Shown one piece after another: positions 1-64,000 of a stretch of 64,000 nt of DNA. The position numbers and the translations under genes are program-made. Numbering within the stretch: the stretch's first letter is position 1; every line of letters begins with the position of its first letter. A model generated the notes under the pieces. The model did no database searches. It was not told where the DNA came from and was given only the letters and a program-made list of their open reading frames with translations. The DNA comes from Acuticoccus sediminis (GTDB lineage: Bacteria > Pseudomonadota > Alphaproteobacteria > Rhizobiales > Amorphaceae), in the NCBI RefSeq assembly GCF_003258595.1, contig NZ_QHHQ01000003.1, positions 558,001 through 622,000 on the forward strand. The letters are read 5' to 3'.

Positions 1-3000
1 CAGCGGGGCACCCCGGCCCTGCCACGAGATGAGCCCGGACGACGGCGCGTCACCGGTATCCCCGTCCAGCACCGCCGGCTCGTCCGACGGGCCGGCGCCG
101 AGCGTGGCGACGTGCGGCGCGGCACTGGTGTCAACGAACTCGTGCAGGGACTCGTCGAACACCAGCGTGCCCTCCTGGATCGGCGCCATCATGTCGGCGA
201 CCTCGGCGATCGTGTCGTAGTTGCCGGAGGCGAACGCCGCCTGCAGCAGCGACTGCGTCTGCTGGAGGGCCGACATCGAGGCCGCCAGCTGATCGGCCGC
301 CGCCGGCGCGATGCTCACGCCCCGGGCGACGTTCGGAAGCTGCAGGTGCCGCGCGCCGCCGAACAGGATGTCGCCGGCCGGCGCGCTCGCCTGCGGGACC
401 GACCCGGCCGCCGCCGCACCGTCCGTGCGAGACCGAATCGCCTGCATCAGGTTGTCGAACAGGCCGGAGCTCTGCGCGATGGTGATGATCACCGGCTCCT
501 GGTCGTTCACCGTCACCGTCCCGTTCGGCGCGAACAGCCCGCCGGGGTTGATGATGCGCGGGTGATCGATGTCCTGGTTCGGCGGCGAGACGTTCGACTC
601 GGCGAAGAAGGCCGTGCCGGCGTTCACGACGACCACGTCGGTCGCGAACGGATTGTCGTCGCCCGCCGTCAGCACGATGTCGCCGTTGAAGGAGTTGGCG
701 AGCACTACGCGCAGGATGCCGTTGGTCTCCGTGACGACGATGTCGCCCGGCGCCTCGAACGCCACGTCGTCGCCGCCGGCCAGCGAACCGGACGGACCGG
801 TCGAGCCGATCCGCGTGTCCACCTCCAGGGCGTTGTTGAGCGTGCCGATGGAGGAGCCGGCACCGTGGACGTCGATGTCCAGCTCGCGGGCGAAGATATC
901 CGTCGCCGCATCGTTCTGGATGTCGACCACGGAGCCGCTCCGGGTGCGCAGCGACACGTCCTGAAGCGAGTTGATGGTCGCGACATTCATGTTGCCGACC
1001 AGCTCGTCGAGGTAGATGCCGCCCGTCCGCACACCCGCGAACGACACCGCGTTGAGGACGCCCGGCCCGTGCGCCGCCGAATCGATCTCCAGGAAGTCGC
1101 CGAGGATGCCGACGCCGGTCGCGAACGGCGCGGGGTTCTCGTCCGTCGGCAGGCCGGAGATCAGGAAGACCCCGTTGCCGGACACGTCGAGTGTCGGGGA
1201 CGACTGGACCGACGTGAAGGCGTCGATCAGGCGACCCGGCGCCGCGATGGTGACGTTGCCGGCGGTCGACTCGATGAGCGAGATCCGAAGGTCGCTCGTG
1301 CGCTCCTGCACGACGATGTTGCCGTTGGTCACGACCGTCGCGGCGCCGAGGACGTTCTGGTTGCCGCCGGCCCAGTTCACGTCGGTGGAGATGGCGAAGT
1401 TGACGGTCGTGTCCGGCACGTCGTCGACCACGACGGAGCCGTAGTTCGCCTCGCCGCCGCCGATGCTGGTGGTCCGCGTCGAGGCCGCCGTATCGCCCAC
1501 GTAGTCGAACGTCGTCGACACGTGGCCGATGTCGAGGAACCCGCCGGACCTCGCCTCCGCGAACAGGTAGGTGGAGTCGATCTCGACGAAGTCGGTCCCC
1601 AGCGCGCGCAGGATGTTGTCGATCCCCGGCGAGGAGATGTCCGGCCGGAAGTGCAGGTTGTAGATGCCGCTGCCGGGCTCGAGCGGGCCGACGGGGTTCT
1701 CCGGATCGATCCCCGGCGGATCGTAGAGGTTCACCGTGACGGTGCCCGCGTCGATCCCGTTGAAGCCCTCGCGGGTGTCGTTGACGACGACCTCGAGGTT
1801 GTCGCCGGCGGTGATGCGCTCGATCGCAACCGTCTCCGAGAAGTCGCCGGTGCTGTCCGAGTTCGGCCCGTCGGCGCGGTCCATGGCGGTGATGTCGACG
1901 TCGACGTCGCCGAGGGCGTCGATGGTCGCCTGCCAGTCCTGCACGACGCCGTCCATGTCGCGGTAGCGCACCAGCTCGATCGCGATCGGCACGCGGATGT
2001 CGAAGTCGCCGCCCTGGAAGGACGCGACGCCGCCGATGTCGCCCACCGCGTCGAGGTCGATGACGTTGGTGCGGATCAGCTCCACATGGCCGAGCGACCC
2101 GCCGGTCGGGCTCGGCACGACGTCGCTCTGGTCGGAGCGGATGTCGCCGCGCTGGTTAAGGATGCGCGTGGTGCCGAGCGGGTTCTCGATCCGGTCCGCC
2201 AGGATGACGTCGGAGACGCCCGGGACGGAGTTGTCGAGGATGTTCAGGATGTTGATGAGGGTCGGAGCGTAGTTCGGCGTCAGGTCGAACTCGAAGGTGA
2301 AGCGGGTCGCAGGCGCCGCGTCCGGATCGAGCGGCGTGTTGTTCGCCGGCACGCCCGGCTCGTTGTCCGGTATTTCGTCGACGATGACGTTGATGATTGC
2401 CCCGTCGTCGTTCTGCACACCGGAGCGGATATCGATGAAGTTGCCGACGTCGATGAGGTTCGTCACCAGATCGAGCGGCGACTCGTTGATGATGGTGACC
2501 GAGCCGAACGTCTTGTCCACGATGAACTCGGCCGCATTGCCCCAGATCTCGCCGGGGTCGACGTCGTCAAAGCCCTCGATCGCGTTGGCGTAGAACGTCG
2601 CGGTGCCGACCTCGTCGAACACGATCGGCGCGACGACGATGTCCGCCGTCGGGACCGGATCGCCGACGTCGAGGTCGAGGATCGTGCCGCCGGCGCCGAG
2701 GAGATCGACGTTCTGCTTCACCTGGATGACGCCGTTCTCGTCGACGACGAGGACCGGATCCTCCTCCGCGAGGAGCCTCACCCGGCTCTCGAAGAAGATG
2801 TTGCGGTCGGCCTCGGTCGAGGCGCTGGCCTCCGCGTCGCCGAAGTCGACGACCGCGCCGTTCTTGGTCGCCCGCGCACCGTTCGACAGACCCGACTGGA
2901 TTGCGTTCACGTCGAGGTCGTGGGTCGCGATGTCCGAGCCGAACCGGCCCTCAACCTTCGCTTCGGAGTCGACGTAGCCGACCGCCGTGGCGTCGGAATC

Positions 3001-6000
3001 GCCGCCCGCGCCGCCGAGCCGCGAGTGCGCCCGGCCGTAGTTGTTGATGTTGCTGGTGCGGGCGGTGATCGTCACCTCGTCGGAGCCCGTCGTGTCGGAG
3101 CCGGCGTCGAGGATCACCTCGGTGTGGGCCGCGGCCCGCGCGCTGGCACCGGAGTCGACGTCGGCCCCGAAGGCCCTCGCGTCGCTGTTCGCGTCCGCCA
3201 GGCCGCGCATGCTCGCGACCCGGGCCTCGATGTCCACGACCCGCGCGTCGAGCGTGCCGCCGATGACGGCGAGCGTCTCGGCAAGGTTCGGATCGGGATT
3301 GTCGTTGATGTCGTTGTCGCCGATGCGCGAGCGGGCTTCCGTCGTGCTGGCGCCGGCGAAGCCGCTGGTGCGAACGCGCGACACCGCCTCGACGTCGCTT
3401 CGACTGGTGCTGTCGACCGCGATCACGTCCTGGGCGCGCAGCGAGCCGTCGACCGTCGCGGTGATGCTATAGGTCGAGAGCGACTCGGTGCGGGCCACCG
3501 CGTCGTTGCCGAACGCGGCCTGGTTTGTGGACGCGTAGGTGCTGACGGTGGTGGAGCCGGAGGCATCGATGTCGATGTCGTCGCGCGCGACGAGCTCGGC
3601 CCCGCCCGCGATGTCGAGGGCGTTGACGTTGTCGCCGTCGGCCACCGCCGTCGTGGTGCCGAGGGTGATGCCGCCGCCCTGCGCCGCGTCCGTCGTCGTC
3701 GCGACGCTGAGGACCGAGTCGGAGGCGATGACGATGTCGTTCGCCGAGATCGCCGCGTCGCCGACGTTCAGCTCCACGTTGACGTCCTGCGCCGCCACGG
3801 CCGTCACCGACTCCGCGGACACCACGCCGCCGGAGACGCCGGTCGTCGACGCGGTGACGATGCCGTTGCCCGATGGCGCGGCGTTGAGACCGCCGGCTCC
3901 GCCGACACCGCTGAAGCTGCCGATGACGTCACCGGTCAGGTCGAGGATGAGGGCGTGCTCGCCCGCGCCGCCGGACGCGGTGAGGTCCACGCCGTCCACG
4001 CTGAAGGTGTGCGTGCCGCCCGTCAGCCCCCCGGCGTCGATGGCGATGGGGGCGCCGCCGGACGTGTTCGCGAGCTGGAAGGAGCCGGCCGCCCGGTTGA
4101 CGACGAAGTAGGACTGGCCCTCGACGAGACCGTCGATCGGTGCGTCCTCCACCGTGCGCAACCCGTAGATCGTCGGATCGTCGGCGTCGCGGACGATGTC
4201 GATGATCTCGGGCGGGACGAAGTTCATGTCGTCGTCGACGAAGCCGGTCGCCTCATCGGCGGTGCGCGCGAGGCGGATGTAGTCGGCGTCCGCCGCGAAG
4301 CCCGGCACGTTGCCGAGCGCTGCCCCGCCACCGGCGACGAAGTAGGTCTCGCCGTCGGCGAGGTCGGCTCCGCCCGCGACCTCGATCGTGTTCGGCCCGT
4401 CGGCGGTGAAGACCACCTCGTCACCGATATCGAAGGTGTGGCCGGGCACGTAGATGCGGTTCGAGCCGTCCGCCACCACCGGGTTCATCGCCCCCGGGTT
4501 CACGTCGGCGTCGACGACGCCCGCGGTGAACTCGGAGAGAGGCCCGGCGTGGTAGGTCACGACGTCGCCGTTCTCGAAGGTGTTGGCGCCCTGGATCGTG
4601 TTGGCCGACACGTCCCCGCGGTCGACGACGACGTCGGTCTCGGCGAGGGCCGGGTCGAAGAGCTTGATCGTGTTCTCGTCGATCACCGTCACCAGGTAGC
4701 GCTGGCCGTTGTTGAGCCCGCCCACCGGCGCGGCACCGTTGGAGTGGTAGTAGACCGCGTCGCCATCCTCGAAGGTGTGTCCCTCGATGGTGATGGTGTC
4801 GTTCGCCGTGTTGACCCCGCCGCCGAACGTGCCACCCAGATAGGTCGACGTGTCGTCCCGGACGACGGCGGTGTAGGTCCGGCCCTGGATGAGCCCGCCG
4901 CTGTCCTCCCCGACGAAGCCGATCAGGTCCCCGGTGTCGAGCCCGTGCGGCTGGCCGAAGTCCACGAAGTTGTTCGTGCCCGGGGCCGATTCGCCGATCG
5001 AGGGGTTGGTGGCATCGGTGGTCTGGACCGAGCCGTCGGCGAGCTGCACGATCGCGGTGCCGTGCTCGGCGCGCAGCACGACGTCGCCGGCCGCCTCGAT
5101 CTGCGGCGCTGCGCCGACCGTGAGGCCGACGTCCGCTGTCGCCGTCGCGATCGATCCCATGCTGCCGATGCTGAGGCCGCCGAAGGACGAGGCGACGGAC
5201 TTCGCGTCCGCGTCGGTGTTGAAGATCGCCACTACGTTGATGTCGCGGGTCGTCTGGATCTGCGAGCTGGAGGAGCCGAACTCGACGTTCAGCGCGCTGT
5301 CCGTATTGGCGCTGATGTTGCCGGAGTCGGAGATCGAGACCGTCGCGCCCTGCCGCCCCGCGAAGGCCGCGTTGGCGGCGCTGAAGCCGCGAGCGTCGAT
5401 GTTGAGGTCCCGCGCGCCGGCGACGCCTCCACCCGACACGTCGCCGTCGAAGACGACCAGCGTCGACCCGAAGGTGTTCACCGAGAGGTCGCTGCTGCTG
5501 ACCGCGATGCCGATCGACGCCGCGAACGAGTCCGCCGAGCCGAAGGCGTTGTTGGAGTTGCGCGCGACGATGCCGACGTCGCCGGTGTCCGCCCTGAGGT
5601 TGGCGTTCGTGCCGATGTCGATGCCGACGTCCGCGTCCGAGAGGGACGAGAGCGTCGACCCGTTGGCGGCGAGCCCCAGTCCGACCGAGGTCTGCCGGCC
5701 GTCGACGATGGCGCCGAAGCCGAGGTCCGCGCCGGGCTGCGAGGTGTCCACGAGGAAGCCGAGCGCATTGTCGAAGTTGAGCCGCGCGGCGATCGACAGT
5801 GGGCTCGCGCCGCCGGCGAAGACGTTCGTCGCGTCGCCGACGTCCACCGACACGTTGGGCGTGAACTCGGCATTGCCGTTGATCGCGCTGAGCGTCCCGC
5901 CCAGGGCGGCCGAGAAGCTCGTCGCCGTGGCGTAGGCGACGCCGCGCATGTCGGCGATGAGCTCGACCGGTCCGGCGTCGGAGGAGATCGCCGCGTCCGG

Positions 6001-9000
6001 CCCGAAGCCGGCCCCGACGGTCGCATCGTTGATGGCGTTGCTGGTGACGGCCCCGCCCGACCCCAGGAGGCCGATGGTGGCAAGGTTCGGCTGTGCCGTC
6101 ACGCGCCCGTCGAGTTGCGCCGAGACTGTAATGCCGGCGGCGCCCGTCGTCGCGACGGAGGTCTGCGCCGCGCCACCGACCGCGTTGCCGATCTCGGCCC
6201 GCACGCTGCCCGTGTCGGTCGCGTTGGCGACCAGCGATCCGATCGCGATGAGGAGCGAGCCGCCGATGGCGTCGACCGAGGCGTCGGCGTCGTGCTCGGC
6301 GTTCGCCAGCACGTCGACGCTATCGGCGGAGATGCGCCCGTCGTTGCCGATCCCGGCGAAGGTCTCGCTCTCGATGAGCGTCGTCACCGTGCTCGCGGTG
6401 AACGAGACGGCGAGCGAGGCGGAGACGTTCGTGACGGAAGGCGTCGCCGTCGAGACCGCGTCGGCGGTCACGTCGAGGTCGCCCGTCAGCATCATCAGGA
6501 CGTCATCGCCGACCGAGGCGCGCGTCTCGTGGTCGACCGAACCCGTCACGACCAGCGAGGACACCTGGACGGCGCCGCCGATCCGCAGCGGGTTGGCGTT
6601 GGTCGCCTCGGCGTTGACCACCGCATCGGCGTCCACGGTCACGTTGTTGGCGTCGATCAGCACGCCGTCGCCGATGCTCGAGCGCGTCGCCGAGCGGGGG
6701 CTGTCGGTGAGGCCGTCGTCGAGGATGCCGACCCGCGCGATCACGTCGACCGCGTTGACGTCCACCGCACCCGAGACGCCGGCGCTGTCGATCCGGGCGA
6801 CCGCGAGCGGGTCGCCGGTGTCGGTCACCGCCGTCAGGCTGAGATTGCCGTCGCCGAGGTTCAGCTCCGAGTTGTCGCCGACGAAGGTCTCCGTCGTACG
6901 TGAGGCGATGGCCTCGGCGTGCAGGACGCTGACATTGGCGACACCGGCGCCGCCGAAGGACGACATCGTCGCGTTCGCCTGCGCCGTCGTCTCGCTGGCA
7001 TCGACGTCGACGTCGTCCGCACTGAGCACGGTCTCCTCGCCGACGTAGGCCCGTGTGGCACCGGCGATGATCGATGTCGAGCGGATCTGGGTGATGTTCG
7101 CGGCGAACGAGCCCGAGATCGAGGTGACGAGCGTGTCCGCTGCGGTGTCGGCCGTCGCGCTGACGGTGACGTCGCCGGGATTACCGCCGCCGTTGGCGAT
7201 GGAGATCTCCGCCTGCCCGTCGGCGCCGACGTTGCGGGTCGAGCCGAGCGCTTCGCCGACGAAGGCTTCCACGTCGTGGCTGGCGAAGGCGATCGGGTTG
7301 ATCCCCTGGACCGTCACGGCACCGGCGAAGCTGATCGCGAAGGTGTCCGCGTCGGCGTCCGCGTTGCCGTCGGCGATGATGCCGAGCGACGCGGACTCGA
7401 TGTCGAGGCCGTCGCCCGCGTAGGCGCGGGTCAGGCCGCCCGCGGTCGCCCGCGGCTCGAAGAGGGTCACGTTGACGCCGGCCGACCCGCCCCCGCCGTC
7501 GGCGTTCGCGTCGGCGATGATGTCGGAGAGCGCGGTGACGTCGACGTCGCCCGACACGTCGAGCTGCGCCCCGGCCATGCCGCCGCGCACACGGCCGGCG
7601 GCCGCGCCGATGAAGGCCTCCGCCGTGCCCTCTGTCGTCGCCACGGCCGTGCCGATGCCGACACCCAGACCGAGGGTGACGTTGGCGAGCACCGTGGTCG
7701 CCACGGCGTTGAAGACGACGCGGTCGTCGCCGATCTCGCCGGCACTGACGTCCAGCGCGCCCGCCGCCATGTCGACACCGTCGCGCACGAAGGCGCTGAC
7801 GTTGCCGCTGACGATCGCCGTCGGCTCGAAGATGTCGAACGCGAGGCCGGAGACGGAGAGGCCGGCGGTGCTCGAGACGGCATTCATCGTGCTGTCCGCC
7901 ACCACCGTGACCTCGCCGCCGCCGACGTCGATGGCGGTCATCACGTTGGCCGCGTCGCGCGCCCGGCTGGCGCCGATGAACGCCTCGACGGACGCCGAGA
8001 CGGTGGCGGTCGTGCTGACGACCGTGGCCGCGCCGACGCCCGAGATCCCGACCGAGACCATGTCCGCGGTCGCATCCATCGCGCCAGTATCGGCGAGGAT
8101 TGAGAGGGAGTCTGCCGTCACGTCGACACCCTCGCCGACGTAGGCGAGCACCTCGCCGCTGACGACGGCCTCCAGCGTGTAGCCGCCGATGGTGATGCCG
8201 CCGGAGATGCCGACGCCGGTCGCGACCGGCGAGGCGACCATCGTCGCGAAGGCGTTGACCGTGAGGTCGCCGTCGAGGACAAGCGTCGCGAGGTTGGTGC
8301 TGGGGTTCGTGCCGGCCGGCGCGCCCACGTGGGCGTCGACGAGGCCGCTGACCACGGCCCGCGAGGACTGGATGGCACCGCTCGCGACACCGCTGATGCC
8401 CACGAGCCGGGTCGTCGCCAGCGCCTCGTAGGCGCCGTCCGCGTCGATGTCGAGCCCGTCCGCGACCACACGCGTCGCCTGGCCGACGTAGGCCCGCGTC
8501 ACGCCGGAGACCTCGGCGTCGGTCTGGACGAGGGCGATGGTCGCGCCGAAGCTCGCCGTGCCGTTGAAGACGTCGGACACGGCGTTCATGTCCGACCAGG
8601 CCTGAACGTCGATCGGTTCGTCGACGGTGATCACCTGGGTGAAGACGGCGTTGAGCGGCGTGCCGATGGGCCGGCCGATGAAGGCCTCCACCGTGCCGTC
8701 GACCACCGTCTCGATATCGATCGTGTCCACCGAACCCGCCGCCGAGAAGCCGGCGGTGAAGATCGACGCGGTGGCGTCGAGGTTGATCCGGTCGTCGCTG
8801 TTGCCGGCCTCGACATGCAGCTCCTCGGCCATGATGTCGACGCCCTCGCGGACGAACGCGCGCACCTCGGCGCTCGCCTCCGCCCGCGGGCGCAGGACGC
8901 TGACGTCGAAGCCGAGCGAGCCCTCGCCGCAGACGATCTCGGAGTTGGCGAGCACGACGGCGTCGGCGTCGACGATCACGTCGCCGTTCCCGTTGCCCGA

Positions 9001-12000
9001 GCCGTTGATGGCGATCGCCGGGGTGGCCGTGCTCGTCGCCGCGGTCCCCGTCTCGTTGCCGATGAAGGCCTCGACGACCGCCGTCACCCGCGCCTCGGGG
9101 ATGATCACCGACACGCCGCCGAGGAGCGCGATGCCGATGGTGTTGCTCGCGGCCTGCGCCTCCATCTGCGGTGCGTCCGCGGTGATGGCGAGGTTCTCGG
9201 CGGTGAGATCGGTGTTCTCGCCGACGTAGGCGCGCACCGAGCCGCCGGTATCGGCCGTCGCTTCATACTCGCTGACGCGGATGCCGGCGCCGGAGCCGCC
9301 CGAGATCGTCGCCTCGGAGTAGCGCTCGGACGTGGCCGCCAGCGTCGCGCGGCCGTCGCGCCCGCCGCCCGGAGCGAGCGTCACCGTCGTCGTCGATGCC
9401 GGACGCGGCGTCTCGCCGGCGCGCGTTCCGATGTAGACGGCCGTGTCGCTCGTGATCGTCGCGGTCGCGTGGCTGACGTCGACGGTATGGCCCAGCGAGA
9501 CCGCAACGGTGACGTTGTTGGCGAACGCCTCCTCGTCGCTGTCGGCGGTCATGTCGAGCTCGCCCGCAGTAAGCGTGACGTTCTCGCCGATGAAGGACTC
9601 GGTGCGGCCGGCGATGGTCGCCTCCGTCATGGTGACGGCGACGCCGTTGGCGATGCTGAAGGCGAGGTTCGCCGGGGCGGCGTCGGCCTCGAGGGTGGCG
9701 CCGGCGTCGAGGGTGAGGCGCGCGTTGCCCATGTCGATGGCGACCGGCAGCAGCAGTGCATCGTCGAGCGGGTCCACCTGTGTGCCGCCGACGAAGGCCA
9801 GCGTGTCGCGCGCGACGGTCGCGCTCATCAGCACGACGGCCCCGGCGTTGGCGCCGACCGCCACGTTGAGCCCGTTCGGCAGCGCCCGGGCGACCGAGTC
9901 GGCCGTCACGAACACGTCGTCGTCGACGTCGATCGTCATGTCGCCGTCGAGGTAGGCGCGCGTGGCGCCGCTCACGTTGGCGACGCTCTCCATCGCCGAC
10001 ACAGCGAAGTCGAGCGCGCCGGCGATGCCGATGGTCTCCGTCCGGGCGATGAGGTCGGCGTCCGCGTCGACATAGAGATCGCCGTCCGCGGTGATGTCGC
10101 TCGACACCGCATGGGCGTCGACATCGCGGTTGAGGTTCGTCGTCGCCCGCGATCCGGTCCCGGCGCCGCCACCGCCGAGGGTCACGGCGGCGATGCTGGC
10201 GCTCGACAGGACGTCGAGGTTCGCCGACGACAGGACAAGGACGTCCCCGTTCTGCGAGACCGCGGTCGAGTCCTCGAGCCGCGCGACGACGTCGCCTGCG
10301 ATATCGTTCGTCGCCTCGCCGACGCCGAGCGCCGCCCCGAACCCGAGCGACAGCGAGAGCGCGAGCACGCATGCGTCGTAGTCGGAGGTGTCCGTCGCCT
10401 CGACCGTCAGGTCGTTGAGGCTGAAGACGTCGGACCCGTCCTCCACCGCCGCTTCGACGAGACGGTTCGAGCTGTTGGACGCGACGGCGCCGGCGGCGCT
10501 GAAGGCGCCCGGCACGAACGAGACGGAGATCGCGAGCGCGATCGCATCCGCCTGCGCGTCGACGAGGCTTGTGGAGGAGGCGAGCACCTCGGCGACGTCC
10601 CCGTTACCGGCGACGGCGCTGTCCGAGACGATCGCCCGGGTCATCCCGTCGAACGTGTTGGTGGCACGCGCCGCCGCGATCGCGAAGGAGAAACTCGCCC
10701 CGAGCGAGATGCTGGCAGACACGGCCGCGGCGAGCGCGCTCGCGTCGACGTCCATGTCGTCCTCGGCGTTGACCGTGACGGAGTCGTCGGCCGACGACAC
10801 GTCGGACCCGTCGTCGATGGACGCAATGACGTCCTGCCCGACCACGTTGACGATACTGGCGCCGGTCCCCGCCCCGCTGATCGTGAGGCCCGCACTGACG
10901 CTGATCGAGACGGAAACGCCCGTCCCCTCGGCGTCGATCGAGGCATTCCCCTGCGCATCGACGAGGACGGTATCCTGCGCGTCAACGGTCGAGCCGCTGA
11001 TCGCGGCAATGACGTCGCCGCCCCAGGTGGTCCGCGCCTCGGCAAAGGAGATCGACAGCGTCGCCGACACGCCGGCCGAACCGGCGACGGAGACCGCGAC
11101 ACCGACGACGTCGAGTTCGACCTCGCTGTTGTCGCGCGCCGTCACGTCGACGCCGGCGTCCGTCGTCAGGACCGAGTCGATCACTTCGGCCGCCGTGCGG
11201 TTCGTCGCCGACACGACCGCGCGCGCGCCCGCCACGCTCCCGCTGATCGACACGCCCCCCGCCCCGCCGAGCGAGATGCCGATGCCGACCGCGTCGACCG
11301 CGACGGTCCCGAACGAGCGGGCGGTGACGTCGATGTCATCGCCCGCCGTAATCGTCGATCCCTCGACGACGGCGTCGACCGTGGTGTTGTAGTCGACGCG
11401 CGCCAGCGAGAGCGCCACCGTCAGCGCGATGGCCGCGCCTCCCGAGGCCGCGATCCCGGCCGAAACCGCCGTCAGCGTTGCATCGATGTCCGAGAGGTCG
11501 CGCGCACGGACGAGGACGCCCTCGTCCGTGGTGATTGTCGAGCCGTCGCGCACCGAGGCTTCGACGGCGTTGTTCATGATGTTGCGCGCCACGACGCCGG
11601 TCCCGGCGCCGCCGATGCTGCCGCCGCCTGCCGCCGAGATCGCCACCGCTGTCGCAATGCCGTCCGCCTCGATCGAATTGGAGAGGCGCGCATCGACCGT
11701 GACCCCGTCGGGCGCGGTGACGGTCGAACCGTCGATGGTCGCGAGGGTCGTGCCGCTCATCGAGTTGAGCGCCGTCGTCGCCGCGATCGCGATGTTCACC
11801 GCCGCGGCGCCCGAACCGGTGACCGACACCGACACCGAGAGGAGGAGCGCGTCCACCGTGGACTGGTCCGTCGCCGTCACGGAGACCTCGCCGGCCGCGT
11901 CGATGACGCTGTCGTAGACGCTCGCCTCGACCAGGCTCGTGATCGTGTTACGGGCGACCGCGCCGGTGCCCGCGCCGCCGACCGACACGCCACCGCTGCC

Positions 12001-15000
12001 GCCGACGCTGAGCGCCATCGAGACCGCGGTCGCCTGAATTTCGTTGACGTTGTCCGCATCGACGATCACGTCGCCGTCGAGCGAGGTCACGTCCGAGCCG
12101 TCGATGGTCGCGATGGTGGACGCACCGAGGGTATTGAGCGCGCGCGTCACGGCGATGGAGACGGAGACGGCCGCACCGCCGGAGCCGCTGACGTTGACCG
12201 TCGCCGCGATGAGCTGGGTCAGGAAGCTCGAGGTGTCGATGGCGTCCACCGTCACGTCGCCGTCCGCCTCGACGACCGAGCCGTTGGTGATGCTGGCCTG
12301 CGTGACGTTGTTGGTGGTGTTGCGCGCATCCGCGCCGGTTCCCGCCCCGCCGAGGGCGACGCCGGAGGCGGCCTGAAGGCTCATCGTCGCCGCGGTCGAG
12401 ATCGCCGTCGTGTCGTTGTCCGACACCGCCGTCACCGCGACGCTGTCGCCCTCGCTCGCGACGTCGGACCCGTCGATGCTCGCGAGCACGGTCCCGTTGT
12501 TGGTGTTGGTCGCCCGGGTCGCCGCGACGTTGAAGCCGATCGACGCACCGGAGCTCGCCGTGATCGACAGTGTCGACGCGAACACGCGTGCGTCCACCGG
12601 CGACAGGTTCTCGGCCGAAACCGTGATCTCGTCGGGTGCACGCACGACGCTGCCGCCATCGATGGCGGCGGTGACCGTGTTGCTCATCGTGTTGGTGGCG
12701 ACCGCACCGGATCCGGAGACCGTGACCGCGACCGCGCCGGAGGCCGTCACGTTCATGGCGATGGCGCGGGTCGCGGACTCGATCTGATTGTTGGCGCTCG
12801 CCGCCACCGTGACCTCGCCGTCGGTGGTGTCGACGGTGGAGTTGCTGACGTGGGCGTCGACAGAACCGTTCAGCGTGTTGGTCGCCGTCGCGACGACGAT
12901 GTTGATCGACACCGCGCCGGAGCTGCCGACCGCGAGCGACGCCCCGAAGGAGCCGACGGAGGCGTCGATGCTCGACACGTCGCTCGCCGCCACGCTGACC
13001 GGACCGTCCGCGTCGAGGTCCGAGTTCTCGACGATCGCCGACACGTTGCGGCTCATGGTGTTGTTGGCGGTCGCCCCGGCCCCCGTGCCGGCGAGCGAGA
13101 AGCCGCCGGACGCAGTGAGGCTCGCCGAGACGGCGACCGTCGTCGCCGTGATGGACCCCGCCCCGTTCGCCTCGACGGTGATACCGTCGCCCGTCGATTC
13201 GGCGACCGAATCCGTGATCCCGGCCGTGACGACGCCGGACAGAGCGTTCTCCGCCAGCGACACGGACACGCTGATCGACACGCCGATCGTCGGGCCGACG
13301 CTGCCGGAGATCGACGCTGCCACCGTGTCGGCATCGACCGCCGCGGTCTCGTCCGCGGTGACGGTGATCTCGTCCTCCGCGGTCACGACGCTGCCGGTGC
13401 CGATCACCGCCTCGGTGACACCCGAGAGCGTGTTGGTGGACCGCGCGCCGGCGCCGCCGAAGGCGCCGGAGAAGGTCCCGAGGCCGGCCGCGACCGTCAG
13501 CGTGACGGCGACCGTCGTCGCATCGACGGTGACGTCGTTTGAGGCGGTCACCGACACTTCGTCGCCGCTGTCGACGACGGAGTTGTCGATCCGCGCCCGC
13601 ACCTCGGTCGTCACCACGTTCTCGGCGACGGCGGCGGACGCGGCTGCGCCGAAGGTCACTGCGCCCGAGCCCAGCGTCACGGCGACGGCGGTGGAATCGT
13701 TGACCGCGTCGATGCTGCTCTCGTCGGCGGCGGTCACGAGGACCCCGTCGCCCGCCGCGATATGGCGGTCGAGGGCCGGATTGATGTCGGCGTCGGCGTC
13801 GGAGACAAGCGCCTCGACGGAGCCGCCGATGATGTTGGTCGCGAGCGCCACCGTCACCGAGACGCCGAAGTTGACCGTGCCGGAGCCGGCCGTGATTGAG
13901 ATCGCCGCGGACGAGCCGCTGACGTCGACCTCCCGGTCGCCGAGCGCGGTCACGGCGACGTTGCCATCCGCGTCCAGCGTGGCGTCGTCCACCACGGCCT
14001 GGACCGTGTTCATCACCGTGTTCTCGGCGATCGACACCGCGATCGCGAGGGTGAAGTTCACCGTCGTGCCGCCGACGGCGACGGAGACCGACGCCGCCAC
14101 GACGTCCGCCTGGATGGTGCTCTCGTCCGTGGCGGTGACGAAGATGTCCGCTCCGTTGCCGAGCACGTCGAGCACGGAGCCGTCCTCGACGGAGGCGCGC
14201 ACCGTGCTGGCGATCGTGTTGCGTGCCGCCGCGCCCGTCCCCGTCCCGGCGACGTTGACCGCACCGCTCGACCCGCCGATCGCCACGCCGACCGAGGCGC
14301 CGACGCCGACGACGTCGATCATGGCCGTCGAGCTCGCGCTGACGGTGATGAGATCCTCCGCCTCGATCCCCGAGGCGACGACCTCGGCCACCGTTGTCGT
14401 GCCGACGACGTTCTCCGCGACGGCCGCCGCGACGTTGACGGTGCCGCCGCCTTCGCCGGAGAGCCCCGCGCTCACGGAGACCGCCACGATGTTCGCGACG
14501 ATCTCGCTGTCGTCGTTCGCGATCACCGAGACCGGCCCGCCGGCGGAGACGTCCGCGTCGCGAACGGCCGCCGTCGCGGTCGTGCCGATGGTGTTGCTGG
14601 CGCGCGAGACACCCACGCTGACCGAGATCTGCGCGCTGTCCGACCCCGTGAAGGCCACCGTCACCGACACCGCGTCGACGTCGATCGCCGTCTCGCTGTC
14701 CGCGGTCACGGAGACGTCGTCGCCGGAGGTGACGTCGACGTCCTCGACGAGCGCCTCGACGGTGTTGTTGACCACGTTGTCGGCGACCGCGACGGCGGCC
14801 GATCCGTTGCCGGACGTATCGCCGCCGATGGCGATCGTCGCGATCCCCGCGACGGCGCTGGCGCCGACCGTGCCGGTATCGGCGGCGCTGACGGTCACCG
14901 CGTCGCCCGCGTCGACGGTCTCGGGGCTCGCCGGCGAACTGTCGACGATGGCCGCCCGCGTCACGTTGGCGATGTCGTTGAGAATGACCGCGCCGGTGGC

Positions 15001-18000
15001 GTTGACCGCGACCGCGGTGCCGTCTCCGGCCGCGACCGTGAGGCCGATGCCGAAGGCGCTGCCGCTGATGTCGCTGTCGCCGAGGGCGTCGACGACGACG
15101 TTGTCGGGGGTCGCGATGTCGCTGCCGTTCGCCTGGGCGATGGCGCTGTTGGTGATCTCGTTGTCGACCACCGCGATGCCGAGGCCGACGCCCACATTGT
15201 CCCCGTCGCCGACCGCGAAGGAGATGTCGACCGCGCCGGCCTGCCCCTCGATGGTCGAGGTGTCCGCCGCCTCCAGCGTCACGTCATCGCTGTTCGCCGT
15301 CACGGACGAACCGTTGAGCCGCGCCGCGGCGCTGCTGGCGATCGTGTTGCCGACGCCCGACCCCGCGCCGGCGAGGCCCAGGACACTGTCGTCGCCCGCC
15401 TCCAGCGCCCCGGCGATGCCAAGAGCGAAGCCGGTGACGGCCTGGTCCGACAGCGCGCTGATCGTCAGCGCATCGCCCTCGAGCGTGGCGACGTTGATCA
15501 CGGCCGCGGTGGTGTTGCTGGTGATCCTGTTGATCGCGACGGCGGCATCCACGGCGATCGCGCCGAGGTCGCCGCCGTTGGTGGCGACGGCGACCGCCGC
15601 CGAGCCCGCGTCAGCGTCCGCACTCATCGTATCCGCCGCCGACACATCGACGTCGCCGTCGGTCAGCAGCGTGCCGCCGGTGACGAGCGCGCGGGTGGCC
15701 CCCTCCGCCCTGTTGACGGCGGCGGAGCCCGCTCCGCCGAACGCGTCGGAGTCGTTGCTGCCGGCGATCGCGCCGGCGATGGAGAGCGCCTCCAGTTCGG
15801 CGGCGTTGAGGGCGGAGACCGTCACCGCGTCGTCCGCCTCGATCTCCGCGTTCCGGATCGAGGCCATGACGTCGTAGTTGAATTCGTTGTAGGCGACCGA
15901 TGCGCCGATGGCACCCTGCGTCGCCCCGCTGTCGGCGGCGATCGTGGCCGCGGCGCCGCCGGCGTCGGTGTCGATCACGGAGTGGTCCTCCGCGGTGATC
16001 TCCAGCGCGCCGGGTGTTTCGACCGTGGCGGGCGAGCGGACCTGCGCAAGCGTCTCGCCGTCCACAAGCGTGACCGCGACGCTGCCCGCGCCGGCGAAGT
16101 CGAAGTTCTCCTCGCCCTCGCTGTCGCCGGACTGCACGGTGCCCGCGACGCCCACCGTGGTGGTGTCGATGTTGTTCGCGCTGGTCGCGGTCAGGCTGAT
16201 GCCGTTCGCGGCGCGCAGCACGTTGTCGCCGAACGCCCGCGCCCAGACCGCGCGGTCGACGTCGTTCACCGAGACGGCGCCGCCCACCGTGGCGTCGCCG
16301 CCGTACGCGAAGGTGCCGCTGCCGGCGTCGTTGTCGATGTTCACCTCGTCCGCCGCGCGCAGGACGATGCGCTGGTTCGGGGAGCGGCCCGCGTCGTTCT
16401 CGTTGATGCGGGCGCCCTCGCCCACCGTGGCCTTGGTCTGCCCGCGCAGGACCGCGACGGCGGTGGAGAGCGCGATGCCGACCGCCGTTCCGCCGTCGGT
16501 CTCGGAGTTGTCCTCGCCGCTGTTGTCCTGCCCGAGCGAGCCGGACGCACCGATCGCGAGGTCCGTGAGGTCGGTGTAGCCGGTCGCGACGACCGCCACG
16601 CCGCGGACGGATTCCGCCCCTTGCTGGCCGTCGGAGCCGAATTCGCTGGTCGGCGCGTCCACCGTTTCGGTTCCGAGCGCGTCGACCACGGCGCCGCCGC
16701 CGATCCCCGCGCGCGTCACGTCGCGGTCCACCACGACGGAGACCGAAATGCCCGCCGCCGAACCCGACAGGGATGCGCCGAGCGTCCCGGCGTAGACGTC
16801 CATCAGCGTTGTGCTGTCGGCGGCGACGAGGACGCTGCCGTCCGCCGCGACGACGATGGAGCCGTCGACCGGGTCCCCCGGGTCCGGAGCGTCGGGATCG
16901 TCCGCCGGGACGTTGCCGAGGAGCGCCATGGTCTCGGACGTCACCACGAGGACGTTCGCGGCGCCCGCCGCCGACGTGCTCTCGCCCGCGCCGAGGTTCG
17001 CGGAGAGGATGAAGATGTCCTCCTCGCTGGTCGCCTCGACGATGACGTTGCCGCCGGCCTCGATGCTCGTCGCGTTCGCCGCCGACGTGCCGCCCTCGAT
17101 CTGCGCGACGGTCGACTTCGTCAGCACCGTCACGTCGAGCCCGACGCCGACTCCCACGCCCTCGAGGCTCGTCGCGAGCGCACCGGCGAAGTCGGTGATC
17201 GGCGTCGTATCCTCGGCGCTCACCGTGACGTCGCCACCGGCGACGATCCCGGTCCCGGCGCCGATGCGCGCGAGCGTATCGACGGCGAAGACGTTGATGA
17301 TCGCCGAGCCCGCCCCCGCATCCGCGCCCGAGCCGATCCCGGCGCCCACCGCGAGCGCGGTGAACTCCTGTCCCGTCTGCGTCAGTCCGAGCACCGAGAG
17401 CTCCAGGACCGCGATGTCCGTGGAGGCATCGACGACGAGGTCGTCGTCGACGTCGATCAGACCGTCGGTGCCGATCGTGGCGGACGCGTCGGTGTCGACC
17501 CGGTTGAACGTCACGCCGGCGCCGACGCTGGTCCCCTCGTCGCCGATCGCCAGCGCACCGGCCCCCGCGATCGCCTGCACGCCGAAGTCATGGCGACCGC
17601 GCACGACGAGGTCGCCGGTCTCGGCGGTGATCGTCGCATCGTCGCCGATCCCGGCCGTACGGCCGCCACTGTAGATGTTGATCGCCGCGGCGCCGGCACC
17701 TCCGGCGCTGGAATCCTCCCCCTCGCCCATCTGCGTCGCGCCGCCGCCGGCGAGCGCCACGGCGCGGATCTCGTTGCGCTCGCCATTCGACGTCGCGCCC
17801 AGCACGGTGACGGTGCTGCCGGTGATCTCCGCGCCGTTGCCGATGCGCGCCGCTGCGTCGCCGCTCACCACGTTCGAGGCGACCGCCGCGCCGACGGCGG
17901 TCCCGCCCTCGGTCGTCAGCGCGGTGCCGAAGGCGATGGTCGTCGCGTCGGCGTCGTTGAGGGCCCGCACGCGCACGTCGTCGTCCGCATCGACGACGCG

Positions 18001-21000
18001 GTCGTCGCCGATGGTCGCGAGCGCGTCGCCCGCCCCCACGGTGACGGCGATCGCCGCCGCGACCTCGACGCTTCCGCCCTGCGTCTCGGAGGTCGCGTCC
18101 TCGCCGGTGCCGCCTTCGCCGCCCGGGTTGCTCGTCTGGTCGGCGGCGGTCGCGTTGGCGTCGTCGATATCCGCCCCCGGCTGGGGCGTCTCGAGCGGCG
18201 AATCGGAACGCGAGTCGGCGAAGTTCGAGTTGTTGCCGATCTGCTGGTCGGCGGTCAGCGGGCCGTCCGCCCCCGCCGCGCTGCCGTTGGCGACGGTCGC
18301 CGCGGAGCTCGTCCGCCGAGCGTCCACCATGACCTCGTTCGCGGTCGCGGCGCCGGTGGAGATGTCGCGGTCCAGCATCGCGACGGCGTCGGACTCGTCC
18401 CAGCCCAGCGCCAGCGCGATCCCCACGCCCGCGCCTTCCGCGCCGTCGACGTCCGCGTCGGCGTTGGTGCCCATGGCGACGAGGCTCTGCGCCTCGACGG
18501 TGACGTCGCCGGAGAGGTCGATGGCCTCCGTCCCGCCGAGGAGGATCGCCTCGGTCACCGGCTCGACCACGCTGAGCGCGATCGCGCCGCTCCCGCCGTC
18601 CTCGCCTTCGGTTCCGGCATTGGCCTCGGTGACGACGAAGTGTGTGCTGGCCGCGACGACCGAGACGTCCTCGGCCCCCTCCACCGTCGCCGACTCGGCG
18701 ATGCCGGCGTGGGTGTCGACCCCCTCGCGCGAGAACGCGAAGGAGAGGCCGACGCCGACCGACTCGCCCGCGCTCTCCGGCTTCGCTGCGGTGAGGGTGA
18801 GGACGGGCGTCTCGGCCCGCACCAGCACCGCCGGGTCCCCGCCCGTCAGCGTCAGGGCGACGTTCTCGCCGATGTCGGCCGACGTGATCCCGTCCGCTCC
18901 GGTGAAGGCCGCCGCGGCGGCGACGCCGATGTCCCCGCCCGACGCGCCGGAGATCGCCGTCGCGCCGTGGCTGAGGAGGAAGCCCGTCAGCGAATGCTCG
19001 CCCGTGCCGGGACCGGTGATGGTGATCGCGTTGCCCGCGAGGGCGTCGGCCTGGCTCGCCGCGAGGCGCAGGCGCCCGTTCTCGACGATGGCGTAATACT
19101 CGTTCCCGTCCGTCAGTCCGCCGATGGCGTTTCCGGTGGTCTGGTAGGTGACGGGATCACCCGTCATCAGTCCCATCTCGTTGGGGAGCGGGATGAACGT
19201 CCCGTCGGCGCCGGGGTCGAAGGTGACGTCAGCCGGGGCGTTGGCCTCCGGATCGCCGGCATCGACGGCCCCGCGGACCAGGACGTGCTCGCTGCCCGTC
19301 CCGACGCTCGTCAGGTCGATCGTCTCGCCGTCGGCCGCAGCATTCGCGTCCTGCGCCAGGCCGATCCGCCCGTCGCCCTCGAGGACCACGAAATAGGTTT
19401 CGCCGTCCGTCAGTCCGCCGATGGCCGAGCCGGCGCCGGCGTCGTAGGTGACCTCTTCGCCGGTGGTGAACGGCGTGGACGGGAAACCGACGAAGATCGT
19501 GTCGTCGCCGAGGTCCACGACGGGACCGCTCGTGGGCGAGATCGACACGGTGCGTGCCGGCGCACGGGCGCTCACGGTCACGTCGTCCGCCGTGACGTCT
19601 GCCTCCTCGATGAGGGCGACGTTGTTCAGCGTCGAGTCGCTGACCGCGACCGCGGCCGCGATGGTGGTGCCGTCGGTCTCGTCGGCCGCGCTGGCGTCGG
19701 CGACGGCGGCGGCGTCCGCGTGCTGAAGGCCGCGCACGTCCACCGCTCCATCCGCCTCGACGCTCGCCGGCGTGCCGGAGACACCGCGGATCGCCGCGAG
19801 CGCGGAGGACTGGAAGAGCGTGATGCCGACCGCCGCGGCGACGGTGACCGCACCGTCGGAGGTGGAGGTGTCCGGGGAGGACGCGCTGGTGCCGCCCTCC
19901 GCATTCGCGTTCGTCACCTGGCCGTCGACCTGGGACTGGACGTCCGCTCCGCCGCCGCCCTCTTCGGGCGCACCCGTCGCGCTGGCGACGGCCCGGCTCC
20001 GCGCCGACGTCACCATGTTCGTCTGGACGAGGACGTCGCCCCCGCTCACCACGCCGCCTTCGATCAGCGCGCTGCCGCTGTCCTCAACGATGGCGAGGCC
20101 GAGGACGGTGCCGATGGCGGCGTCTTCGGCGTCCGCGCTCCCCTCGGCGTCGGCCTTCGTGTCGGCGGTGAGCACGGTGCGCACGGTCACGTCGCCGTCG
20201 CTCTCGAGGCTCGCCGTCTGCGCGATGGCGGCGGCCGCGGTATTGACCACGCTGGTCACCGCAACGACCGGGGTGATGGCGGTGCCGCCCTCGACCCCGC
20301 CGCGCGCCTGCGCGAGTGCCTGATGACCCGCGAACGCGTCGACACGCGCGACCTCGGCCCCCGTCACCGTGACGTCGTCGCCGACGGTCGCGGTCGTTGC
20401 CGTGTTGGAAGCGTCGATCGCGAACGAGGCGCCGAGGCCGAAGGTGTCGCCGCCGGACTGCGCCGCGTCGGCGATCGCGGAGGTCGAGACATCCGGCTGC
20501 GCGCGCACCACGAACGGGTCGGGGCCGGACAGGGTGACGCTGGTTCCGTCGGTGATCCCGGCCGCCGTCGTCACCGTGGGACGGACGAGGGCGAACGAGC
20601 CGGCGACGCCCACGTCGCCGTCGCTGGCGCCGGAGGTCGCCTCGGCAGTGAAGGTGTGCGTGTCGTCCCCGCTCGCGGGGAAGGTTGCCGCGCGCACCAC
20701 GAGCCCCGATGCCATGACGCTCCCGCCGGAGACGCGCGCCGTGCTCGTCACCGGGCCGGAGACGATGGCGACCGCCGCGCCGACCGTCGCGGAGCCGCCG
20801 TCGCTGACGGCCTCGCCCGACGCATCGGCCGCGCCGTCCACGTTGCTGCGCGAGAGGACGCGCACGGGCGCGTCGGCGACGATGTCGGCGTCCACCGACT
20901 CGGCCGTCAGCGCCACCGTCCCGAGGTCGAGCGCGATTGCCGCCGCCACGCTGACCGGTCCGTCCGCCGTCTCCGCGTCGGGGACGGATGTGGTGGACGA

Positions 21001-24000
21001 GCCCGTTCCCGAAGTGCGCCGCGAGGCGGCGTCGCCGTTGGCCGCGCCGAGCGCGCCTTCGCCGCGCTGGTCGACGGTGTCGGGCGCGTCGCCCTCCTGC
21101 TCCGAGCCGCCGGCGGACGCCTCCGCGCCGGTGTCGGCGTCGATGGCGCCGAGGACGTGGACCGTCACGGCGTCTGCGGTGGTGTCGCTGGCAAGCCGCG
21201 CGTTGGCGATGTCGTCGCGCGACGTCAGCGCGAGGGAGACGCCGACGGCCGCGTCGTCGCCCGTGCTCTCGCCGACGGCGTCGGTGTCGACCGAGGTCGT
21301 GTGGTTGGCGCGCACGAGGACGTTCCCGCTGGCGCTGATCGGATCCGTCGCGTCGACGAGCGCATCGGTCTGGGCGCGCAGGATCGCGATCGCCGCAACG
21401 GGGGTGAGCGCGGTGCCGCCCTCCGCCCCGCCGTTAGCGCGGGTGAGCGCATCGTAGACGCCGCTCGCGCGCACAGTGACGTCGGTGGGACTGCCACCGA
21501 GCGCACCGCTGCCGGTGATCTCGGCGACCGTGAGGTGATCGGTGATGGTCGTCGCGACGGACGCGCCGGCGCCGACGGAGGTGTCGTCGGTCTCGTCCTG
21601 CGCGGCATCGGCTAGGGCGCGGGCGTCGCTGCGGCCCGTGGCTTCCACGACCACCGCACCGGACGCGTCCGCCTCGCCCGCGAGCCGGGCGAGGTGCCCG
21701 CTCTCGCCGAGGTCGATGGCGACGGCACCGGCGAGGCCGAGATTGCCGCCGCTCGCTCCCGACGTCGCCCCCGCGACCGAGCGATGCATCCTGTCGGCGA
21801 GGCGGTTGCCGTTGCCGCCACCGGCGGACGTGAGCGTCACCGCCTCGCCCGCCAACGCGCCCTCGAGGCTCCCCGCGAGGCTGATCGCGCCGTCGTCGTC
21901 GACGATGGCGAAATAGGTCTCGCCGTTCGTCAGGCCGCCGATGGGATCGCCGCCGGCCTCGCGATAGACCAGCGCATCGCCCGTCCTCAGCGCGTCTCCG
22001 CCGTTGATGATCAGGCGCAATGCGTCGCTGGCGGGGTCGAAGTCGAAGTCCTCCATCCCGGTATCGGTGAGCGTATGGCCGGTGCCTGCGCCGGTGGAGG
22101 TGAGGTCGATCTCCTCGCCGTCGCCAGCGTCCATCTCGCTCGATGCGAGCTGGAAGAGGCCGCCGCCGAGCGCGATCGCGTAGTAGGTCGCCCCGTCGGA
22201 CAGGCCGCCGATCGCGGTCCCGCCGCCGTCGCCGTAGACGAGCGCGTCGCCGGTCGCGATCCCGGTGCCGGGGCCGAGGAAGACGGTGTTCGCGGCAATG
22301 TCCACGACCGGCACGTCGGTGGCCGAGACGCGCAGGTTCCGCTGCGCCATCTCCGCCTCGACGCTCACGTCGGTGGCGGAGACGCTGGCGCCTTCTCCCA
22401 CCAGCGCCTCGTTGTGGACCTTGCCCTCGTTGATCGCGACAGCGACGCCGACCGAGCCGGCTCCGCCGTTCGCCGCGCTGGCGTCGGCATCGGCGGCGCT
22501 GTCCTTGTTGGAGATCGCGCGGACGGTGACGGCACCCGCCGAGACGACGGCCACGCCGTCGCCGATCTCGGCCACGGTCGCACTGTCGACGAGGTCGATC
22601 GCCACCGCCGCGGCGAGCGCGAGCTGGCCCTCGCTGGTGGAGGCGTCCGGCGTCTGGGTCTGCGAGGAGGACGACCCGCCGCGCGCGTCGGCCTGATCGT
22701 TGGCGAAATCCTGCTGGTCCTGGTTGGCGGCGTTGACGTCGCCGGACGAGCCGCTGTCGCTGTCGCCGGCCGCGCTGGCGCTCGACAGGGCACGGCTGCG
22801 CACCAGCCCGGTCGAGACGATGGAGAGCGCGCCCGTCGCCGTCGCATCGCGCATCAGCGAGGCGGAGTTGCCCTCGTCGTTGAGCACCATCGCGAGCGAG
22901 GCGCCGATCGCCGCGTCCGCCCCTTCCGCATCGCCCGTCGCGCGGGACAGCGTGTCGCCGTCCTGGCGCGACATGACGCTGATCTCGCCGCCGGACAGCG
23001 GGTCGCCGGTGCCGATCAGCGCCGTCGTCGTGTTCGTGTTGATGGTGATCGCCGCCACCGGCGTCGCGACCACGTCCCCGCCTTCAGCAGGTCCCGACGC
23101 CGTCGTCGTCGCGTCGTGTATTGACTCGGCGTTCAGCGTAACGTCGCCTGCGCCGGTGACGCCCGCGCCGTCGGCGATCTCGGCGATCGTGAGCGTGTCG
23201 AGGATCGTCAGCGCCACCGAGGCGCCGATCCCGAAGGCCGTGCCGCTCTCGGCGTCCTCGCGCGGGACCGCGGCGGTCGAGACGTCGGTCTCCGCCTCGG
23301 CGTTCAGCGTCAGGTCCGCACCGCCGAGGTCTACCCCGCCGCCACCCCCGTCGGAGACGCGCGCCGCAACGACACTCGACACCGAATGGATCGACAACGC
23401 GCCGGCGATGCTGGTGCTCGCGTCGTCGCCGGTGCCGGACGTCGCCGTCAGCGAGAAGGAGTTGCCGGCGTCCATCGCCGCGTCGAGCGAGACGCCGCCG
23501 CCGGCCGCGATGGTGCCGCCGTCGAAGAGGTCTATGGTCACGCTGGACGCGATGGTCTGGAGCCCCACGGCGATGCCGACGCCGGTGCCCGCCTCCGTCG
23601 TGCTGCCGTCGGCCGTCGTCGCCACCGCGTCGCTCGACATCGCGGTCATTTCGAGCGCGCCGTCGGTCGCGACCGCCCCGTCCGTGTCGAGGACGACGGA
23701 CGTTGTCGGGCGGTAGTCGGAGATCGCGACCGCGGCGGCGAAGCCGACGTTGCCGTCCGCCGTCTGCGCGCGGTCGCCGACGTCGCCGTCCTGGTTCGGA
23801 TCCTCGAGCCGCTGGTTGCTCTGGCTCGCCCCGCCGGCATCGTCCGCTCCGCCCTGCGTGGAGAGCGACGTGGTCGAGACGTCCGACGTCAGGGTCGCGC
23901 TCAGGGTGATGGAGTCGGGGCCGTCTCCGCCATTGGCGCCGATCGAGGTGCTGCCGGCGAGGGCGACGCGCGTGTCGGTGCTGACTTCGGTCACCGCGAG

Positions 24001-26013
24001 CGTCGCGCCGACCGCGCTCGCCTCCGCGCTGCCGTCCGCCCGCGTTTCGACCTCGATGTCGCTCGTCGCAGTCAGCGCCACCGCGCCCGACGCGGAGATG
24101 GTCGTCGCGCCCGCCGCCGTGACCTCCGCTCCGCCGCCCACGACGACGACGGTCGCCGCCGCGTCGGCCGAGGCGTCGGACGTGTCGTCCCCGTCCGCCG
24201 CGTCCGCGAAGGAGGCGTCGATGGTGACGCCGGCATCCATCGTCACGTCCGCGCCGCTGATGCTCGCCCCGTCGAGGGCGATCTCGGCGGTCGGCAGCAG
24301 GGTCAGCAGCGAGGCGTCCAGCGATGCGCCGAGATCGCTCGGCGTCACGGTCGGTGCGGTCGTCGCCGACGCGTTCAGATCGACGACGCCGGTGGAGGTC
24401 AGCACGCCGCTGACCTCGATGCGCGCCGTCGGCAGGGCCACGAAGAGCCCCTGCAGGACCGGGTCGGGGATGAGCCCCATCGTGTCGATCGCGCCGTCGT
24501 CCTCCGCCACGGCGTTGAGGGTGATGGCGGACGCGGTGATCGACCCGGAGACCTCGATTTCCTCTGAATTGACGGTGACCGTGCTGGTCGTGACGAGGTT
24601 GCCCTCGACGATCACCACGTCGTCGCCGTCCTCGCCGTTGACGATGAGCGATGCGCTCCCGAGGTTCACGTCCTCGATCGTCAGCCGGTCGCGCGACAGG
24701 AACGGAATGCCCTCGTCCTCGCCGAGGTTGATCGTGAGGCTCGACGAGGGCACCGCGAACTCGACGCTCTCGAACGTGATGATCTCGAACGGATCGGTCG
24801 AGGCGATCGTCAGCGTGCCGCCGTCCTGGGACAGCGTCGCGGTATCGCTCATCCCCGACAGGTCGATGACGCGGTCGGTGGTGTTCGTGTTGTCCGTGAT
24901 GGGTTCCAGGCCGTCGTAGACGAGGACCACCCCGTCCCGGTTGACGGTGCCGGAGGTCGGGCCCGTCGCGGTGTAGACGACGCTGTCGAAGGTCCCGCCG
25001 TCGAAGACCATAACGTCGTAGCCGCCATCGCCCCCGTCCAGCCCACCGGTCAGCGATCCGGTTGCGCCGACGACGAAGACGTCCTCGTTGTCCGCCGCGC
25101 CGACGAGCGACTCGACCCCGACGAACGCGCTGCCCGCGACCGTGCCGGTGTCGGCCCCGTCCACCGTCCAGGTCGTATCGACGGGCGGTCCCGTCAGCAC
25201 ATCGTGCCCCGCGCCGCCCGAGATGGTCACGCGCGCCGCGGTCACCTCGTCGAGGGCGCCGAGGGCGATCGTGTCCGCGCCCGCGCCGGCCTCGAGCGTG
25301 AGGTCGCCGCCGGGTCCGGACGCGTCGAAGTCGATCAGGCCGGGCGCGCGGACGCCGACGCCGTCCTCGATCCCCATCAGTGACAGGGCGTGACCCGCGA
25401 CGCTGGTGTCGGCGAAGATGCGGCTGCCGGCGGTGGTCTGATCGTCGACACGCTCCACTCCGCCCAGCGTGACGGCGAGCGCGTCGCCGCCTCCGGCCAG
25501 GTCGAGCGTCCCGTGCCCGGTGCTGTCGGTCGCGAGGCGCACGCCGTCCAGCCTCCCGTCGACGGTCAGCACATCCTCCCCCGCACCACCGGAGAACGTG
25601 ACCGGCGTGACGAAGCCGTCCGAGAAGTCGATCTCGAGCGTGTCGTCGTCGGACGTGCCGAGCACGGAGACGACGCCGACCCGCTCCATCGACTGGGCCG
25701 CCACCTCGATACCGGAGGTGCGGTCGGTGACGTGCAGGAACTGTGTGAGGTTGTCGTAGTGGAGGGAGAGGTTGTTGCCGAGGTCGCCCATGTCGAGGTT
25801 GAGCGGGGCGATATCGGCGGAGAGCAGGTAGCGCGGTTCGAGGGCTTCGATGTCGAAGCCGGTCGGCGGGGCGGTGGCACTCTCCCTCGACCGAAGCCGT
25901 CGTGCCTTCAGGAAATGAGGGTGGACCGGCCTGTCTCCCCGCCCTTTGCCCTTGCGCCACCTAAGCTTTTTGGGGCCAGCGTCGCAGAATACGGAGCCGA
26001 ACGGAGTAGACAT
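1..26013 (-). CDS. Giant LEPR-XLL beta-repeat protein, 3' end outside window
   Basis: The frame starting at ATG 26013 reads without a stop to the left edge: at least 8,671 residues, well over 800 kDa. A GAGGGA ribosome site lies a few bases upstream of this ATG; the ATG four bases further upstream is out of frame. The N-terminus is basic and has no ordinary signal peptide. Residues 58-65 read LEPRYLLS, the hallmark of the LEPR-XLL family of enormous bacterial repeat proteins. GGAGxDxL-like calcium-binding motifs follow (residues about 130-230), then thousands of residues of VTVxAxD / ADIGDGxxV beta-strand repeats. The chain is rich in A, D, G, S, T and V. I noticed only about three Cys, and Lys is rare after the N-terminus. 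The last 2.5 kb in view is less repetitive. Export and surface adhesion or matrix binding are inferred from family type; the C-terminal export signal would lie beyond the window. Confidence 0.93.
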   Translation of the reverse strand, partial: MSTPFGSVFCDAGPKKLRWRKGKGRGDRPVHPHFLKARRLRSRESATAPPTGFDIEALEPRYLLSADIAPLNLDMGDLGNNLSLHYDNLTQFLHVTDRTSGIEVAAQSMERVGVVSVLGTSDDDTLEIDFSDGFVTPVTFSGGAGEDVLTVDGRLDGVRLATDSTGHGTLDLAGGGDALAVTLGGVERVDDQTTAGSRIFADTSVAGHALSLMGIEDGVGVRAPGLIDFDASGPGGDLTLEAGAGADTIALGALDEVTAARVTISGGAGHDVLTGPPVDTTWTVDGADTGTVAGSAFVGVESLVGAADNEDVFVVGATGSLTGGLDGGDGGYDVMVFDGGTFDSVVYTATGPTSGTVNRDGVVLVYDGLEPITDNTNTTDRVIDLSGMSDTATLSQDGGTLTIASTDPFEIITFESVEFAVPSSSLTINLGEDEGIPFLSRDRLTIEDVNLGSASLIVNGEDGDDVVIVEGNLVTTSTVTVNSEEIEVSGSITASAITLNAVAEDDGAIDTMGLIPDPVLQGLFVALPTARIEVSGVLTSTGVVDLNASATTAPTVTPSDLGASLDASLLTLLPTAEIALDGASISGADVTMDAGVTIDASFADAADGDDTSDASADAAATVVVVGGGAEVTAAGATTISASGAVALTATSDIEVETRADGSAEASAVGATLAVTEVSTDTRVALAGSTSIGANGGDGPDSITLSATLTSDVSTTSLSTQGGADDAGGASQSNQRLEDPNQDGDVGDRAQTADGNVGFAAAVAISDYRPTTSVVLDTDGAVATDGALEMTAMSSDAVATTADGSTTEAGTGVGIAVGLQTIASSVTIDLFDGGTIAAGGGVSLDAAMDAGNSFSLTATSGTGDDASTSIAGALSIHSVSSVVAARVSDGGGGGVDLGGADLTLNAEAETDVSTAAVPREDAESGTAFGIGASVALTILDTLTIAEIADGAGVTGAGDVTLNAESIHDATTTASGPAEGGDVVATPVAAITINTNTTTALIGTGDPLSGGEISVMSRQDGDTLSRATGDAEGADAAIGASLAMVLNDEGNSASLMRDATATGALSIVSTGLVRSRALSSASAAGDSDSGSSGDVNAANQDQQDFANDQADARGGSSSSQTQTPDASTSEGQLALAAAVAIDLVDSATVAEIGDGVAVVSAGAVTVRAISNKDSAADADASAANGGAGSVGVAVAINEGKVHNEALVGEGASVSATDVSVEAEMAQRNLRVSATDVPVVDIAANTVFLGPGTGIATGDALVYGDGGGTAIGGLSDGATYYAIALGGGLFQLASSEMDAGDGEEIDLTSTGAGTGHTLTDTGMEDFDFDPASDALRLIINGGDALRTGDALVYREAGGDPIGGLTNGETYFAIVDDDGAISLAGSLEGALAGEAVTLTSAGGGNGNRLADRMHRSVAGATSGASGGNLGLAGAVAIDLGESGHLARLAGEADASGAVVVEATGRSDARALADAAQDETDDTSVGAGASVATTITDHLTVAEITGSGALGGSPTDVTVRASGVYDALTRANGGAEGGTALTPVAAIAILRAQTDALVDATDPISASGNVLVRANHTTSVDTDAVGESTGDDAAVGVSLALTSRDDIANARLASDTTADAVTVHVLGAIDADTGAEASAGGSEQEGDAPDTVDQRGEGALGAANGDAASRRTSGTGSSTTSVPDAETADGPVSVAAAIALDLGTVALTAESVDADIVADAPVRVLSRSNVDGAADASGEAVSDGGSATVGAAVAIVSGPVTSTARVSGGSVMASGLVVRAATFPASGDDTHTFTAEATSGASDGDVGVAGSFALVRPTVTTAAGITDGTSVTLSGPDPFVVRAQPDVSTSAIADAAQSGGDTFGLGASFAIDASNTATTATVGDDVTVTGAEVARVDAFAGHQALAQARGGVEGGTAITPVVAVTSVVNTAAAAIAQTASLESDGDVTVRTVLTADTKADAEGSADAEDAAIGTVLGLAIVEDSGSALIEGGVVSGGDVLVQTNMVTSARSRAVASATGAPEEGGGGADVQSQVDGQVTNANAEGGTSASSPDTSTSDGAVTVAAAVGITLFQSSALAAIRGVSGTPASVEADGAVDVRGLQHADAAAVADASAADETDGTTIAAAVAVSDSTLNNVALIEEADVTADDVTVSARAPARTVSISPTSGPVVDLGDDTIFVGFPSTPFTTGEEVTYDAGAGSAIGGLTDGETYFVVLEGDGRIGLAQDANAAADGETIDLTSVGTGSEHVLVRGAVDAGDPEANAPADVTFDPGADGTFIPLPNEMGLMTGDPVTYQTTGNAIGGLTDGNEYYAIVENGRLRLAASQADALAGNAITITGPGTGEHSLTGFLLSHGATAISGASGGDIGVAAAAAFTGADGITSADIGENVALTLTGGDPAVLVRAETPVLTLTAAKPESAGESVGVGLSFAFSREGVDTHAGIAESATVEGAEDVSVVAASTHFVVTEANAGTEGEDGGSGAIALSVVEPVTEAILLGGTEAIDLSGDVTVEAQSLVAMGTNADADVDGAEGAGVGIALALGWDESDAVAMLDRDISTGAATANEVMVDARRTSSAATVANGSAAGADGPLTADQQIGNNSNFADSRSDSPLETPQPGADIDDANATAADQTSNPGGEGGTGEDATSETQGGSVEVAAAIAVTVGAGDALATIGDDRVVDADDDVRVRALNDADATTIAFGTALTTEGGTAVGAAVASNVVSGDAAARIGNGAEITGSTVTVLGATSNGERNEIRAVALAGGGATQMGEGEDSSAGGAGAAAINIYSGGRTAGIGDDATITAETGDLVVRGRHDFGVQAIAGAGALAIGDEGTSVGAGVTFNRVDTDASATIGTDGLIDVDDDLVVDASTDIAVLELSVLGLTQTGQEFTALAVGAGIGSGADAGAGSAIINVFAVDTLARIGAGTGIVAGGDVTVSAEDTTPITDFAGALATSLEGVGVGVGLDVTVLTKSTVAQIEGGTSAANATSIEAGGNVIVEATSEEDIFILSANLGAGESTSAAGAANVLVVTSETMALLGNVPADDPDAPDPGDPVDGSIVVAADGSVLVAADSTTLMDVYAGTLGASLSGSAAGISVSVVVDRDVTRAGIGGGAVVDALGTETVDAPTSEFGSDGQQGAESVRGVAVVATGYTDLTDLAIGASGSLGQDNSGEDNSETDGGTAVGIALSTAVAVLRGQTKATVGEGARINENDAGRSPNQRIVLRAADEVNIDNDAGSGTFAYGGDATVGGAVSVNDVDRAVWARAFGDNVLRAANGISLTATSANNIDTTTVGVAGTVQSGDSEGEENFDFAGAGSVAVTLVDGETLAQVRSPATVETPGALEITAEDHSVIDTDAGGAAATIAADSGATQGAIGASVAYNEFNYDVMASIRNAEIEADDAVTVSALNAAELEALSIAGAIAGSNDSDAFGGAGSAAVNRAEGATRALVTGGTLLTDGDVDVSAADTMSADADAGSAAVAVATNGGDLGAIAVDAAVAINRITSNTTAAVINVATLEGDALTISALSDQAVTGFALGIAGALEAGDDSVLGLAGAGSGVGNTIASSAAARLNGSSVTANSDDVTLEAADTSTIEGQAGAVDISFAVGDGDNVGVGLGIAVVDNEITNSAIAQANGSDIATPDNVVVDALGDSDISGSAFGIGLTVAAGDGTAVAVNATGAVILNDIANVTRAAIVDSSPASPETVDAGDAVTVSAADTGTVGASAVAGIATIAIGGDTSGNGSAAVAVADNVVNNTVEALVEDVDVTSGDDVSVTADSETAIDVDAVSVTVAFTGSDSAQISVSVGVSRASNTIGTTATAAVRDADVSAGGPVSVIANDDSEIVANIVAVSVSAGLSGEGGGTVNVAAAVAENVVGTTTVAEVVASGIEAEDLITVSASSTAMIDVVGVGASVGVAIGGSSGAVNVAGTGTGAAARNTIASTVRASVEDGSVLDVLGNGADIFVTATDESTIQADVVAASVSVAVGGTTVNFTLAIAVSIAENTVMNTVQAVVDDATLDADGNVAVTALGDREVDVSGSSAAISITAGSGTVNFGVSVTVALATNIIGGSVEALVSDADADINPALDRHIAAGDGVLVTAADESSIDAVNDSTAVAVTLGSGAVTFGAAASAAVAENVVTTEVRARIDNSVVDSGDEVSVTASNDVTVDATTVAVTLTVAAGLGTFSGAFGGAGARSTNTLSGVTEAVIGTGSVVTAEDEITVTADETAAVDADTVAASISGSVGPTIGVSISVSVSLAENALSGVVTAGITDSVAESTGDGITVEANGAGSITATTVAVSASLTASGGFSLAGTGAGATANNTMSRNVSAIVENSDLDADGPVSVAASDVSSIDASVGSFGASLAVGSSGAVSINIVVATATNTLNGSVDAHVSNSTVDTTDGEVTVAASANNQIESATRAIAMNVTASGAVAVTVSGSGAVATNTMSNTVTAAIDGGSVVRAPDEITVSAENLSPVDARVFASTLSITASSGASIGFNVAATRATNTNNGTVLASIDGSDVASEGDSVAVTAVSDNDTTAISTAATMSLQAASGVALGGAGTGADARNTTNNVTQASITNGSVVEADGDVTVDAIDTSSFLTQLIAATVNVSGSGGAAVSVSIAVTRALNTLGASTIATIDGSDVTSLDGDVIVDADNVNEIQATAVSMALSVGGSGGVSVGGAGTGAVARNTITSLVEASVYDSVIDAAGEVSVTATDQSTVDALLLSVSVSVTGSGAAAVNIAIAATTALNSMSGTTLATIDGSTVTAPDGVTVDARLSNSIEADGIATAVAISAAGGGSIGGAGTGVVARNIMNNAVEASVRDGSTITTDEGVLVRARDLSDIDATLTAVSAGIAASGGAAIALTVALSLARVDYNTTVDAVVEGSTITAGDDIDVTARSFGTVAVDAVGIGISLGGAGGVSISGSVAGARAVVSATNRTAAEVIDSVLTTDAGVDVTARDNSEVELDVVGVAVSVAGSAGVSATLSISFAEARTTWGGDVIAAISGSTVDAQDTVLVDAQGNASIDAEGTGVSVSISVSAGLTISGAGTGASIVNVVGQDVIASIDDGSDVSSADDSVTVNAEDDMDVDASALAAAVSASISLGASFSFAIAAARATNTFDGMTRAIVSDSAVAGNGDVAEVLASSTSLVDAQADAIALAISVSFVPGAFSAAGAVASNSSNRLVEAAVEDGSDVFSLNDLTVEATDTSDYDACVLALSLSLGFGAALGVGEATNDIAGDVVARLEDSTAVSQNGDVLVLSSANLDVLSSASIAAVTLGGGGAGTGSRATTNLNRDVDAHAVSSDITADGDLYVDADADLIARTETIGIAGALDFAVSAMESVANVSGATRAYLDGDMTIDVDDDVFVTADSVARALPNGLNVAVGANAGAVVLMSATVARDTLAFVGGTQVDPLDDALLLPVAIDMGNARLTLDAGATLEADAAPANLAFSIANGVAVTMTEATIAGRTESFIGENVTLTAGELDMTADSDEEAFANNVTVAVSLGHTVDVSHATATITSDTAVYIGTRAGETPRPASTTTVTLAPGGGRDGRATLAATSERYSEATISGGSGAGIRVSEYEATADTGGSVRAYVGENTDLTAENLAITADAPQMEAQAASNTIGIALLGGVSVIIPEARVTAVVEAFIGNETGTAATSTATPAIAINGSGNGNGDVIVDADAVVLANSEIVCGEGSLGFDVSVLRPRAEASAEVRAFVREGVDIMAEELHVEAGNSDDRINLDATASIFTAGFSAAGSVDTIDIETVVDGTVEAFIGRPIGTPLNAVFTQVITVDEPIDVQAWSDMNAVSDVFNGTASFGATIALVQTDAEVSGVTRAYVGQATRVVADGLDIDADGAYEALATTRLVGISGVASGAIQSSRAVVSGLVDAHVGAPAGTNPSTNLATLVLDGDLTVNAFATMVASPVATGVGISGGITIGGYTLEAVVSGEVLAYVGEGVDVTADSLSILADTGAMDATADMVSVGISGVGAATVVSTTATVSASVEAFIGASRARDAANVMTAIDVGGGEVTVVADSTMNAVSSTAGLSVSGLAFDIFEPTAIVSGNVSAFVRDGVDMAAGALDVSAGEIGDDRVVFNAVATTVLANVTLGLGVGIGTAVATTEGTAEAFIGAAAGRVRGGMAGAQLDVSGDVDVTALSDIIADANADGGGGSAGVNVTLFEPRATAGGLTRAYAGDGLDIESASLGIIADGNADADADTFAISFAGAVTVQGINPIAFASHDVEAFVGEALGSTRNVGADGQAEISIANGGGNPGDVTVSATADTAADTLVTSISGSFAANITQIRSTSIIAGATRAYVGEETVLSADDVDVDASETTAQANATMSSFGGAGVANVSVLHAEAIASRTTETFVGDNSELNLGDGNLSLTAVTDTGDPLAVARIDSAGVSGAVDVNAVDVIARVGILDDGLTDSPRSATRSSIGDGVLIDANNVTVDADAVVNAEATNANPLRIGGAVQVSSLVVTGSVDHETRASVGDDVLMMLTGDLDVTADAVSTATPSVTNVSASLAVSFTASTVTTLIESETFAGIGNDGRISADSVDVLANAEHDADASVDAIGGSLLIAIGSLVANATDTGSVRAEIGNAVGGAAQTSVATTGAAGITVSAQLDGRVTAQPNLATIGLLGSGGAVTSNAINDATVGAGFGPDAAISSDAGPVELIADMRGVAYATATSFSAALGGTLSAINGNAEFTPNVSVDVGDATNVFAGGASPLSIAARLNFDNALGFLVDTSQPGADLGFGAIVDGRQTSVGLGLAANGSTLSSLSDADVGIDIGTNANLRADTGDVGIVARNSNNAFGSADSFAASIGIAVSSSDLSVNTFGSTLVVFDGDVSGGGVAGARDLNIDARGFSAANAAFAGRQGATVSISDSGNISANTDSALNVEFGSSSSQIQTTRDINVVAIFNTDADAKSVASSFGGLSIGSMGSIATATADVGLTVGAAPQIEAAGDVVLRAEHGTAIVQLADGSVQTTDATNPSIGESAPGTNNFVDFGQPHGLDTGDLIGFVGEDSGGLIQGRTYTAVVRDDTSTYLGGTFGGGVNTANDTITIEGHTFEDGDAVYYHSNGAAPVGGLNNGQRYLVTVIDENTIKLFDPALAETDVVVDRGDVSANTIQGANTFENGDVVTYHAGPLSEFTAGVVDADVNPGAMNPVVADGSNRIYVPGHTFDIGDEVVFTADGPNTIEVAGGADLADGETYFVAGGGAALGNVPGFAADADYIRLARTADEATGFVDDDMNFVPPEIIDIVRDADDPTIYGLRTVEDAPIDGLVEGQSYFVVNRAAGSFQLANTSGGAPIAIDAGGLTGGTHTFSVDGVDLTASGGAGEHALILDLTGDVIGSFSGVGGAGGLNAAPSGNGIVTASTTGVSGGVVSAESVTAVAAQDVNVELNVGDAAISANDIVIASDSVLSVATTTDAAQGGGITLGTTTAVADGDNVNALDIAGGAELVARDDIDIDASGSTTVSTYASTNQAAFGNDAVARTESLSTYSITATVDGSLRAQDVIAVDSTSRSDVEAVSRVRTSGFAGASTTEARSRIGDNDINDNPDPNLAETLAVIGGTLDARVVDIEARVASMRGLADANSDARAFGADVDSGASARAAAHTEVILDAGSDTTGSDEVTITARTSNINNYGRAHSRLGGAGGDSDATAVGYVDSEAKVEGRFGSDIATHDLDVNAIQSGLSNGARATKNGAVVDFGDAEASASTEADRNIFFESRVRLLAEEDPVLVVDENGVIQVKQNVDLLGAGGTILDLDVGDPVPTADIVVAPIVFDEVGTATFYANAIEGFDDVDPGEIWGNAAEFIVDKTFGSVTIINESPLDLVTNLIDVGNFIDIRSGVQNDDGAIINVIVDEIPDNEPGVPANNTPLDPDAAPATRFTFEFDLTPNYAPTLINILNILDNSVPGVSDVILADRIENPLGTTRILNQRGDIRSDQSDVVPSPTGGSLGHVELIRTNVIDLDAVGDIGGVASFQGGDFDIRVPIAIELVRYRDMDGVVQDWQATIDALGDVDVDITAMDRADGPNSDSTGDFSETVAIERITAGDNLEVVVNDTREGFNGIDAGTVTVNLYDPPGIDPENPVGPLEPGSGIYNLHFRPDISSPGIDNILRALGTDFVEIDSTYLFAEARSGGFLDIGHVSTTFDYVGDTAASTRTTSIGGGEANYGSVVVDDVPDTTVNFAISTDVNWAGGNQNVLGAATVVTNGNIVVQERTSDLRISLIESTAGNVTIAAPGRLIDAFTSVQSSPTLDVSGNGVFLISGLPTDENPAPFATGVGILGDFLEIDSAAHGPGVLNAVSFAGVRTGGIYLDELVGNMNVATINSLQDVSLRTRSGSVVDIQNDAATDIFARELDIDVHGAGSSIGTLNNALEVDTRIGSTGPSGSLAGGDDVAFEAPGDIVVTETNGILRVVLANSFNGDIVLTAGDDNPFATDVVVVNAGTAFFAESNVSPPNQDIDHPRIINPGGLFAPNGTVTVNDQEPVIITIAQSSGLFDNLMQAIRSRTDGAAAAGSVPQASAPAGDILFGGARHLQLPNVARGVSIAPAAADQLAASMSALQQTQSLLQAAFASGNYDTIAEVADMMAPIQEGTLVFDESLHEFVDTSAAPHVATLGAGPSDEPAVLDGDTGDAPSSGLISWQGRGAPL
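4010..4990 (-). repeat. Cluster of four IGGL/NG/YF-like modules
   Basis: Four more divergent relatives of the 75-80 residue module occur here. Cores read GGLIQGRTYTAV, VGGLNNGQRYLVTV, ADGETYFVAGG and IDGLVEGQSYFVV. The last is followed by GGLTGGTHTF. With the pairs near 22 and 19 kb this makes eight copies in view. Confidence 0.55.
6870..9990 (-). repeat. Alternating AYVGE / EAFIG repeats
   Basis: About 18 units spaced roughly 180 bp (60 residues) apart. Odd units contain RAYVGEGVDVTA-like cores (variants RAYLDG, RAFVREG, RAYAGDG). Even units contain EAFIG followed by an A/G/T/R loop (EAFIGRP, EAFIGAS, EAFIGAA, EAFVGEA). The strict alternation means the true period is a dyad of about 120 residues, the same size as in the neighbouring 10-15 kb repeat block, though the sequence differs. 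Confidence 0.7.
10300..14700 (-). repeat. Two-phase repeats of about 61 residues
   Basis: Units of 61-62 residues (about 184 bp) follow one another, each with a core like VTVxAxDxSxIDA, a run of small residues, then a strand ending in A-x-IDGSxV. Two flavours alternate. One carries GGAGTGAxARNT, the other AAxVNIAxAxTxALNT or similar. Two units therefore make a dyad of about 123 residues. The regular period and the repeated Asn-Thr and Asp-Gly turns suggest a beta-solenoid or stacked beta-sandwich stalk (inference). Confidence 0.7.
18990..19535 (-). repeat. Second pair of IGGL/NG/YF modules
   Basis: Two more copies of the module seen near 22 kb. The cores read IGGLTDGETYFVV and IGGLTDGNEYYAI, each preceded by TGE/TGD-x-V-TY and followed by a strand ending in LA and a G-x-G-x-H-x-L tail. 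Their position in the second long interval mirrors the first pair, which supports duplication of a whole block. Confidence 0.65.
21840..22330 (-). repeat. First pair of IGGL/NG/YF modules
   Basis: Two adjacent modules of about 75-80 residues. Each has the pattern TGDALVY, a short Gly-rich stretch, IGGL-(S/T)-(D/N)G-x-TYYAI or TYFAI, then a strand ending in LAS/LAG, then an E-x-(I/V)-x-LTS-x-G-x-G segment. They sit in the first long interval of the super-repeat. I do not recognise a named domain. Confidence 0.65.
25819..25842 (-). other. LEPR-XLL motif of the giant protein
   Basis: These codons give LEPRYLLS, preceded by FDIEA and followed by ADIAP. The match to the LEPR-XLL pattern near the N-terminus of very large repeat proteins fixes both the reading frame and the family. 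The basic segment before it (GPKKLRWRKGKGRG and following) is typical of the family and is not a standard Sec signal. Confidence 0.85.
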
Positions 26014-26646
26014 GGCATTCCCTCAACTAATTCACCGCCGTGACCGGAAGCCGCCATTCGACGACTCCCCGCCCCACGGCGGTGCTGCGCTCTAATAACT
26101 GTGGCGCCTTTGTACTTATGTATACGTTGTTTAGACCTAGCTTCCGGCAGGATTGTGTCTGAAGGCCATCAACTCATCGCTAGCTCGATCACGTCTGCAC
26201 TCGAGAGGAAGTTGCTAAATTTACTGCCGCTTTCCGCAAAACGTGTGCACTCGCGTCACGGCTTCGTGATGTTCATTGCCATGTTTCAATAATCACATTC
26301 TTGAAATCTGGCGTCTTAGAGGCGATTAGAAGGCAGGTCTGGCGCACCCGCCACATCCGGCCCGAGCGAGGCGCACCACGGCGCGGTCGCCGACACCGGG
26401 ACGGGCGCCGAAGGCTACGTCGAAGCTGCAATTTTCGCCTTAGGCGGGACCTGGAGCGAATCAGCCGCGAATCCGCCGAGCGCGTCGCACAGGCGCGGGG
26501 GTTCGCATCATGTGTGAGGATTCCGGCAAAACAGGCGCCTCTAAATTGCTCGCGGCCCGAACACATTTCTGCCAATATTCTACCATTACGCGTACCCACA
26601 CACCTGACAGGGGTACTGCGCAACCTCGTTCTCAGTGGAGCCCCTT
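26014..26646. promoter_or_regulatory. Divergent intergenic region between giant gene and cellulase
   Basis: About 630 bp with no convincing gene. It is clearly AT-richer than its surroundings, with runs such as TATGTATACG, GCTAAATTTAC and CAATAATCAC. It must hold the promoters of both head-to-head genes, but I could not identify a convincing -35/-10 pair. A small inverted repeat (TCACG-GCTT-CGTGA) lies near 26255. AT-rich DNA ahead of surface-protein genes is a usual target of MucR/Ros regulators, and a mucR gene lies at 50569-51012; control by it is inference only. Confidence 0.5.
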
Positions 26647-29403
26647 GTGACCGACGTCGACTACCAGCTCACGAACTCGTGGAGCACAGGCTTCCAGGGC
26701 CTGATCCGGGTGACCAACGACGGCACCGAAGCCATCACTGGCTGGCAGGTGACCTTCACCTCCACCGCGCGGATCTCGGACATCTGGGGCGCGACCATCC
26801 TCTCGCACAGCGGCGACACCTACGTCGTGCAGAGCATGCCCTGGAACGCCACCATCAATCCGGGCGGCACCGTGGATATCGGCTTCATCGTGCGCCATGG
26901 CGGCGTCGGTGGCACCATCGGCGACATCGAGTTCGTCACCGAGGGCGACGACCCGCCCGCCCCCGTCGTTCCGGACGTGTCGATCGGCGACGTCGTGGTC
27001 GACGAGGACAGCGGCACCGCCACGCTCCACGTCACCCTGAGCGAGGCGACGACCGAGGCGACCAGCGTCGCCTTCGCGACCGCCGCCGGCACCGCCGACG
27101 CCAGCGACTTCCTGCCCGCCTCCGGCACCCTCACCTTCGCCGCCGGCGAGACCGAGGCCACCGTCACGGTCCAGATCGTCGACGACGCCGTCGAGGAAGG
27201 TGACGAGTCCTTCTCCGTCGTCCTCTCCGACGCGGACGGCCTCACCATCGCCGACGGCACCGGCACGGTCACGATCCGCGCCAACGACGCGCCGCCGACC
27301 CTGCCGGAGATCGCCATCGAGACGGCGATCAGCGTCGACGAGGGCAACCCGTCCTCGGGTCCGGCGGCCGACGGCTGGTTCTCCACCAGCGGCTCGGACA
27401 TCATCGACTCCGACGGCAACGTCGTGCGCATCACCGGCGTGAACTGGTTTGGCGGCGAGACCACGCGCAAGGCCCCCGACGGCCTCCACGTGCGCAGCTA
27501 CCAGGACATGATGGACCAGATGAAGGAGGTCGGGTTCAACGCGATCCGCCTGCCCTTCTCCAACGACATGCTGCGCGACGGCGCGACGCCGACGAACATC
27601 AACTATTCGGTGAACCCGGACCTCGCCGGCCTCAGCTCCATCGAAGTGTTCGACAAGATCATCGACTATGCCGGCGAGATCGGCATCCGCATCATTCTCG
27701 ACAATCACCGCAACGCCGCCGGCGACGGCCCCTCCTCCAATGGCCTGTGGTACGGCGAAGGCTACACGCACGAGGAGTGGGTCGCCGACTGGGAGACGCT
27801 CACCGCGCGCTACCAGGACAACCCGACCGTCGTCGGCTTCGACCTCTCGGGCGAGCCGTTCGCGGCGACCTGGGGCTCGGGTGATCCGGCGACCGACTGG
27901 CGCCTCGGCGCCGAGGACGCCATCGACGCGATCCACGAGATCAACCCGGAGGTCCTCGTTCTGGTCGAGGGCATCGCCGAGGGCTTCTGGTGGGGCGGCG
28001 ACCTGCGCGGCGTCGAAAGCGCGCCGATCCGCCTCGACGAGACGGACAAGCTCGTCTACTCGCCGCACGTCTACCCGAACTCGATCTACGCCCAGCCCTG
28101 GTTCAACGACCCGAACTATCCCGAGAACCTGACCGACGTCTGGGACTACTACTTCGGCTACATCGCGCAGGACGACACCGCCCCGATCCTCGTCGGCGAG
28201 TTCGGCTCCCGCTTCGAGGACCCGAAGGACCTTCTCTGGATGGAGAAGTTCATCCCCTACCTGACCGAGAACGGCCTCAGCTACACCTACTGGTCCTGGA
28301 ACCCCAACTCGGGCGACACCGGCGGCATCCTCGAGAACGACTGGACCACCGTGATCGACGAGAAGGTCACCGCGCTCGAGCCGTCCCTCGGCGACGAGCT
28401 CTCCGGCGGTGACGGCACGGTCTCCACCACCACCGAGGTCACAGTCAGCGTCAGCCTGTCCGAGCCCTCATCCGGCACCGTCCTCGTCGACTGGATGACG
28501 GCCGACGGCACCGCCATCGCGGGCGAGGACTACGTGGCGGCGAACGGCACCCTCGTCTTCGCGCCGGGCGAGACCTCGGCCTCGCTGACGGTCGAGGTCG
28601 TCGCCGACACGGTCGCGGAGGACGACGAGACGTTCTCCATCCTCCTCGCCAACGCCGACGGCGGCATCCTGACGAACGGCGAGGCGATCATCACGATCCG
28701 CGACAACGACGCGACCGGCGGCGGAGGCGGCGGGAATCCGGTGGAGGAGAACCCCGACACCAACGGCGACGGGATCTTCGCCGACATCGGCGTTCGCGAG
28801 ACCTGGGCGGGCGGCTTCATCGCCGACGGCCACGTCAACAACGACAGCAACGGCCAGATCGACGGGTGGACGGTCGAGGTCAACACGAGCGCGACCATCA
28901 CCGACATCTGGAACTCCAAGATCCTGTCGCACACAGGCGACACCTACGTGATCGGCAACATCTCGACGAGCGGGACGGTCAACCCGGGCGCCGACATGGG
29001 CTGGGGCTTCGTCGCCGACGGCATCGCCGCCGGTCTCGACGTCAGCGACGTGACGGTGATCACCGACCCGGACGAGGGCAACGACAATCCCGCCGACACC
29101 AACGGCGACGGCGTCTACTCCGATCTCGTCGTGCGCCAGACCTGGACCGGCGGCTTCGTGGCCGACGGCGAGGTGATCAACGACAGCTCGCAGCGGGTCG
29201 ACGGCTGGTCCGTCGAGGTGACGACCCTCGCCACGATCCGGGACATCTGGAACGCCGAGATCGCCTCGCACGAGGGCGACACCTACGTGATCACCAACAA
29301 CTCGTCGACAAGCCAGGTCGACCCGGACACGGTCCGGACCTGGGGCTTCGTCGCCGACGGCCTGATCGACAACCTCGCGGTGAGCGACGTCATCCTGGCC
29401 TGA
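26647..29403 (+). CDS. Multidomain GH5 cellulase with CBM2 and Calx-beta domains
   Basis: Predicted endo-acting beta-1,4-glucanase of 918 residues. Order: CBM2-like domain (about 1-100), Calx-beta (about 115-215), GH5 catalytic domain resembling subfamily 1 (about 235-575), Calx-beta (about 590-690), Gly-rich linker, and two CBM2-like domains (about 705-800, 815-918). The nucleophile Glu518 lies in VGEFGS. The acid/base Glu403 is present, but the motif reads DLSGEPF where GH5_1 enzymes have DLxNEPH, so the near-invariant Asn is Gly. NWFGGE, LDNHR, SPHVYP and YWSWNP are intact. GTG 26647 has GGAG six bases upstream; GTG 26635 is the alternative. No signal peptide is visible, so export may be type I or otherwise non-Sec. 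It is divergent from the giant gene. Activity may be reduced, and it could act mainly as a cellulose binder. Confidence 0.88.
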   Translation: MTDVDYQLTNSWSTGFQGLIRVTNDGTEAITGWQVTFTSTARISDIWGATILSHSGDTYVVQSMPWNATINPGGTVDIGFIVRHGGVGGTIGDIEFVTEGDDPPAPVVPDVSIGDVVVDEDSGTATLHVTLSEATTEATSVAFATAAGTADASDFLPASGTLTFAAGETEATVTVQIVDDAVEEGDESFSVVLSDADGLTIADGTGTVTIRANDAPPTLPEIAIETAISVDEGNPSSGPAADGWFSTSGSDIIDSDGNVVRITGVNWFGGETTRKAPDGLHVRSYQDMMDQMKEVGFNAIRLPFSNDMLRDGATPTNINYSVNPDLAGLSSIEVFDKIIDYAGEIGIRIILDNHRNAAGDGPSSNGLWYGEGYTHEEWVADWETLTARYQDNPTVVGFDLSGEPFAATWGSGDPATDWRLGAEDAIDAIHEINPEVLVLVEGIAEGFWWGGDLRGVESAPIRLDETDKLVYSPHVYPNSIYAQPWFNDPNYPENLTDVWDYYFGYIAQDDTAPILVGEFGSRFEDPKDLLWMEKFIPYLTENGLSYTYWSWNPNSGDTGGILENDWTTVIDEKVTALEPSLGDELSGGDGTVSTTTEVTVSVSLSEPSSGTVLVDWMTADGTAIAGEDYVAANGTLVFAPGETSASLTVEVVADTVAEDDETFSILLANADGGILTNGEAIITIRDNDATGGGGGGNPVEENPDTNGDGIFADIGVRETWAGGFIADGHVNNDSNGQIDGWTVEVNTSATITDIWNSKILSHTGDTYVIGNISTSGTVNPGADMGWGFVADGIAAGLDVSDVTVITDPDEGNDNPADTNGDGVYSDLVVRQTWTGGFVADGEVINDSSQRVDGWSVEVTTLATIRDIWNAEIASHEGDTYVITNNSSTSQVDPDTVRTWGFVADGLIDNLAVSDVILA

Positions 29404-29424
29404 CGCCCGGCCGCCCGCAGCTAT

Positions 29425-29457
29425 CGCGCCGCGTCCCTCCCCGAGGGGTGCGGCGCG
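29425..29457. terminator. Hairpin between convergent cellulase and xylA
   Basis: A 15-bp stem (CGCGCCGCGTCCCTC with GAGGGGTGCGGCGCG, two G-T wobbles) closes on a CCC loop. It lies 21 bases after the cellulase stop and just beyond the xylA stop. There is no clear U-tract. It probably serves both convergent transcripts. Confidence 0.7.
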
Positions 29458-29462
29458 TCCGG

Positions 29463-30755
29463 TCACACGAATCGATTCACGTAGTTCTCCAGAATCTCCT
29501 GCCGGCCGGACCGCGGCTGCGGCTCGATCCCGCGGTCCACCACGCGCGCGGCGATGTCCTCGAGACTGCCCGACACGAGGTCGCCGGCCGCGTCCCAACC
29601 GGCGTAGCGGTCCGCCCGGGCCGCTTCGAGCCCGCCGTCCTCCAGCATCGCCGCGGCCGCCTTCAGGCCGCGCGCGCACACGTCCATCGCGCCGACGTGC
29701 GCCGCGACGAGATCCTTCGCGTCCAGCGACTGGCGGCGCAGCTTGGCGTCGAAGTTCGTGCCGCCCGTCGTGAAGCCGCCGCCCTTCAGCACCTCGTAGT
29801 AGGCGAGCGCCACCTCCGGCACCGAGTTCGGGAACTGGTCGGTGTCCCAGCCGGACTGGTAGTCGTTGCGGTTCATGTCGATGGAGCCGAGGACGCCGAG
29901 CGTGCGCGCCATCGCCAGCTCGTGCTCGAACGAGTGCCCGGCGAGGATCGCGTGGCCCTGCTCGATGTTGAGCTTCACCTCGTCCTCGAGGCCGTATTTC
30001 TTCAGGAAGCCGTAGCAGGTGGCGACATCGTAGTCGTACTGGTGCTTGGTCGGCTCCTGCGGCTTCGGCTCGACGAGGATCGTGCCCTTGAAGCCGATCT
30101 TGTGCTTGTAGTCGACGACGAGGGACAGCATCCGCGCCATGTTGTCGAGCTCGCGGCCGAGGTCGGTGTTGAGCAGCGTCTCGTAACCCTCGCGCCCGCC
30201 CCACAGGACGTAGTTCTGGCCGCCGAGCTGGTGGGTCGCGTCCATGCAGGCCTTGATCGTCGCGGCGGCGTAGGCGAACACCTCCGGGTCCGGGTTGGTC
30301 GCCGCGCCGGACATGAAGCGGCGGCTGGAGAAGAGGTTCGCCGTCCCCCACAGGAGGCGGACCTTCGACCCCTCCATCTTACGGGCGAAGAGGTCGACGA
30401 TCTCGTCGAAATTGCGCTTCGACTCGGCGAAGCTCGCCCCCTCCGGCCGGACGTCCGCGTCATGGAAGCAGAAGTACGGGACGCCCAGGATCTCGAAGAG
30501 GTCGAAGGCCGCGTCGGCCTTCGCCCGGGCGTGCTCCATCGTGTCGCCGAACCAGGGCCGGTCGAAGGTCTGGCCGCCGAACGGATCGCCGCCCGGCCAG
30601 GCGAAGGAGTGCCAGTAGGCGACGGCGAAGCGCAGGTGCTCCTCCAGCGTCTTTCCGGCGACCACCTCGCTGGGGTCGTAGTGACGGAAGGCGAGATCGC
30701 CGTCCCCCTCGGGACCGGCGTAACGGACGGGCGCAATGCCCTCAAAATACGACAT
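29463..30755 (-). CDS. xylA: Xylose isomerase
   Basis: Converts D-xylose to D-xylulose in the cytoplasm, using two divalent metal ions. The 430-residue length is normal for the long-form XylA. The catalytic His-Asp pair is visible in [12 protein letters not shown]. The metal-site Glu/Lys region reads [18 protein letters not shown], and the helix [18 protein letters not shown] is typical. It ends the xylF-xylH-xylG-xylA cluster, 96 bases after xylG with a small GC hairpin in the gap, and is probably co-transcribed with it. Xylulokinase (xylB), the usual partner, is not in this window. Confidence 0.96.
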
Positions 30756-30851
30756 GTTCGCTCTCGAGCGTCTTTGCGGCAGGCGCCGCGGGGCGTGTTC
30801 GCCGGCTCCGGGGAGCCGATGGGAGGGTGCCGGGCGCGGGCCGGCGCAGGC

Positions 30852-31627
<776 letters not shown>

Positions 31628-31628
<1 letters not shown>

Positions 31629-32926
31629 CACTTCATTCCCATCCGGCGGCGGTAGATGATGTCGATCAGGACGGCGACGACGAGGACGGTGCCGACGACG
31701 ATGTTCTGGAACGGGGCGTCCACGCCCACCATCGCCATGCCCGACTGCAGCGACTGCATGATGAGCGCGCCGAGAATGGCGCCGTAGATCGTCCCCACTC
31801 CGCCCGACAGCGCCGTGCCGCCGATTACCGCCGCCGCGATGACGCGAAGCTCGTCCAGCGTGCCGATGTCGTTGGAGTGGAATGACAGCCGGGCCGACGC
31901 GACCACGGCCGAGATGGCGCAGAGCGCGCCCATCAGGGCGAACACCTTCACCGTGAGGAGGCGCGTGTTGATGCCCGACAGCTCCGCCGCGTCCGGATTG
32001 CCGCCGGTGGCGAAGATGTAGCGGCCGAGCCGGGTGCGGCGCGCGACGACCGTCATCGCGATGGCAATGCCGATCAGGAGCAGCACCGAGATCGGCAGCC
32101 CGTAGCCGGCGGTGAACCCGTCCGGCACCTCCTCGCCGCGTGCGCGGAACATGCGGCGCACCGCGGCGGCCGGGATCTCATAGGCGTTGAGCACCGCCAC
32201 GAAGCCGAAGATCGCCCCGATCGCCACCAGCGCCATGAAGAGCTCGGCCCAGATCGGCTTCACCGGGAAGCCGTGGGCGATCTTGGCGCGCCGGCCCATC
32301 AACAGGATCGCCACCGCCGCGACCGAGGCCACCGCCGCCATCGCCCACGAGGCGTCCACGCCGATGGTGCCGGTGATGCCGCCGAACATGCGGAAGACGT
32401 CGTCCAGCGGGCCGATCGTCTGCCCGTCGGTGATGTACCAGGCGACGTTGCGCCAGACGAGCAGCCCGCCGAGCGTCACGATGAACGCCGGTATGGCGAG
32501 ATAGCCGACCAGCCACCCCTGGAACGCGCCGATCGCCGTGCCGCAGACGAGGCCGACGACGATGGTGACGATCCAGGTCATCGGATTGCCGAACCCGAAG
32601 CCCAGCAGGTCCGGCAGCACCCAGGTCTGCGTCACCGCCATGATCGCCGAGCAGGTTGCCAGCAGCGATCCGACCGACAGGTCGATGTTGCGCGTGACGA
32701 TCACGAACACCATCCCGGTCGCCATGATGGCGACCGACACCGTCTGGATCGTCAGGTTGAAGATGTTGCGCGGGGTGAGGAAGCGCCCGTCCGTGAACAC
32801 GTCGAACACGACGCAAAGGACGACGAAGGCGCCGATCATGCCGAGGAGGCGCAGGTCCACCTCGAGGGATTGAACGAGGCTCCGTCGAGGCGGAGCGATC
32901 GGCGCGCTTTCAGCGGTGTCGGTCAT
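31628..32926 (-). CDS. xylH: Sugar ABC transporter permease, XylH type
   Basis: Inner-membrane permease of the xylose importer, 432 residues with about ten to twelve hydrophobic segments. Family landmarks are [30 protein letters not shown] (the Asp-Leu-Ser-Val-Gly motif of monosaccharide permeases), the EAA-like loop [14 protein letters not shown] and [11 protein letters not shown] near the C-terminus. It starts 64 bases after the xylF stop, with a stable hairpin in the gap, and overlaps xylG. It belongs to the CUT2 (ribose/xylose/arabinose) group of permeases. Confidence 0.94.
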
Positions 32927-32957
32927 GCTTCACGTCCGGCCAGGGGAGCGGATCGAT

Positions 32958-32982
32958 GCGCCGCCGCGCCGTGCGGCGGCGC
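32958..32982 (-). terminator. Intercistronic stem-loop between xylF and xylH
   Basis: A perfect 10-bp GC stem (GCGCCGCCGC with GCGGCGGCGC) has a five-base loop and lies directly after the xylF stop. It has no U-tract. Such hairpins after binding-protein genes commonly stabilise the upstream message or attenuate downstream genes, giving an excess of binding protein over permease. That role is inferred here. Confidence 0.6.
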
Positions 32983-32990
32983 GAGTGCCG

Positions 32991-34016
32991 TCAGTTGCAG
33001 GGCGCCGGGCCGTTCGACACGCCCTGGCAGAGCTCGTCCTTGGTGATCCACCCCGCGTCGACCACGGCCTCGAGGTTCTTCTCCGTGATGGGGAGCGGCT
33101 CGAGGAACTTCGCCCACAGCGTGTTGCCGCCGGGGGACTCCCACTGCACCGCGCCCTCGATCGCGCTCATCTCGGTTCCGTTGGCGAGTTCGAGGGCGAT
33201 CTGGGCCGCCTCGCGGCCGAGATCGCGCGAGTCCTTCCAGACCGAGACCGTCTGGATGCCCTGCGCGATGCGGTTCAGCGCGGCATGGTCGGCGTCCTGG
33301 CCGGAGACGGGGATGCCGTCCATGCCCTGTGCGGTCAGCGCCGCGACCGCGCCGCCCGCGGTGCCGTCATTGGACGCGACCACCGCGTCGACGTTGTTGT
33401 CCTGCGCGGTGAGGAGCTGCTCCATGTTGCGCTGCGCGTTCGCGGGGAGCCAGCCGTCGGTGTAGGCTTCGCCGACGATCTTGATCTTGCCGGCGTCGAT
33501 CGCGTCCTGCAGCACCTCCTGCTGGCCGCCGCGGAGGAAGTCCGCATTCGGGTCGGTCGGCGATCCCTTGATCATCACGTAGTTGCCTTCCGGCACCTCC
33601 TCGAACACGGCGCGAGCCTGCATGCGGCCGACCTCGACGTTGTCGAAGGTGAGGTAGAAGGCGCGCGGATCGTCGATCAGGCGGTCGTAGCCGACGACGG
33701 GAAGACCCGCGTCAGCCGCGGCCTGGACAGCCGGGCGGATGGCCTGCGCGTCCTGCGCCAGGATGATCAGCGCATCGACGCCCTGCGCGATGAGGCTCTC
33801 CACGTCCGATAGCTGCTTGGCGGAGGAGGACTGCGCATCGGTCGAGACGTAGGCGGCGCCGGCCTCGTCGAGCGCCGCCTTGATCGCCGACTCGTCGGTC
33901 TTCCAGCGCTCTTCCTGAAAGTTGGACCAGCTCACGCCGACGGTGAGGTCCTGCGCCAACGCGGAGCTGCACATGCCCGCAGCCAGAGCCGCGGCCAGAA
34001 TGATCTTTCTCGTCAC
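32991..34016 (-). CDS. xylF: Periplasmic D-xylose-binding protein
   Basis: Captures xylose in the periplasm and delivers it to XylHG. It has 341 residues with a Sec signal peptide ([18 protein letters not shown], cleaved before QDLTVG). The mature chain is a periplasmic-binding-protein type 1 fold, with landmarks [53 protein letters not shown] and SGQDAD typical of XylF. The start is GTG 34016 with a strong GGGAGGAAACG ribosome site. A small hairpin (34032-34050) lies just ahead of that site in the leader. First gene of the operon, facing the operator region and the ROK regulator. Confidence 0.95.
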
Positions 34017-34070
34017 CGTTTCCTCCCTCCGCCGGGCTGTTCTCGCCCGGGCGAATCCGCATTCGGTTTA

Positions 34071-34149
34071 ATCGCATGTTCGCATAATTAATTCAGTCCG
34101 CAAATTAAAAATTCATGTGCGATTGCGAAATGCACTTCGCGGTCGCACA
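34071..34149. promoter_or_regulatory. Probable operator of the xylose regulator
   Basis: The gap between xylF and the divergent ROK gene carries a long imperfect palindrome: TGTGCGATTGCGAA (34116-34129) and TTCGCGGTCGCACA (34136-34149), 12 of 14 positions paired, six-base spacer. TCGCA/TGCGA pentamers also occur at 34072, 34080, 34118, 34124 and 34143. A separate AT inverted repeat, TTAATT and AATTAA nine bases apart, lies at 34088-34108. The arrangement fits a dimeric repressor controlling both divergent promoters. Confidence 0.6.
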
Positions 34150-34223
34150 AAATGCGTTAGTGCTGGCATAACTCGCGCATAAGGGCATGATAGGGCACCT
34201 TCTTTGCTTTATCCGCTGAATGT

Positions 34224-35471
34224 ATGCTGAGCGACGAAACAACCGAAATGCTCCGGTCCGGGTGCGGCCCCCTGCTGCCGACGGTGACCGAGACGCGGCC
34301 GCTCAGACAACGGCTCTTCGAGTGCCTGCGCGCCGCCGGGGCGTCGAGCCGCGCCGACCTCGCGCGCTGGCTCGACTGCTCGCCCGCGTCGGTCACCTCC
34401 GTCTCTGCCGAGCTGATCGAGGCCGGGCTCGTGCGCGAGATCGACGCCCCGCGCGAGGCCGCACGCGGCCGCCCCCCGGTCTCCCTGGCGGTCTCGCCCG
34501 ACATTCACAAGGTCGCCGGCATCAAGCTCACCGACGATACCCACACCGCCGTCATCATCGACTTCGCGGGCGCCATCATCGCCGAGGCGACGATGCCGTC
34601 TGCGGCGCACCGCCAGCCCCTCGCCGCGACGCTCGACGAGGCGGAAACGCTGCTGCACCGGGCGCTGACGGAAGCCGGAATGGTACCCGGCGATCTCGCC
34701 TGGGTCGGGCTCGGACTGCCGGGGGTCGTCGATCATGCGGCGGGCGTGGCGCTCTGGTCGCCGCTCCTGACCGAGCGCAACGCTCCGCTGCGCGAGGCGC
34801 TCGAGACGCGTCTCGGCCTCCCCGTCGCGGTCGACAACGACGCCAACCTCCTCGCCCTCGCCGAATTGTGGTTCGGCGCCGGGCGCTCGCGCACCGACTT
34901 CGCGGTCGTCACGATCGAGAACGGGGTCGGGATGGGGCTGGTGCTCGGCAACCGCGTCTTCCGTGGCGGCACCGGCCTCGGCATGGAGCTCGGCCACACC
35001 AAGGTGCAGCTCGACGGGGCCCTTTGCCGCTGCGGCAGCCGGGGCTGCCTCGAGGCCTACGTCGCCGACTACGCGCTCGTGCGCGAGGCGCAGACGGCGC
35101 TTCACTGGAACCGCGACACCGCGGGCAGCGCCCGCGCCCTCCTCGAGACGCTCTACGCCGAGGCGAAGGCCGGCCACAGCGCCGCCATGTCGATCTTCAA
35201 CCGGGCGGGGCGGTACCTGGCGGTCGGGCTGGCCAACGTGACCGAGCTCTTCGACCCTCACCTCATCATCCTGTCGGGAGGGGAAATGCGGTTCGACTTC
35301 CTCTACGCCGACGCCGTGCTGGCCGAGGTCCAGTCGCTGACGAGCCGGACGGGCCGGATGCCGCCGAAGATCGAGATCAACGCCTGGGGCGACATGGTCT
35401 GGGCCCGTGGCGCCGCCGCCCTCGCCCTCGCCTCCCTCACCGAGCGCCTCCTCGGCGAGTCCCGGCCGTGA
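34224..35471 (+). CDS. xylR: ROK-family transcriptional regulator of xylose genes
   Basis: 415 residues. An N-terminal winged helix-turn-helix (about 20-75, with SRADLARWLDCSPASVTSVSAEL) is followed by a ROK sugar-kinase-like domain. ROK landmarks are GLPGVVD, VDNDANLLALAE, the zinc motif CRCGSRGCLEAY and ELGHTKV. It is transcribed divergently from xylF across the palindromic region, the standard layout for a xylose-responsive repressor. Ligand identity is inferred from context. ATG 34224 is used; ATG 34248 in the same frame is an alternative, and neither has a strong ribosome site. The symbol denotes this ROK-type regulator, which is unrelated to the AraC-type XylR of E. coli. Confidence 0.88.
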   Translation: MLSDETTEMLRSGCGPLLPTVTETRPLRQRLFECLRAAGASSRADLARWLDCSPASVTSVSAELIEAGLVREIDAPREAARGRPPVSLAVSPDIHKVAGIKLTDDTHTAVIIDFAGAIIAEATMPSAAHRQPLAATLDEAETLLHRALTEAGMVPGDLAWVGLGLPGVVDHAAGVALWSPLLTERNAPLREALETRLGLPVAVDNDANLLALAELWFGAGRSRTDFAVVTIENGVGMGLVLGNRVFRGGTGLGMELGHTKVQLDGALCRCGSRGCLEAYVADYALVREAQTALHWNRDTAGSARALLETLYAEAKAGHSAAMSIFNRAGRYLAVGLANVTELFDPHLIILSGGEMRFDFLYADAVLAEVQSLTSRTGRMPPKIEINAWGDMVWARGAAALALASLTERLLGESRP

Positions 35472-35860
35472 CGAGGCGGCCCGCCACTCACGTTCAGACG
35501 CCGCGCCCTCCCGACTCGCTCTCGCGCCTCAGCCTCGCTGCCGCGGCGGTCGGCTACCCACAAGTGCAGCACAACCTCCGGCGGCGGAACGCGCTCCGCA
35601 CCGTGGCCCGATCCGGCCAGACTCGCGGCAAGGGCGAGAATGGCGGGGGTCGGAGTGTATCGCGGTCGCATTTCAAGGTGAAGATGTACCAGAGGAGTGG
35701 TGATAGTTGACTTCCGAAGTCGCTTAACCGCTGGCATTCCGTCGCCCCCATAATCTAAAGTTTGCCTGCAATGAGTTTTTGATAAGTCCCAGACCGGGCG
35801 TATCCGCTACCATGCCGCGCATGCTGCAACCGCGCGGATCGCAACCTAACGGAGGCCGCG
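35472..35860. other. Intergenic region before the GntR gene
   Basis: 389 bases with no gene I can support; the open frames here have compositions unlike the neighbouring genes. The right half (from about 35700) is AT-richer and should contain the promoter of the downstream regulator. A 13-base perfect palindrome, GACTTCCGAAGTC, lies at 35709-35721 and could be an operator, possibly autoregulatory. No clear -35/-10 pair was found. Confidence 0.4.
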
Positions 35861-36577
35861 TTGTCCATGTCCGAAGCCGCCGAAGCCACTGTCGCCCCTC
35901 TCGCCCACGCTACCCCGGCGATGGACGGAATGCCCGCCGCGCAGCGGGTTCTGAACGAACTGCGCAACATGATCATCAAGGGCGACCTCGCGCCCGGGTC
36001 GCGCATCGTCGAGCGCACTTTGTGCGCGCGGCTGAACGTCTCCCGGACCCCGATGCGCGAGGCGCTCAAGCTCCTTGAGATCGACGGGCTGATCGAGATC
36101 TCGCAGAACCGCGGCGCACGCGTCCTCGCCTTCACCCCGGACGAGGCGCGCGAGCTCTTCGAGGTGCTGGCGAGCCTCGAAGGGCTGGCGGCCGAGCTCG
36201 CGGCGACGCGCATGACCGAGGACGACGCGGCCCACATCGCCCGCCTCCACGAGGCGATGAGCGCCCACTATGCCAACCGGAACCGCGACGAGTATTTCGA
36301 CTGCAACAGCATGATCCACGAGGCGGTGATCGCGGCGGCGCGCAACCGGACGCTGGAGATCACATGGGCCGGCCTGCTGCGCCGGGCCCAGCGCGGGCGC
36401 TACATGGCGATCGTCTCGCAGGACCGCTGGCACCAGGCGATGGACGAGCACGAGCAGCTGATGGCCGCGTTCGAGGCGCGGGACGGCGTCCGGGCGGGCG
36501 AGGTCTGGCGCCAGCACCTGCGCCACACGGGCGTGACCATCGCCGAGGTGATGGCGAAGGTGGCCTCCGCCGCCTGA
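35861..36577 (+). CDS. GntR/FadR-type regulator with FCD domain
   Basis: 238 residues. The N-terminal winged helix-turn-helix (about 25-90) contains MIIKGDLAPGSRIVE and LNVSRTPMREALKLLEIDGLIE, the GntR signature. The rest is an all-helical FCD ligand domain with the metal-site pattern of Asp/His residues (DEYFDCNSMIHEAV, HEQLMAAFEARD, HLRHTG). A GGAGG site at 35851-35855 is five bases from TTG 35861 and eleven from ATG 35867, so TTG is favoured narrowly. Target genes are unknown; neither neighbour is an obvious partner. Confidence 0.85.
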   Translation: MSMSEAAEATVAPLAHATPAMDGMPAAQRVLNELRNMIIKGDLAPGSRIVERTLCARLNVSRTPMREALKLLEIDGLIEISQNRGARVLAFTPDEARELFEVLASLEGLAAELAATRMTEDDAAHIARLHEAMSAHYANRNRDEYFDCNSMIHEAVIAAARNRTLEITWAGLLRRAQRGRYMAIVSQDRWHQAMDEHEQLMAAFEARDGVRAGEVWRQHLRHTGVTIAEVMAKVASAA

Positions 36578-36599
36578 GGCAGCGCCCGTACCGCCCGCG

Positions 36600-37151
36600 C
36601 TAGGGCGTCTCGAGAAGCTCGACCACCTGGCGGAACAGCTTCTCGGCGGCGCCGTCGTCGTTGGCGAGCCCGTCGACCTGCAGGACGTTCCGCAGGATCA
36701 CCGACCCGAGCATGAGGCTCATGAGCACCGCCGCCCGTTCGCGCTGCGGCGGCGGCAGGCGGGACGCCAGCTCGTCCAGCATGTTGCACTTCAGGCGATC
36801 CCTGATGATCTGCTTCGCCGTCGGGTGCGAGAACGAGCGCAGCACGATGTTCAGCCGGTCGAGGCTCGGCGCCGCCTTGTCGTTCCGCTCGAACAGGGTG
36901 TCGGCGAGAATGTCCTTCAGGTCGCCCGGCCCACGGACCTGTGCGTGCGAATCCCCGAACGCATGCTCCATGACGTCGACGAAGAGCCCCTCCTTGGAGC
37001 CGAAGGTGCGGTGGACGAGGGCCACGTCGATCCCGACGTCCCGCGCGATTTGTCGCAGCGAGACGGCATCGTAGGGCCGCGTTGCGAACGCCTGCTGCGC
37101 AACGTCGAGGATCCTGGCTCGCGTCGCTTCCGACGCTCCGCGGCTCTGCAC
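36600..37151 (-). CDS. TetR-family repressor of the adjacent RND efflux operon
   Basis: 183 residues. The N-terminal DNA-binding domain shows ARILDVAQQAFATRPYDAVSLRQIARDVGIDVALVHRTFGSKEGLF, broken here by family convention into helices 1-4 (about residues 10-55). The C-terminal helical ligand domain is divergent. The start is GTG 37151 with AAGGGA upstream. It is divergent from the adaptor gene at 37404, and a perfect inverted repeat lies between them. This is the usual layout for local repression of an efflux pump relieved by its substrate. The inducer is unknown. Confidence 0.88.
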   Translation of the reverse strand: MQSRGASEATRARILDVAQQAFATRPYDAVSLRQIARDVGIDVALVHRTFGSKEGLFVDVMEHAFGDSHAQVRGPGDLKDILADTLFERNDKAAPSLDRLNIVLRSFSHPTAKQIIRDRLKCNMLDELASRLPPPQRERAAVLMSLMLGSVILRNVLQVDGLANDDGAAEKLFRQVVELLETP

Positions 37152-37220
37152 TCGCTGTCCCTTCCTCGCTGGCGCAACCGGTGATCCGGGATTGCATACA
37201 AGCGAGCGGAGAAATCACAA

Positions 37221-37236
37221 GTCAACAGCCGTTGAC
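37221..37236. promoter_or_regulatory. Inverted repeat, probable TetR operator
   Basis: GTCAAC-AGCC-GTTGAC has perfect six-base arms and a four-base spacer. It lies between the divergent tetR and RND operon. Its right arm supplies the TTGACC -35 hexamer (37232-37237) of a candidate RND promoter, so binding would block RNA polymerase. Confidence 0.65.
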
Positions 37237-37260
37237 CTTACCGGCCGGCAATCCTAGATG
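37232..37260 (+). promoter_or_regulatory. Candidate sigma-70 promoter of the RND operon
   Basis: TTGACC (five of six to consensus) is followed after 17 bases by TAGATG, which is weak (three of six). The -35 overlaps the inverted repeat at 37221-37236. Confidence 0.4.
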
Positions 37261-37403
37261 CGGGCTCGAACGATACCTTATCGCAATCGCACTGTCCGGT
37301 GACCGCAACCCTGACCCCCGGGGGTCGGGCGCGGCCCGGCCGTTCCAGTCCGTTGCGCCGGCACGCGGTCGACCGCGCGCGGCGGCGCACCCGTCGGTGA
37401 GCA

Positions 37404-38588
37404 ATGAGCTTGAGCCAGGTTTTCCCGATACCGACCCGCGCGGGCGCCCCCGCCGGGCGGTCCCGTCTGCGGCAACGTTTCGCCCCTGCGCCAGCGCTTC
37501 GCGGCCGCGCGGCCGTCAGGCGCGGCGCCGGCGCGCTGCTGCGGGCGGGCGTCGCCGCGGCGCTCCTCGCCCTGCCTCTGGCGCCGGCGCTGGCGGAGAC
37601 GCCGCTCGCCGTCGAGTTCATCACCGTTCAGTCGACCGACCAGTCCACCCGCTACGAGGCGACAGGCGAGGTCGCCCCCCGCGAGACGATCAGTGCCGCC
37701 TTCCGGGAGGGCGGACGCGTGGTGGAGGTGAACTTCGACGAGGGGGACCGCGTCGAGGCCGGCACCGTCCTCGCCAGAATCGACGACACGCAGCAGCGCG
37801 AGAGCCTCAACGCCGCGAAGGCGTCCCTCGCCGCTCAGGAGGCGACCCTGTCGGAGGCGACCGCCGACGAGACGCGGCAGGCCCGCCTCCTCGAGCGCGG
37901 CTTCACCACCCGCGCCACCCGCGACGACGCGCGCCAGACGCTGCTCGCCGCCCAGAGCGCCGTCGAGCAGGCGCGCGCGGAGGTCTCGCAGGCCCAGACC
38001 GACCTCGACGACACCGTCCTGAAGGCCCCCGTCGACGCCATCATCACGCAGCGCACCGCGGAGGTCGGACAGGTGATCAGCGCCGCCGAGGCCGCCTACT
38101 CGCTCGCCCCGCAAGGCCAGCTCGACGCGGTCTTCAACGTTCCGGATTCGCTCTTCATCGACCCCAAGGAAGCGTTCGACGTCGACCTCCAGCTCATCGA
38201 CCGGCCCAACGTCGTGATGACGGGCTCGGTCCGGGAGGTGTCCCCCCTCGTCAACGAGGAGACCGGCGCGGTGGAGGTGAAGGTCGCCATCGAGACACCC
38301 TCGCCCGCGGTGCAGATCGGCGCCCCCATCCGCGGCACCATCACGCTCCCCCCGCGACAGGTGATGCAGCTCCCGTGGACGGCGCTGACGGCGACGTCGC
38401 ACGGCCTCGCCGTCTGGGTCGTCACCGGGGAGCAGCGCGTCGCCCTGCGCGACATCGAGGTGGATCACTACGGCAGCGGCAGCTTCACCGTGATCTCGGG
38501 ACTCGACGTGGGTGAGACGGTGGTCGGCCGTGGCGCCAGCCTCCTCTATCCCGACCGGCCGGTCGTCGCGGCGGAGGTCGGCCGATGA
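37404..38588 (+). CDS. RND efflux periplasmic adaptor subunit (first)
   Basis: 394-residue membrane-fusion protein that would connect the inner-membrane pump to an outer-membrane channel. A long basic N-terminus precedes a Sec-type hydrophobic stretch ending LPLAPALA (about residue 65), so the real start may be later than ATG 37404. The mature part has a lipoyl-like half-motif (GRVVEVNFDEGDRVEAGTVLA), an Ala/Gln-rich coiled-coil hairpin (about 130-200), the second lipoyl half (LKAPVDAIITQRTAEVGQVI) and a beta-barrel. The stop overlaps the next start (ATGA). Confidence 0.9.
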   Translation: MSLSQVFPIPTRAGAPAGRSRLRQRFAPAPALRGRAAVRRGAGALLRAGVAAALLALPLAPALAETPLAVEFITVQSTDQSTRYEATGEVAPRETISAAFREGGRVVEVNFDEGDRVEAGTVLARIDDTQQRESLNAAKASLAAQEATLSEATADETRQARLLERGFTTRATRDDARQTLLAAQSAVEQARAEVSQAQTDLDDTVLKAPVDAIITQRTAEVGQVISAAEAAYSLAPQGQLDAVFNVPDSLFIDPKEAFDVDLQLIDRPNVVMTGSVREVSPLVNEETGAVEVKVAIETPSPAVQIGAPIRGTITLPPRQVMQLPWTALTATSHGLAVWVVTGEQRVALRDIEVDHYGSGSFTVISGLDVGETVVGRGASLLYPDRPVVAAEVGR

Positions 38589-39655
38589 GAGCCGCTCCCC
38601 TCGCCGCACTGGCGGCCCTCGCGCTGGCGCTCACCGCCTGCCAGGAGGAGGAGGCCGCAGCGCCCGCGCCGCCGCGCCCCGTCGTCTCCGAGATCATCAG
38701 CCTCGCCCCGGTCTCGACCATCTCATGGGTCGGCACGGTCGAGCCCAAGGTCGAGACGGACCTCGCCTTCGAGGTGACCGGCCATGTGGTCGACCGCCTC
38801 GTGGACGTCGGCGACGTCGTCGACAAGGGCGACGTCATCGCCCACCTCGATCCCCAGGAGCTTCAGGCCGCCGCGCGGTCGGCCGAGGCGAGCCTTGCCC
38901 AGGCCGAGGCGCAGTTCGTCTCCGCCCGCGACAATGCCGAGCGGACCAGAAAGCTCGTCGAGCGGGACGTCGAATCCCAGGCCAACCTCGACAACGCCAA
39001 CCAGCAGGTCGCCGTCGCGCAGTCCGAGGTCGACCGCGCCAAGGCCCAGCTCGCCCAGGCGCGCGACCGGCTCGACAAGGCAACGCTGAAGGCGAGCGCC
39101 CACGGCGTGATCACCGCGGCACCGGTCTCCCCCGGCGCCACCGTGTCGGCAGGCGAGGCGGTCGTGCGCGTCGCGAGCACCAAGGAGCTCGAGGCCGTGG
39201 TCGATCTCTCCGAGCCGGACCTTGCCACCATCGACGCCGACGCGCAGTTCACCGTCGCGCTCGAGGCGGCGCGCACCGTCACCACCGGCGGCCGCCTCGC
39301 CTACATCGAGCCCGTCGCGGAGGACACCACCCGCACCCGCCGCGTCCACATCGCGCTCGACGATCCGCCGCCGGCCTTCCGCCTCGGCTCGCTCATCTCG
39401 GCGCGTCTGCGCACGCAGGCCGATGCCGTCCTGTCGGTCCCGACATCGGCGCTCTTCGAGCGGGACGGCGCGGCGATGGTGTGGCGCGTCGAGCGGCCGA
39501 GCGGCAGCGTCGGGGCGGTGCCGGTCGAGCTCGGCGACGCCTTCGGGCCGCGCACGCAGCTCGCCGGCGGTCTGGCGGAAGGCGACGAAATCGTGACACG
39601 CGGCGTCCACAGCCTGGAGGATGGCGAGGTCGTCGGCGAGAGGACGGCACTGTGA
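38585..39655 (+). CDS. RND efflux adaptor subunit, lipoprotein (second)
   Basis: 356 residues. It starts with a lipoprotein signal peptide whose lipobox is LTAC (Cys20), so it should be anchored in the periplasmic leaflet of the inner membrane. It has the same fold as the preceding gene: the lipoyl half DRLVDVGDVVDKGDVIAHLD, an Ala/Gln-rich coiled coil (about 95-160), the second half LKASAHGVITAAPVSPGATV and a beta-barrel. Two different adaptors with one pump gene suggest a mixed adaptor hexamer, as in some TriABC-like systems. It overlaps both neighbours by four bases. Confidence 0.9.
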   Translation: MRAAPLAALAALALALTACQEEEAAAPAPPRPVVSEIISLAPVSTISWVGTVEPKVETDLAFEVTGHVVDRLVDVGDVVDKGDVIAHLDPQELQAAARSAEASLAQAEAQFVSARDNAERTRKLVERDVESQANLDNANQQVAVAQSEVDRAKAQLAQARDRLDKATLKASAHGVITAAPVSPGATVSAGEAVVRVASTKELEAVVDLSEPDLATIDADAQFTVALEAARTVTTGGRLAYIEPVAEDTTRTRRVHIALDDPPPAFRLGSLISARLRTQADAVLSVPTSALFERDGAAMVWRVERPSGSVGAVPVELGDAFGPRTQLAGGLAEGDEIVTRGVHSLEDGEVVGERTAL

Positions 39656-42600
39656 AGGGTTTCAATCTCTCGGACTGGGCGCTGCATCACCGCTCGCTCG
39701 TCTGGTATTTCATGATCGCCTCGCTGATCGCGGGCGCGATGGCGTACATGTCCCTCGGCCGCGCCGAGGACCCGAACTTCACCATCAAGACGATGGTGAT
39801 CGGCGCCGCCCTGCCCGGCGCCAGCGTCCAGGAGACGCTGAACCAGGTCACCGACCGCATCGAACGCGAGCTCGAGGACCTCGACGAGCTCGACGTGACG
39901 CGCTCCATCACCATGCCCGGCCAGGCGGTCGTCTACGTCGACCTGCTGCCGACCACGCGCGCCTCCGAGATCCCGCGGATCTGGCAGCGCGTGCGCAACA
40001 TGATGAACGACATCCGCGGCGAATTCCCGGAGGAGTTCTCCGGCTTCCAATTCAACGACACCTTCGGCGACGTCTTCGGCAACCTCTACGCCTTCACCGC
40101 GGACGGCTTCTCCCACCGTGAGCTGCGCGACTATGTCGAGGACGTGCGCATCCGCCTGCAGGGCCTGAAGGACGCCGGCAAGATCGAGATGTTCGGCGAG
40201 CGGGACGAGCGGATCTTCCTCGAATTCTCGCCGCGCCGGCTCGCCGCCTTCGGTCTCGACCAGCAGGAGGTGATCGACACGCTCTCGGCCCAGAACGCCA
40301 TCGTCCAGTCGGGCGTCATCAACGCCGGGCCGGAGCGCGTGCTGGTGCGCGTCGGCGGGCAGTTCTCCAGCGAGGACAGCCTCGAGGCGGTCAACCTGCG
40401 CGTCGACGGGCGCTTCTTCCGCCTGACCGACATCGCCGAGGTGCGCCGCGGCTACGTCGACCCGCCCGATTCGATCTTCCGCTTCAACGGCGAGGAGGCG
40501 ATCGGCCTCGCGGTCGGCATGCGCGACGGCGCCAACATCCTCGACTTCGGCGAGGCGCTGCAGGGGGAGATCGACGCCGCCATCGCCGAGCTCCCCGTCG
40601 GCATCCACGTCTCCCAGGTCGCCGACCAGCCGCACGTGGTGGAGGAAGCCGTCGGCCACTTCGTCCAGGCTCTGGTCGAGGCGGTGGTCATCGTCCTCAT
40701 CGTCAGCTTCATCAGCCTCGGTGTGCGCGCCGGCCTGGTGGTGACGCTGACCATCCCGCTCGTCCTCGCGATCACCTTCGTGGTGATGCAGCAGTACGGC
40801 ATCGTGCTGCAGCGCATCTCGCTCGGCGCGCTCATCATCGCCCTCGGCCTTCTGGTGGACGACGCGATGATCGCCATCGAGACGATGATCTCGCGGCTGG
40901 AGGTCGGCGAGAGCCTCGAGAAGGCCGCCTCCTACGCGTGGACGTCCATCGCATTTCCCATGCTGTCGGGGACGCTCGTCACCGTGGCGGGCTTCATCCC
41001 GATCGGCCTCAACAACTCGAACGCGGGTGAGTTCACCTTCTCGCTGTTCGTGGTGATCGCCGTCTCGCTCCTCGTCTCGTGGATCGTCGCGGTGCTGTTC
41101 GCACCTCTGATCGGCGTCACGATGCTGCCCAAGAAGCTGAAGCACGCGCACCAGCCTCCCGGCCGCGTCCGCCGCACGTTCCAGCGCACCCTGCTTCTCG
41201 CGATGCGCTTCCGGTGGATCACGATCCTCACCACGGTCGCCCTCTTCGCCGCGGCGGTCGTGGGGATGACGCAGGTGCAGCAGCAGTTCTTCCCGACCTC
41301 GGACCGGCCCGAGGTGATCATCGACATCACCATGGCGCGCAACAGCTCCATCGCCGGTACGGACGAGGCCATCAGCCAGCTGGAGGACTTCATCTCGCAG
41401 CAGGAGGAGGCGGAGTTCTTCACCTCCTACATCGGCGAGAGCGCCCCGCGCTTCATCCTCGCCTACGACGTCCTGACCTCGGGCCCCTACATGGGCCAGA
41501 TCGTGGTGCAGACGGCCTCGGTCGAGGCCCGCGACAGCCTCAAGGCGAAGGTGGACAGGTTCGGTGCCGAGAAGCTGCCGGGCGCCGACGTCTTCGTGAA
41601 GAACCTCGAGGTCGGTCCGCCGGTCGGACGGCCGGTGCAGTACCGCGTCTCCGGACCGGACGCGAACGTCGTGCGCGAGCAGGCCCGCAAGCTCGCCACG
41701 ATCGTCGGCGCCGACCCGCACCTCAAGGACGTGATCCTCGACTGGGACGAGCCCGCGCGCGTCATCCGCGTCGAGATCGTCCAGGACAAGGCGCGGCAGC
41801 TCGGCGTCTCCCCCACCGAGATCGCCCAGTCCCTCCAGGCCATCTACGAGGGCGTGACGGTCACGGAGCTGCGGGACGACATCTACCTCGTCGACATCGT
41901 TGGCCGCGGCCAGAAGGACGAGCGGACGTCCGTCGATTCGCTCTACAACATGCAGATCCTGCGGGCGGACGCCGACTCGATCCCGCTGTCGAGCCTCGCG
42001 ACCTTCCGCTTCGACAGCGAGCCGCCGATCATCCACCAGCGCAACCGCCGCCCGACGGTGACGGTGAAGGCGTCCGTCGCGACGGCGGACCAGCCGGCGG
42101 CGATCGTGAAGATCCTCGGCGAGCGGATCGACGAGTTCGCCGCCGGCCTGCCCGCGGGCTACAAGGTCGAGGTCGGCGGCGCGGTCGAGGAAAGCGCCGA
42201 GTCGCAGGGCCCGATCGCCCAGGTGGTGCCGCTGATGGTCGTCATCATGCTGACGCTCATCATGGTGCAGATGCAGGGCTTCCGCCTCTCCTTCATCGTC
42301 ATCTGCGCCGCGCCGCTGGGGCTGATCGGCGTCGTCGCGGCGCTGCTGCCCTCGAACACGCCGCTCGGCTTCGTCGCGATCCTCGGCGTGCTGGCGCTGG
42401 TGGGCATCCTCATCCGCAACTCGCTCATCCTCATCCACGAGGTGGAGGTGCTGCACAAGGAAGGTGCCAGCCGGTGGGAGGCCGTCTTCCGAGCCTCCGA
42501 CTCGCGCGCCCGGCCGATCGCGCTGACCGCGGCTGCGGCCAGCCTCGCGCTGATCCCCATCGCCCGGCAGATCTTCTGGGGGCCGATGGCGGTGGCGATG

Positions 42601-42831
42601 ATGGGCGGCATCATCGCCGGCACGGCGATCACGCTGCTCTTCATCCCGGCCCTCTACCTCGCTGTCTACCGCGTGCCGCGCGAGGACGGCCGGGCGACCA
42701 TCGCCCACGCCGACGATCCCGAAGCGCCGCACGGCGACACGGGCGGCGAGGACAACCCATCCGGGTCCGATTCGAAGGGCGAGCAATGGCACCTTCCCGG
42801 CCCCGGAGCGACACCGGCGACGGAGACGTGA
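39652..42831 (+). CDS. RND-family efflux pump, inner-membrane subunit
   Basis: Proton-driven exporter of 1,059 residues, the normal size for AcrB/MexB/TriC-like proteins. It has the expected twelve-helix pattern with two large periplasmic loops. TM4 carries the proton-relay pair Asp403-Asp404 in GLLVDDAMIAIE, and the second half repeats the pattern (LGFVAILGVLALVGILIRNSLILIHEVE). The start is GTG 39652, overlapping the adaptor stop (GTGA). The open frame extends upstream to 38512, but that part overlaps the adaptor gene and is not used. The C-terminal tail is acidic and hydrophilic. Substrate cannot be told from sequence. No outer-membrane channel gene is nearby, so a TolC-like protein elsewhere is implied. 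Confidence 0.93.
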   Translation: MKGFNLSDWALHHRSLVWYFMIASLIAGAMAYMSLGRAEDPNFTIKTMVIGAALPGASVQETLNQVTDRIERELEDLDELDVTRSITMPGQAVVYVDLLPTTRASEIPRIWQRVRNMMNDIRGEFPEEFSGFQFNDTFGDVFGNLYAFTADGFSHRELRDYVEDVRIRLQGLKDAGKIEMFGERDERIFLEFSPRRLAAFGLDQQEVIDTLSAQNAIVQSGVINAGPERVLVRVGGQFSSEDSLEAVNLRVDGRFFRLTDIAEVRRGYVDPPDSIFRFNGEEAIGLAVGMRDGANILDFGEALQGEIDAAIAELPVGIHVSQVADQPHVVEEAVGHFVQALVEAVVIVLIVSFISLGVRAGLVVTLTIPLVLAITFVVMQQYGIVLQRISLGALIIALGLLVDDAMIAIETMISRLEVGESLEKAASYAWTSIAFPMLSGTLVTVAGFIPIGLNNSNAGEFTFSLFVVIAVSLLVSWIVAVLFAPLIGVTMLPKKLKHAHQPPGRVRRTFQRTLLLAMRFRWITILTTVALFAAAVVGMTQVQQQFFPTSDRPEVIIDITMARNSSIAGTDEAISQLEDFISQQEEAEFFTSYIGESAPRFILAYDVLTSGPYMGQIVVQTASVEARDSLKAKVDRFGAEKLPGADVFVKNLEVGPPVGRPVQYRVSGPDANVVREQARKLATIVGADPHLKDVILDWDEPARVIRVEIVQDKARQLGVSPTEIAQSLQAIYEGVTVTELRDDIYLVDIVGRGQKDERTSVDSLYNMQILRADADSIPLSSLATFRFDSEPPIIHQRNRRPTVTVKASVATADQPAAIVKILGERIDEFAAGLPAGYKVEVGGAVEESAESQGPIAQVVPLMVVIMLTLIMVQMQGFRLSFIVICAAPLGLIGVVAALLPSNTPLGFVAILGVLALVGILIRNSLILIHEVEVLHKEGASRWEAVFRASDSRARPIALTAAAASLALIPIARQIFWGPMAVAMMGGIIAGTAITLLFIPALYLAVYRVPREDGRATIAHADDPEAPHGDTGGEDNPSGSDSKGEQWHLPGPGATPATET

Positions 42832-43619
42832 TGGAGACCGGGACGACACCTCCCGCGCCGCTCGCGGTGGTGACAGGCGGAGCCGGCGGGATCGGCCGTC
42901 ATCTGGTCGGCGCCCTCGCCGCCGCCGGCTATCGCGTCGCCTTCACCCACCTCGCTCCCGACGACGCGGCCGGACCCGCCGTCGCCGAGGAGCGGGCGAA
43001 GGGTCACGACGTCACCGCCTACCCCTGTGACGCGGGGGACGAGGCCGCCGTCGCGGCCTTCTACGCGGCGCTGACGGAGGAGATGGACGCGGCGCCGTCC
43101 CTCCTCGTCAACAACGCCGGCGTCCAGACCCTCGCGCCGCTGCTGGACCTCGCCGTCGACGACTGGGACCGCGTGGTGCGCACACACCTCCGCGGCACCT
43201 TCCTCAACACCCAGGCCGCCGCGCGGCTGATGGTGGCGCGCGGGGTGAAGGGGGCGATCGTCAACATCGGCTCGGGCTGCAACAAGATCGCCTTCCCCCG
43301 TCTCGTCAGCTACACGGCCGCAAAGGGCGGGATCGAGCAGTTCACGAAGGTCGCCGCCGTCGAGCTCGGCCCCCACGGCATCCGCGTCAACTGCGTGGCG
43401 CCGGGCGCCATCGAGGTGGACCGGACCGCCGGCGGCACGGACGACTACGCCGGCAGATGGGGCGCGGAGACCCCGCTGCGCCGCGTCGGCACGCCGGCCG
43501 ACATCGCCGGCCCCGTCCTCTTCTTCGCCTCCCCCGCCGCCGCGTTCGTGACGGGGCAGACGCTGTGGGTCGACGGCGGCGTCTTCTCGCGCCCCGTCTG
43601 GCCCGAAGGCGAGGTCTAG
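42831..43619 (+). CDS. SDR-family NAD(P)-dependent oxidoreductase
   Basis: 262 residues, classical short-chain dehydrogenase. The cofactor motif is TGGAGGIGR, the NNAG motif follows, and the catalytic Ser-Tyr-Lys is present with Tyr161 and Lys165 in SYTAAK. The C-terminus has FVTGQTLWVDGG, typical of 3-ketoacyl-ACP or sugar dehydrogenases. The ATG overlaps the last base of the pump stop (TGATG), so it is translated from the efflux mRNA. Substrate unknown; it may modify the compound exported by the pump. Its stop overlaps the stop of the convergent gene. Confidence 0.9.
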   Translation: METGTTPPAPLAVVTGGAGGIGRHLVGALAAAGYRVAFTHLAPDDAAGPAVAEERAKGHDVTAYPCDAGDEAAVAAFYAALTEEMDAAPSLLVNNAGVQTLAPLLDLAVDDWDRVVRTHLRGTFLNTQAAARLMVARGVKGAIVNIGSGCNKIAFPRLVSYTAAKGGIEQFTKVAAVELGPHGIRVNCVAPGAIEVDRTAGGTDDYAGRWGAETPLRRVGTPADIAGPVLFFASPAAAFVTGQTLWVDGGVFSRPVWPEGEV

Positions 43620-45325
43620 TCCGGGAGGACCGACACGTCGATGAGCGCCTGCCGGCCCGTGTCGGCGACCTTGAGCGCCTCGGCGATCGCACCGGGGAGC
43701 TCGGCCGGGTCGGTGACGCGGCGGGCGAAGGCTCGGCTCGCCTCGGCGGTCTTGCAGAAATCCGGCGTCGGCTTCAGCGCCGTCAACGGCATGATGTTCG
43801 ACTTCGCGGCCACCCCTTCCGGGTAGAGCCCCGCGACCGAGGCGCGTACCGCGCCCCACTCCTCGTTGTTGAGGATGATCACCACGACCCCGAGCCCCAG
43901 CGCCTCGGCGACCTGGTGGCACGCGGTGGGGTTGGCGAACATGTACGAACCGTCGCCCATGGTCGCCACGCAGGTCCGCTCCGGATCGGCGAGCTTGGCA
44001 CCCATCGCCGCCGGGAAGCTCCACCCGAGCCCGCCCGAGTGCGGCTCCTGGAACCAGGAGCGCGGCTCGCGCCGTGTCAGGAAGCCGAGCTTTGTGCCGA
44101 GCTCCGAGAACACCGACGACGTGCGCCCCTCCAGCGCCTCGCCGAGGCAATGGCTGACATACGCCTTGGTGATGCCGCGCTCGGTGTCCGCCGTCGCCAC
44201 CTCGACGAGGCGCTCGCGGCCGGTGGCCGTCGTCTCGGACAGCTTCTGGCGTCGCGCTGCGACGGTCGGTCCGCGCGGCATGTCCTGCATCTCGGCGACG
44301 AGCGCGGGGATCGTGTCGGCGCTCTCCCCGCGCAGCGCGATGTCCGAACGGAAGCCGCGCACGGGGAAGCGGGAGAAGATCGGGTCCGGGCCGATGTTGA
44401 TGACGGTCTTCACGTTCGGCGTCGGATGCAGGTCCGGCCACCACGGCGCCAGCGCGTCGAGGACCACGATGACGTCCGCCTCCTTCAGCCACGGCCCCGG
44501 GTCGGCTCCCACATGGCAGGGATGGTCGGTCGGAATCGCGAGGTGCGTCGCCCACCAGGAGGAGACAGCGATGCCCCACTCCTCCGCCCAGGCGCCGAAC
44601 TCGGCAAAGCTCGCCTCGTCGCCTGCCCCACGCTGGGCGATCACCAGCGGCTTCTCCGCGGCCGCGAGCGCGGCGGCCGCGGCCTTCACCGCCGATGGAT
44701 CCGGCCCCGTGCGTACGGGCTGGATGGAGGGCGGCGCGTCCAGCCCCGCCGCATCCACCGCCTCGCAGAGCACTTCGCGCGGCAGAGACAGGTACACCGG
44801 CCCCTTCGGGGTCGACTGGGCGATGGCGTAGGCACGGTCGAGCAGCGGGGCGATCTGCTCGGGGAATCGCAGCTCGTAGTCCCACTTGGCCGCCTCGCGG
44901 ATGAGCGCGGTCTGGTCGCGCATCTCCTGCCCCCAGGCGATCGGCACGGTGCGGGCGCCGAACCGCTCCGCCTCCGTCACCGGGGTGCGGCCGGACATGA
45001 CGATCATTGGCACGTGCTCGCAGGCCGCATTGATCGCCCCCGTCGCGCCGTTGGAGAGGCCGACGTTGGTGTGGAGCATCACCGCCTGCGGCTCGCCGGT
45101 GACGAGGTAGTAGCCGTGCGCCATCCCCATCGCGGCGTGCTCGTGGGGGATTACGAGGGCGAGCGGCAGGTCGGCGTCCTGCGCCGCGGCCTCCGCCAGC
45201 CCCTCGATCACGGGCGGAAAGTCGGTGCCCGAATTGGCGAACACGACGTCGATGCCCAGCGCCTTTAGGCGGGCAAAGATCGTACCGCCCGCGGTCATTC
45301 GCCCCAGTTTCTGCTGCGCCGCCAT
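43616..45325 (-). CDS. Thiamine-diphosphate-dependent enzyme, acetolactate-synthase-like
   Basis: 569 residues with the three-domain layout of the POX/ALS/benzoylformate decarboxylase family. The N-terminal domain carries the activating Glu in PHEHAAMGMAHGYY. The middle domain is nucleotide-binding-like (about 195-330). The C-terminal domain has the ThDP/Mg motif MGDGSYMFANP near residue 456 with the closing NN in IILNNEEWG. ATG 45325 is chosen because GGAGGAG lies just upstream; the frame also opens further upstream without support. Homologues are usually annotated as thiamine pyrophosphate-requiring proteins of unknown substrate. It converges on the SDR gene, sharing CTAG. Confidence 0.88.
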   Translation of the reverse strand: MAAQQKLGRMTAGGTIFARLKALGIDVVFANSGTDFPPVIEGLAEAAAQDADLPLALVIPHEHAAMGMAHGYYLVTGEPQAVMLHTNVGLSNGATGAINAACEHVPMIVMSGRTPVTEAERFGARTVPIAWGQEMRDQTALIREAAKWDYELRFPEQIAPLLDRAYAIAQSTPKGPVYLSLPREVLCEAVDAAGLDAPPSIQPVRTGPDPSAVKAAAAALAAAEKPLVIAQRGAGDEASFAEFGAWAEEWGIAVSSWWATHLAIPTDHPCHVGADPGPWLKEADVIVVLDALAPWWPDLHPTPNVKTVINIGPDPIFSRFPVRGFRSDIALRGESADTIPALVAEMQDMPRGPTVAARRQKLSETTATGRERLVEVATADTERGITKAYVSHCLGEALEGRTSSVFSELGTKLGFLTRREPRSWFQEPHSGGLGWSFPAAMGAKLADPERTCVATMGDGSYMFANPTACHQVAEALGLGVVVIILNNEEWGAVRASVAGLYPEGVAAKSNIMPLTALKPTPDFCKTAEASRAFARRVTDPAELPGAIAEALKVADTGRQALIDVSVLPD

Positions 45326-45605
45326 CGATTCTCCTCCCACGGACGTTCTGTGATTTGGAGCCGACGCCTGCATTTCCGGCAGCTTCAGCTCGCGGTGAAT
45401 TGGGCATATTCGGCGGGTCGAACCAAGCCCCTTGCCGCCGGTCAAGTTTCGCTTGCGCGAGGCCCATGGGCTACGCCAAGTATCCCGGCAAAGCGGGACC
45501 AGGACCGGTGCGCCGCATCGCTGGCCCTGCCGCACGTCGCCCCCGGGGCGACAGCCTCAACGACCGCAGCACGATCTGCGCGACGACCCGTATGGAGCCC
45601 ATCGG

Positions 45606-48032
45606 ATGAAGCCTGCCCGTTTTTTGCCGTTCTCGCGCCGCGGGTCCTCGAAGGGCTCGCGCGACGCGGCCGATCGGGATCTGGTGGCGACCGCGTTCGA
45701 TGCCGAGTACTACCTCGCCAACAATCCCGACGTTGCCGCCACCGGCGCCGATCCCCTGCGCCATTTCATGAGTCACGGCTGGAGGGAGGGGCGCGACCCC
45801 GCGCCCGACTTTTCCGTGAACGATTACATGGAGATGAACCCGGACGTCGCGACGTCCGGCGCCAACCCCTACGTCCACTACCTGCGCCACGGCCGGGACG
45901 AGGGCCGCCCCGGGCGCAATACGTCGGCGCCGTCGCGCGAGCTGCGCGCCCTCATCGACCGCCACTTCGACACCGAGTTCTACCTGTCGCGCAACAAGGA
46001 CGTGGCAAGCCTCGGCCTCGATCCGGTCGAGCACTTCCTGCATGAAGGCTGGCGCGAACGGCGGGACCCGTCGCCGACCTTCTCCGTCGCGACCTACCTC
46101 GCCCAGCGGCCCGACGTCGCCGCCGCGGGGGTCAACCCGTTCGTCCACTTCCTGAACGACGAGCTCGTCAAGGAGCGGGCCAGGGCGCGCGCGCTCGAGC
46201 TGGCGCAGATGGACGAGGAGACGCGCTACAAGCTCATCGAGCCGGAATTCGACGTCGCCTTCTACCGCGAGCAGAACCCGGACGTGCCGGAGAGTTCGGA
46301 CGCCGCGCTGCACTACCTGCGCAACGGCTGGAAGGAAGGGCGCGACCCCGCCCCCTGGTTCTCCAGCAGCCGCTACATCAAGGACAACACCGACGTCGCG
46401 GAAGCCGCCATCGAGCCGTTCTCCCACTTCCTCTCCGTCGGCCGCAACGAGGGGCGGCGGACCTTCAAGACCGTCTTCGCCGACGTCAAGGCGCTCGGCG
46501 AGGCGCACGAGGCGATCGTCGAAGCCTTCGACGCCGCCTTCTACCAGGGCATCAACCGCGACATCGGCGGGGACATCGACCCGATCGACCACTACCTGCG
46601 CCACGGCTGGCAGGAGGGGCGCGACCCGGCGCCCTGGTTCTCCACCCGCGGCTACCTCGAACTGAACGAGGACGTCGCCGCGGCGGAGCTGAACCCGTTC
46701 GTCCACTACATCACCTCCGGGCGCGACGAGGGGCGGACGATCCGCCAGCCCTTCCGCCGCTGGGAGGCGACCAGCGCCCGGCCTGACAGCCTACCCCCGC
46801 TCCCCGTCTACACGCAGTCGCCCACCCTCCTGACACCGGCGATCATCACCCGGCGGATCATCGAGTCGGTCGGCGTCGACGGCACGCTCCTGGTGTCGGT
46901 GAGCGATGTCGACCCGGCGGACGCGACCGGCAGCGCGGGTGTTGCGCTGGCCTCGGAGGCGGCGACGGTGGCGGGCATCCGCCTGCCCTACCTCAACCTC
47001 CATCCCGAGGCGCCGCGGCCCGGTTTCGCCGCCCGCGCCGAGGACCCGGTGCTGCGCCTCCTGCTGGGCGGCACGCTGATCGGCTCCGCCAAGACGTCGT
47101 CGGTCATCGAGGCGCTGATGGCCGTACGCTACACGATGGTGGTCGACATGGTGTTCCACGGCCTCGCCGGGCATCATCCGGAGCGGCTCGCGGCGTACGC
47201 GGGCCTCTCCGGCGGCCGGCGGATGATGTGGCTGCACGACTATTGGCTCGCCTGCCCCTGCCGGCGCCTCCTCAACCCGGACGGCCGCACCAGCAACCCG
47301 ATCACCGGCGAACCGGCCCATAGCTGCCGGTTCGACAAGGGGCGGCCGGAACAGACCCGCCGCGTCGGCGCGTTCCTGTCCGAGACGAAGTTCACCTACC
47401 TCGCGCCCTCGCTGGCGGCCAAGCGCAACGCCAGGCGCCTGCCGGTCGCCGACCCGCAGCTCATCGTCGTCGCCCCGCAGCTCAGCGTGGGGCCCGCTGC
47501 CGACGGCGCGGTGCGGAACGCCGCCTCGGGGCCGATCCGCGTGGCGTTCGCCGCGGACCCGCTGGACGATTGCGCCTGGCCTTTGTTCCAGGAGATCGCC
47601 CGCCGCCACGCCTTCGACGGCAACCACACGTTCGTGACGTTCATGCCGCGGCCCGACCTGCCGCACTTCATCTCCTACATTCCGGTGGAGACGCAGGCGT
47701 CGGCGGAATCGATCGCGGAGGCGATGATGAACGAGGCGATCGACGTCGTGCTCGTCGCGCCGAGCTGGCCGGTCCCCGTGTCGCGGGCGGCCCACGCGGC
47801 GCTCGCCGCCGGCTGCGCGATCATCTCCACGGAAGGGTCCGGAAACGCGGTGGATCTCGCAGCGCAGGCGCCCCACCATCTCGTCCTGCCGACGGACGAG
47901 GCCGTTCTCGAGGCATTCGCCGGGGGCGCCGTGGCGGACCTCGTCGCCCAGCTTCGCGCCGCCCCGATCGAGCTGCAGGCGTTGTCGGTCAACCCCGCGC
48001 CGCTCGCCCCGTCCGCCCCGGGGATGCGCTGA
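45606..48032 (+). CDS. Repeat-bearing glycosyltransferase-like protein
   Basis: 808 residues. The N-terminal half (about 31-380) has four pairs of 35-residue repeats; the consensus of a pair is FDxxFYLxxNPDVAxxGxDPxxHYLxxGW-xEGRDP then FSxxxYLxxNPDVAxxGxNPxxHYLxxGRDEGR. Such repeats occur in polysaccharide-related glycosyltransferases and surface proteins. The C-terminal half looks like a GT-B-type glycosyltransferase: it has WLHDYWLACPCRRLLNPDG with later Cys, then TYLAPSLAAKR and a Rossmann-like end, though the usual EPFG-type donor motif is not obvious. ATG 45606 has GGAG eight bases upstream. It has no signal peptide and is probably cytoplasmic. A role in capsule or matrix synthesis is inference. 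Confidence 0.7.
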   Translation: MKPARFLPFSRRGSSKGSRDAADRDLVATAFDAEYYLANNPDVAATGADPLRHFMSHGWREGRDPAPDFSVNDYMEMNPDVATSGANPYVHYLRHGRDEGRPGRNTSAPSRELRALIDRHFDTEFYLSRNKDVASLGLDPVEHFLHEGWRERRDPSPTFSVATYLAQRPDVAAAGVNPFVHFLNDELVKERARARALELAQMDEETRYKLIEPEFDVAFYREQNPDVPESSDAALHYLRNGWKEGRDPAPWFSSSRYIKDNTDVAEAAIEPFSHFLSVGRNEGRRTFKTVFADVKALGEAHEAIVEAFDAAFYQGINRDIGGDIDPIDHYLRHGWQEGRDPAPWFSTRGYLELNEDVAAAELNPFVHYITSGRDEGRTIRQPFRRWEATSARPDSLPPLPVYTQSPTLLTPAIITRRIIESVGVDGTLLVSVSDVDPADATGSAGVALASEAATVAGIRLPYLNLHPEAPRPGFAARAEDPVLRLLLGGTLIGSAKTSSVIEALMAVRYTMVVDMVFHGLAGHHPERLAAYAGLSGGRRMMWLHDYWLACPCRRLLNPDGRTSNPITGEPAHSCRFDKGRPEQTRRVGAFLSETKFTYLAPSLAAKRNARRLPVADPQLIVVAPQLSVGPAADGAVRNAASGPIRVAFAADPLDDCAWPLFQEIARRHAFDGNHTFVTFMPRPDLPHFISYIPVETQASAESIAEAMMNEAIDVVLVAPSWPVPVSRAAHAALAAGCAIISTEGSGNAVDLAAQAPHHLVLPTDEAVLEAFAGGAVADLVAQLRAAPIELQALSVNPAPLAPSAPGMR
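45696..46745 (+). repeat. Eight 35-residue NPDVA/GWxEGRDP repeats
   Basis: Four tandem pairs within the glycosyltransferase-like gene start near residues 31, 118, 217 and 307. Each pair has a GW-x-EGRDP half and a GRxEGR half. The third and fourth pairs are degenerate at NPDV (NTDVA, NRDIG). Linkers of 15-30 residues separate the pairs. Confidence 0.75.
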
Positions 48033-48044
48033 CGCCGGCTCCGT

Positions 48045-48069
48045 CCGGCCGCACCGCCATCGCGGCCGG
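48045..48069. terminator. Hairpin between convergent genes
   Basis: CCGGCCGC and GCGGCCGG form a perfect eight-base stem with a nine-base loop, 12 bases after the glycosyltransferase-like stop and ahead of the sufE stop. No U-tract is present. Confidence 0.5.
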
Positions 48070-48109
48070 GCCGGTCATTCCGGCGCGGTCTGCCCGTTCG
48101 GGGTGAAGG

Positions 48110-48526
48110 TCAGGCGGCTTCCGCGGCGAGGCGCACGGCATCGCTGCGGATGCGCTTCACCATCGAGTTCAGTCCGTTGGAGCGCTGCGGCGTCAGGTGC
48201 TCGGCCAGCTGCAGCCGGCGCAGGAACCCCTCGACGTCGAGGGTCGGGATGTCCGCGACGCGGCGCCCGCTGTAGAACGCGATCAGGATCGCGACCAGTC
48301 CGCGGACGATCATCGCGTCGCTGTCGCCCATCAGGGTCAGCGTGCCGTCGTCGAGGCGGGTCACCAGCCACACCTGCGAGACGCAGCCCTCGACCTTCGT
48401 GGTGTTCGTCTTCAGCGCGTCCGGGAACTCGGGCAACTCGCGGCCGAGCTCGATGACGTACCGGTAGCGTTCCTCCCAGTCGTCGATCAGCTCGAAAGCC
48501 TCTGCGATGTCGTCTGCGTTCGTCAT
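48110..48526 (-). CDS. sufE: SufE-like cysteine desulfuration protein
   Basis: 138 residues. It accepts persulfide sulfur from a cysteine desulfurase (SufS) and passes it on for Fe-S cluster assembly. The acceptor Cys is in VEGCVSQVWL, and the N-terminal LIDDWEERYRYVIELGRELP is characteristic. ATG 48526 is selected because GGAGGG lies seven bases upstream; the frame opens slightly earlier without a ribosome site. It stands alone, away from a suf operon, next to the DUF6456 gene, as is common in Hyphomicrobiales. Confidence 0.93.
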   Translation of the reverse strand: MTNADDIAEAFELIDDWEERYRYVIELGRELPEFPDALKTNTTKVEGCVSQVWLVTRLDDGTLTLMGDSDAMIVRGLVAILIAFYSGRRVADIPTLDVEGFLRRLQLAEHLTPQRSNGLNSMVKRIRSDAVRLAAEAA

Positions 48527-48584
48527 AACGGCCCTCCGATGTGGGCAACATGGTACCAAGCGCCGCGAATGTCAGGACCAAAGT

Positions 48585-49355
48585 TCAAGCCGTGGGCCGA
48601 TAATCGGCACTTCCCCAGTGAACGAGGCCGGCCCGCGCCGCGCCGGAGACGGACGGAGCCATCCCATAATGCTGCGCCAGCCGGTCGAGCGCGAGCCGCA
48701 GGATCACCTTGCCGCACCGCTGGGGCCAGCCGTGCTGCTTCTCCACCGTCTCGAGCCCCCGCTCCTCGCAGCATACCGCGTAGAGGACCGAGGATAGTTC
48801 CGGCCCCACCGCGTCGAGCGCATTGCGCACGCGGCGCCGCGCGTCCTGTGCGGCCTCGCCCACGGTGAGGCGGTCCTGCGGGCTCTCGCCCCGCACGCCC
48901 GACACGTCCCAGGACTGCGTCACACGATCGCGCTGCATCCCCCGCTCATGGTCGGCCGAGAGGCGCTGCCCGGCGTCGAGCTGGGTGCGCGAGATCATCG
49001 GCTGTCCGCTCCGGTCCCGCCGCGTCGCGAGCCAGGCCAGCGGGCTTTCCGCGGCGTTGCGCGCCAGCGGCGTCTCGCGGCCGGCGACGGCGTCGGTGAC
49101 GATCTCGCGATGCTGTGCGGCGAACCTGTCGTCCGGGACCGCAGCGAGCGCGCGCCGCAGGAACATGTCCCCGGCGGGCGTGCGGCGGACCCGCCCCCGC
49201 TCGACGGCGATCAGGTCGTCCGACAGGAGCCGATCCACCTCGCCCGCGCCGACCTCGGTCACCGCACCGTCCGGCGAGGATAGCCGAAGTCCGCCGTCCG
49301 CCTGCAAGGCCACATACTGCCGGCCGAGGCGACGCAGAATGCTCGTCGCGTTCAT
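48585..49355 (-). CDS. DUF6456 domain protein
   Basis: 256 residues. The N-terminal part (about 1-90) resembles a winged-helix fold (ILRRLGRQYVALQ, VDRLLSDDLIAVERGRVRRTPAGD). The C-terminal DUF6456 region contains SPLAWLATRRDRSGQPMIS, LDAGQRLSADHERG and a terminal RLALDRLAQHYG helix. The function is unknown; it is probably DNA-binding (inference). ATG 49355 overlaps the stop of the upstream DnaA-like gene (ATGA), so the two are translated as a pair and may act together. Confidence 0.82.
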   Translation of the reverse strand: MNATSILRRLGRQYVALQADGGLRLSSPDGAVTEVGAGEVDRLLSDDLIAVERGRVRRTPAGDMFLRRALAAVPDDRFAAQHREIVTDAVAGRETPLARNAAESPLAWLATRRDRSGQPMISRTQLDAGQRLSADHERGMQRDRVTQSWDVSGVRGESPQDRLTVGEAAQDARRRVRNALDAVGPELSSVLYAVCCEERGLETVEKQHGWPQRCGKVILRLALDRLAQHYGMAPSVSGAARAGLVHWGSADYRPTA

Positions 49356-49756
49356 TCGAGGTTCGCCTCCACGGTCTTGCGGCAGAATTCCATGGCGGTC
49401 AGCCACGAATGAAGCTGCTCCTCGACCGTGGACACGATCGCGTCGATGTGCGGGCAGTCCCGCCTGTCTTCGACAACACGGCATGCGTGCGCTGCGGTTG
49501 TGCGGTCGCGGCAGAATACCGCGCCCGCCTCCGTCAGCGACCAGCCGAAGGTGACGTGCGCGCAGTACATGGAGATCTGTCGTGCGAAGGCGACCGGTGC
49601 TGTCCGCCGCGTCTTTGCACCCAGTTCATCAACCGGCAAATTCAGCGCGGCGGCGACGGTGACTTCGATCATACTACGGACCGTCCGCCGATCTATGGAT
49701 CTGCGCCTGTACCCCAAAGGTTGGGTCTCGATAACCGCCAACTCGTGTGTTTGCAT
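49352..49756 (-). CDS. DnaA domain-IV-like DNA-binding protein
   Basis: About 134 residues. The central part resembles the C-terminal DNA-binding domain of replication initiator DnaA: VTVAAALNLPVDELGAKTR is followed by ARQISMYCAHVTFGWSLTEAG, then FCRDRTTAAHACRVVED, which matches the GRDHTTV-hAxxxIE signature. The AAA+ ATPase part of DnaA is absent. ATG 49756 is preferred; a TTG at 49810 would add 18 residues but lacks a ribosome site. Coupled to the DUF6456 gene by a four-base overlap. Probably a transcription or replication regulator. Confidence 0.78.
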   Translation of the reverse strand: MQTHELAVIETQPLGYRRRSIDRRTVRSMIEVTVAAALNLPVDELGAKTRRTAPVAFARQISMYCAHVTFGWSLTEAGAVFCRDRTTAAHACRVVEDRRDCPHIDAIVSTVEEQLHSWLTAMEFCRKTVEANLE

Positions 49757-49982
49757 TCGCTTCGGCCTTTCGCCTTTCCCCTCGAAGGCGGACTGCTGCC
49801 CTGCCGTCAACGCAATCTAAAGTTGGACAAGAATGCGGGGATAACATGAAGCGACCGAGAAATGACTTTGGGGTTTTGAGCTTAACTGCGCCTGCCACGC
49901 GGGCTCCGGATGGCGCCCGTCCTATCCCCGCCGCCTTTTTGACCCATAATCTGCGCATTCCTTACTACAACGAGGAATTGCA

Positions 49983-50306
49983 ATGCGGAACTTGGGAGAC
50001 GCGCCGCACGGTCCGGAGCGGCAAGATCCGAACCGCGACAAGACCCTGCATGGCGCGGCGGAGGCGACCTCCTCCGCAGAGGCGCAATTCGGGACGGACC
50101 GGGCGCTGTCCTGGCTGCGTCGGGAGCTACGGAGAGAGCGTGCCCGCGGGCGCAGCGGACACTGGACCTATAACCTGTCCCGGCACCTCGCCCTGCTCCG
50201 GGACGTGCGCCGCGCCGAAGGGGAAGCCCTGACGGCGCGCCCCGCCCCCCTCCCGGGGACAAGGCGGGCGGCGCCTGCCCCACGGCTCAGCCTCGACCCC
50301 GTGTGA
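49983..50306 (+). CDS. Small basic protein of unknown function
   Basis: 107 residues with no recognised family. The ATG has a good GAGGAATTGCA ribosome site. The middle is strongly helical and basic (ALSWLRRELRRERARG, then WTYNLSRHLALLRDVRRAEGE), and the C-terminal 25 residues are Pro/Ala-rich. It is followed 17 bases later by a strong terminator, which supports a real transcript ending here. It is divergent from the DnaA-like gene. Confidence 0.55.
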   Translation: MRNLGDAPHGPERQDPNRDKTLHGAAEATSSAEAQFGTDRALSWLRRELRRERARGRSGHWTYNLSRHLALLRDVRRAEGEALTARPAPLPGTRRAAPAPRLSLDPV

Positions 50307-50323
50307 AGGCGGCTCCCCATAAG

Positions 50324-50361
50324 AAAACGGCCCGCGCTGCGGGTGCAGCGCGGGCCGTTTT
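50324..50361. terminator. Strong bidirectional intrinsic terminator
   Basis: AAAACGGCCCGCGCTGC and GCAGCGCGGGCCGTTTT form a perfect 17-base stem around a GGGT loop. The A-tract and T-tract make it functional on both strands. It closes the small gene at 49983 and can also stop transcription coming from mucR. Confidence 0.92.
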
Positions 50362-50568
50362 AGATGTCGATACCGATGTCTGGCGGAGCGCCCTCGCTCC
50401 GGGCCTGGGCCCCTTCGTGGCGCAGCGATCGACGCTGCGGCCCTCGCGGGGTGATTCGGCCCGATCGTGGCGGGCGTCAGTCCGGTACCGCGCTAGTGCG
50501 GATTGCGACGCTGGGTCACAGCGGCGAGGACGTCTCCGTCCCCCCACCGCTGCGCCGCAGGATCGGTC

Positions 50569-51012
50569 TTACGACGCGGCGGACTTGCGACCGCGCGGCG
50601 CGGGCTTCTTGCGCTGCTGGCCGAGACCCATGCGCTTGGCCAGCTCGGAGCGGGCGGCGGCATAGTTCGGCGCAACCATCGGATAGTCGGCCGGAAGATT
50701 CCAACGCTCGCGGTATTCTTCCGGGGACAAGTTGTAGTGCGTGCGCAGGTGACGCTTCAGCGATTTGAATTTCTTCCCGTCCTCGAGACACACCAGATAG
50801 TCGGGCGTGATCGATTTCTTCACGGGAACGGCAGGCTTCAGAGGCTCCGGCTCGGGCTCAGGCTCGCCGCCATTGGTCTTCTGCAGCGCGGCGTAGACAT
50901 CGCCGATAAGGTTCGGAAGGTCGTGTGAGGCAACGGAATTATTGCTCACGTATGCGGATACAATCTCTGCCGCCAGATCGATAAGATTCGAGTCTTGGAC
51001 CGGTTCTGACAT
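50569..51012 (-). CDS. mucR: MucR/Ros-family zinc-finger regulator
   Basis: 147 residues. It is a global regulator of exopolysaccharide, motility and surface functions in alphaproteobacteria that binds AT-rich DNA and often represses its own gene. The C-terminal finger reads VCLEDGKKFKSLKRHLRTHYNL. The first Cys and both His are present while the second ligand position is Asp, the normal MucR variant of the Ros finger. The YRERWNLPADYPMVAPNYAA segment and the basic RKKPAPRGRK tail are typical. The N-terminal half contains the oligomerisation helices and a short EP repeat (EPEPEPEPL). Confidence 0.95.
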   Translation of the reverse strand: MSEPVQDSNLIDLAAEIVSAYVSNNSVASHDLPNLIGDVYAALQKTNGGEPEPEPEPLKPAVPVKKSITPDYLVCLEDGKKFKSLKRHLRTHYNLSPEEYRERWNLPADYPMVAPNYAAARSELAKRMGLGQQRKKPAPRGRKSAAS

Positions 51013-51257
51013 TTGTCACTCGTTCGTGTAAAGGAGCGTCTAGACCGTCAGACTGGATAGAGGGACGGCGACTGCGTTTGACGCCGTGATATTTATTCCA
51101 CATGAAACCGGGCTGCAAGATCACCCGACCAAGATTTCCAAAATTCATTGCGTGTATACCCGAAGTGAACTGAAACCCGACTTGCAAGACAAGGATCCCC
51201 GCAGAATTGGTGGACCTTGCTTTAGTCCTCGGTTGGTTCCCTCCGGGGGCTACCGCT
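51013..51257. promoter_or_regulatory. Upstream region of mucR and downstream of mrpG
   Basis: 245 bases without a gene. The stretch next to mucR holds AT-rich segments (TGATATTTATTCCACATG near 51090, AAGATTTCCAAAATTCATTG near 51130) that resemble the degenerate T-rich targets bound by MucR/Ros proteins. Autoregulation is therefore plausible but not shown. No strong terminator for the mrp operon was seen. Confidence 0.4.
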
Positions 51258-51614
51258 TCAGGTTGGGTGATATTCGCGCCCTTCCCGCTCCGACAATGCA
51301 TCATGCTTGGTCAGCGGCGAGGGCTTGTACCCCACCGTGTAAGCAGCCTTCGCCAACAAATGAGCAGAAACCGGGGCAGTTAACAAAAAGAATACAAAAC
51401 CCGCCAATGCCCGAAGCGCGACATCCGCTTCGCCAAAGAAAATGGCGAGGCCCGCCAGCAGTCCGCCGACCCCGACCGTCCCCGCCTTACTGGCCGCATG
51501 CATGCGCATGTAGAGATCGTCTAGGCGCACCAGTCCGATCGCCGCCACCATGATGAAGAACGAGCCGATCACGCACAGAATGCCCGTGATATAGGGCGTC
51601 AGCGTCGCCATCAT
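51258..51614 (-). CDS. mrpG: Na+/H+ antiporter subunit G
   Basis: 118 residues. Small membrane subunit of the Mrp cation/proton antiporter with three hydrophobic helices (about 8-30, 43-62, 66-90). Family motifs are LVRLDDLYMRMHAASKAGTVG and the ending LTAPVSAHLLAKAAY. It is the last gene of mrpABCDEFG and overlaps mrpF by four bases (ATGA). It has a hydrophilic tail of 20-odd residues. Confidence 0.93.
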   Translation of the reverse strand: MMATLTPYITGILCVIGSFFIMVAAIGLVRLDDLYMRMHAASKAGTVGVGGLLAGLAIFFGEADVALRALAGFVFFLLTAPVSAHLLAKAAYTVGYKPSPLTKHDALSEREGREYHPT

Positions 51615-51931
51615 GCCTCTCCGTCCGTCGTCGCCACCGTCCGCTCGACCGAAATGTCGCCGCGGCGGTGGATGAAACGCGCCAGCGCCACCGTGGACAG
51701 GAAGCCCACCAGGCCCAGCGCGATCGCGATATCAACGTAAATCGAGAACCCGGTGCGGATGCCGAACGCGACGATAAATCCCACCGCAGCATTCACCAGG
51801 AGATCGAGCGCCAGAACACGGTCGGGCAGACTCGGTCCGATCACGATCCTGCAAATAATCAGAATGAACGACGCCGACAACATCGCAAACGTGAGGATGT
51901 AACAGATCTGCAGAAATGCCGTACCACTCAT
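51611..51931 (-). CDS. mrpF: Na+/H+ antiporter subunit F
   Basis: 106 residues, three membrane helices. The motif CRIVIGPSLPDRVLALDLLVN with the central Asp-Arg pair is diagnostic for MrpF/MnhF. It overlaps both mrpE and mrpG by four bases, so translation of E, F and G is coupled. Confidence 0.94.
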   Translation of the reverse strand: MSGTAFLQICYILTFAMLSASFILIICRIVIGPSLPDRVLALDLLVNAAVGFIVAFGIRTGFSIYVDIAIALGLVGFLSTVALARFIHRRGDISVERTVATTDGEA

Positions 51932-52404
51932 GATGCGAAGACCCTCTGGATGCGCCGTTCAAAGCTCGCCTTGGTGTCCCGGACAACGGCCTCGGGATCC
52001 GGCGCGTCAATGGCATGAATGTACAAGGTGGATCGATCGTCCGAGACGTCGACCGACAACGTTCCCGGCGTCAGCGTGATCATGTTGGCCAGCATCGTAA
52101 TCTCTGCCGGTGTCTTCACATCGAGCGGAAATGCGATGATCGCGGGCTGCAATTCACGAGAAGGTGATAGCACGATCGTCGCCACGTTCACCGACGACTT
52201 GATCAGCTCGTAAACGAAGATCAGCGCCAGTTGTATGATCATGGCGGCCTGACGGAAGTGCGAGACGGACCCCGCCTCCTCCCGGATCATCGCCAGCGCC
52301 AGTCCACCGATGACGAACCCGAAGAGGAGGTTCAGGAACCCGAAGTGGCCCGTCATCGCGGCCCAGGCGGCCGCGAGCAGCATGTTGATCAGGATCGTGG
52401 CCAT
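51928..52404 (-). CDS. mrpE: Na+/H+ antiporter subunit E
   Basis: 158 residues. An N-terminal pair of membrane helices is followed by a third (LALIFVYELIKSSVNVA). The cytoplasmic domain has the family motif NMITLTPGTLSVDVSDDRSTLYIHAID. It starts one base after the mrpD stop and overlaps mrpF. Confidence 0.94.
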   Translation of the reverse strand: MATILINMLLAAAWAAMTGHFGFLNLLFGFVIGGLALAMIREEAGSVSHFRQAAMIIQLALIFVYELIKSSVNVATIVLSPSRELQPAIIAFPLDVKTPAEITMLANMITLTPGTLSVDVSDDRSTLYIHAIDAPDPEAVVRDTKASFERRIQRVFAS

Positions 52405-52405
52405 C

Positions 52406-54013
52406 TCAGTGCGTCTCCACCAGAACCCGCGTCACGTAGGCGCTCGGATCGAGGAGGCCCGCGACGCCCTCGCGCGCCGGCTCGATCACCAGTTGCGGCA
52501 CGATGCCGAGAAGCACCACCAGCGCGGCGAGGATCAGAATTCCCGCCCGCGCCGAGCGGGTCCCCGGCTGGAGCGACGGTCCCTCGATCTCGCCGTCGTC
52601 GGTCGGCTTCAGGAACGTGAGCGCCCAGGCCTTGCCGGCCGTGATCGTCGTCAGGAAGCCCGACAGTATGATGCCGATGACCCCGGCGATTCCGAGCGCC
52701 CCGGCCGTTTCGAGCGAGGCCTGCACCAGCATAAGCTTCGGCCAGAAGCCTGAGAACGGCGGCAGACCGGCCGCTGCGAAAGCAAACACCAGGAAGAGAC
52801 CGGCAATGAGGCCGGAGCGGGCATAGATGTTGGCGCCCGCGATCGTCAGCCCCCCGCCGAGACGCTCCGCCGCGCCGACGGCGAGGAAGATGCCCGTCAT
52901 CGCCAGGATCGAGTGGATCGCATAGACGACGGCGCCGGTGAGGCCCGCCGCGGTGCCGAGGCCGAAGCCGATCAGCATCACGCCGATGCCGGAGACGACC
53001 AGGAATGCCGCCATCCGCCTCAGGTTCGTCTGCGCCAGCGCGCCGAGACCGCCCAGGATGGCCGTCGCCACGCCCATCCAGCCGAGAATCGGCAGGTAGA
53101 CCGCGCCCTTCTCGCCGAAGATCATGATCATCACGCGCAGCAGCGAGTAGATGCCCACCTTGGTGAGGAGACCGGCGAAGACCGCCGCCACGACGATCCG
53201 CGGCGTGTGGTACGAGGCCGGAAGCCAGAAGTGGAGCGGGAACGCCGCCGCCTTCATGGCGAACGCCATGACGAAGAGCGCCGCCACCGTGGCGAGCGGG
53301 CCGGAATCCATCGCCGCGATCACGCCGCGGATGTCCGCCATGTTGAGCGTGCCGGTGAAGCCGTAGAGGACGCCGACCGCGATCAGGAAGATCGTCGTCG
53401 CGATGAGGTTGAGGACGCCGTACTTCACCGCGCCGTCAAGCTGGATCCGCTCGCCGCCGAGGATGAGCAGGCCGAACGACGACACGAGGAAGACCTCGAA
53501 CCAGACGTAGAGGTTGAAGATATCCCCGGTCGAGAACGTGCCGCAGACGCCCGCGATCAGCAGGCAGTAGAACGTGTAGAAGCCGAACGCGGTCCGCTCC
53601 TCGTCGATGTCGCGGCGGGCATAGAAGAAGCCCGCGAGCCCCACGACACAGGTGGCGAGCACGAAGAGCGCCCCCAGCCGGTCCACGGTCAGAACGATGC
53701 CGAACGGCGGCAGCCAGTTGCCGGCCGACATCACCAGCGGCCCGTTCGCCGCGACGACGCCGTTGAGCAGCAGGGCGAAGAGCGTCGCCAGCAGCAGCGC
53801 CACCATCGCGATCGGCGCCTGCCAGGTCACCCGGTGCCGCAGCATCAGGCAGAGGCCGGAGCCGATCATCGGCACCAGGATCGGCAGGATCGCGAGCCAC
53901 GTGGTCACCGAGGTATCGCCGGCGAGCATCGCCGCGGCCCGTGCATCCGCCGAGGCGGCGAACGCGACCGACGGGGCGAGAAGGCCCGCCACAAGAAGAC
54001 AAATCAGCCGCAT
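52406..54013 (-). CDS. mrpD: Na+/H+ antiporter subunit D
   Basis: 535 residues, a proton-channel subunit related to NuoM/NuoN of complex I. About fourteen helices are predicted. Key motifs are WFEVFLVSSFGLL, the Lys-containing FVMAFAMKAAAFPLHFWLPASYHTPRI and the later LFVFAFAAAGLPPFSGFWPKL. ATG 54013 is used, four bases after the mrpC stop. The N-terminus MRLICLLVAGLLAPSVAFA looks like an added signal-type helix before the usual first segment. Confidence 0.93.
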   Translation of the reverse strand: MRLICLLVAGLLAPSVAFAASADARAAAMLAGDTSVTTWLAILPILVPMIGSGLCLMLRHRVTWQAPIAMVALLLATLFALLLNGVVAANGPLVMSAGNWLPPFGIVLTVDRLGALFVLATCVVGLAGFFYARRDIDEERTAFGFYTFYCLLIAGVCGTFSTGDIFNLYVWFEVFLVSSFGLLILGGERIQLDGAVKYGVLNLIATTIFLIAVGVLYGFTGTLNMADIRGVIAAMDSGPLATVAALFVMAFAMKAAAFPLHFWLPASYHTPRIVVAAVFAGLLTKVGIYSLLRVMIMIFGEKGAVYLPILGWMGVATAILGGLGALAQTNLRRMAAFLVVSGIGVMLIGFGLGTAAGLTGAVVYAIHSILAMTGIFLAVGAAERLGGGLTIAGANIYARSGLIAGLFLVFAFAAAGLPPFSGFWPKLMLVQASLETAGALGIAGVIGIILSGFLTTITAGKAWALTFLKPTDDGEIEGPSLQPGTRSARAGILILAALVVLLGIVPQLVIEPAREGVAGLLDPSAYVTRVLVETH

Positions 54014-54017
54014 ACCG

Positions 54018-54584
54018 TCAGTACCCAAGCGGAGGACGCACCGGCTCACCTTCGGCAACGCGCATATCGTCGACATTGTCGGTCTCCATCGCCTGATAGG
54101 CGCGGAAGGTGAGGACCAGAAGGAAGGCGAAGATCGAGAACGAGATCACGATCGCGGTCAGGATGAGCGCCTGCGGCAACGGGTTCGCAGTATTGCCCAG
54201 CGCATCGACCGCAGCACCCGCCGCGGACGCCAGCGAATCGGCCGTCTGGCCGCTGTGCGCCGCGGGCGCGATCGTGTCGAGGGACGCGGCTGCCGAGGTC
54301 GCGGCGCCGTGGGCGTCGCCGGCGGCCGTCGCCGCGGACGCCGCCGTCTGCGCCGCCTCGCCGGAGAGGAGCGCCTCGGCCGAGTGGACCGGCGTGTGGC
54401 TGTCCGCGGCGTCGAGCACCGGCGGGGCCGGCCCCGCCAGACGGCCGGCCGTGAAGATGAGGAGGTTCACCGCGTTGCCGAAGATCGACACGCCGAGAAG
54501 GATGCGCACCAGATGCGAGGACAGCATCAGGTAGATCGAGGCCGCGAAGAACAGCCCGACGACGAGGCAGAAGATCGCTTCCAT
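54018..54584 (-). CDS. mrpC: Na+/H+ antiporter subunit C with an Ala-rich insertion
   Basis: 188 residues, related to NuoK. The expected three helices are present: 1-20, SHLVRILLGVSIFGNAVNLLIF and LPQALILTAIVISFSIFAFLLV. Typical MrpC is about 115 residues long. Here some 65-75 extra residues (about 57-131) rich in Ala, Ser, Thr and Asp lie between helices 2 and 3, in the loop between GPAPPV and ANPLPQ. It overlaps mrpB by one base. Confidence 0.92.
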   Translation of the reverse strand: MEAIFCLVVGLFFAASIYLMLSSHLVRILLGVSIFGNAVNLLIFTAGRLAGPAPPVLDAADSHTPVHSAEALLSGEAAQTAASAATAAGDAHGAATSAAASLDTIAPAAHSGQTADSLASAAGAAVDALGNTANPLPQALILTAIVISFSIFAFLLVLTFRAYQAMETDNVDDMRVAEGEPVRPPLGY

Positions 54585-54997
54585 CAGTCGCCCTCCTCCA
54601 AGGTCAGCGCAATCGAGGCGAGCGAACCGAGGACAACAAAGTAGACTCCAACGTCAAACATCAGGACGGTCGACAGCGGGATCTCGATCCCGTCGATGGT
54701 GGGGAGCCACCAGAGGCCGGTGAGGATCGGCCGTGCCGCCGGCAGCGAGGCGAGACCGGACAGCGCCGACATGAAGAGGCCGGCGCCGGCGATGGCGTTC
54801 GGATGCACCACGATCGCCCGGCGCACCGTGTCGACCCCCGAGCCGATGCCGTAGATCGCCAGCGCCGAGGCCGCGATCAGGCCGCCGATGAACCCGCCGC
54901 CCGGCTCGTTGTGGCCCCGCAACAGGACGAAGACCGAGAACAGCATCATGAGCGCCGCGAGGAACGGCGAGATGGTGCGCAGAATCAGCGAGTTCAT
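54584..54997 (-). CDS. mrpB: Na+/H+ antiporter subunit B
   Basis: 137 residues, four membrane helices. Family motifs are [20 protein letters not shown] and the end [27 protein letters not shown]. It is a separate gene from mrpA, so the operon is of the seven-gene type rather than the fused PhaAB type. It overlaps mrpA by four bases. Confidence 0.95.
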
Positions 54998-57372
54998 GCG
55001 GAAACCTCAGAGGCGTTCGACGGTCTGGAGCCCCCTCCCGGCGGTGCCGGCTCGCGATTGGCGAGCGGACCCAGCCGCAGCAGCGCCAGGATGGCCAGAC
55101 CCGCCGACATCACCACGGCGATCTCGCCCAGCGTATCCAGCGCACGGAAGTCGACGAGGATGACGTTCACGACGTTGCGGCCGTGGGCGACGTCGTAGGC
55201 ATATTTCAGGTAGAAGTCGGACAGGCGCATGTCGAGCGGCTGCTGCACCACCCCGTAGAGCAGGACGGCGAAGCCGAGACCGCAGGCGATCGAGATCACC
55301 GCGTCCTTCGTCTTGTGGCCGATCGTGCGGTGGTCCGTCGCCTCGAGGTCGAGCCGTGTCATGACCAGCGCGAGGATGATGACCGACAGCGTCTCCACCA
55401 TGAACTGGGTGAAGGAGAGGTCCGGCGCGCCGTAGAGCATGAAGATCAGCGCCACCATCACGCCCTGCACGCCGAGGGAGACGATCGCGACCAGCCGCTT
55501 CTTGGCGATGATCACGATCCACAGCCCCGCCACCGCCGAGCCGAGCACCACGAAGTAATGCGGCTCGGAGAGGTTCGTCGGCCAGGTGAAGGCCGGCAGA
55601 CCGTCGATCAGGAGCGGCGCCAGCAGGACCACGGCGAGGATCACGAACGTCGCCGTCACGTAGCGCTGCATGACGCCGGGCTGGATGAGTAGCGTCACCG
55701 AATAGGCGCAGCGGACCAGAGCGCCGAGGAGCTGGTCGAAGCCCCGGTCCGGGCCCCAGCCGATGACGTCCAGCAGGCCGGCCACCGCGGCGCGCAGCAC
55801 CTTGTAGAGAAGGAGCAGCACGAGGCCGGAGCCGATCGTGACCAGGGTCAGGATGACCGGCGGGTAGAGCCCGGTCGGCCACAGGTGCAGGTGAAGCTCC
55901 GCCGCATGGCCCGACACCGCGCTCGTCATCGGCGCGACGAAGTACTCGACCGCGCCGTCCAGCGCGAGCGCCGCCGCGAGCGCCGTCAGGCCCAGGACCA
56001 TCGGCCCGAGCCAGAGCGAGGCCGGCCCCTCGTGCGGCTTCTTGGGCATCGCGCCCGCGCGCTTGAAGAACGGCAGCAGCACCATGCCGGCGATGCAGAA
56101 CATCAGCGCGTTGCCGGCGACGGCGACGATCGTCGCGATGGAGACGCCGCCGAGCTCCCAGAGCCCGTCGTACATCACCTCCTTGGCGACGAAGCCGATC
56201 AGCGGCGGCAGGCCGGCCATGGAGAGGCAGCCGAGGAGCGCGGCGACGAAGGTCAGCGGCATCTTGCCCGCGAGGCCGCCCAGGATGTCGATGTCCCGCG
56301 TGCCGGTCTCGTGGTCGATGCAGCCGGCGACCATGAAGAGGCCGCCCTTGAAGAGCGCGTGCGCAATCAGGTAGGCGACCGCGCCGGCGATGGCGTGCTC
56401 GCTGCCCATCCCGGTGAGCATCACCAGGAGGCCGAGCGAGGCGACCGTCGTATAGGCGAGGATCTGCTTCAGGTCCGTCTGCCGTACGCCGAGGATGACG
56501 CCGGTGAGGAACGTCGCCCCGCCGAAGATCGGCAGCACCGTTCCCCACAGCGCCGTGTCGCCCAGAACCGGGGCGAAGCGCATCAGGACGAAGACGCCCG
56601 CCTTCACCATGGTCGCGGAGTGCAGGTACGCCGACACCGGGGTCGGCGCCTCCATCGCGTTGGGCAGCCAGGAGTGGAACGGGACCTGAGCCGACTTCGT
56701 GAAGGCGCCGAGGCAGACCAGGACGAAGATCGCGGTGTAGGCCGGCGCCTCCCGCAGGACGTCGGGCGTGGCGAGTAGCCCCGAGACCGAGGTCTCGCCG
56801 GTGACGAGGCGGATGAGGACGAGACCGGCGAGGAGCGCCAGACCGCCGCCGCCCGTCACCACCAGCGCCTGCACGGCCGCGCGGCGCGCGGGTTCGCGCG
56901 TGTGGTCGAAGCCGATCAGCAGGAAGGAGGTGATCGAGGTCAGCTCGTAGAAGACGAACAGCGAGATGAGATCGTCTGCGACCACAAGCCCCAGCATCGA
57001 TCCCATGAAAAGTAACATGAAGGCGAGGAAGCGCCCCTGGTGATGGTGACCGGCGAGATAGCCGCCGGCGTAGATCACGATGAAGGTTCCGATTCCTGTC
57101 ACCAGCAGCGCGAAGGTGAGCGACAGCCCGTCGATCATCTGCGCGTAGCGGATCCCGAGGGACGGGGCCCAGTCGACGCCCGCCCTGAGCGTCTCCCCGT
57201 GGGCCACGAGCGGGACCATGGAGGCATAACCGAGGAACAGGGCGGCGGGCACGACGGCGAGGATCCAGCCGGCTTTTGCGCCCAATTTATGGACGAGCGG
57301 CGGCGCAAGGGCGGCGGCTGCAAAAGGGGCAAGCGCCAGCCACAGCATCAAGTCGGCAGGGACAGTCAACAA
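54994..57372 (-). CDS. mrpA: Na+/H+ antiporter subunit A
   Basis: 792 residues, the largest subunit, related to NuoL, with an MbhE-like C-terminal extension. Landmarks are [20 protein letters not shown], the Lys-bearing [39 protein letters not shown] (the classic NuoL-type signature), [14 protein letters not shown] and [15 protein letters not shown]. The C-terminal part has [21 protein letters not shown]. The start is TTG 57372 with GGAG five bases upstream; another TTG follows directly and ATG 57348 is a third option. First gene of mrpABCDEFG; the complex exports Na+ in exchange for protons and supports pH and salt tolerance. Confidence 0.95.
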
Positions 57373-57489
57373 CCAGGCTCCGTCGGTGGGGCTACCAATT
57401 CGACCACGTAAAGATCACACGCGACGCTCGGGCACTACAAGAACACGTCGAGCGGCGCATATGCAGGACGAACGTGATGGAGCACAAGT

Positions 57490-57906
57490 ATGTCCACGCC
57501 AACCGATTCAACGAAAGTCCAAAAATCAGACGCAGATTGGCGCAGTCAGCTGACCCCTGAGCAATACCGTGTCACCCGCCGCCACGGAACAGAGCGTGCT
57601 TATACAAGCCCTCTCAACGCGGAGAAGCGCTCCGGAACCTATACGTGTGTTTGCTGCGGAGCGCCTTTGTTCCGTTCCGAAACGAAATTCGACTCCGGAA
57701 CCGGGTGGCCGAGCTTCTATCAACCTGTGTCCGGCGGCGCGGTGGAGGACCACGAGGATCGCTCTTTGTTCATGCGCCGGACCGAGAACCGGTGCGCCCG
57801 GTGCGATGCCCATCTCGGCCATGTCTTTCCCGATGGGCCTCGACCGACGGGCCTTCGCTATTGCATGAACGGAACGGCCCTCAACTTCGAACCCGACGAG
57901 TCCTAA
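57490..57906 (+). CDS. msrB: Peptide-methionine (R)-S-oxide reductase
   Basis: 138 residues; repairs oxidised methionine (the R sulfoxide). Zinc ligands are two CxxC pairs, CVCC and CARC. The substrate region is [13 protein letters not shown] and the catalytic Cys is in [14 protein letters not shown] 57490 has GGAG seven bases upstream. The stop TAA shares its last A with the start of the next gene, so msrB and ptrB form a two-gene operon divergent from mrpA. Confidence 0.96.
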
Positions 57907-60011
57907 TGCTCGACAAGCGCGCAGCCGCCCCGCCCACCGCGGAACGGCGTCCCGTCACGGTCACCCAGCACGGCGTGACGCTCGAAGACCCCTACGCGTG
58001 GTTGCGCGCGGACAACTGGCGGGAGGTCATGGCCGACCCGTCCGTCCTCGCACCGGATATCCACGGATATCTCACCGCAGAAAATACTTATACCGAGGCC
58101 GTGCTCGCCCCGGTCGAGCCCCTGCGCGAACGCCTCGTGAAGGAGCTGAGGGGCCGGATCGCCGAGGACGACTGGTCCGTCCCGACGCCCGACGGCCAGT
58201 ACGCCTACGGCATGACCTACGCCGAGGGTGACGAGCATCCGCGCCTCATCCGAATGCCCCGACAGGCCGGGGACGCGGCGACGGCCGATTCGCCCCCGAC
58301 CGACACCGAAGTCCTCCTCGACGCCAACCGCGAGGCGGCGGATTCCGGCTACTTCCGTCTCGGCTCGGCCGACCACTCACCGTCCCAGACCCTCCTCGCG
58401 TGGACGTCCGACCGCTCCGGCGGCGAGCTCTTCACCCTCGCCCTGCGCGACCTTGCCACCGGCAAGGACACCGTTCTCCACGAGCGCGTGACCCCGTCCG
58501 TCACCATCGCCGGCGACAACGCCACGGTGCTCGCCATCGAGGTGGACGACAACCACCGCCCGGCCAGGGTGCTGGCCCTCGCCGAAGGCGCCGAGCCGCG
58601 CATCGTCTACGAGGAGGAGGATCCCGGGTTCTTCGTCTCCGTGGAGCGGACCCTGTCCGGCCGCTTCATCGTCATCGACAGCCACGACCACCAGACGTCC
58701 GAGATCCGTCTCGTCGACGCGCACGACCCGCAGTCGGCCCCGGTCGTCGTCGCCCCGCGCCTCGTCGAGGAAGAGTACACCGTCGCCCACATCGACGAGC
58801 AGCTCTTCATCCGCACCAACCGCGACGCGCGGGACTTCCGCATCGTGCGGGCCCCGCTCGACGATCCCCGCCGCGAGAACTGGGAGGACATCGTTCCTCA
58901 CCGTCCGGGCGTCCTCATCGTCGACATGATCGTCTTCCAGGACTACCTCGTCTGGCTGGAGCGGGAGAACGCGCTCCCCCGCATCGTCATCCGCCGCCTC
59001 GCGGACGGCGACGAGCACCAGATCGCCTTCGACGAGGAAGCCTATTCCCTCGGCATCTCCGAAGGCTACGAGTTCCAGACCAGCACGCTGCGCTTCACCT
59101 ATTCGTCAATGACGACGCCGACCGAGGTGTGGGACTACGACATGGCGTCCCGCGAGCGGCGCCTGCGCAAGCAGCAGGTCATCCCCTCCGGCCACGACCC
59201 GGCCCAGTACGTGACGCGCCGCCTGATGGCACCGGCGCCGGACGGCGAACTCGTCCCCGTCAGCCTCTACCACCGGTCCGACACGCCGATCGACGGGACC
59301 GCGCCGCTCCTCCTCTACGGGTACGGCTCCTACGGGATCACGATCCCCGCGTCGTTCTCGGCCAACTCGCTGAGCCTCGTCGACCGCGGTTTCGTCTACG
59401 CCATCGCCCACGTGCGCGGCGGCATGGACAAGGGTTTCGACTGGTACGACCGCGGACGACGCACCCACAAGGAGAATACCTTCTCCGACTTCGTCGCCGC
59501 CGCCGATCACCTCATCGCCGAGGGGTACACCGCGAAGGGCAAAATCGCGGCGCAGGGCGGCTCGGCGGGCGGCATGCTGATGGGCGTCATCGCCAACCGC
59601 GCGCCGGACCGCTTCGGCGCCATCGTCGCCGAGGTGCCGTTCGTCGACGTGCTCACCACGATGCTCGACGACACGCTGCCCCTCACCCCGCCCGAGTGGC
59701 CGGAGTGGGGCGACCCGATCCGCGACGAGACCGCCTTCCGGCGCCTCCTCGGTTACTCGCCGGTGGATAACGTCAAGGCACAGGCCTACCCGGACATCCT
59801 GGTTCTGGCCGGCGTGTCCGACCCGCGGGTGACCTACTGGGAGCCGGCCAAGTGGGTCGCGCGTCTGCGGCATAGCGCCACCAACGACCCGCTCATCCTC
59901 CTGAAGACCAACATGGAGGCCGGGCATGGCGGCGCCTCGGGCCGGTTCAAACGGCTCGACGAGGTCGCGCTGGTTCAAGCGTTCGTGCTTTCGGTTGTCG
60001 GGGGCGTGTAG
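57906..60011 (+). CDS. ptrB: S9-family peptidase, oligopeptidase B type
   Basis: 701 residues. An N-terminal beta-propeller (about 70-430) restricts substrates to short peptides, and the C-terminal alpha/beta-hydrolase domain holds the catalytic triad Ser553 (QGGSAGG), Asp639 (VSDPRV) and His674 (EAGHGG). HVRGGMDKGFDWYDRGR and the acidic WPEWGDP region are typical of oligopeptidase B, which cuts after basic residues. No signal peptide, so cytoplasmic. The start overlaps the msrB stop (TAATG). Confidence 0.93.
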   Translation: MLDKRAAAPPTAERRPVTVTQHGVTLEDPYAWLRADNWREVMADPSVLAPDIHGYLTAENTYTEAVLAPVEPLRERLVKELRGRIAEDDWSVPTPDGQYAYGMTYAEGDEHPRLIRMPRQAGDAATADSPPTDTEVLLDANREAADSGYFRLGSADHSPSQTLLAWTSDRSGGELFTLALRDLATGKDTVLHERVTPSVTIAGDNATVLAIEVDDNHRPARVLALAEGAEPRIVYEEEDPGFFVSVERTLSGRFIVIDSHDHQTSEIRLVDAHDPQSAPVVVAPRLVEEEYTVAHIDEQLFIRTNRDARDFRIVRAPLDDPRRENWEDIVPHRPGVLIVDMIVFQDYLVWLERENALPRIVIRRLADGDEHQIAFDEEAYSLGISEGYEFQTSTLRFTYSSMTTPTEVWDYDMASRERRLRKQQVIPSGHDPAQYVTRRLMAPAPDGELVPVSLYHRSDTPIDGTAPLLLYGYGSYGITIPASFSANSLSLVDRGFVYAIAHVRGGMDKGFDWYDRGRRTHKENTFSDFVAAADHLIAEGYTAKGKIAAQGGSAGGMLMGVIANRAPDRFGAIVAEVPFVDVLTTMLDDTLPLTPPEWPEWGDPIRDETAFRRLLGYSPVDNVKAQAYPDILVLAGVSDPRVTYWEPAKWVARLRHSATNDPLILLKTNMEAGHGGASGRFKRLDEVALVQAFVLSVVGGV

Positions 60012-60063
60012 TGCGCCCACTTCTGCGACCAGCCGATTCGTCCAGGCCGAAAGGAACTTGTCC

Positions 60064-60399
60064 ATGAAACGTGTCACCGCCTGCCTGGTGTTCGCCTTCG
60101 GCCTCGCCGTCACCGCGAGCACACCCGCCGCGGCCGACACGGCGGCGACGTGGATCACGCCCTGGCGCCTCGCGACGCCCCGCTGCGCCGACCACCCGAA
60201 CGCGCCGGTGATCGGCCGCATCGCCGGCGAGGTCGGGTTCGACTCACACAAGTCGGTGTCCTTCGTCGGCTGCTTCCCCTCCTTCGAGGCCTGCTACGCC
60301 TGGAAGGGGCCGCTCAGCGGCCGCTTCGGCGGCCGCATCATCATCAACCGCTGCGACCCGCGCTTCGGTGACACCGGCGGCTTCCGCCGCGCGTTCTGA
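60064..60399 (+). CDS. Small secreted four-cysteine protein (paralogue 1)
   Basis: 111 residues of unknown function. A Sec signal peptide (VTACLVFAFGLAVTASTPAAA) is cleaved around residue 25, leaving about 85 residues. Four Cys occur in the pattern C-x(8-10)-GRIAGEVGF-x-VSF-x-GCF-x-FEAC-x-AW-x-SG-x-FGGRI-x-C. The spacing strongly resembles the gene at 60545. ATG 60064 has AAGGA eight bases upstream. The Cys probably form two disulfides in the periplasm (inference). Confidence 0.78.
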   Translation: MKRVTACLVFAFGLAVTASTPAAADTAATWITPWRLATPRCADHPNAPVIGRIAGEVGFDSHKSVSFVGCFPSFEACYAWKGPLSGRFGGRIIINRCDPRFGDTGGFRRAF

Positions 60400-60409
60400 A
60401 GCCCGCACG

Positions 60410-60445
60410 ATCACGTCGCCGTGGCCACCGGCCGGGCGGCGTGAT
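60410..60445 (+). terminator. Hairpin after the first small secreted gene
   Basis: ATCACGTCGCC and GGCGGCGTGAT form an 11-base stem with one wobble; the 14-base loop itself can fold (GGCC-ACC-GGCC). It lies 10 bases after the stop codon. The following sequence is only mildly T-rich. Confidence 0.6.
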
Positions 60446-60544
60446 GGTTGTCACGGTTTAGGCTATTCTCCCTTGGATTGTATTCCGGCGGTGCGTGAGT
60501 GAGGCCATATCCCGCCTCATCGCGCTGTTTGGGAGAATGGGAAG

Positions 60545-60859
60545 ATGACACCGAACGCTAGACGATGCGGTGCGGTGGCGTTGATCGGAGTGGCGCTCGC
60601 CATGGGCGCCACCGCCGCGTCGGCACAGACGCGGTCCTCGGTCACGGGCAAGATCAAGCGCTATACGCCGTCATGCTCCTCCGCGCCGGACGCCCTGATC
60701 ACAGGCCGTTTCGCCGGACTGATCGGCTTCGGCACGCCCGGCACCGTCTCGATCGAGGCCTGCTTCTACTCCGTACCGGCCTGCGAGGCCTGGCTGCGCC
60801 GCGCCTCGGGCGAGATCGGCGGCCGCATCTTCCTCGCGGTCTGCGAACGCCGCCGCTAG
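60545..60859 (+). CDS. Small secreted four-cysteine protein (paralogue 2)
   Basis: 104 residues of unknown function, with a Sec signal peptide (VALIGVALAMGATAASAQ). The mature part aligns with the gene at 60064: both contain a first Cys, then I(T)GR-x-AG-x-GF, VS-x-CF-x-S/F-x-AC-x-AW, SG-x-GGRI and a final Cys. A GGGAGAATGGGAAG purine-rich tract precedes ATG 60545. It has its own upstream region and probably its own promoter, since a hairpin separates it from paralogue 1. Confidence 0.75.
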   Translation: MTPNARRCGAVALIGVALAMGATAASAQTRSSVTGKIKRYTPSCSSAPDALITGRFAGLIGFGTPGTVSIEACFYSVPACEAWLRRASGEIGGRIFLAVCERRR

Positions 60860-60914
60860 AGCGGTCCGCGCCTGCCTGAGCGGGCCGGTCCCCGCTGCGC
60901 CGCGGGATGCGCCG

Positions 60915-60958
60915 GTTCGCTTGGCGGGCGGCCCCGCGGGGCCGTCGGCGGAGCGAAC
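60915..60958. terminator. Nested hairpins between small secreted gene and sodB
   Basis: An outer pair, GTTCGCT (60915-60921) and AGCGAAC (60952-60958), encloses an inner stem CGGCCCC-GC-GGGGCCG (60929-60944). It lies between two convergent genes and has no U-tract. Confidence 0.5.
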
Positions 60959-61000
60959 GGGACAGTGCGGCCGAGGCACGACGCCCCGGCCGCCTGAGGA

Positions 61001-61597
61001 TTACGCCTTGCCCATCAGCTCGGCGACGTATTCCCAGTTCACGAGGCTGTCGAACCAGGCCTCGAGGTACTTCGGCCGCGCGTTGCGGTAGTCGATGTAG
61101 TAGGAGTGCTCCCACACGTCGACACCCAGGATCGGCGTGGCGCCGTGGACGAGCGGGTTCTCGCCGTTCGGCGTCTTCATGATCTCGAGCTTGCCGTCCT
61201 TCACGGCGATCCAGGCCCAGCCCGAACCGAACTGGCCGGCACCGGCGGCGAGGAAGTCCGCGCGGGCCTTGTCGTAGCCGCCCAGATCGCTGTCGATCTT
61301 GGAGGCCACCTCGGAGGGCATCGTGCCCTTGCCGCCGTTCGGCGTCATCCACTTCCAGAAGTGGATGTGGTTGTAGTGCTGGCCGGCGTTGTTGAAGAGG
61401 CCGGCGTTGGTGCCGAAGCTCTTCTTCACGATGTCCTCGAGCGACTCGTTCTCGAGACCCGAGCCTTCGAGGAGCTTGGACCCGTTGGTGACGTACGCCT
61501 GATGGTGCTTGTCGTGGTGAAACTCGAGCGTCTCGGCGGACATGTAGGGCGCCAGGGCGTCGTACGCGTAGGGAAGATCGGGAAGTGTGAAGGCCAA
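61001..61597 (-). CDS. sodB: Superoxide dismutase, Fe type
   Basis: 198 residues. Converts superoxide to hydrogen peroxide and oxygen. Metal ligands are His27 (EFHHDKHH), His77 (HYNHIHFW) and the Asp/His of DVWEHSYYIDYRN. GAGQFGSGWAW is typical of the iron/cambialistic group. The start is TTG 61597, selected because GGAGGA sits six bases upstream and the next residues AFTLPDLPYAYDAL match the normal SOD N-terminus. The upstream ATG in frame would add an unlikely 15-residue extension. Confidence 0.95.
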   Translation of the reverse strand: MAFTLPDLPYAYDALAPYMSAETLEFHHDKHHQAYVTNGSKLLEGSGLENESLEDIVKKSFGTNAGLFNNAGQHYNHIHFWKWMTPNGGKGTMPSEVASKIDSDLGGYDKARADFLAAGAGQFGSGWAWIAVKDGKLEIMKTPNGENPLVHGATPILGVDVWEHSYYIDYRNARPKYLEAWFDSLVNWEYVAELMGKA

Positions 61598-61909
61598 GGT
61601 TCGTCCTCCGGCTGGTTGAGTTTCCAATCGTGGCACCGGCAAGCGGCGTCACGGGTTGTTTAACGCGACACGTAGTCCAACTGCGCGTTCAATCAACGCT
61701 GTGCGCAGATTTGAGGCGCCCGCTGGACGCTCAATCCCCTCTTTGTTCGTCACGCCCTGCGACGCGGCTCGGGGTCGATCGCGGCCTGTCGCCTCCAGGG
61801 TGGACCGATGCGGCGGACGCCGCGCCGGTCCAGTCCTTCAGCGACCGGTCTATTAACGCCATCTCCGGTGGGTGAGCCAGCCCGAACCGCCGCCAAACGC
61901 GCGAATGGC
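61598..61909. other. Intergenic region between sodB and TM2 gene
   Basis: 312 bases with no supportable gene. It should contain the sodB promoter on the minus strand, but no clear hexamer pair was found. It holds the hairpin at 61802-61831. A loose inverted repeat (AACGCG and CGCGTT, 61662 onward) sits nearer sodB and could be regulatory. Confidence 0.4.
61802..61831 (-). terminator. Hairpin downstream of the TM2 gene
   Basis: GGACCG and CGGTCC pair outside, GCGGCG and CGCCGC pair inside, with a small two-by-two internal loop and a GA turn. It lies about 80 bases after the TM2 stop in the direction of transcription. No U-tract. Confidence 0.45.
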
Positions 61910-62239
61910 TCAGCCGTACTTCGCCGCGAACTCGGCGTCGGACTGGAAGAGGAGGATGATGAACTCGATGAAGGCGATCAGCCACGGGATCAGCGTCCAG
62001 CAGAACACCAGGTACATGAGGCCCCAGCCGATCTGCCCCAGATAGAACTTGTGGACCCCGAAGCCGCCGAGGACGAGGGCGAGGATCGCCGCCGCAATGC
62101 GGTTGCGCCTCGGGAAACCCGGCTGCGTCGCGCCGCATTGGGGACACGTCATCGCCGATTCGTGCAGCCGCTTCCCGCACCCGGGGCAGTACTTTCCGAC
62201 GAAGTCGTGCTGCTCGAGCGATGGTGCCGCGCCGGCCAT
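61910..62239 (-). CDS. Zinc-ribbon TM2-domain membrane protein
   Basis: 109 residues. The N-terminal zinc ribbon has CPGC and CPQC about 14 residues apart. The C-terminal TM2 domain has two helices (AAAILALVLGGFGVHKFYLG and a second rich in Leu/Ile/Phe) with the GGFGVHKFYLGQIGWG signature turn. ATG 62239 has GGAGGT six bases upstream. The family is widespread with no settled role. A stem-loop overlaps the stop codon (61873-61912). Confidence 0.88.
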   Translation of the reverse strand: MAGAAPSLEQHDFVGKYCPGCGKRLHESAMTCPQCGATQPGFPRRNRIAAAILALVLGGFGVHKFYLGQIGWGLMYLVFCWTLIPWLIAFIEFIILLFQSDAEFAAKYG

Positions 62240-62304
62240 GAGTGACCTCCAGTTGCGAACGGAACGAACGGCCGCCGGGGTCACCGGGGTCGCCGCCCCC
62301 GTGC

Positions 62305-62339
62305 GGACCGTCGGCGCCGGGCGGCCGGGCCCGCGGTCC
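62305..62339 (-). terminator. Hairpin downstream of the aminotransferase gene
   Basis: GGACCG and CGGTCC form the outer stem of a very GC-rich structure with an inner CGGGC/GCCCG pairing. It lies in the 132-base gap between the aminotransferase stop and the TM2 start. Confidence 0.4.
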
Positions 62340-62371
62340 CGGCCGATCCCGCGCCCGCGCCGATGCGTCGG

Positions 62372-63226
62372 TCAGGCGTGGGCGTAGTCCCAGTAGAGCT
62401 GCCGGGCCGCGTGGAACGTCGGCCCCGGCTGCAGGACGCGGTCCTCGATCTGCGTGATCGGCAGGACCTTGCCCATGTTGCCGCTGGAAAAGGCCTCGTC
62501 CGCGTCCATGAAGTCGGCCACGGTGAGGGTGCTCGCCTCGACCCGGTAACCGGCCGCCGAGAGCAGCGCCATCACGCGCGAGCGCGTGATTCCGGCGAGG
62601 AAGGTGCGGTTCTCGCGCGGGGTCAGCACCACGCCGTCCTTCACCATGAACACGTTGGAGGAGCCGAGTTCGGCGACGTTGCCCAGCATGTCGAGGACGA
62701 GCGCGTTGTCGAACCCCTTCTCCTTCGCCCGCGCGATGGCCCGCGCGTTGTTCGGGTAGAGGCAGCCCGCCTTGGCGTTCGTCGGCATCGTCTCGATCGT
62801 CGGCCGGCGGAACGGGGACACGGTGATCGAGTAGCTCTTCACCTCCGGCATCGCCGCCTCGTAGAGGCACAGCAGGAAGCGCGTCGAATCCGGGTTCGGA
62901 ACGACCGCCGAACCCGTGCCCTCCTCGGCCCAGTACATCGGGCGGATGTAGAGCGGGGTGCCGGACGGGAACTTCGCGATGCCCTCGGACACCAGCTCCG
63001 TCATCTGCCCGACGCTCATCGTCGGCTTCAGCATCATCGCCCGCGCCGAGGCGTTCACCCGCTCCAGGTGGAGATCGAGATCCGGCGTCACGCCCTCGAA
63101 GGCGCGCGCCCCGTCGAATACGGAGGAGCCCAGCCAGAAGGCATGCGAGCGCGGGCCGAGCACCGGGGGATTACCCTCATGCCATCCGCCGTCGAACCAA
63201 GTCCAAGTCTGCGACCAGTCTGCCAT
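62372..63226 (-). CDS. Branched-chain amino acid aminotransferase
   Basis: 284 residues, class IV PLP-dependent aminotransferase. The PLP lysine is Lys152 in TNAKAGCLYPNNARA. Other landmarks are AFWLGSSVFDGARAFEG near the N-terminus, VAELGSSNVFMVKDG and TFLAGITRSRVMALL. It would interconvert Leu/Ile/Val and their 2-oxo acids with glutamate. ATG 63226 has GGAGGG five bases upstream; a longer frame exists without a ribosome site. D-amino-acid transaminase activity is an alternative for class IV proteins, but the length and motifs fit IlvE-like enzymes. Confidence 0.87.
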   Translation of the reverse strand: MADWSQTWTWFDGGWHEGNPPVLGPRSHAFWLGSSVFDGARAFEGVTPDLDLHLERVNASARAMMLKPTMSVGQMTELVSEGIAKFPSGTPLYIRPMYWAEEGTGSAVVPNPDSTRFLLCLYEAAMPEVKSYSITVSPFRRPTIETMPTNAKAGCLYPNNARAIARAKEKGFDNALVLDMLGNVAELGSSNVFMVKDGVVLTPRENRTFLAGITRSRVMALLSAAGYRVEASTLTVADFMDADEAFSSGNMGKVLPITQIEDRVLQPGPTFHAARQLYWDYAHA

Positions 63227-63491
63227 TTGAGCCCTCCAACGGGACTGGTTTAAGCGCAGTGCCGGGACATGGAAAGCGGCGAAGCCCATCCTTGCGGATC
63301 GCCTTGCACCACTGCAACGGTGGCCCGGACGGCCGCATTGCGCTAGAGCCCGGGAGGATCGGGGTCCGCGGCGGAGGGATCCGGCGTCGCACCCGCGACG
63401 ATCCCGTGGCTCCGGCCGCCGCTACGCGCGCCGATCGCTCGAAGGACGCGCCGCGGCCGGACGACGACCGGCGGCGCCAGGAGGAACGCTG

Positions 63492-64000
63492 ATGCACAAG
63501 GTTTACGTCTTCGACGCCTACGGCACGCTGTTCGACGTCCATGCCGCCGTGCGCAAATACAAGGACGACGTGGGACCGGACGCCGATCAGCTCTCCGCCG
63601 TCTGGCGCCAGAAGCAGCTCGAATATTCCTGGGTGCGCAGCCTCGCCGGCCGCTACCGGGACTTCTGGGCGCTGACCGAGGACGCGCTCGACACCGCCTT
63701 TCGCGTCGTCCCCACCGCCCCGCGCGGGATGCGGGAGCGCCTCCTCGACGCCTACCGCGAGCTCGACGCCTACCCGGAGGTGATCGACGTCCTCACCCAG
63801 CTTCGCGACGCGGGGGCGCAGGTCGCGATCCTCTCCAACGGCAACCAGGCGATGCTTGAGCTGGCGGTGAAGGCCGCGCGGATCGGCGGCCTCCTCGACG
63901 ATATCCTCTCGGTCGATTCGCTGAAGACCTACAAGCCGCTGCCGGCGGTCTACGAACTCGTTACCACGCGCTTCCGCGTCTTCCCGGAGGCGGTGTCGTT
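63492..64000 (+). CDS. Haloacid dehalogenase type II, partial at right edge
   Basis: The first 169 residues are visible. HAD-superfamily hydrolase, L-2-haloacid dehalogenase type: nucleophile Asp8 in VFDAYGTLFD, cap-domain helix WRQKQLEYSWVRSL, motif II Ser in AILSNGNQ and the motif III lysine in SLKTYKP. This set is characteristic of (S)-2-haloacid dehalogenases, which hydrolyse 2-haloalkanoates to hydroxy acids. ATG 63492 has GGAGGA six bases upstream. The C-terminus lies outside the window. Confidence 0.9.
   Translation, partial: MHKVYVFDAYGTLFDVHAAVRKYKDDVGPDADQLSAVWRQKQLEYSWVRSLAGRYRDFWALTEDALDTAFRVVPTAPRGMRERLLDAYRELDAYPEVIDVLTQLRDAGAQVAILSNGNQAMLELAVKAARIGGLLDDILSVDSLKTYKPLPAVYELVTTRFRVFPEAVS

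Follow-up and report, generated by a model that had tools for sequence, protein, structure and literature searches.

The giant LEPR-XLL protein of Acuticoccus sediminis shares one gene cassette with SecA, HlyD, and M50 components and is their likely cargo

What does a bacterial gene of more than 26 kb encode, and by which route could such a product leave the cell? The question is raised by the left end of the window (the whole stretch of 64,000 nucleotides that was analyzed, contig coordinates G000:C3:558001-622000), where a single minus-strand frame starts at position 26013 and runs to the edge. The reading that we favor, with a probability of roughly 0.7, is that the giant protein is an acidic, beta-rich repeat fiber of the cell surface or the medium, that it is exported by a SecA-driven machine that needs no ABC exporter and is encoded directly downstream, and that the six genes form one cassette.

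The giant gene and its product

The gene and the parts of its product lie as follows (window coordinates unless stated otherwise).

26019..26024, minus strand: ribosome-binding site GAGGGA, 5 nt 5' of the giant ATG (sequence)
1..26013, minus strand: giant LEPR-XLL gene, its last 27 bases at contig C3:557974-558000 (open frame and flanking contig)
25852..26013, minus strand: basic N-terminal leader, amino acids 1 to 54, without a hydrophobic signal-peptide core (hydropathy)
25789..25851, minus strand: LEPR-XLL (LEPR-8K) domain, amino acids 55 to 75 (NF012209, 28.5 bits, cutoff 17)
10309..14781, minus strand: most regular repeat array, amino acids 3745 to 5235, units of 61 to 62 amino acids (periodicity and repeat alignment)
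22..30, minus strand: C-terminal ISW, amino acids 8662 to 8664, a weak family-wide I-x-W signature (tail comparison)

An earlier note on this DNA had described an unbroken minus frame from the ATG at 26013 to the left edge, preceded by a ribosome site, and both descriptions held: no stop occurs between the ATG and window base 1, and GAGGGA is found at 26024-26019. The flanking sequence, in which the note proposed to look for the stop, supplied it at contig C3:557974, 27 bases past the window edge (window start, C3:558001), so that the gene is complete with 8,679 codons plus stop, and the "at least 8,671 codons" of the note stands as a lower bound. In random sequence of the same make-up, about 152 stops would be expected over the frame and none was observed (log10 P = -67). 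The GC contents at codon positions 1, 2, and 3 (0.67, 0.53, and 0.94, respectively) give a strong coding-frame signature, and the remaining five frames contain 8 to 337 stops across the gene. At the DNA level, the repeats of the gene proved diverged, with merely 2- to 3-copy scraps detected; because they are so diverged, a frame created by the assembly, through collapsed or invented repeats, is unlikely.

The protein has 8,679 amino acids and a molecular mass of 848 kDa, and it is rich in Ala (16%), Gly (12%), and Val (11%) and poor in Lys (0.2%). The note's acidic, nearly cysteine-free chain was confirmed by an isoelectric point of 4.05 and three Cys residues in 8,679, at positions 10, 5215, and 5695. 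Its third structural claim, a clean LEPR-XLL motif, was confirmed as well: a search against the LEPR-XLL families placed LEPR-8K near the N terminus at 28.5 bits (cutoff 17), where FDIEALEPRYLLSAD makes up amino acids 53 to 67. In the NCBIfam search, only LEPR-8K and LktA_tand_53 were matched, and the Pfam search over 8,671 amino acids, up to an E value of 0.1, returned no family, RTX calcium-binding repeats included. A hydropathy scan of the first 120 residues found no hydrophobic core of a signal peptide, the highest 15-residue value being 1.1. A protein search of the genome contigs with the first 200 amino acids found no relative, because just short motifs are conserved.

Genes of this length are rare among bacteria in general, as the note had it, but within the LEPR-8K family they are ordinary, with frames of 4,000 to 19,000 codons being common. 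LEPR-8K was present in 41 of 398 genomes of the phylum, where frames of 4,000 to 15,000 codons were common, and the longest open frame extended over 19,427 codons (58 kb) without a stop (G529:C115, match at 112865-112924, minus strand). With 8,679 amino acids, the giant studied here is a mid-range, average-sized member whose size is not special. It has the features of the family, namely, an N-terminal LEPR-XLL motif above the cutoff and a giant, repetitive, acidic chain, and no defining difference from it.

The nested repeats that the note had seen resolve into units of 61 to 62 amino acids with a double period of 123 amino acids, strongest between amino acids 3700 and 5300 and weak at both ends. 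The two halves of the protein matched the 53-residue repeats of LktA_tand_53 (NF012206) at 209.2 and 108 bits (cutoff 50), in 19 and 13 stretches, respectively. The 53-residue repeats are what the giant shares with the filamentous proteins of this family; its strongest array has periods of 61 to 62 and 123 residues, and we claim no toxin activity for it. A stretch of four units modeled from the giant's own repeats, with an alignment of six rows, was all-beta with a mean pLDDT of 90.8. From this model, a beta-rich rod is likely for the giant. Foldseek and VIA-align gave no confident match of the repeat model to solved structures; the best matches, which were not confident, had Z scores of 5 to 6 (SufB/SufD beta-helix, CsgA fibril, and FHA). 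An extracellular filament or matrix protein, as the note proposed, is plausible in view of the filamentous LktA-type repeats, the all-beta repeat model, and the operon with export genes, and from these we infer a location outside the cell.

The C terminus gave less guidance. Neither a type I secretion signal nor a C-terminal anchor, both of which the note had suggested looking for, was found: the giant contains no Pfam domain, and no ABC exporter lies beside the gene. The tripeptide I-x-W occurred in 29 of 49 giant tails, compared to 13.9 ± 2.9 in shuffled tails, in a set where some frames had been assigned on the basis of adjacency and not of a LEPR motif; we rejected it as a C-terminal signal because it is too patchy. 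BLAST of the whole giant against the C-terminal parts of other giants gave no match, and BLAST of its last 650 amino acids gave weak stretches of 28 to 30% identity.

Five export genes and a block that comes and goes as a whole

Downstream of the giant gene, five genes follow on the same strand, all left of the window and assigned by domain search; together with the giant gene, they fill a block that was delimited by comparison with congeners.

C3:556057-557925, minus strand: GAF-HlyD
C3:553884-556040, minus strand: PqqD-M50-HlyD fusion
C3:553049-553813, minus strand: SapC
C3:551086-553056, minus strand: truncated SecA, 656 amino acids
C3:550262-551089, minus strand: 275-amino-acid HlyD adaptor, the third HlyD
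1..26685 in the window (contig about C3:550185-584685), no strand: 34.5-kb presence/absence block, part of it inside the window

The gaps from the giant gene through GAF-HlyD, M50, SapC, and SecA to the last HlyD are 48, 16, 70, -8, and -4 bp, which makes an operon-like run. The SecA of the cassette matches PF07517 (DEAD) and has kept the P-loop/second motor and the cross-linking domains. It aligns only to residues 20 to 600 of bacillar SecA, and since the alignment ends near residue 600, it appears to lack the helical wing, the two-helix finger, and the C-terminal tail, which we take to lie in the part beyond. Its score of 480 against the SecA equivalog (cutoff, 800) sets it apart from canonical full-length SecA, and it is also far below the SecA2 cutoffs.

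The M50 protein has the features expected of a site-2-type protease of the M50 kind, with HExxH and a distal Asp motif in predicted membrane helices. The HExxH and N-x-N-P-L-x-x-x-D motifs (H212, E213, H216, N306, N308, P309, and D314) were invariant in 50 sequences, with a Pfam M50 score of 27.0 that is just under the cutoff of 27.2. A PqqD-like domain was matched in it (PF05402, 24.7 bits; cutoff, 23.4), and 10 of 11 M50 homologues had the same match at an E value of 0.1. Its C-terminal part was modeled as an adaptor fold (pLDDT 87.8; Z scores of about 14 to MacA and MexA). A likeness of the N-terminal domain to GdmN (VIA-align Z score of 10.4) was set aside, and the PqqD assignment rests on Pfam. 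The genome contains a single full-length M50-HlyD. M50-like stretches were also observed within longer frames (each above 1,700 codons), at G000:C1:179448-180152 and G002:C28:157912-158625.

Among the cassette genes there is no gene for an outer membrane channel of the OEP/TolC kind; OEP matches lie elsewhere in the genome, on C3 near 139 kb and on C4 and C15. No ABC exporter was found at the locus; the ABC genes that the tested flanks contain are grouped with genes for sugar-binding proteins and for permeases of uptake systems.

The distance between the cellulase and dehydrogenase genes that border the block is 34.5 kb here versus 330 bp and 249 bp in two congeners (G004 and G002, respectively). 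The block holds the giant gene and its five export partners and no other genes; all six are missing together in both congeners and thus behave as one unit. LEPR-8K was found in none of seven congeners and in just two other genomes among the nearest 100, and the gene studied here is the only LEPR-8K gene of its genome. The M50 component was likewise absent in all seven congeners, save for one weak partial match. At the block ends, no direct or inverted repeats were found beyond a match of 11 to 12 bases at chance level, and neither an Rfam nor a tRNA scan found a match in the window, so that it holds no tRNA-borne integration site. The right edge of the block falls at a GH5 cellulase gene with CBM2 and Calx-beta domains (window 26635-29403, plus strand), of which the congeners have a diverged version.

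The export set and the giants across the phylum

In the sample of 398 genomes of the phylum, with own-type M50-HlyD defined by a score of at least 430 bits, LEPR-8K was found in 41 genomes, M50-HlyD in 39, and both in 32 (Fisher P = 2.7e-32). At the genus level, the numbers were 24, 23, and 18 of 213 genera, respectively (P = 6e-17). Shared descent could account for part of this co-occurrence. The M50 component occurred without a detected LEPR gene in seven genomes, and nine genomes with LEPR had no own-type M50.

The composition of the set was recurrent. Among 80 M50 loci in named genomes, GAF-HlyD was present in 77, SecA in 75, the small HlyD in 63, DUF3467 in 29, and SapC in 19. For 58 of the M50 loci, enough upstream sequence was available: a frame of at least 1,500 codons lay directly upstream on the same strand in 30 and anywhere in the locus in 41, and in 17 there was no giant frame within the stretch covered. 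Eight loci had a LEPR motif at the start of the big frame beside the export set; when four of them were rescored, three passed the LEPR-8K cutoff and one (L126) fell just short of it (16.1; cutoff, 17). In many other genomes as well, genes for the export components follow LEPR-8K giants, often with a DUF3467 gene or SapC. The DUF3467 protein, of about 100 amino acids, is conserved just before GAF-HlyD where SapC is absent from that place (for example, L045:3960-4301, L046:4381-4695, L050:7822-8121, L051:7787-8089, and L052:7853-8131).

Next to the genes for MLD[GA]-type LEPR proteins, there was a relative of the cassette without SecA, consisting of OEP/TolC, two HlyD, and M50-HlyD genes (L056:3977-10052, L057:2135-7969, and L068:5769-8147, the last stretch covering just OEP and one HlyD). 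At least two of the nine LEPR genomes without own-type M50 (G547 and G644) belong here, with TolC, two HlyD, and M50 genes beside the LEPR protein and no SecA found there; in a third genome with this LEPR type (G596), TolC and HlyD genes lay in the stretch covered.

A possible export route and its alternatives

Because the giant gene and the SecA/HlyD/M50 set occupy one removable 34.5-kb block, the LEPR-XLL giants are likely the cargo of this machine, an assignment that we regard as well supported. We picture the route as follows. The giant, having no Sec signal peptide, would be addressed by its N-terminal LEPR-XLL segment, whose recognition would perhaps fall to the PqqD-like domain of the M50 fusion. 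In place of an ABC exporter, the truncated SecA would provide the ATP-driven push, and the polytopic M50-HlyD protein would be the inner membrane path or its gate, with cutting of the leader as a possible second role. The periplasmic conduit, leading to a TolC-type channel encoded elsewhere, would be built from GAF-HlyD, M50-HlyD, and the 275-amino-acid HlyD, and the giant would end as a fiber at the cell surface or in the medium.

In 2015, Kamneva, Poudel and Ward reported a secondary SecA_DEAD locus of this kind, with SecA_DEAD, M50, GAF, and HlyD proteins whose role was called "completely unknown" (PMC4452313). SecA was suggested there as a substitute ATPase and M50 as a possible pore, an OEP/TolC gene was a feature of some loci only, and in Methylobacterium the downstream genes were scarcely expressed in exponential growth (PMC4452313). 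Both loci have a secondary SecA, M50 with HlyD, GAF-HlyD, and a further HlyD in one run, in the order GAF-M50-SecA-HlyD that is also found in Methylobacterium extorquens AM1 (PMC4452313); the locus described here has in addition a likely LEPR giant as cargo, a PqqD domain, and a SapC gene. LEPR, PqqD, and SapC are not mentioned in the main text of that paper (PMC4452313).

Giant and export set are thus of known kinds, and the link between them is apparently new; we found no report of it in the open-license literature, although one may exist. Two orphans appear to be matched: a widespread giant family for which we found no export route described and a widespread SecA/HlyD/M50 set. If the match is true, it defines the cargo of the orphan locus, suggests LEPR-XLL as an address tag, and allows direct tests of how a single polypeptide, which may reach about 19,000 residues, is pushed through two membranes without an ABC exporter. 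We also put forward, tentatively and as less likely than not, that Gram-negative bacteria have a distinct secretion system for which LEPR-XLL serves as the export address. In it, a truncated SecA would stand in for the ABC ATPase, the PqqD-M50-HlyD protein would bind and cut the LEPR leader and form the inner membrane path, the cargo would have 4,000 to 19,000 residues, and a SecA-less TolC-HlyD-HlyD-M50 version would serve the LEPR...MLD[GA] proteins.

Gram-positive bacteria are known to have accessory SecA2 systems that handle large repetitive proteins. The cassette resembles these in that an additional SecA is encoded next to a very large, repetitive, probable surface protein; it differs in its shorter SecA (which stops near residue 600 in bacillar SecA numbering), its HlyD adaptors, and its Gram-negative host. 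Together with the strong SecA homology of the cassette protein, this precedent speaks for an unlikely alternative, in which the giant would pass through the ordinary SecYEG channel, driven by the secondary SecA, with the HlyD and M50 proteins coming in at a later, periplasmic step as outer membrane conduit, quality control, or sensor. The N terminus of the giant has no signal-peptide-like hydrophobic core, however, and the alignment leaves the cassette SecA without the helical wing and two-helix finger region, the parts that SecA uses with SecY.

Somewhat less probable again is that the giant is an RTX-like adhesin of type I secretion, using an ABC exporter encoded elsewhere while the neighboring SecA and HlyD proteins serve something else. 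Large adhesins often leave by type I secretion, and HlyD-type adaptors as found at this locus are typical of it. Against it, the giant has neither RTX nor any other Pfam domain, the ABC genes in the tested flanks form sugar-type uptake sets, and the export set tracks the LEPR giants across genomes and is missing with the giant in the congeners. With HlyB/HlyD/TolC systems, the locus shares the HlyD-type adaptors and, in SecA-less relatives, an adjacent TolC-type OEP protein; it has no ABC exporter, its ATPase being SecA-like and its membrane part M50-like. Very improbable, finally, is a giant that stays unexported, as a cytoplasmic protein or a relic frame that stays free of stops through high GC and strand bias: a GC content of 71% in the gene does lower the frequency of stops, but the missing 152 stops, the codon-position signature, the curated cutoffs passed by both the LEPR motif and the repeats typical of the family, and the operon position all argue against it.

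Outside the block, the window contains two tandem RND-type adaptor genes (37404-39655, plus strand), with the pump gene presumably next, and proton-antiporter genes of the Mrp/Mbh kind (52406-57372, minus strand).
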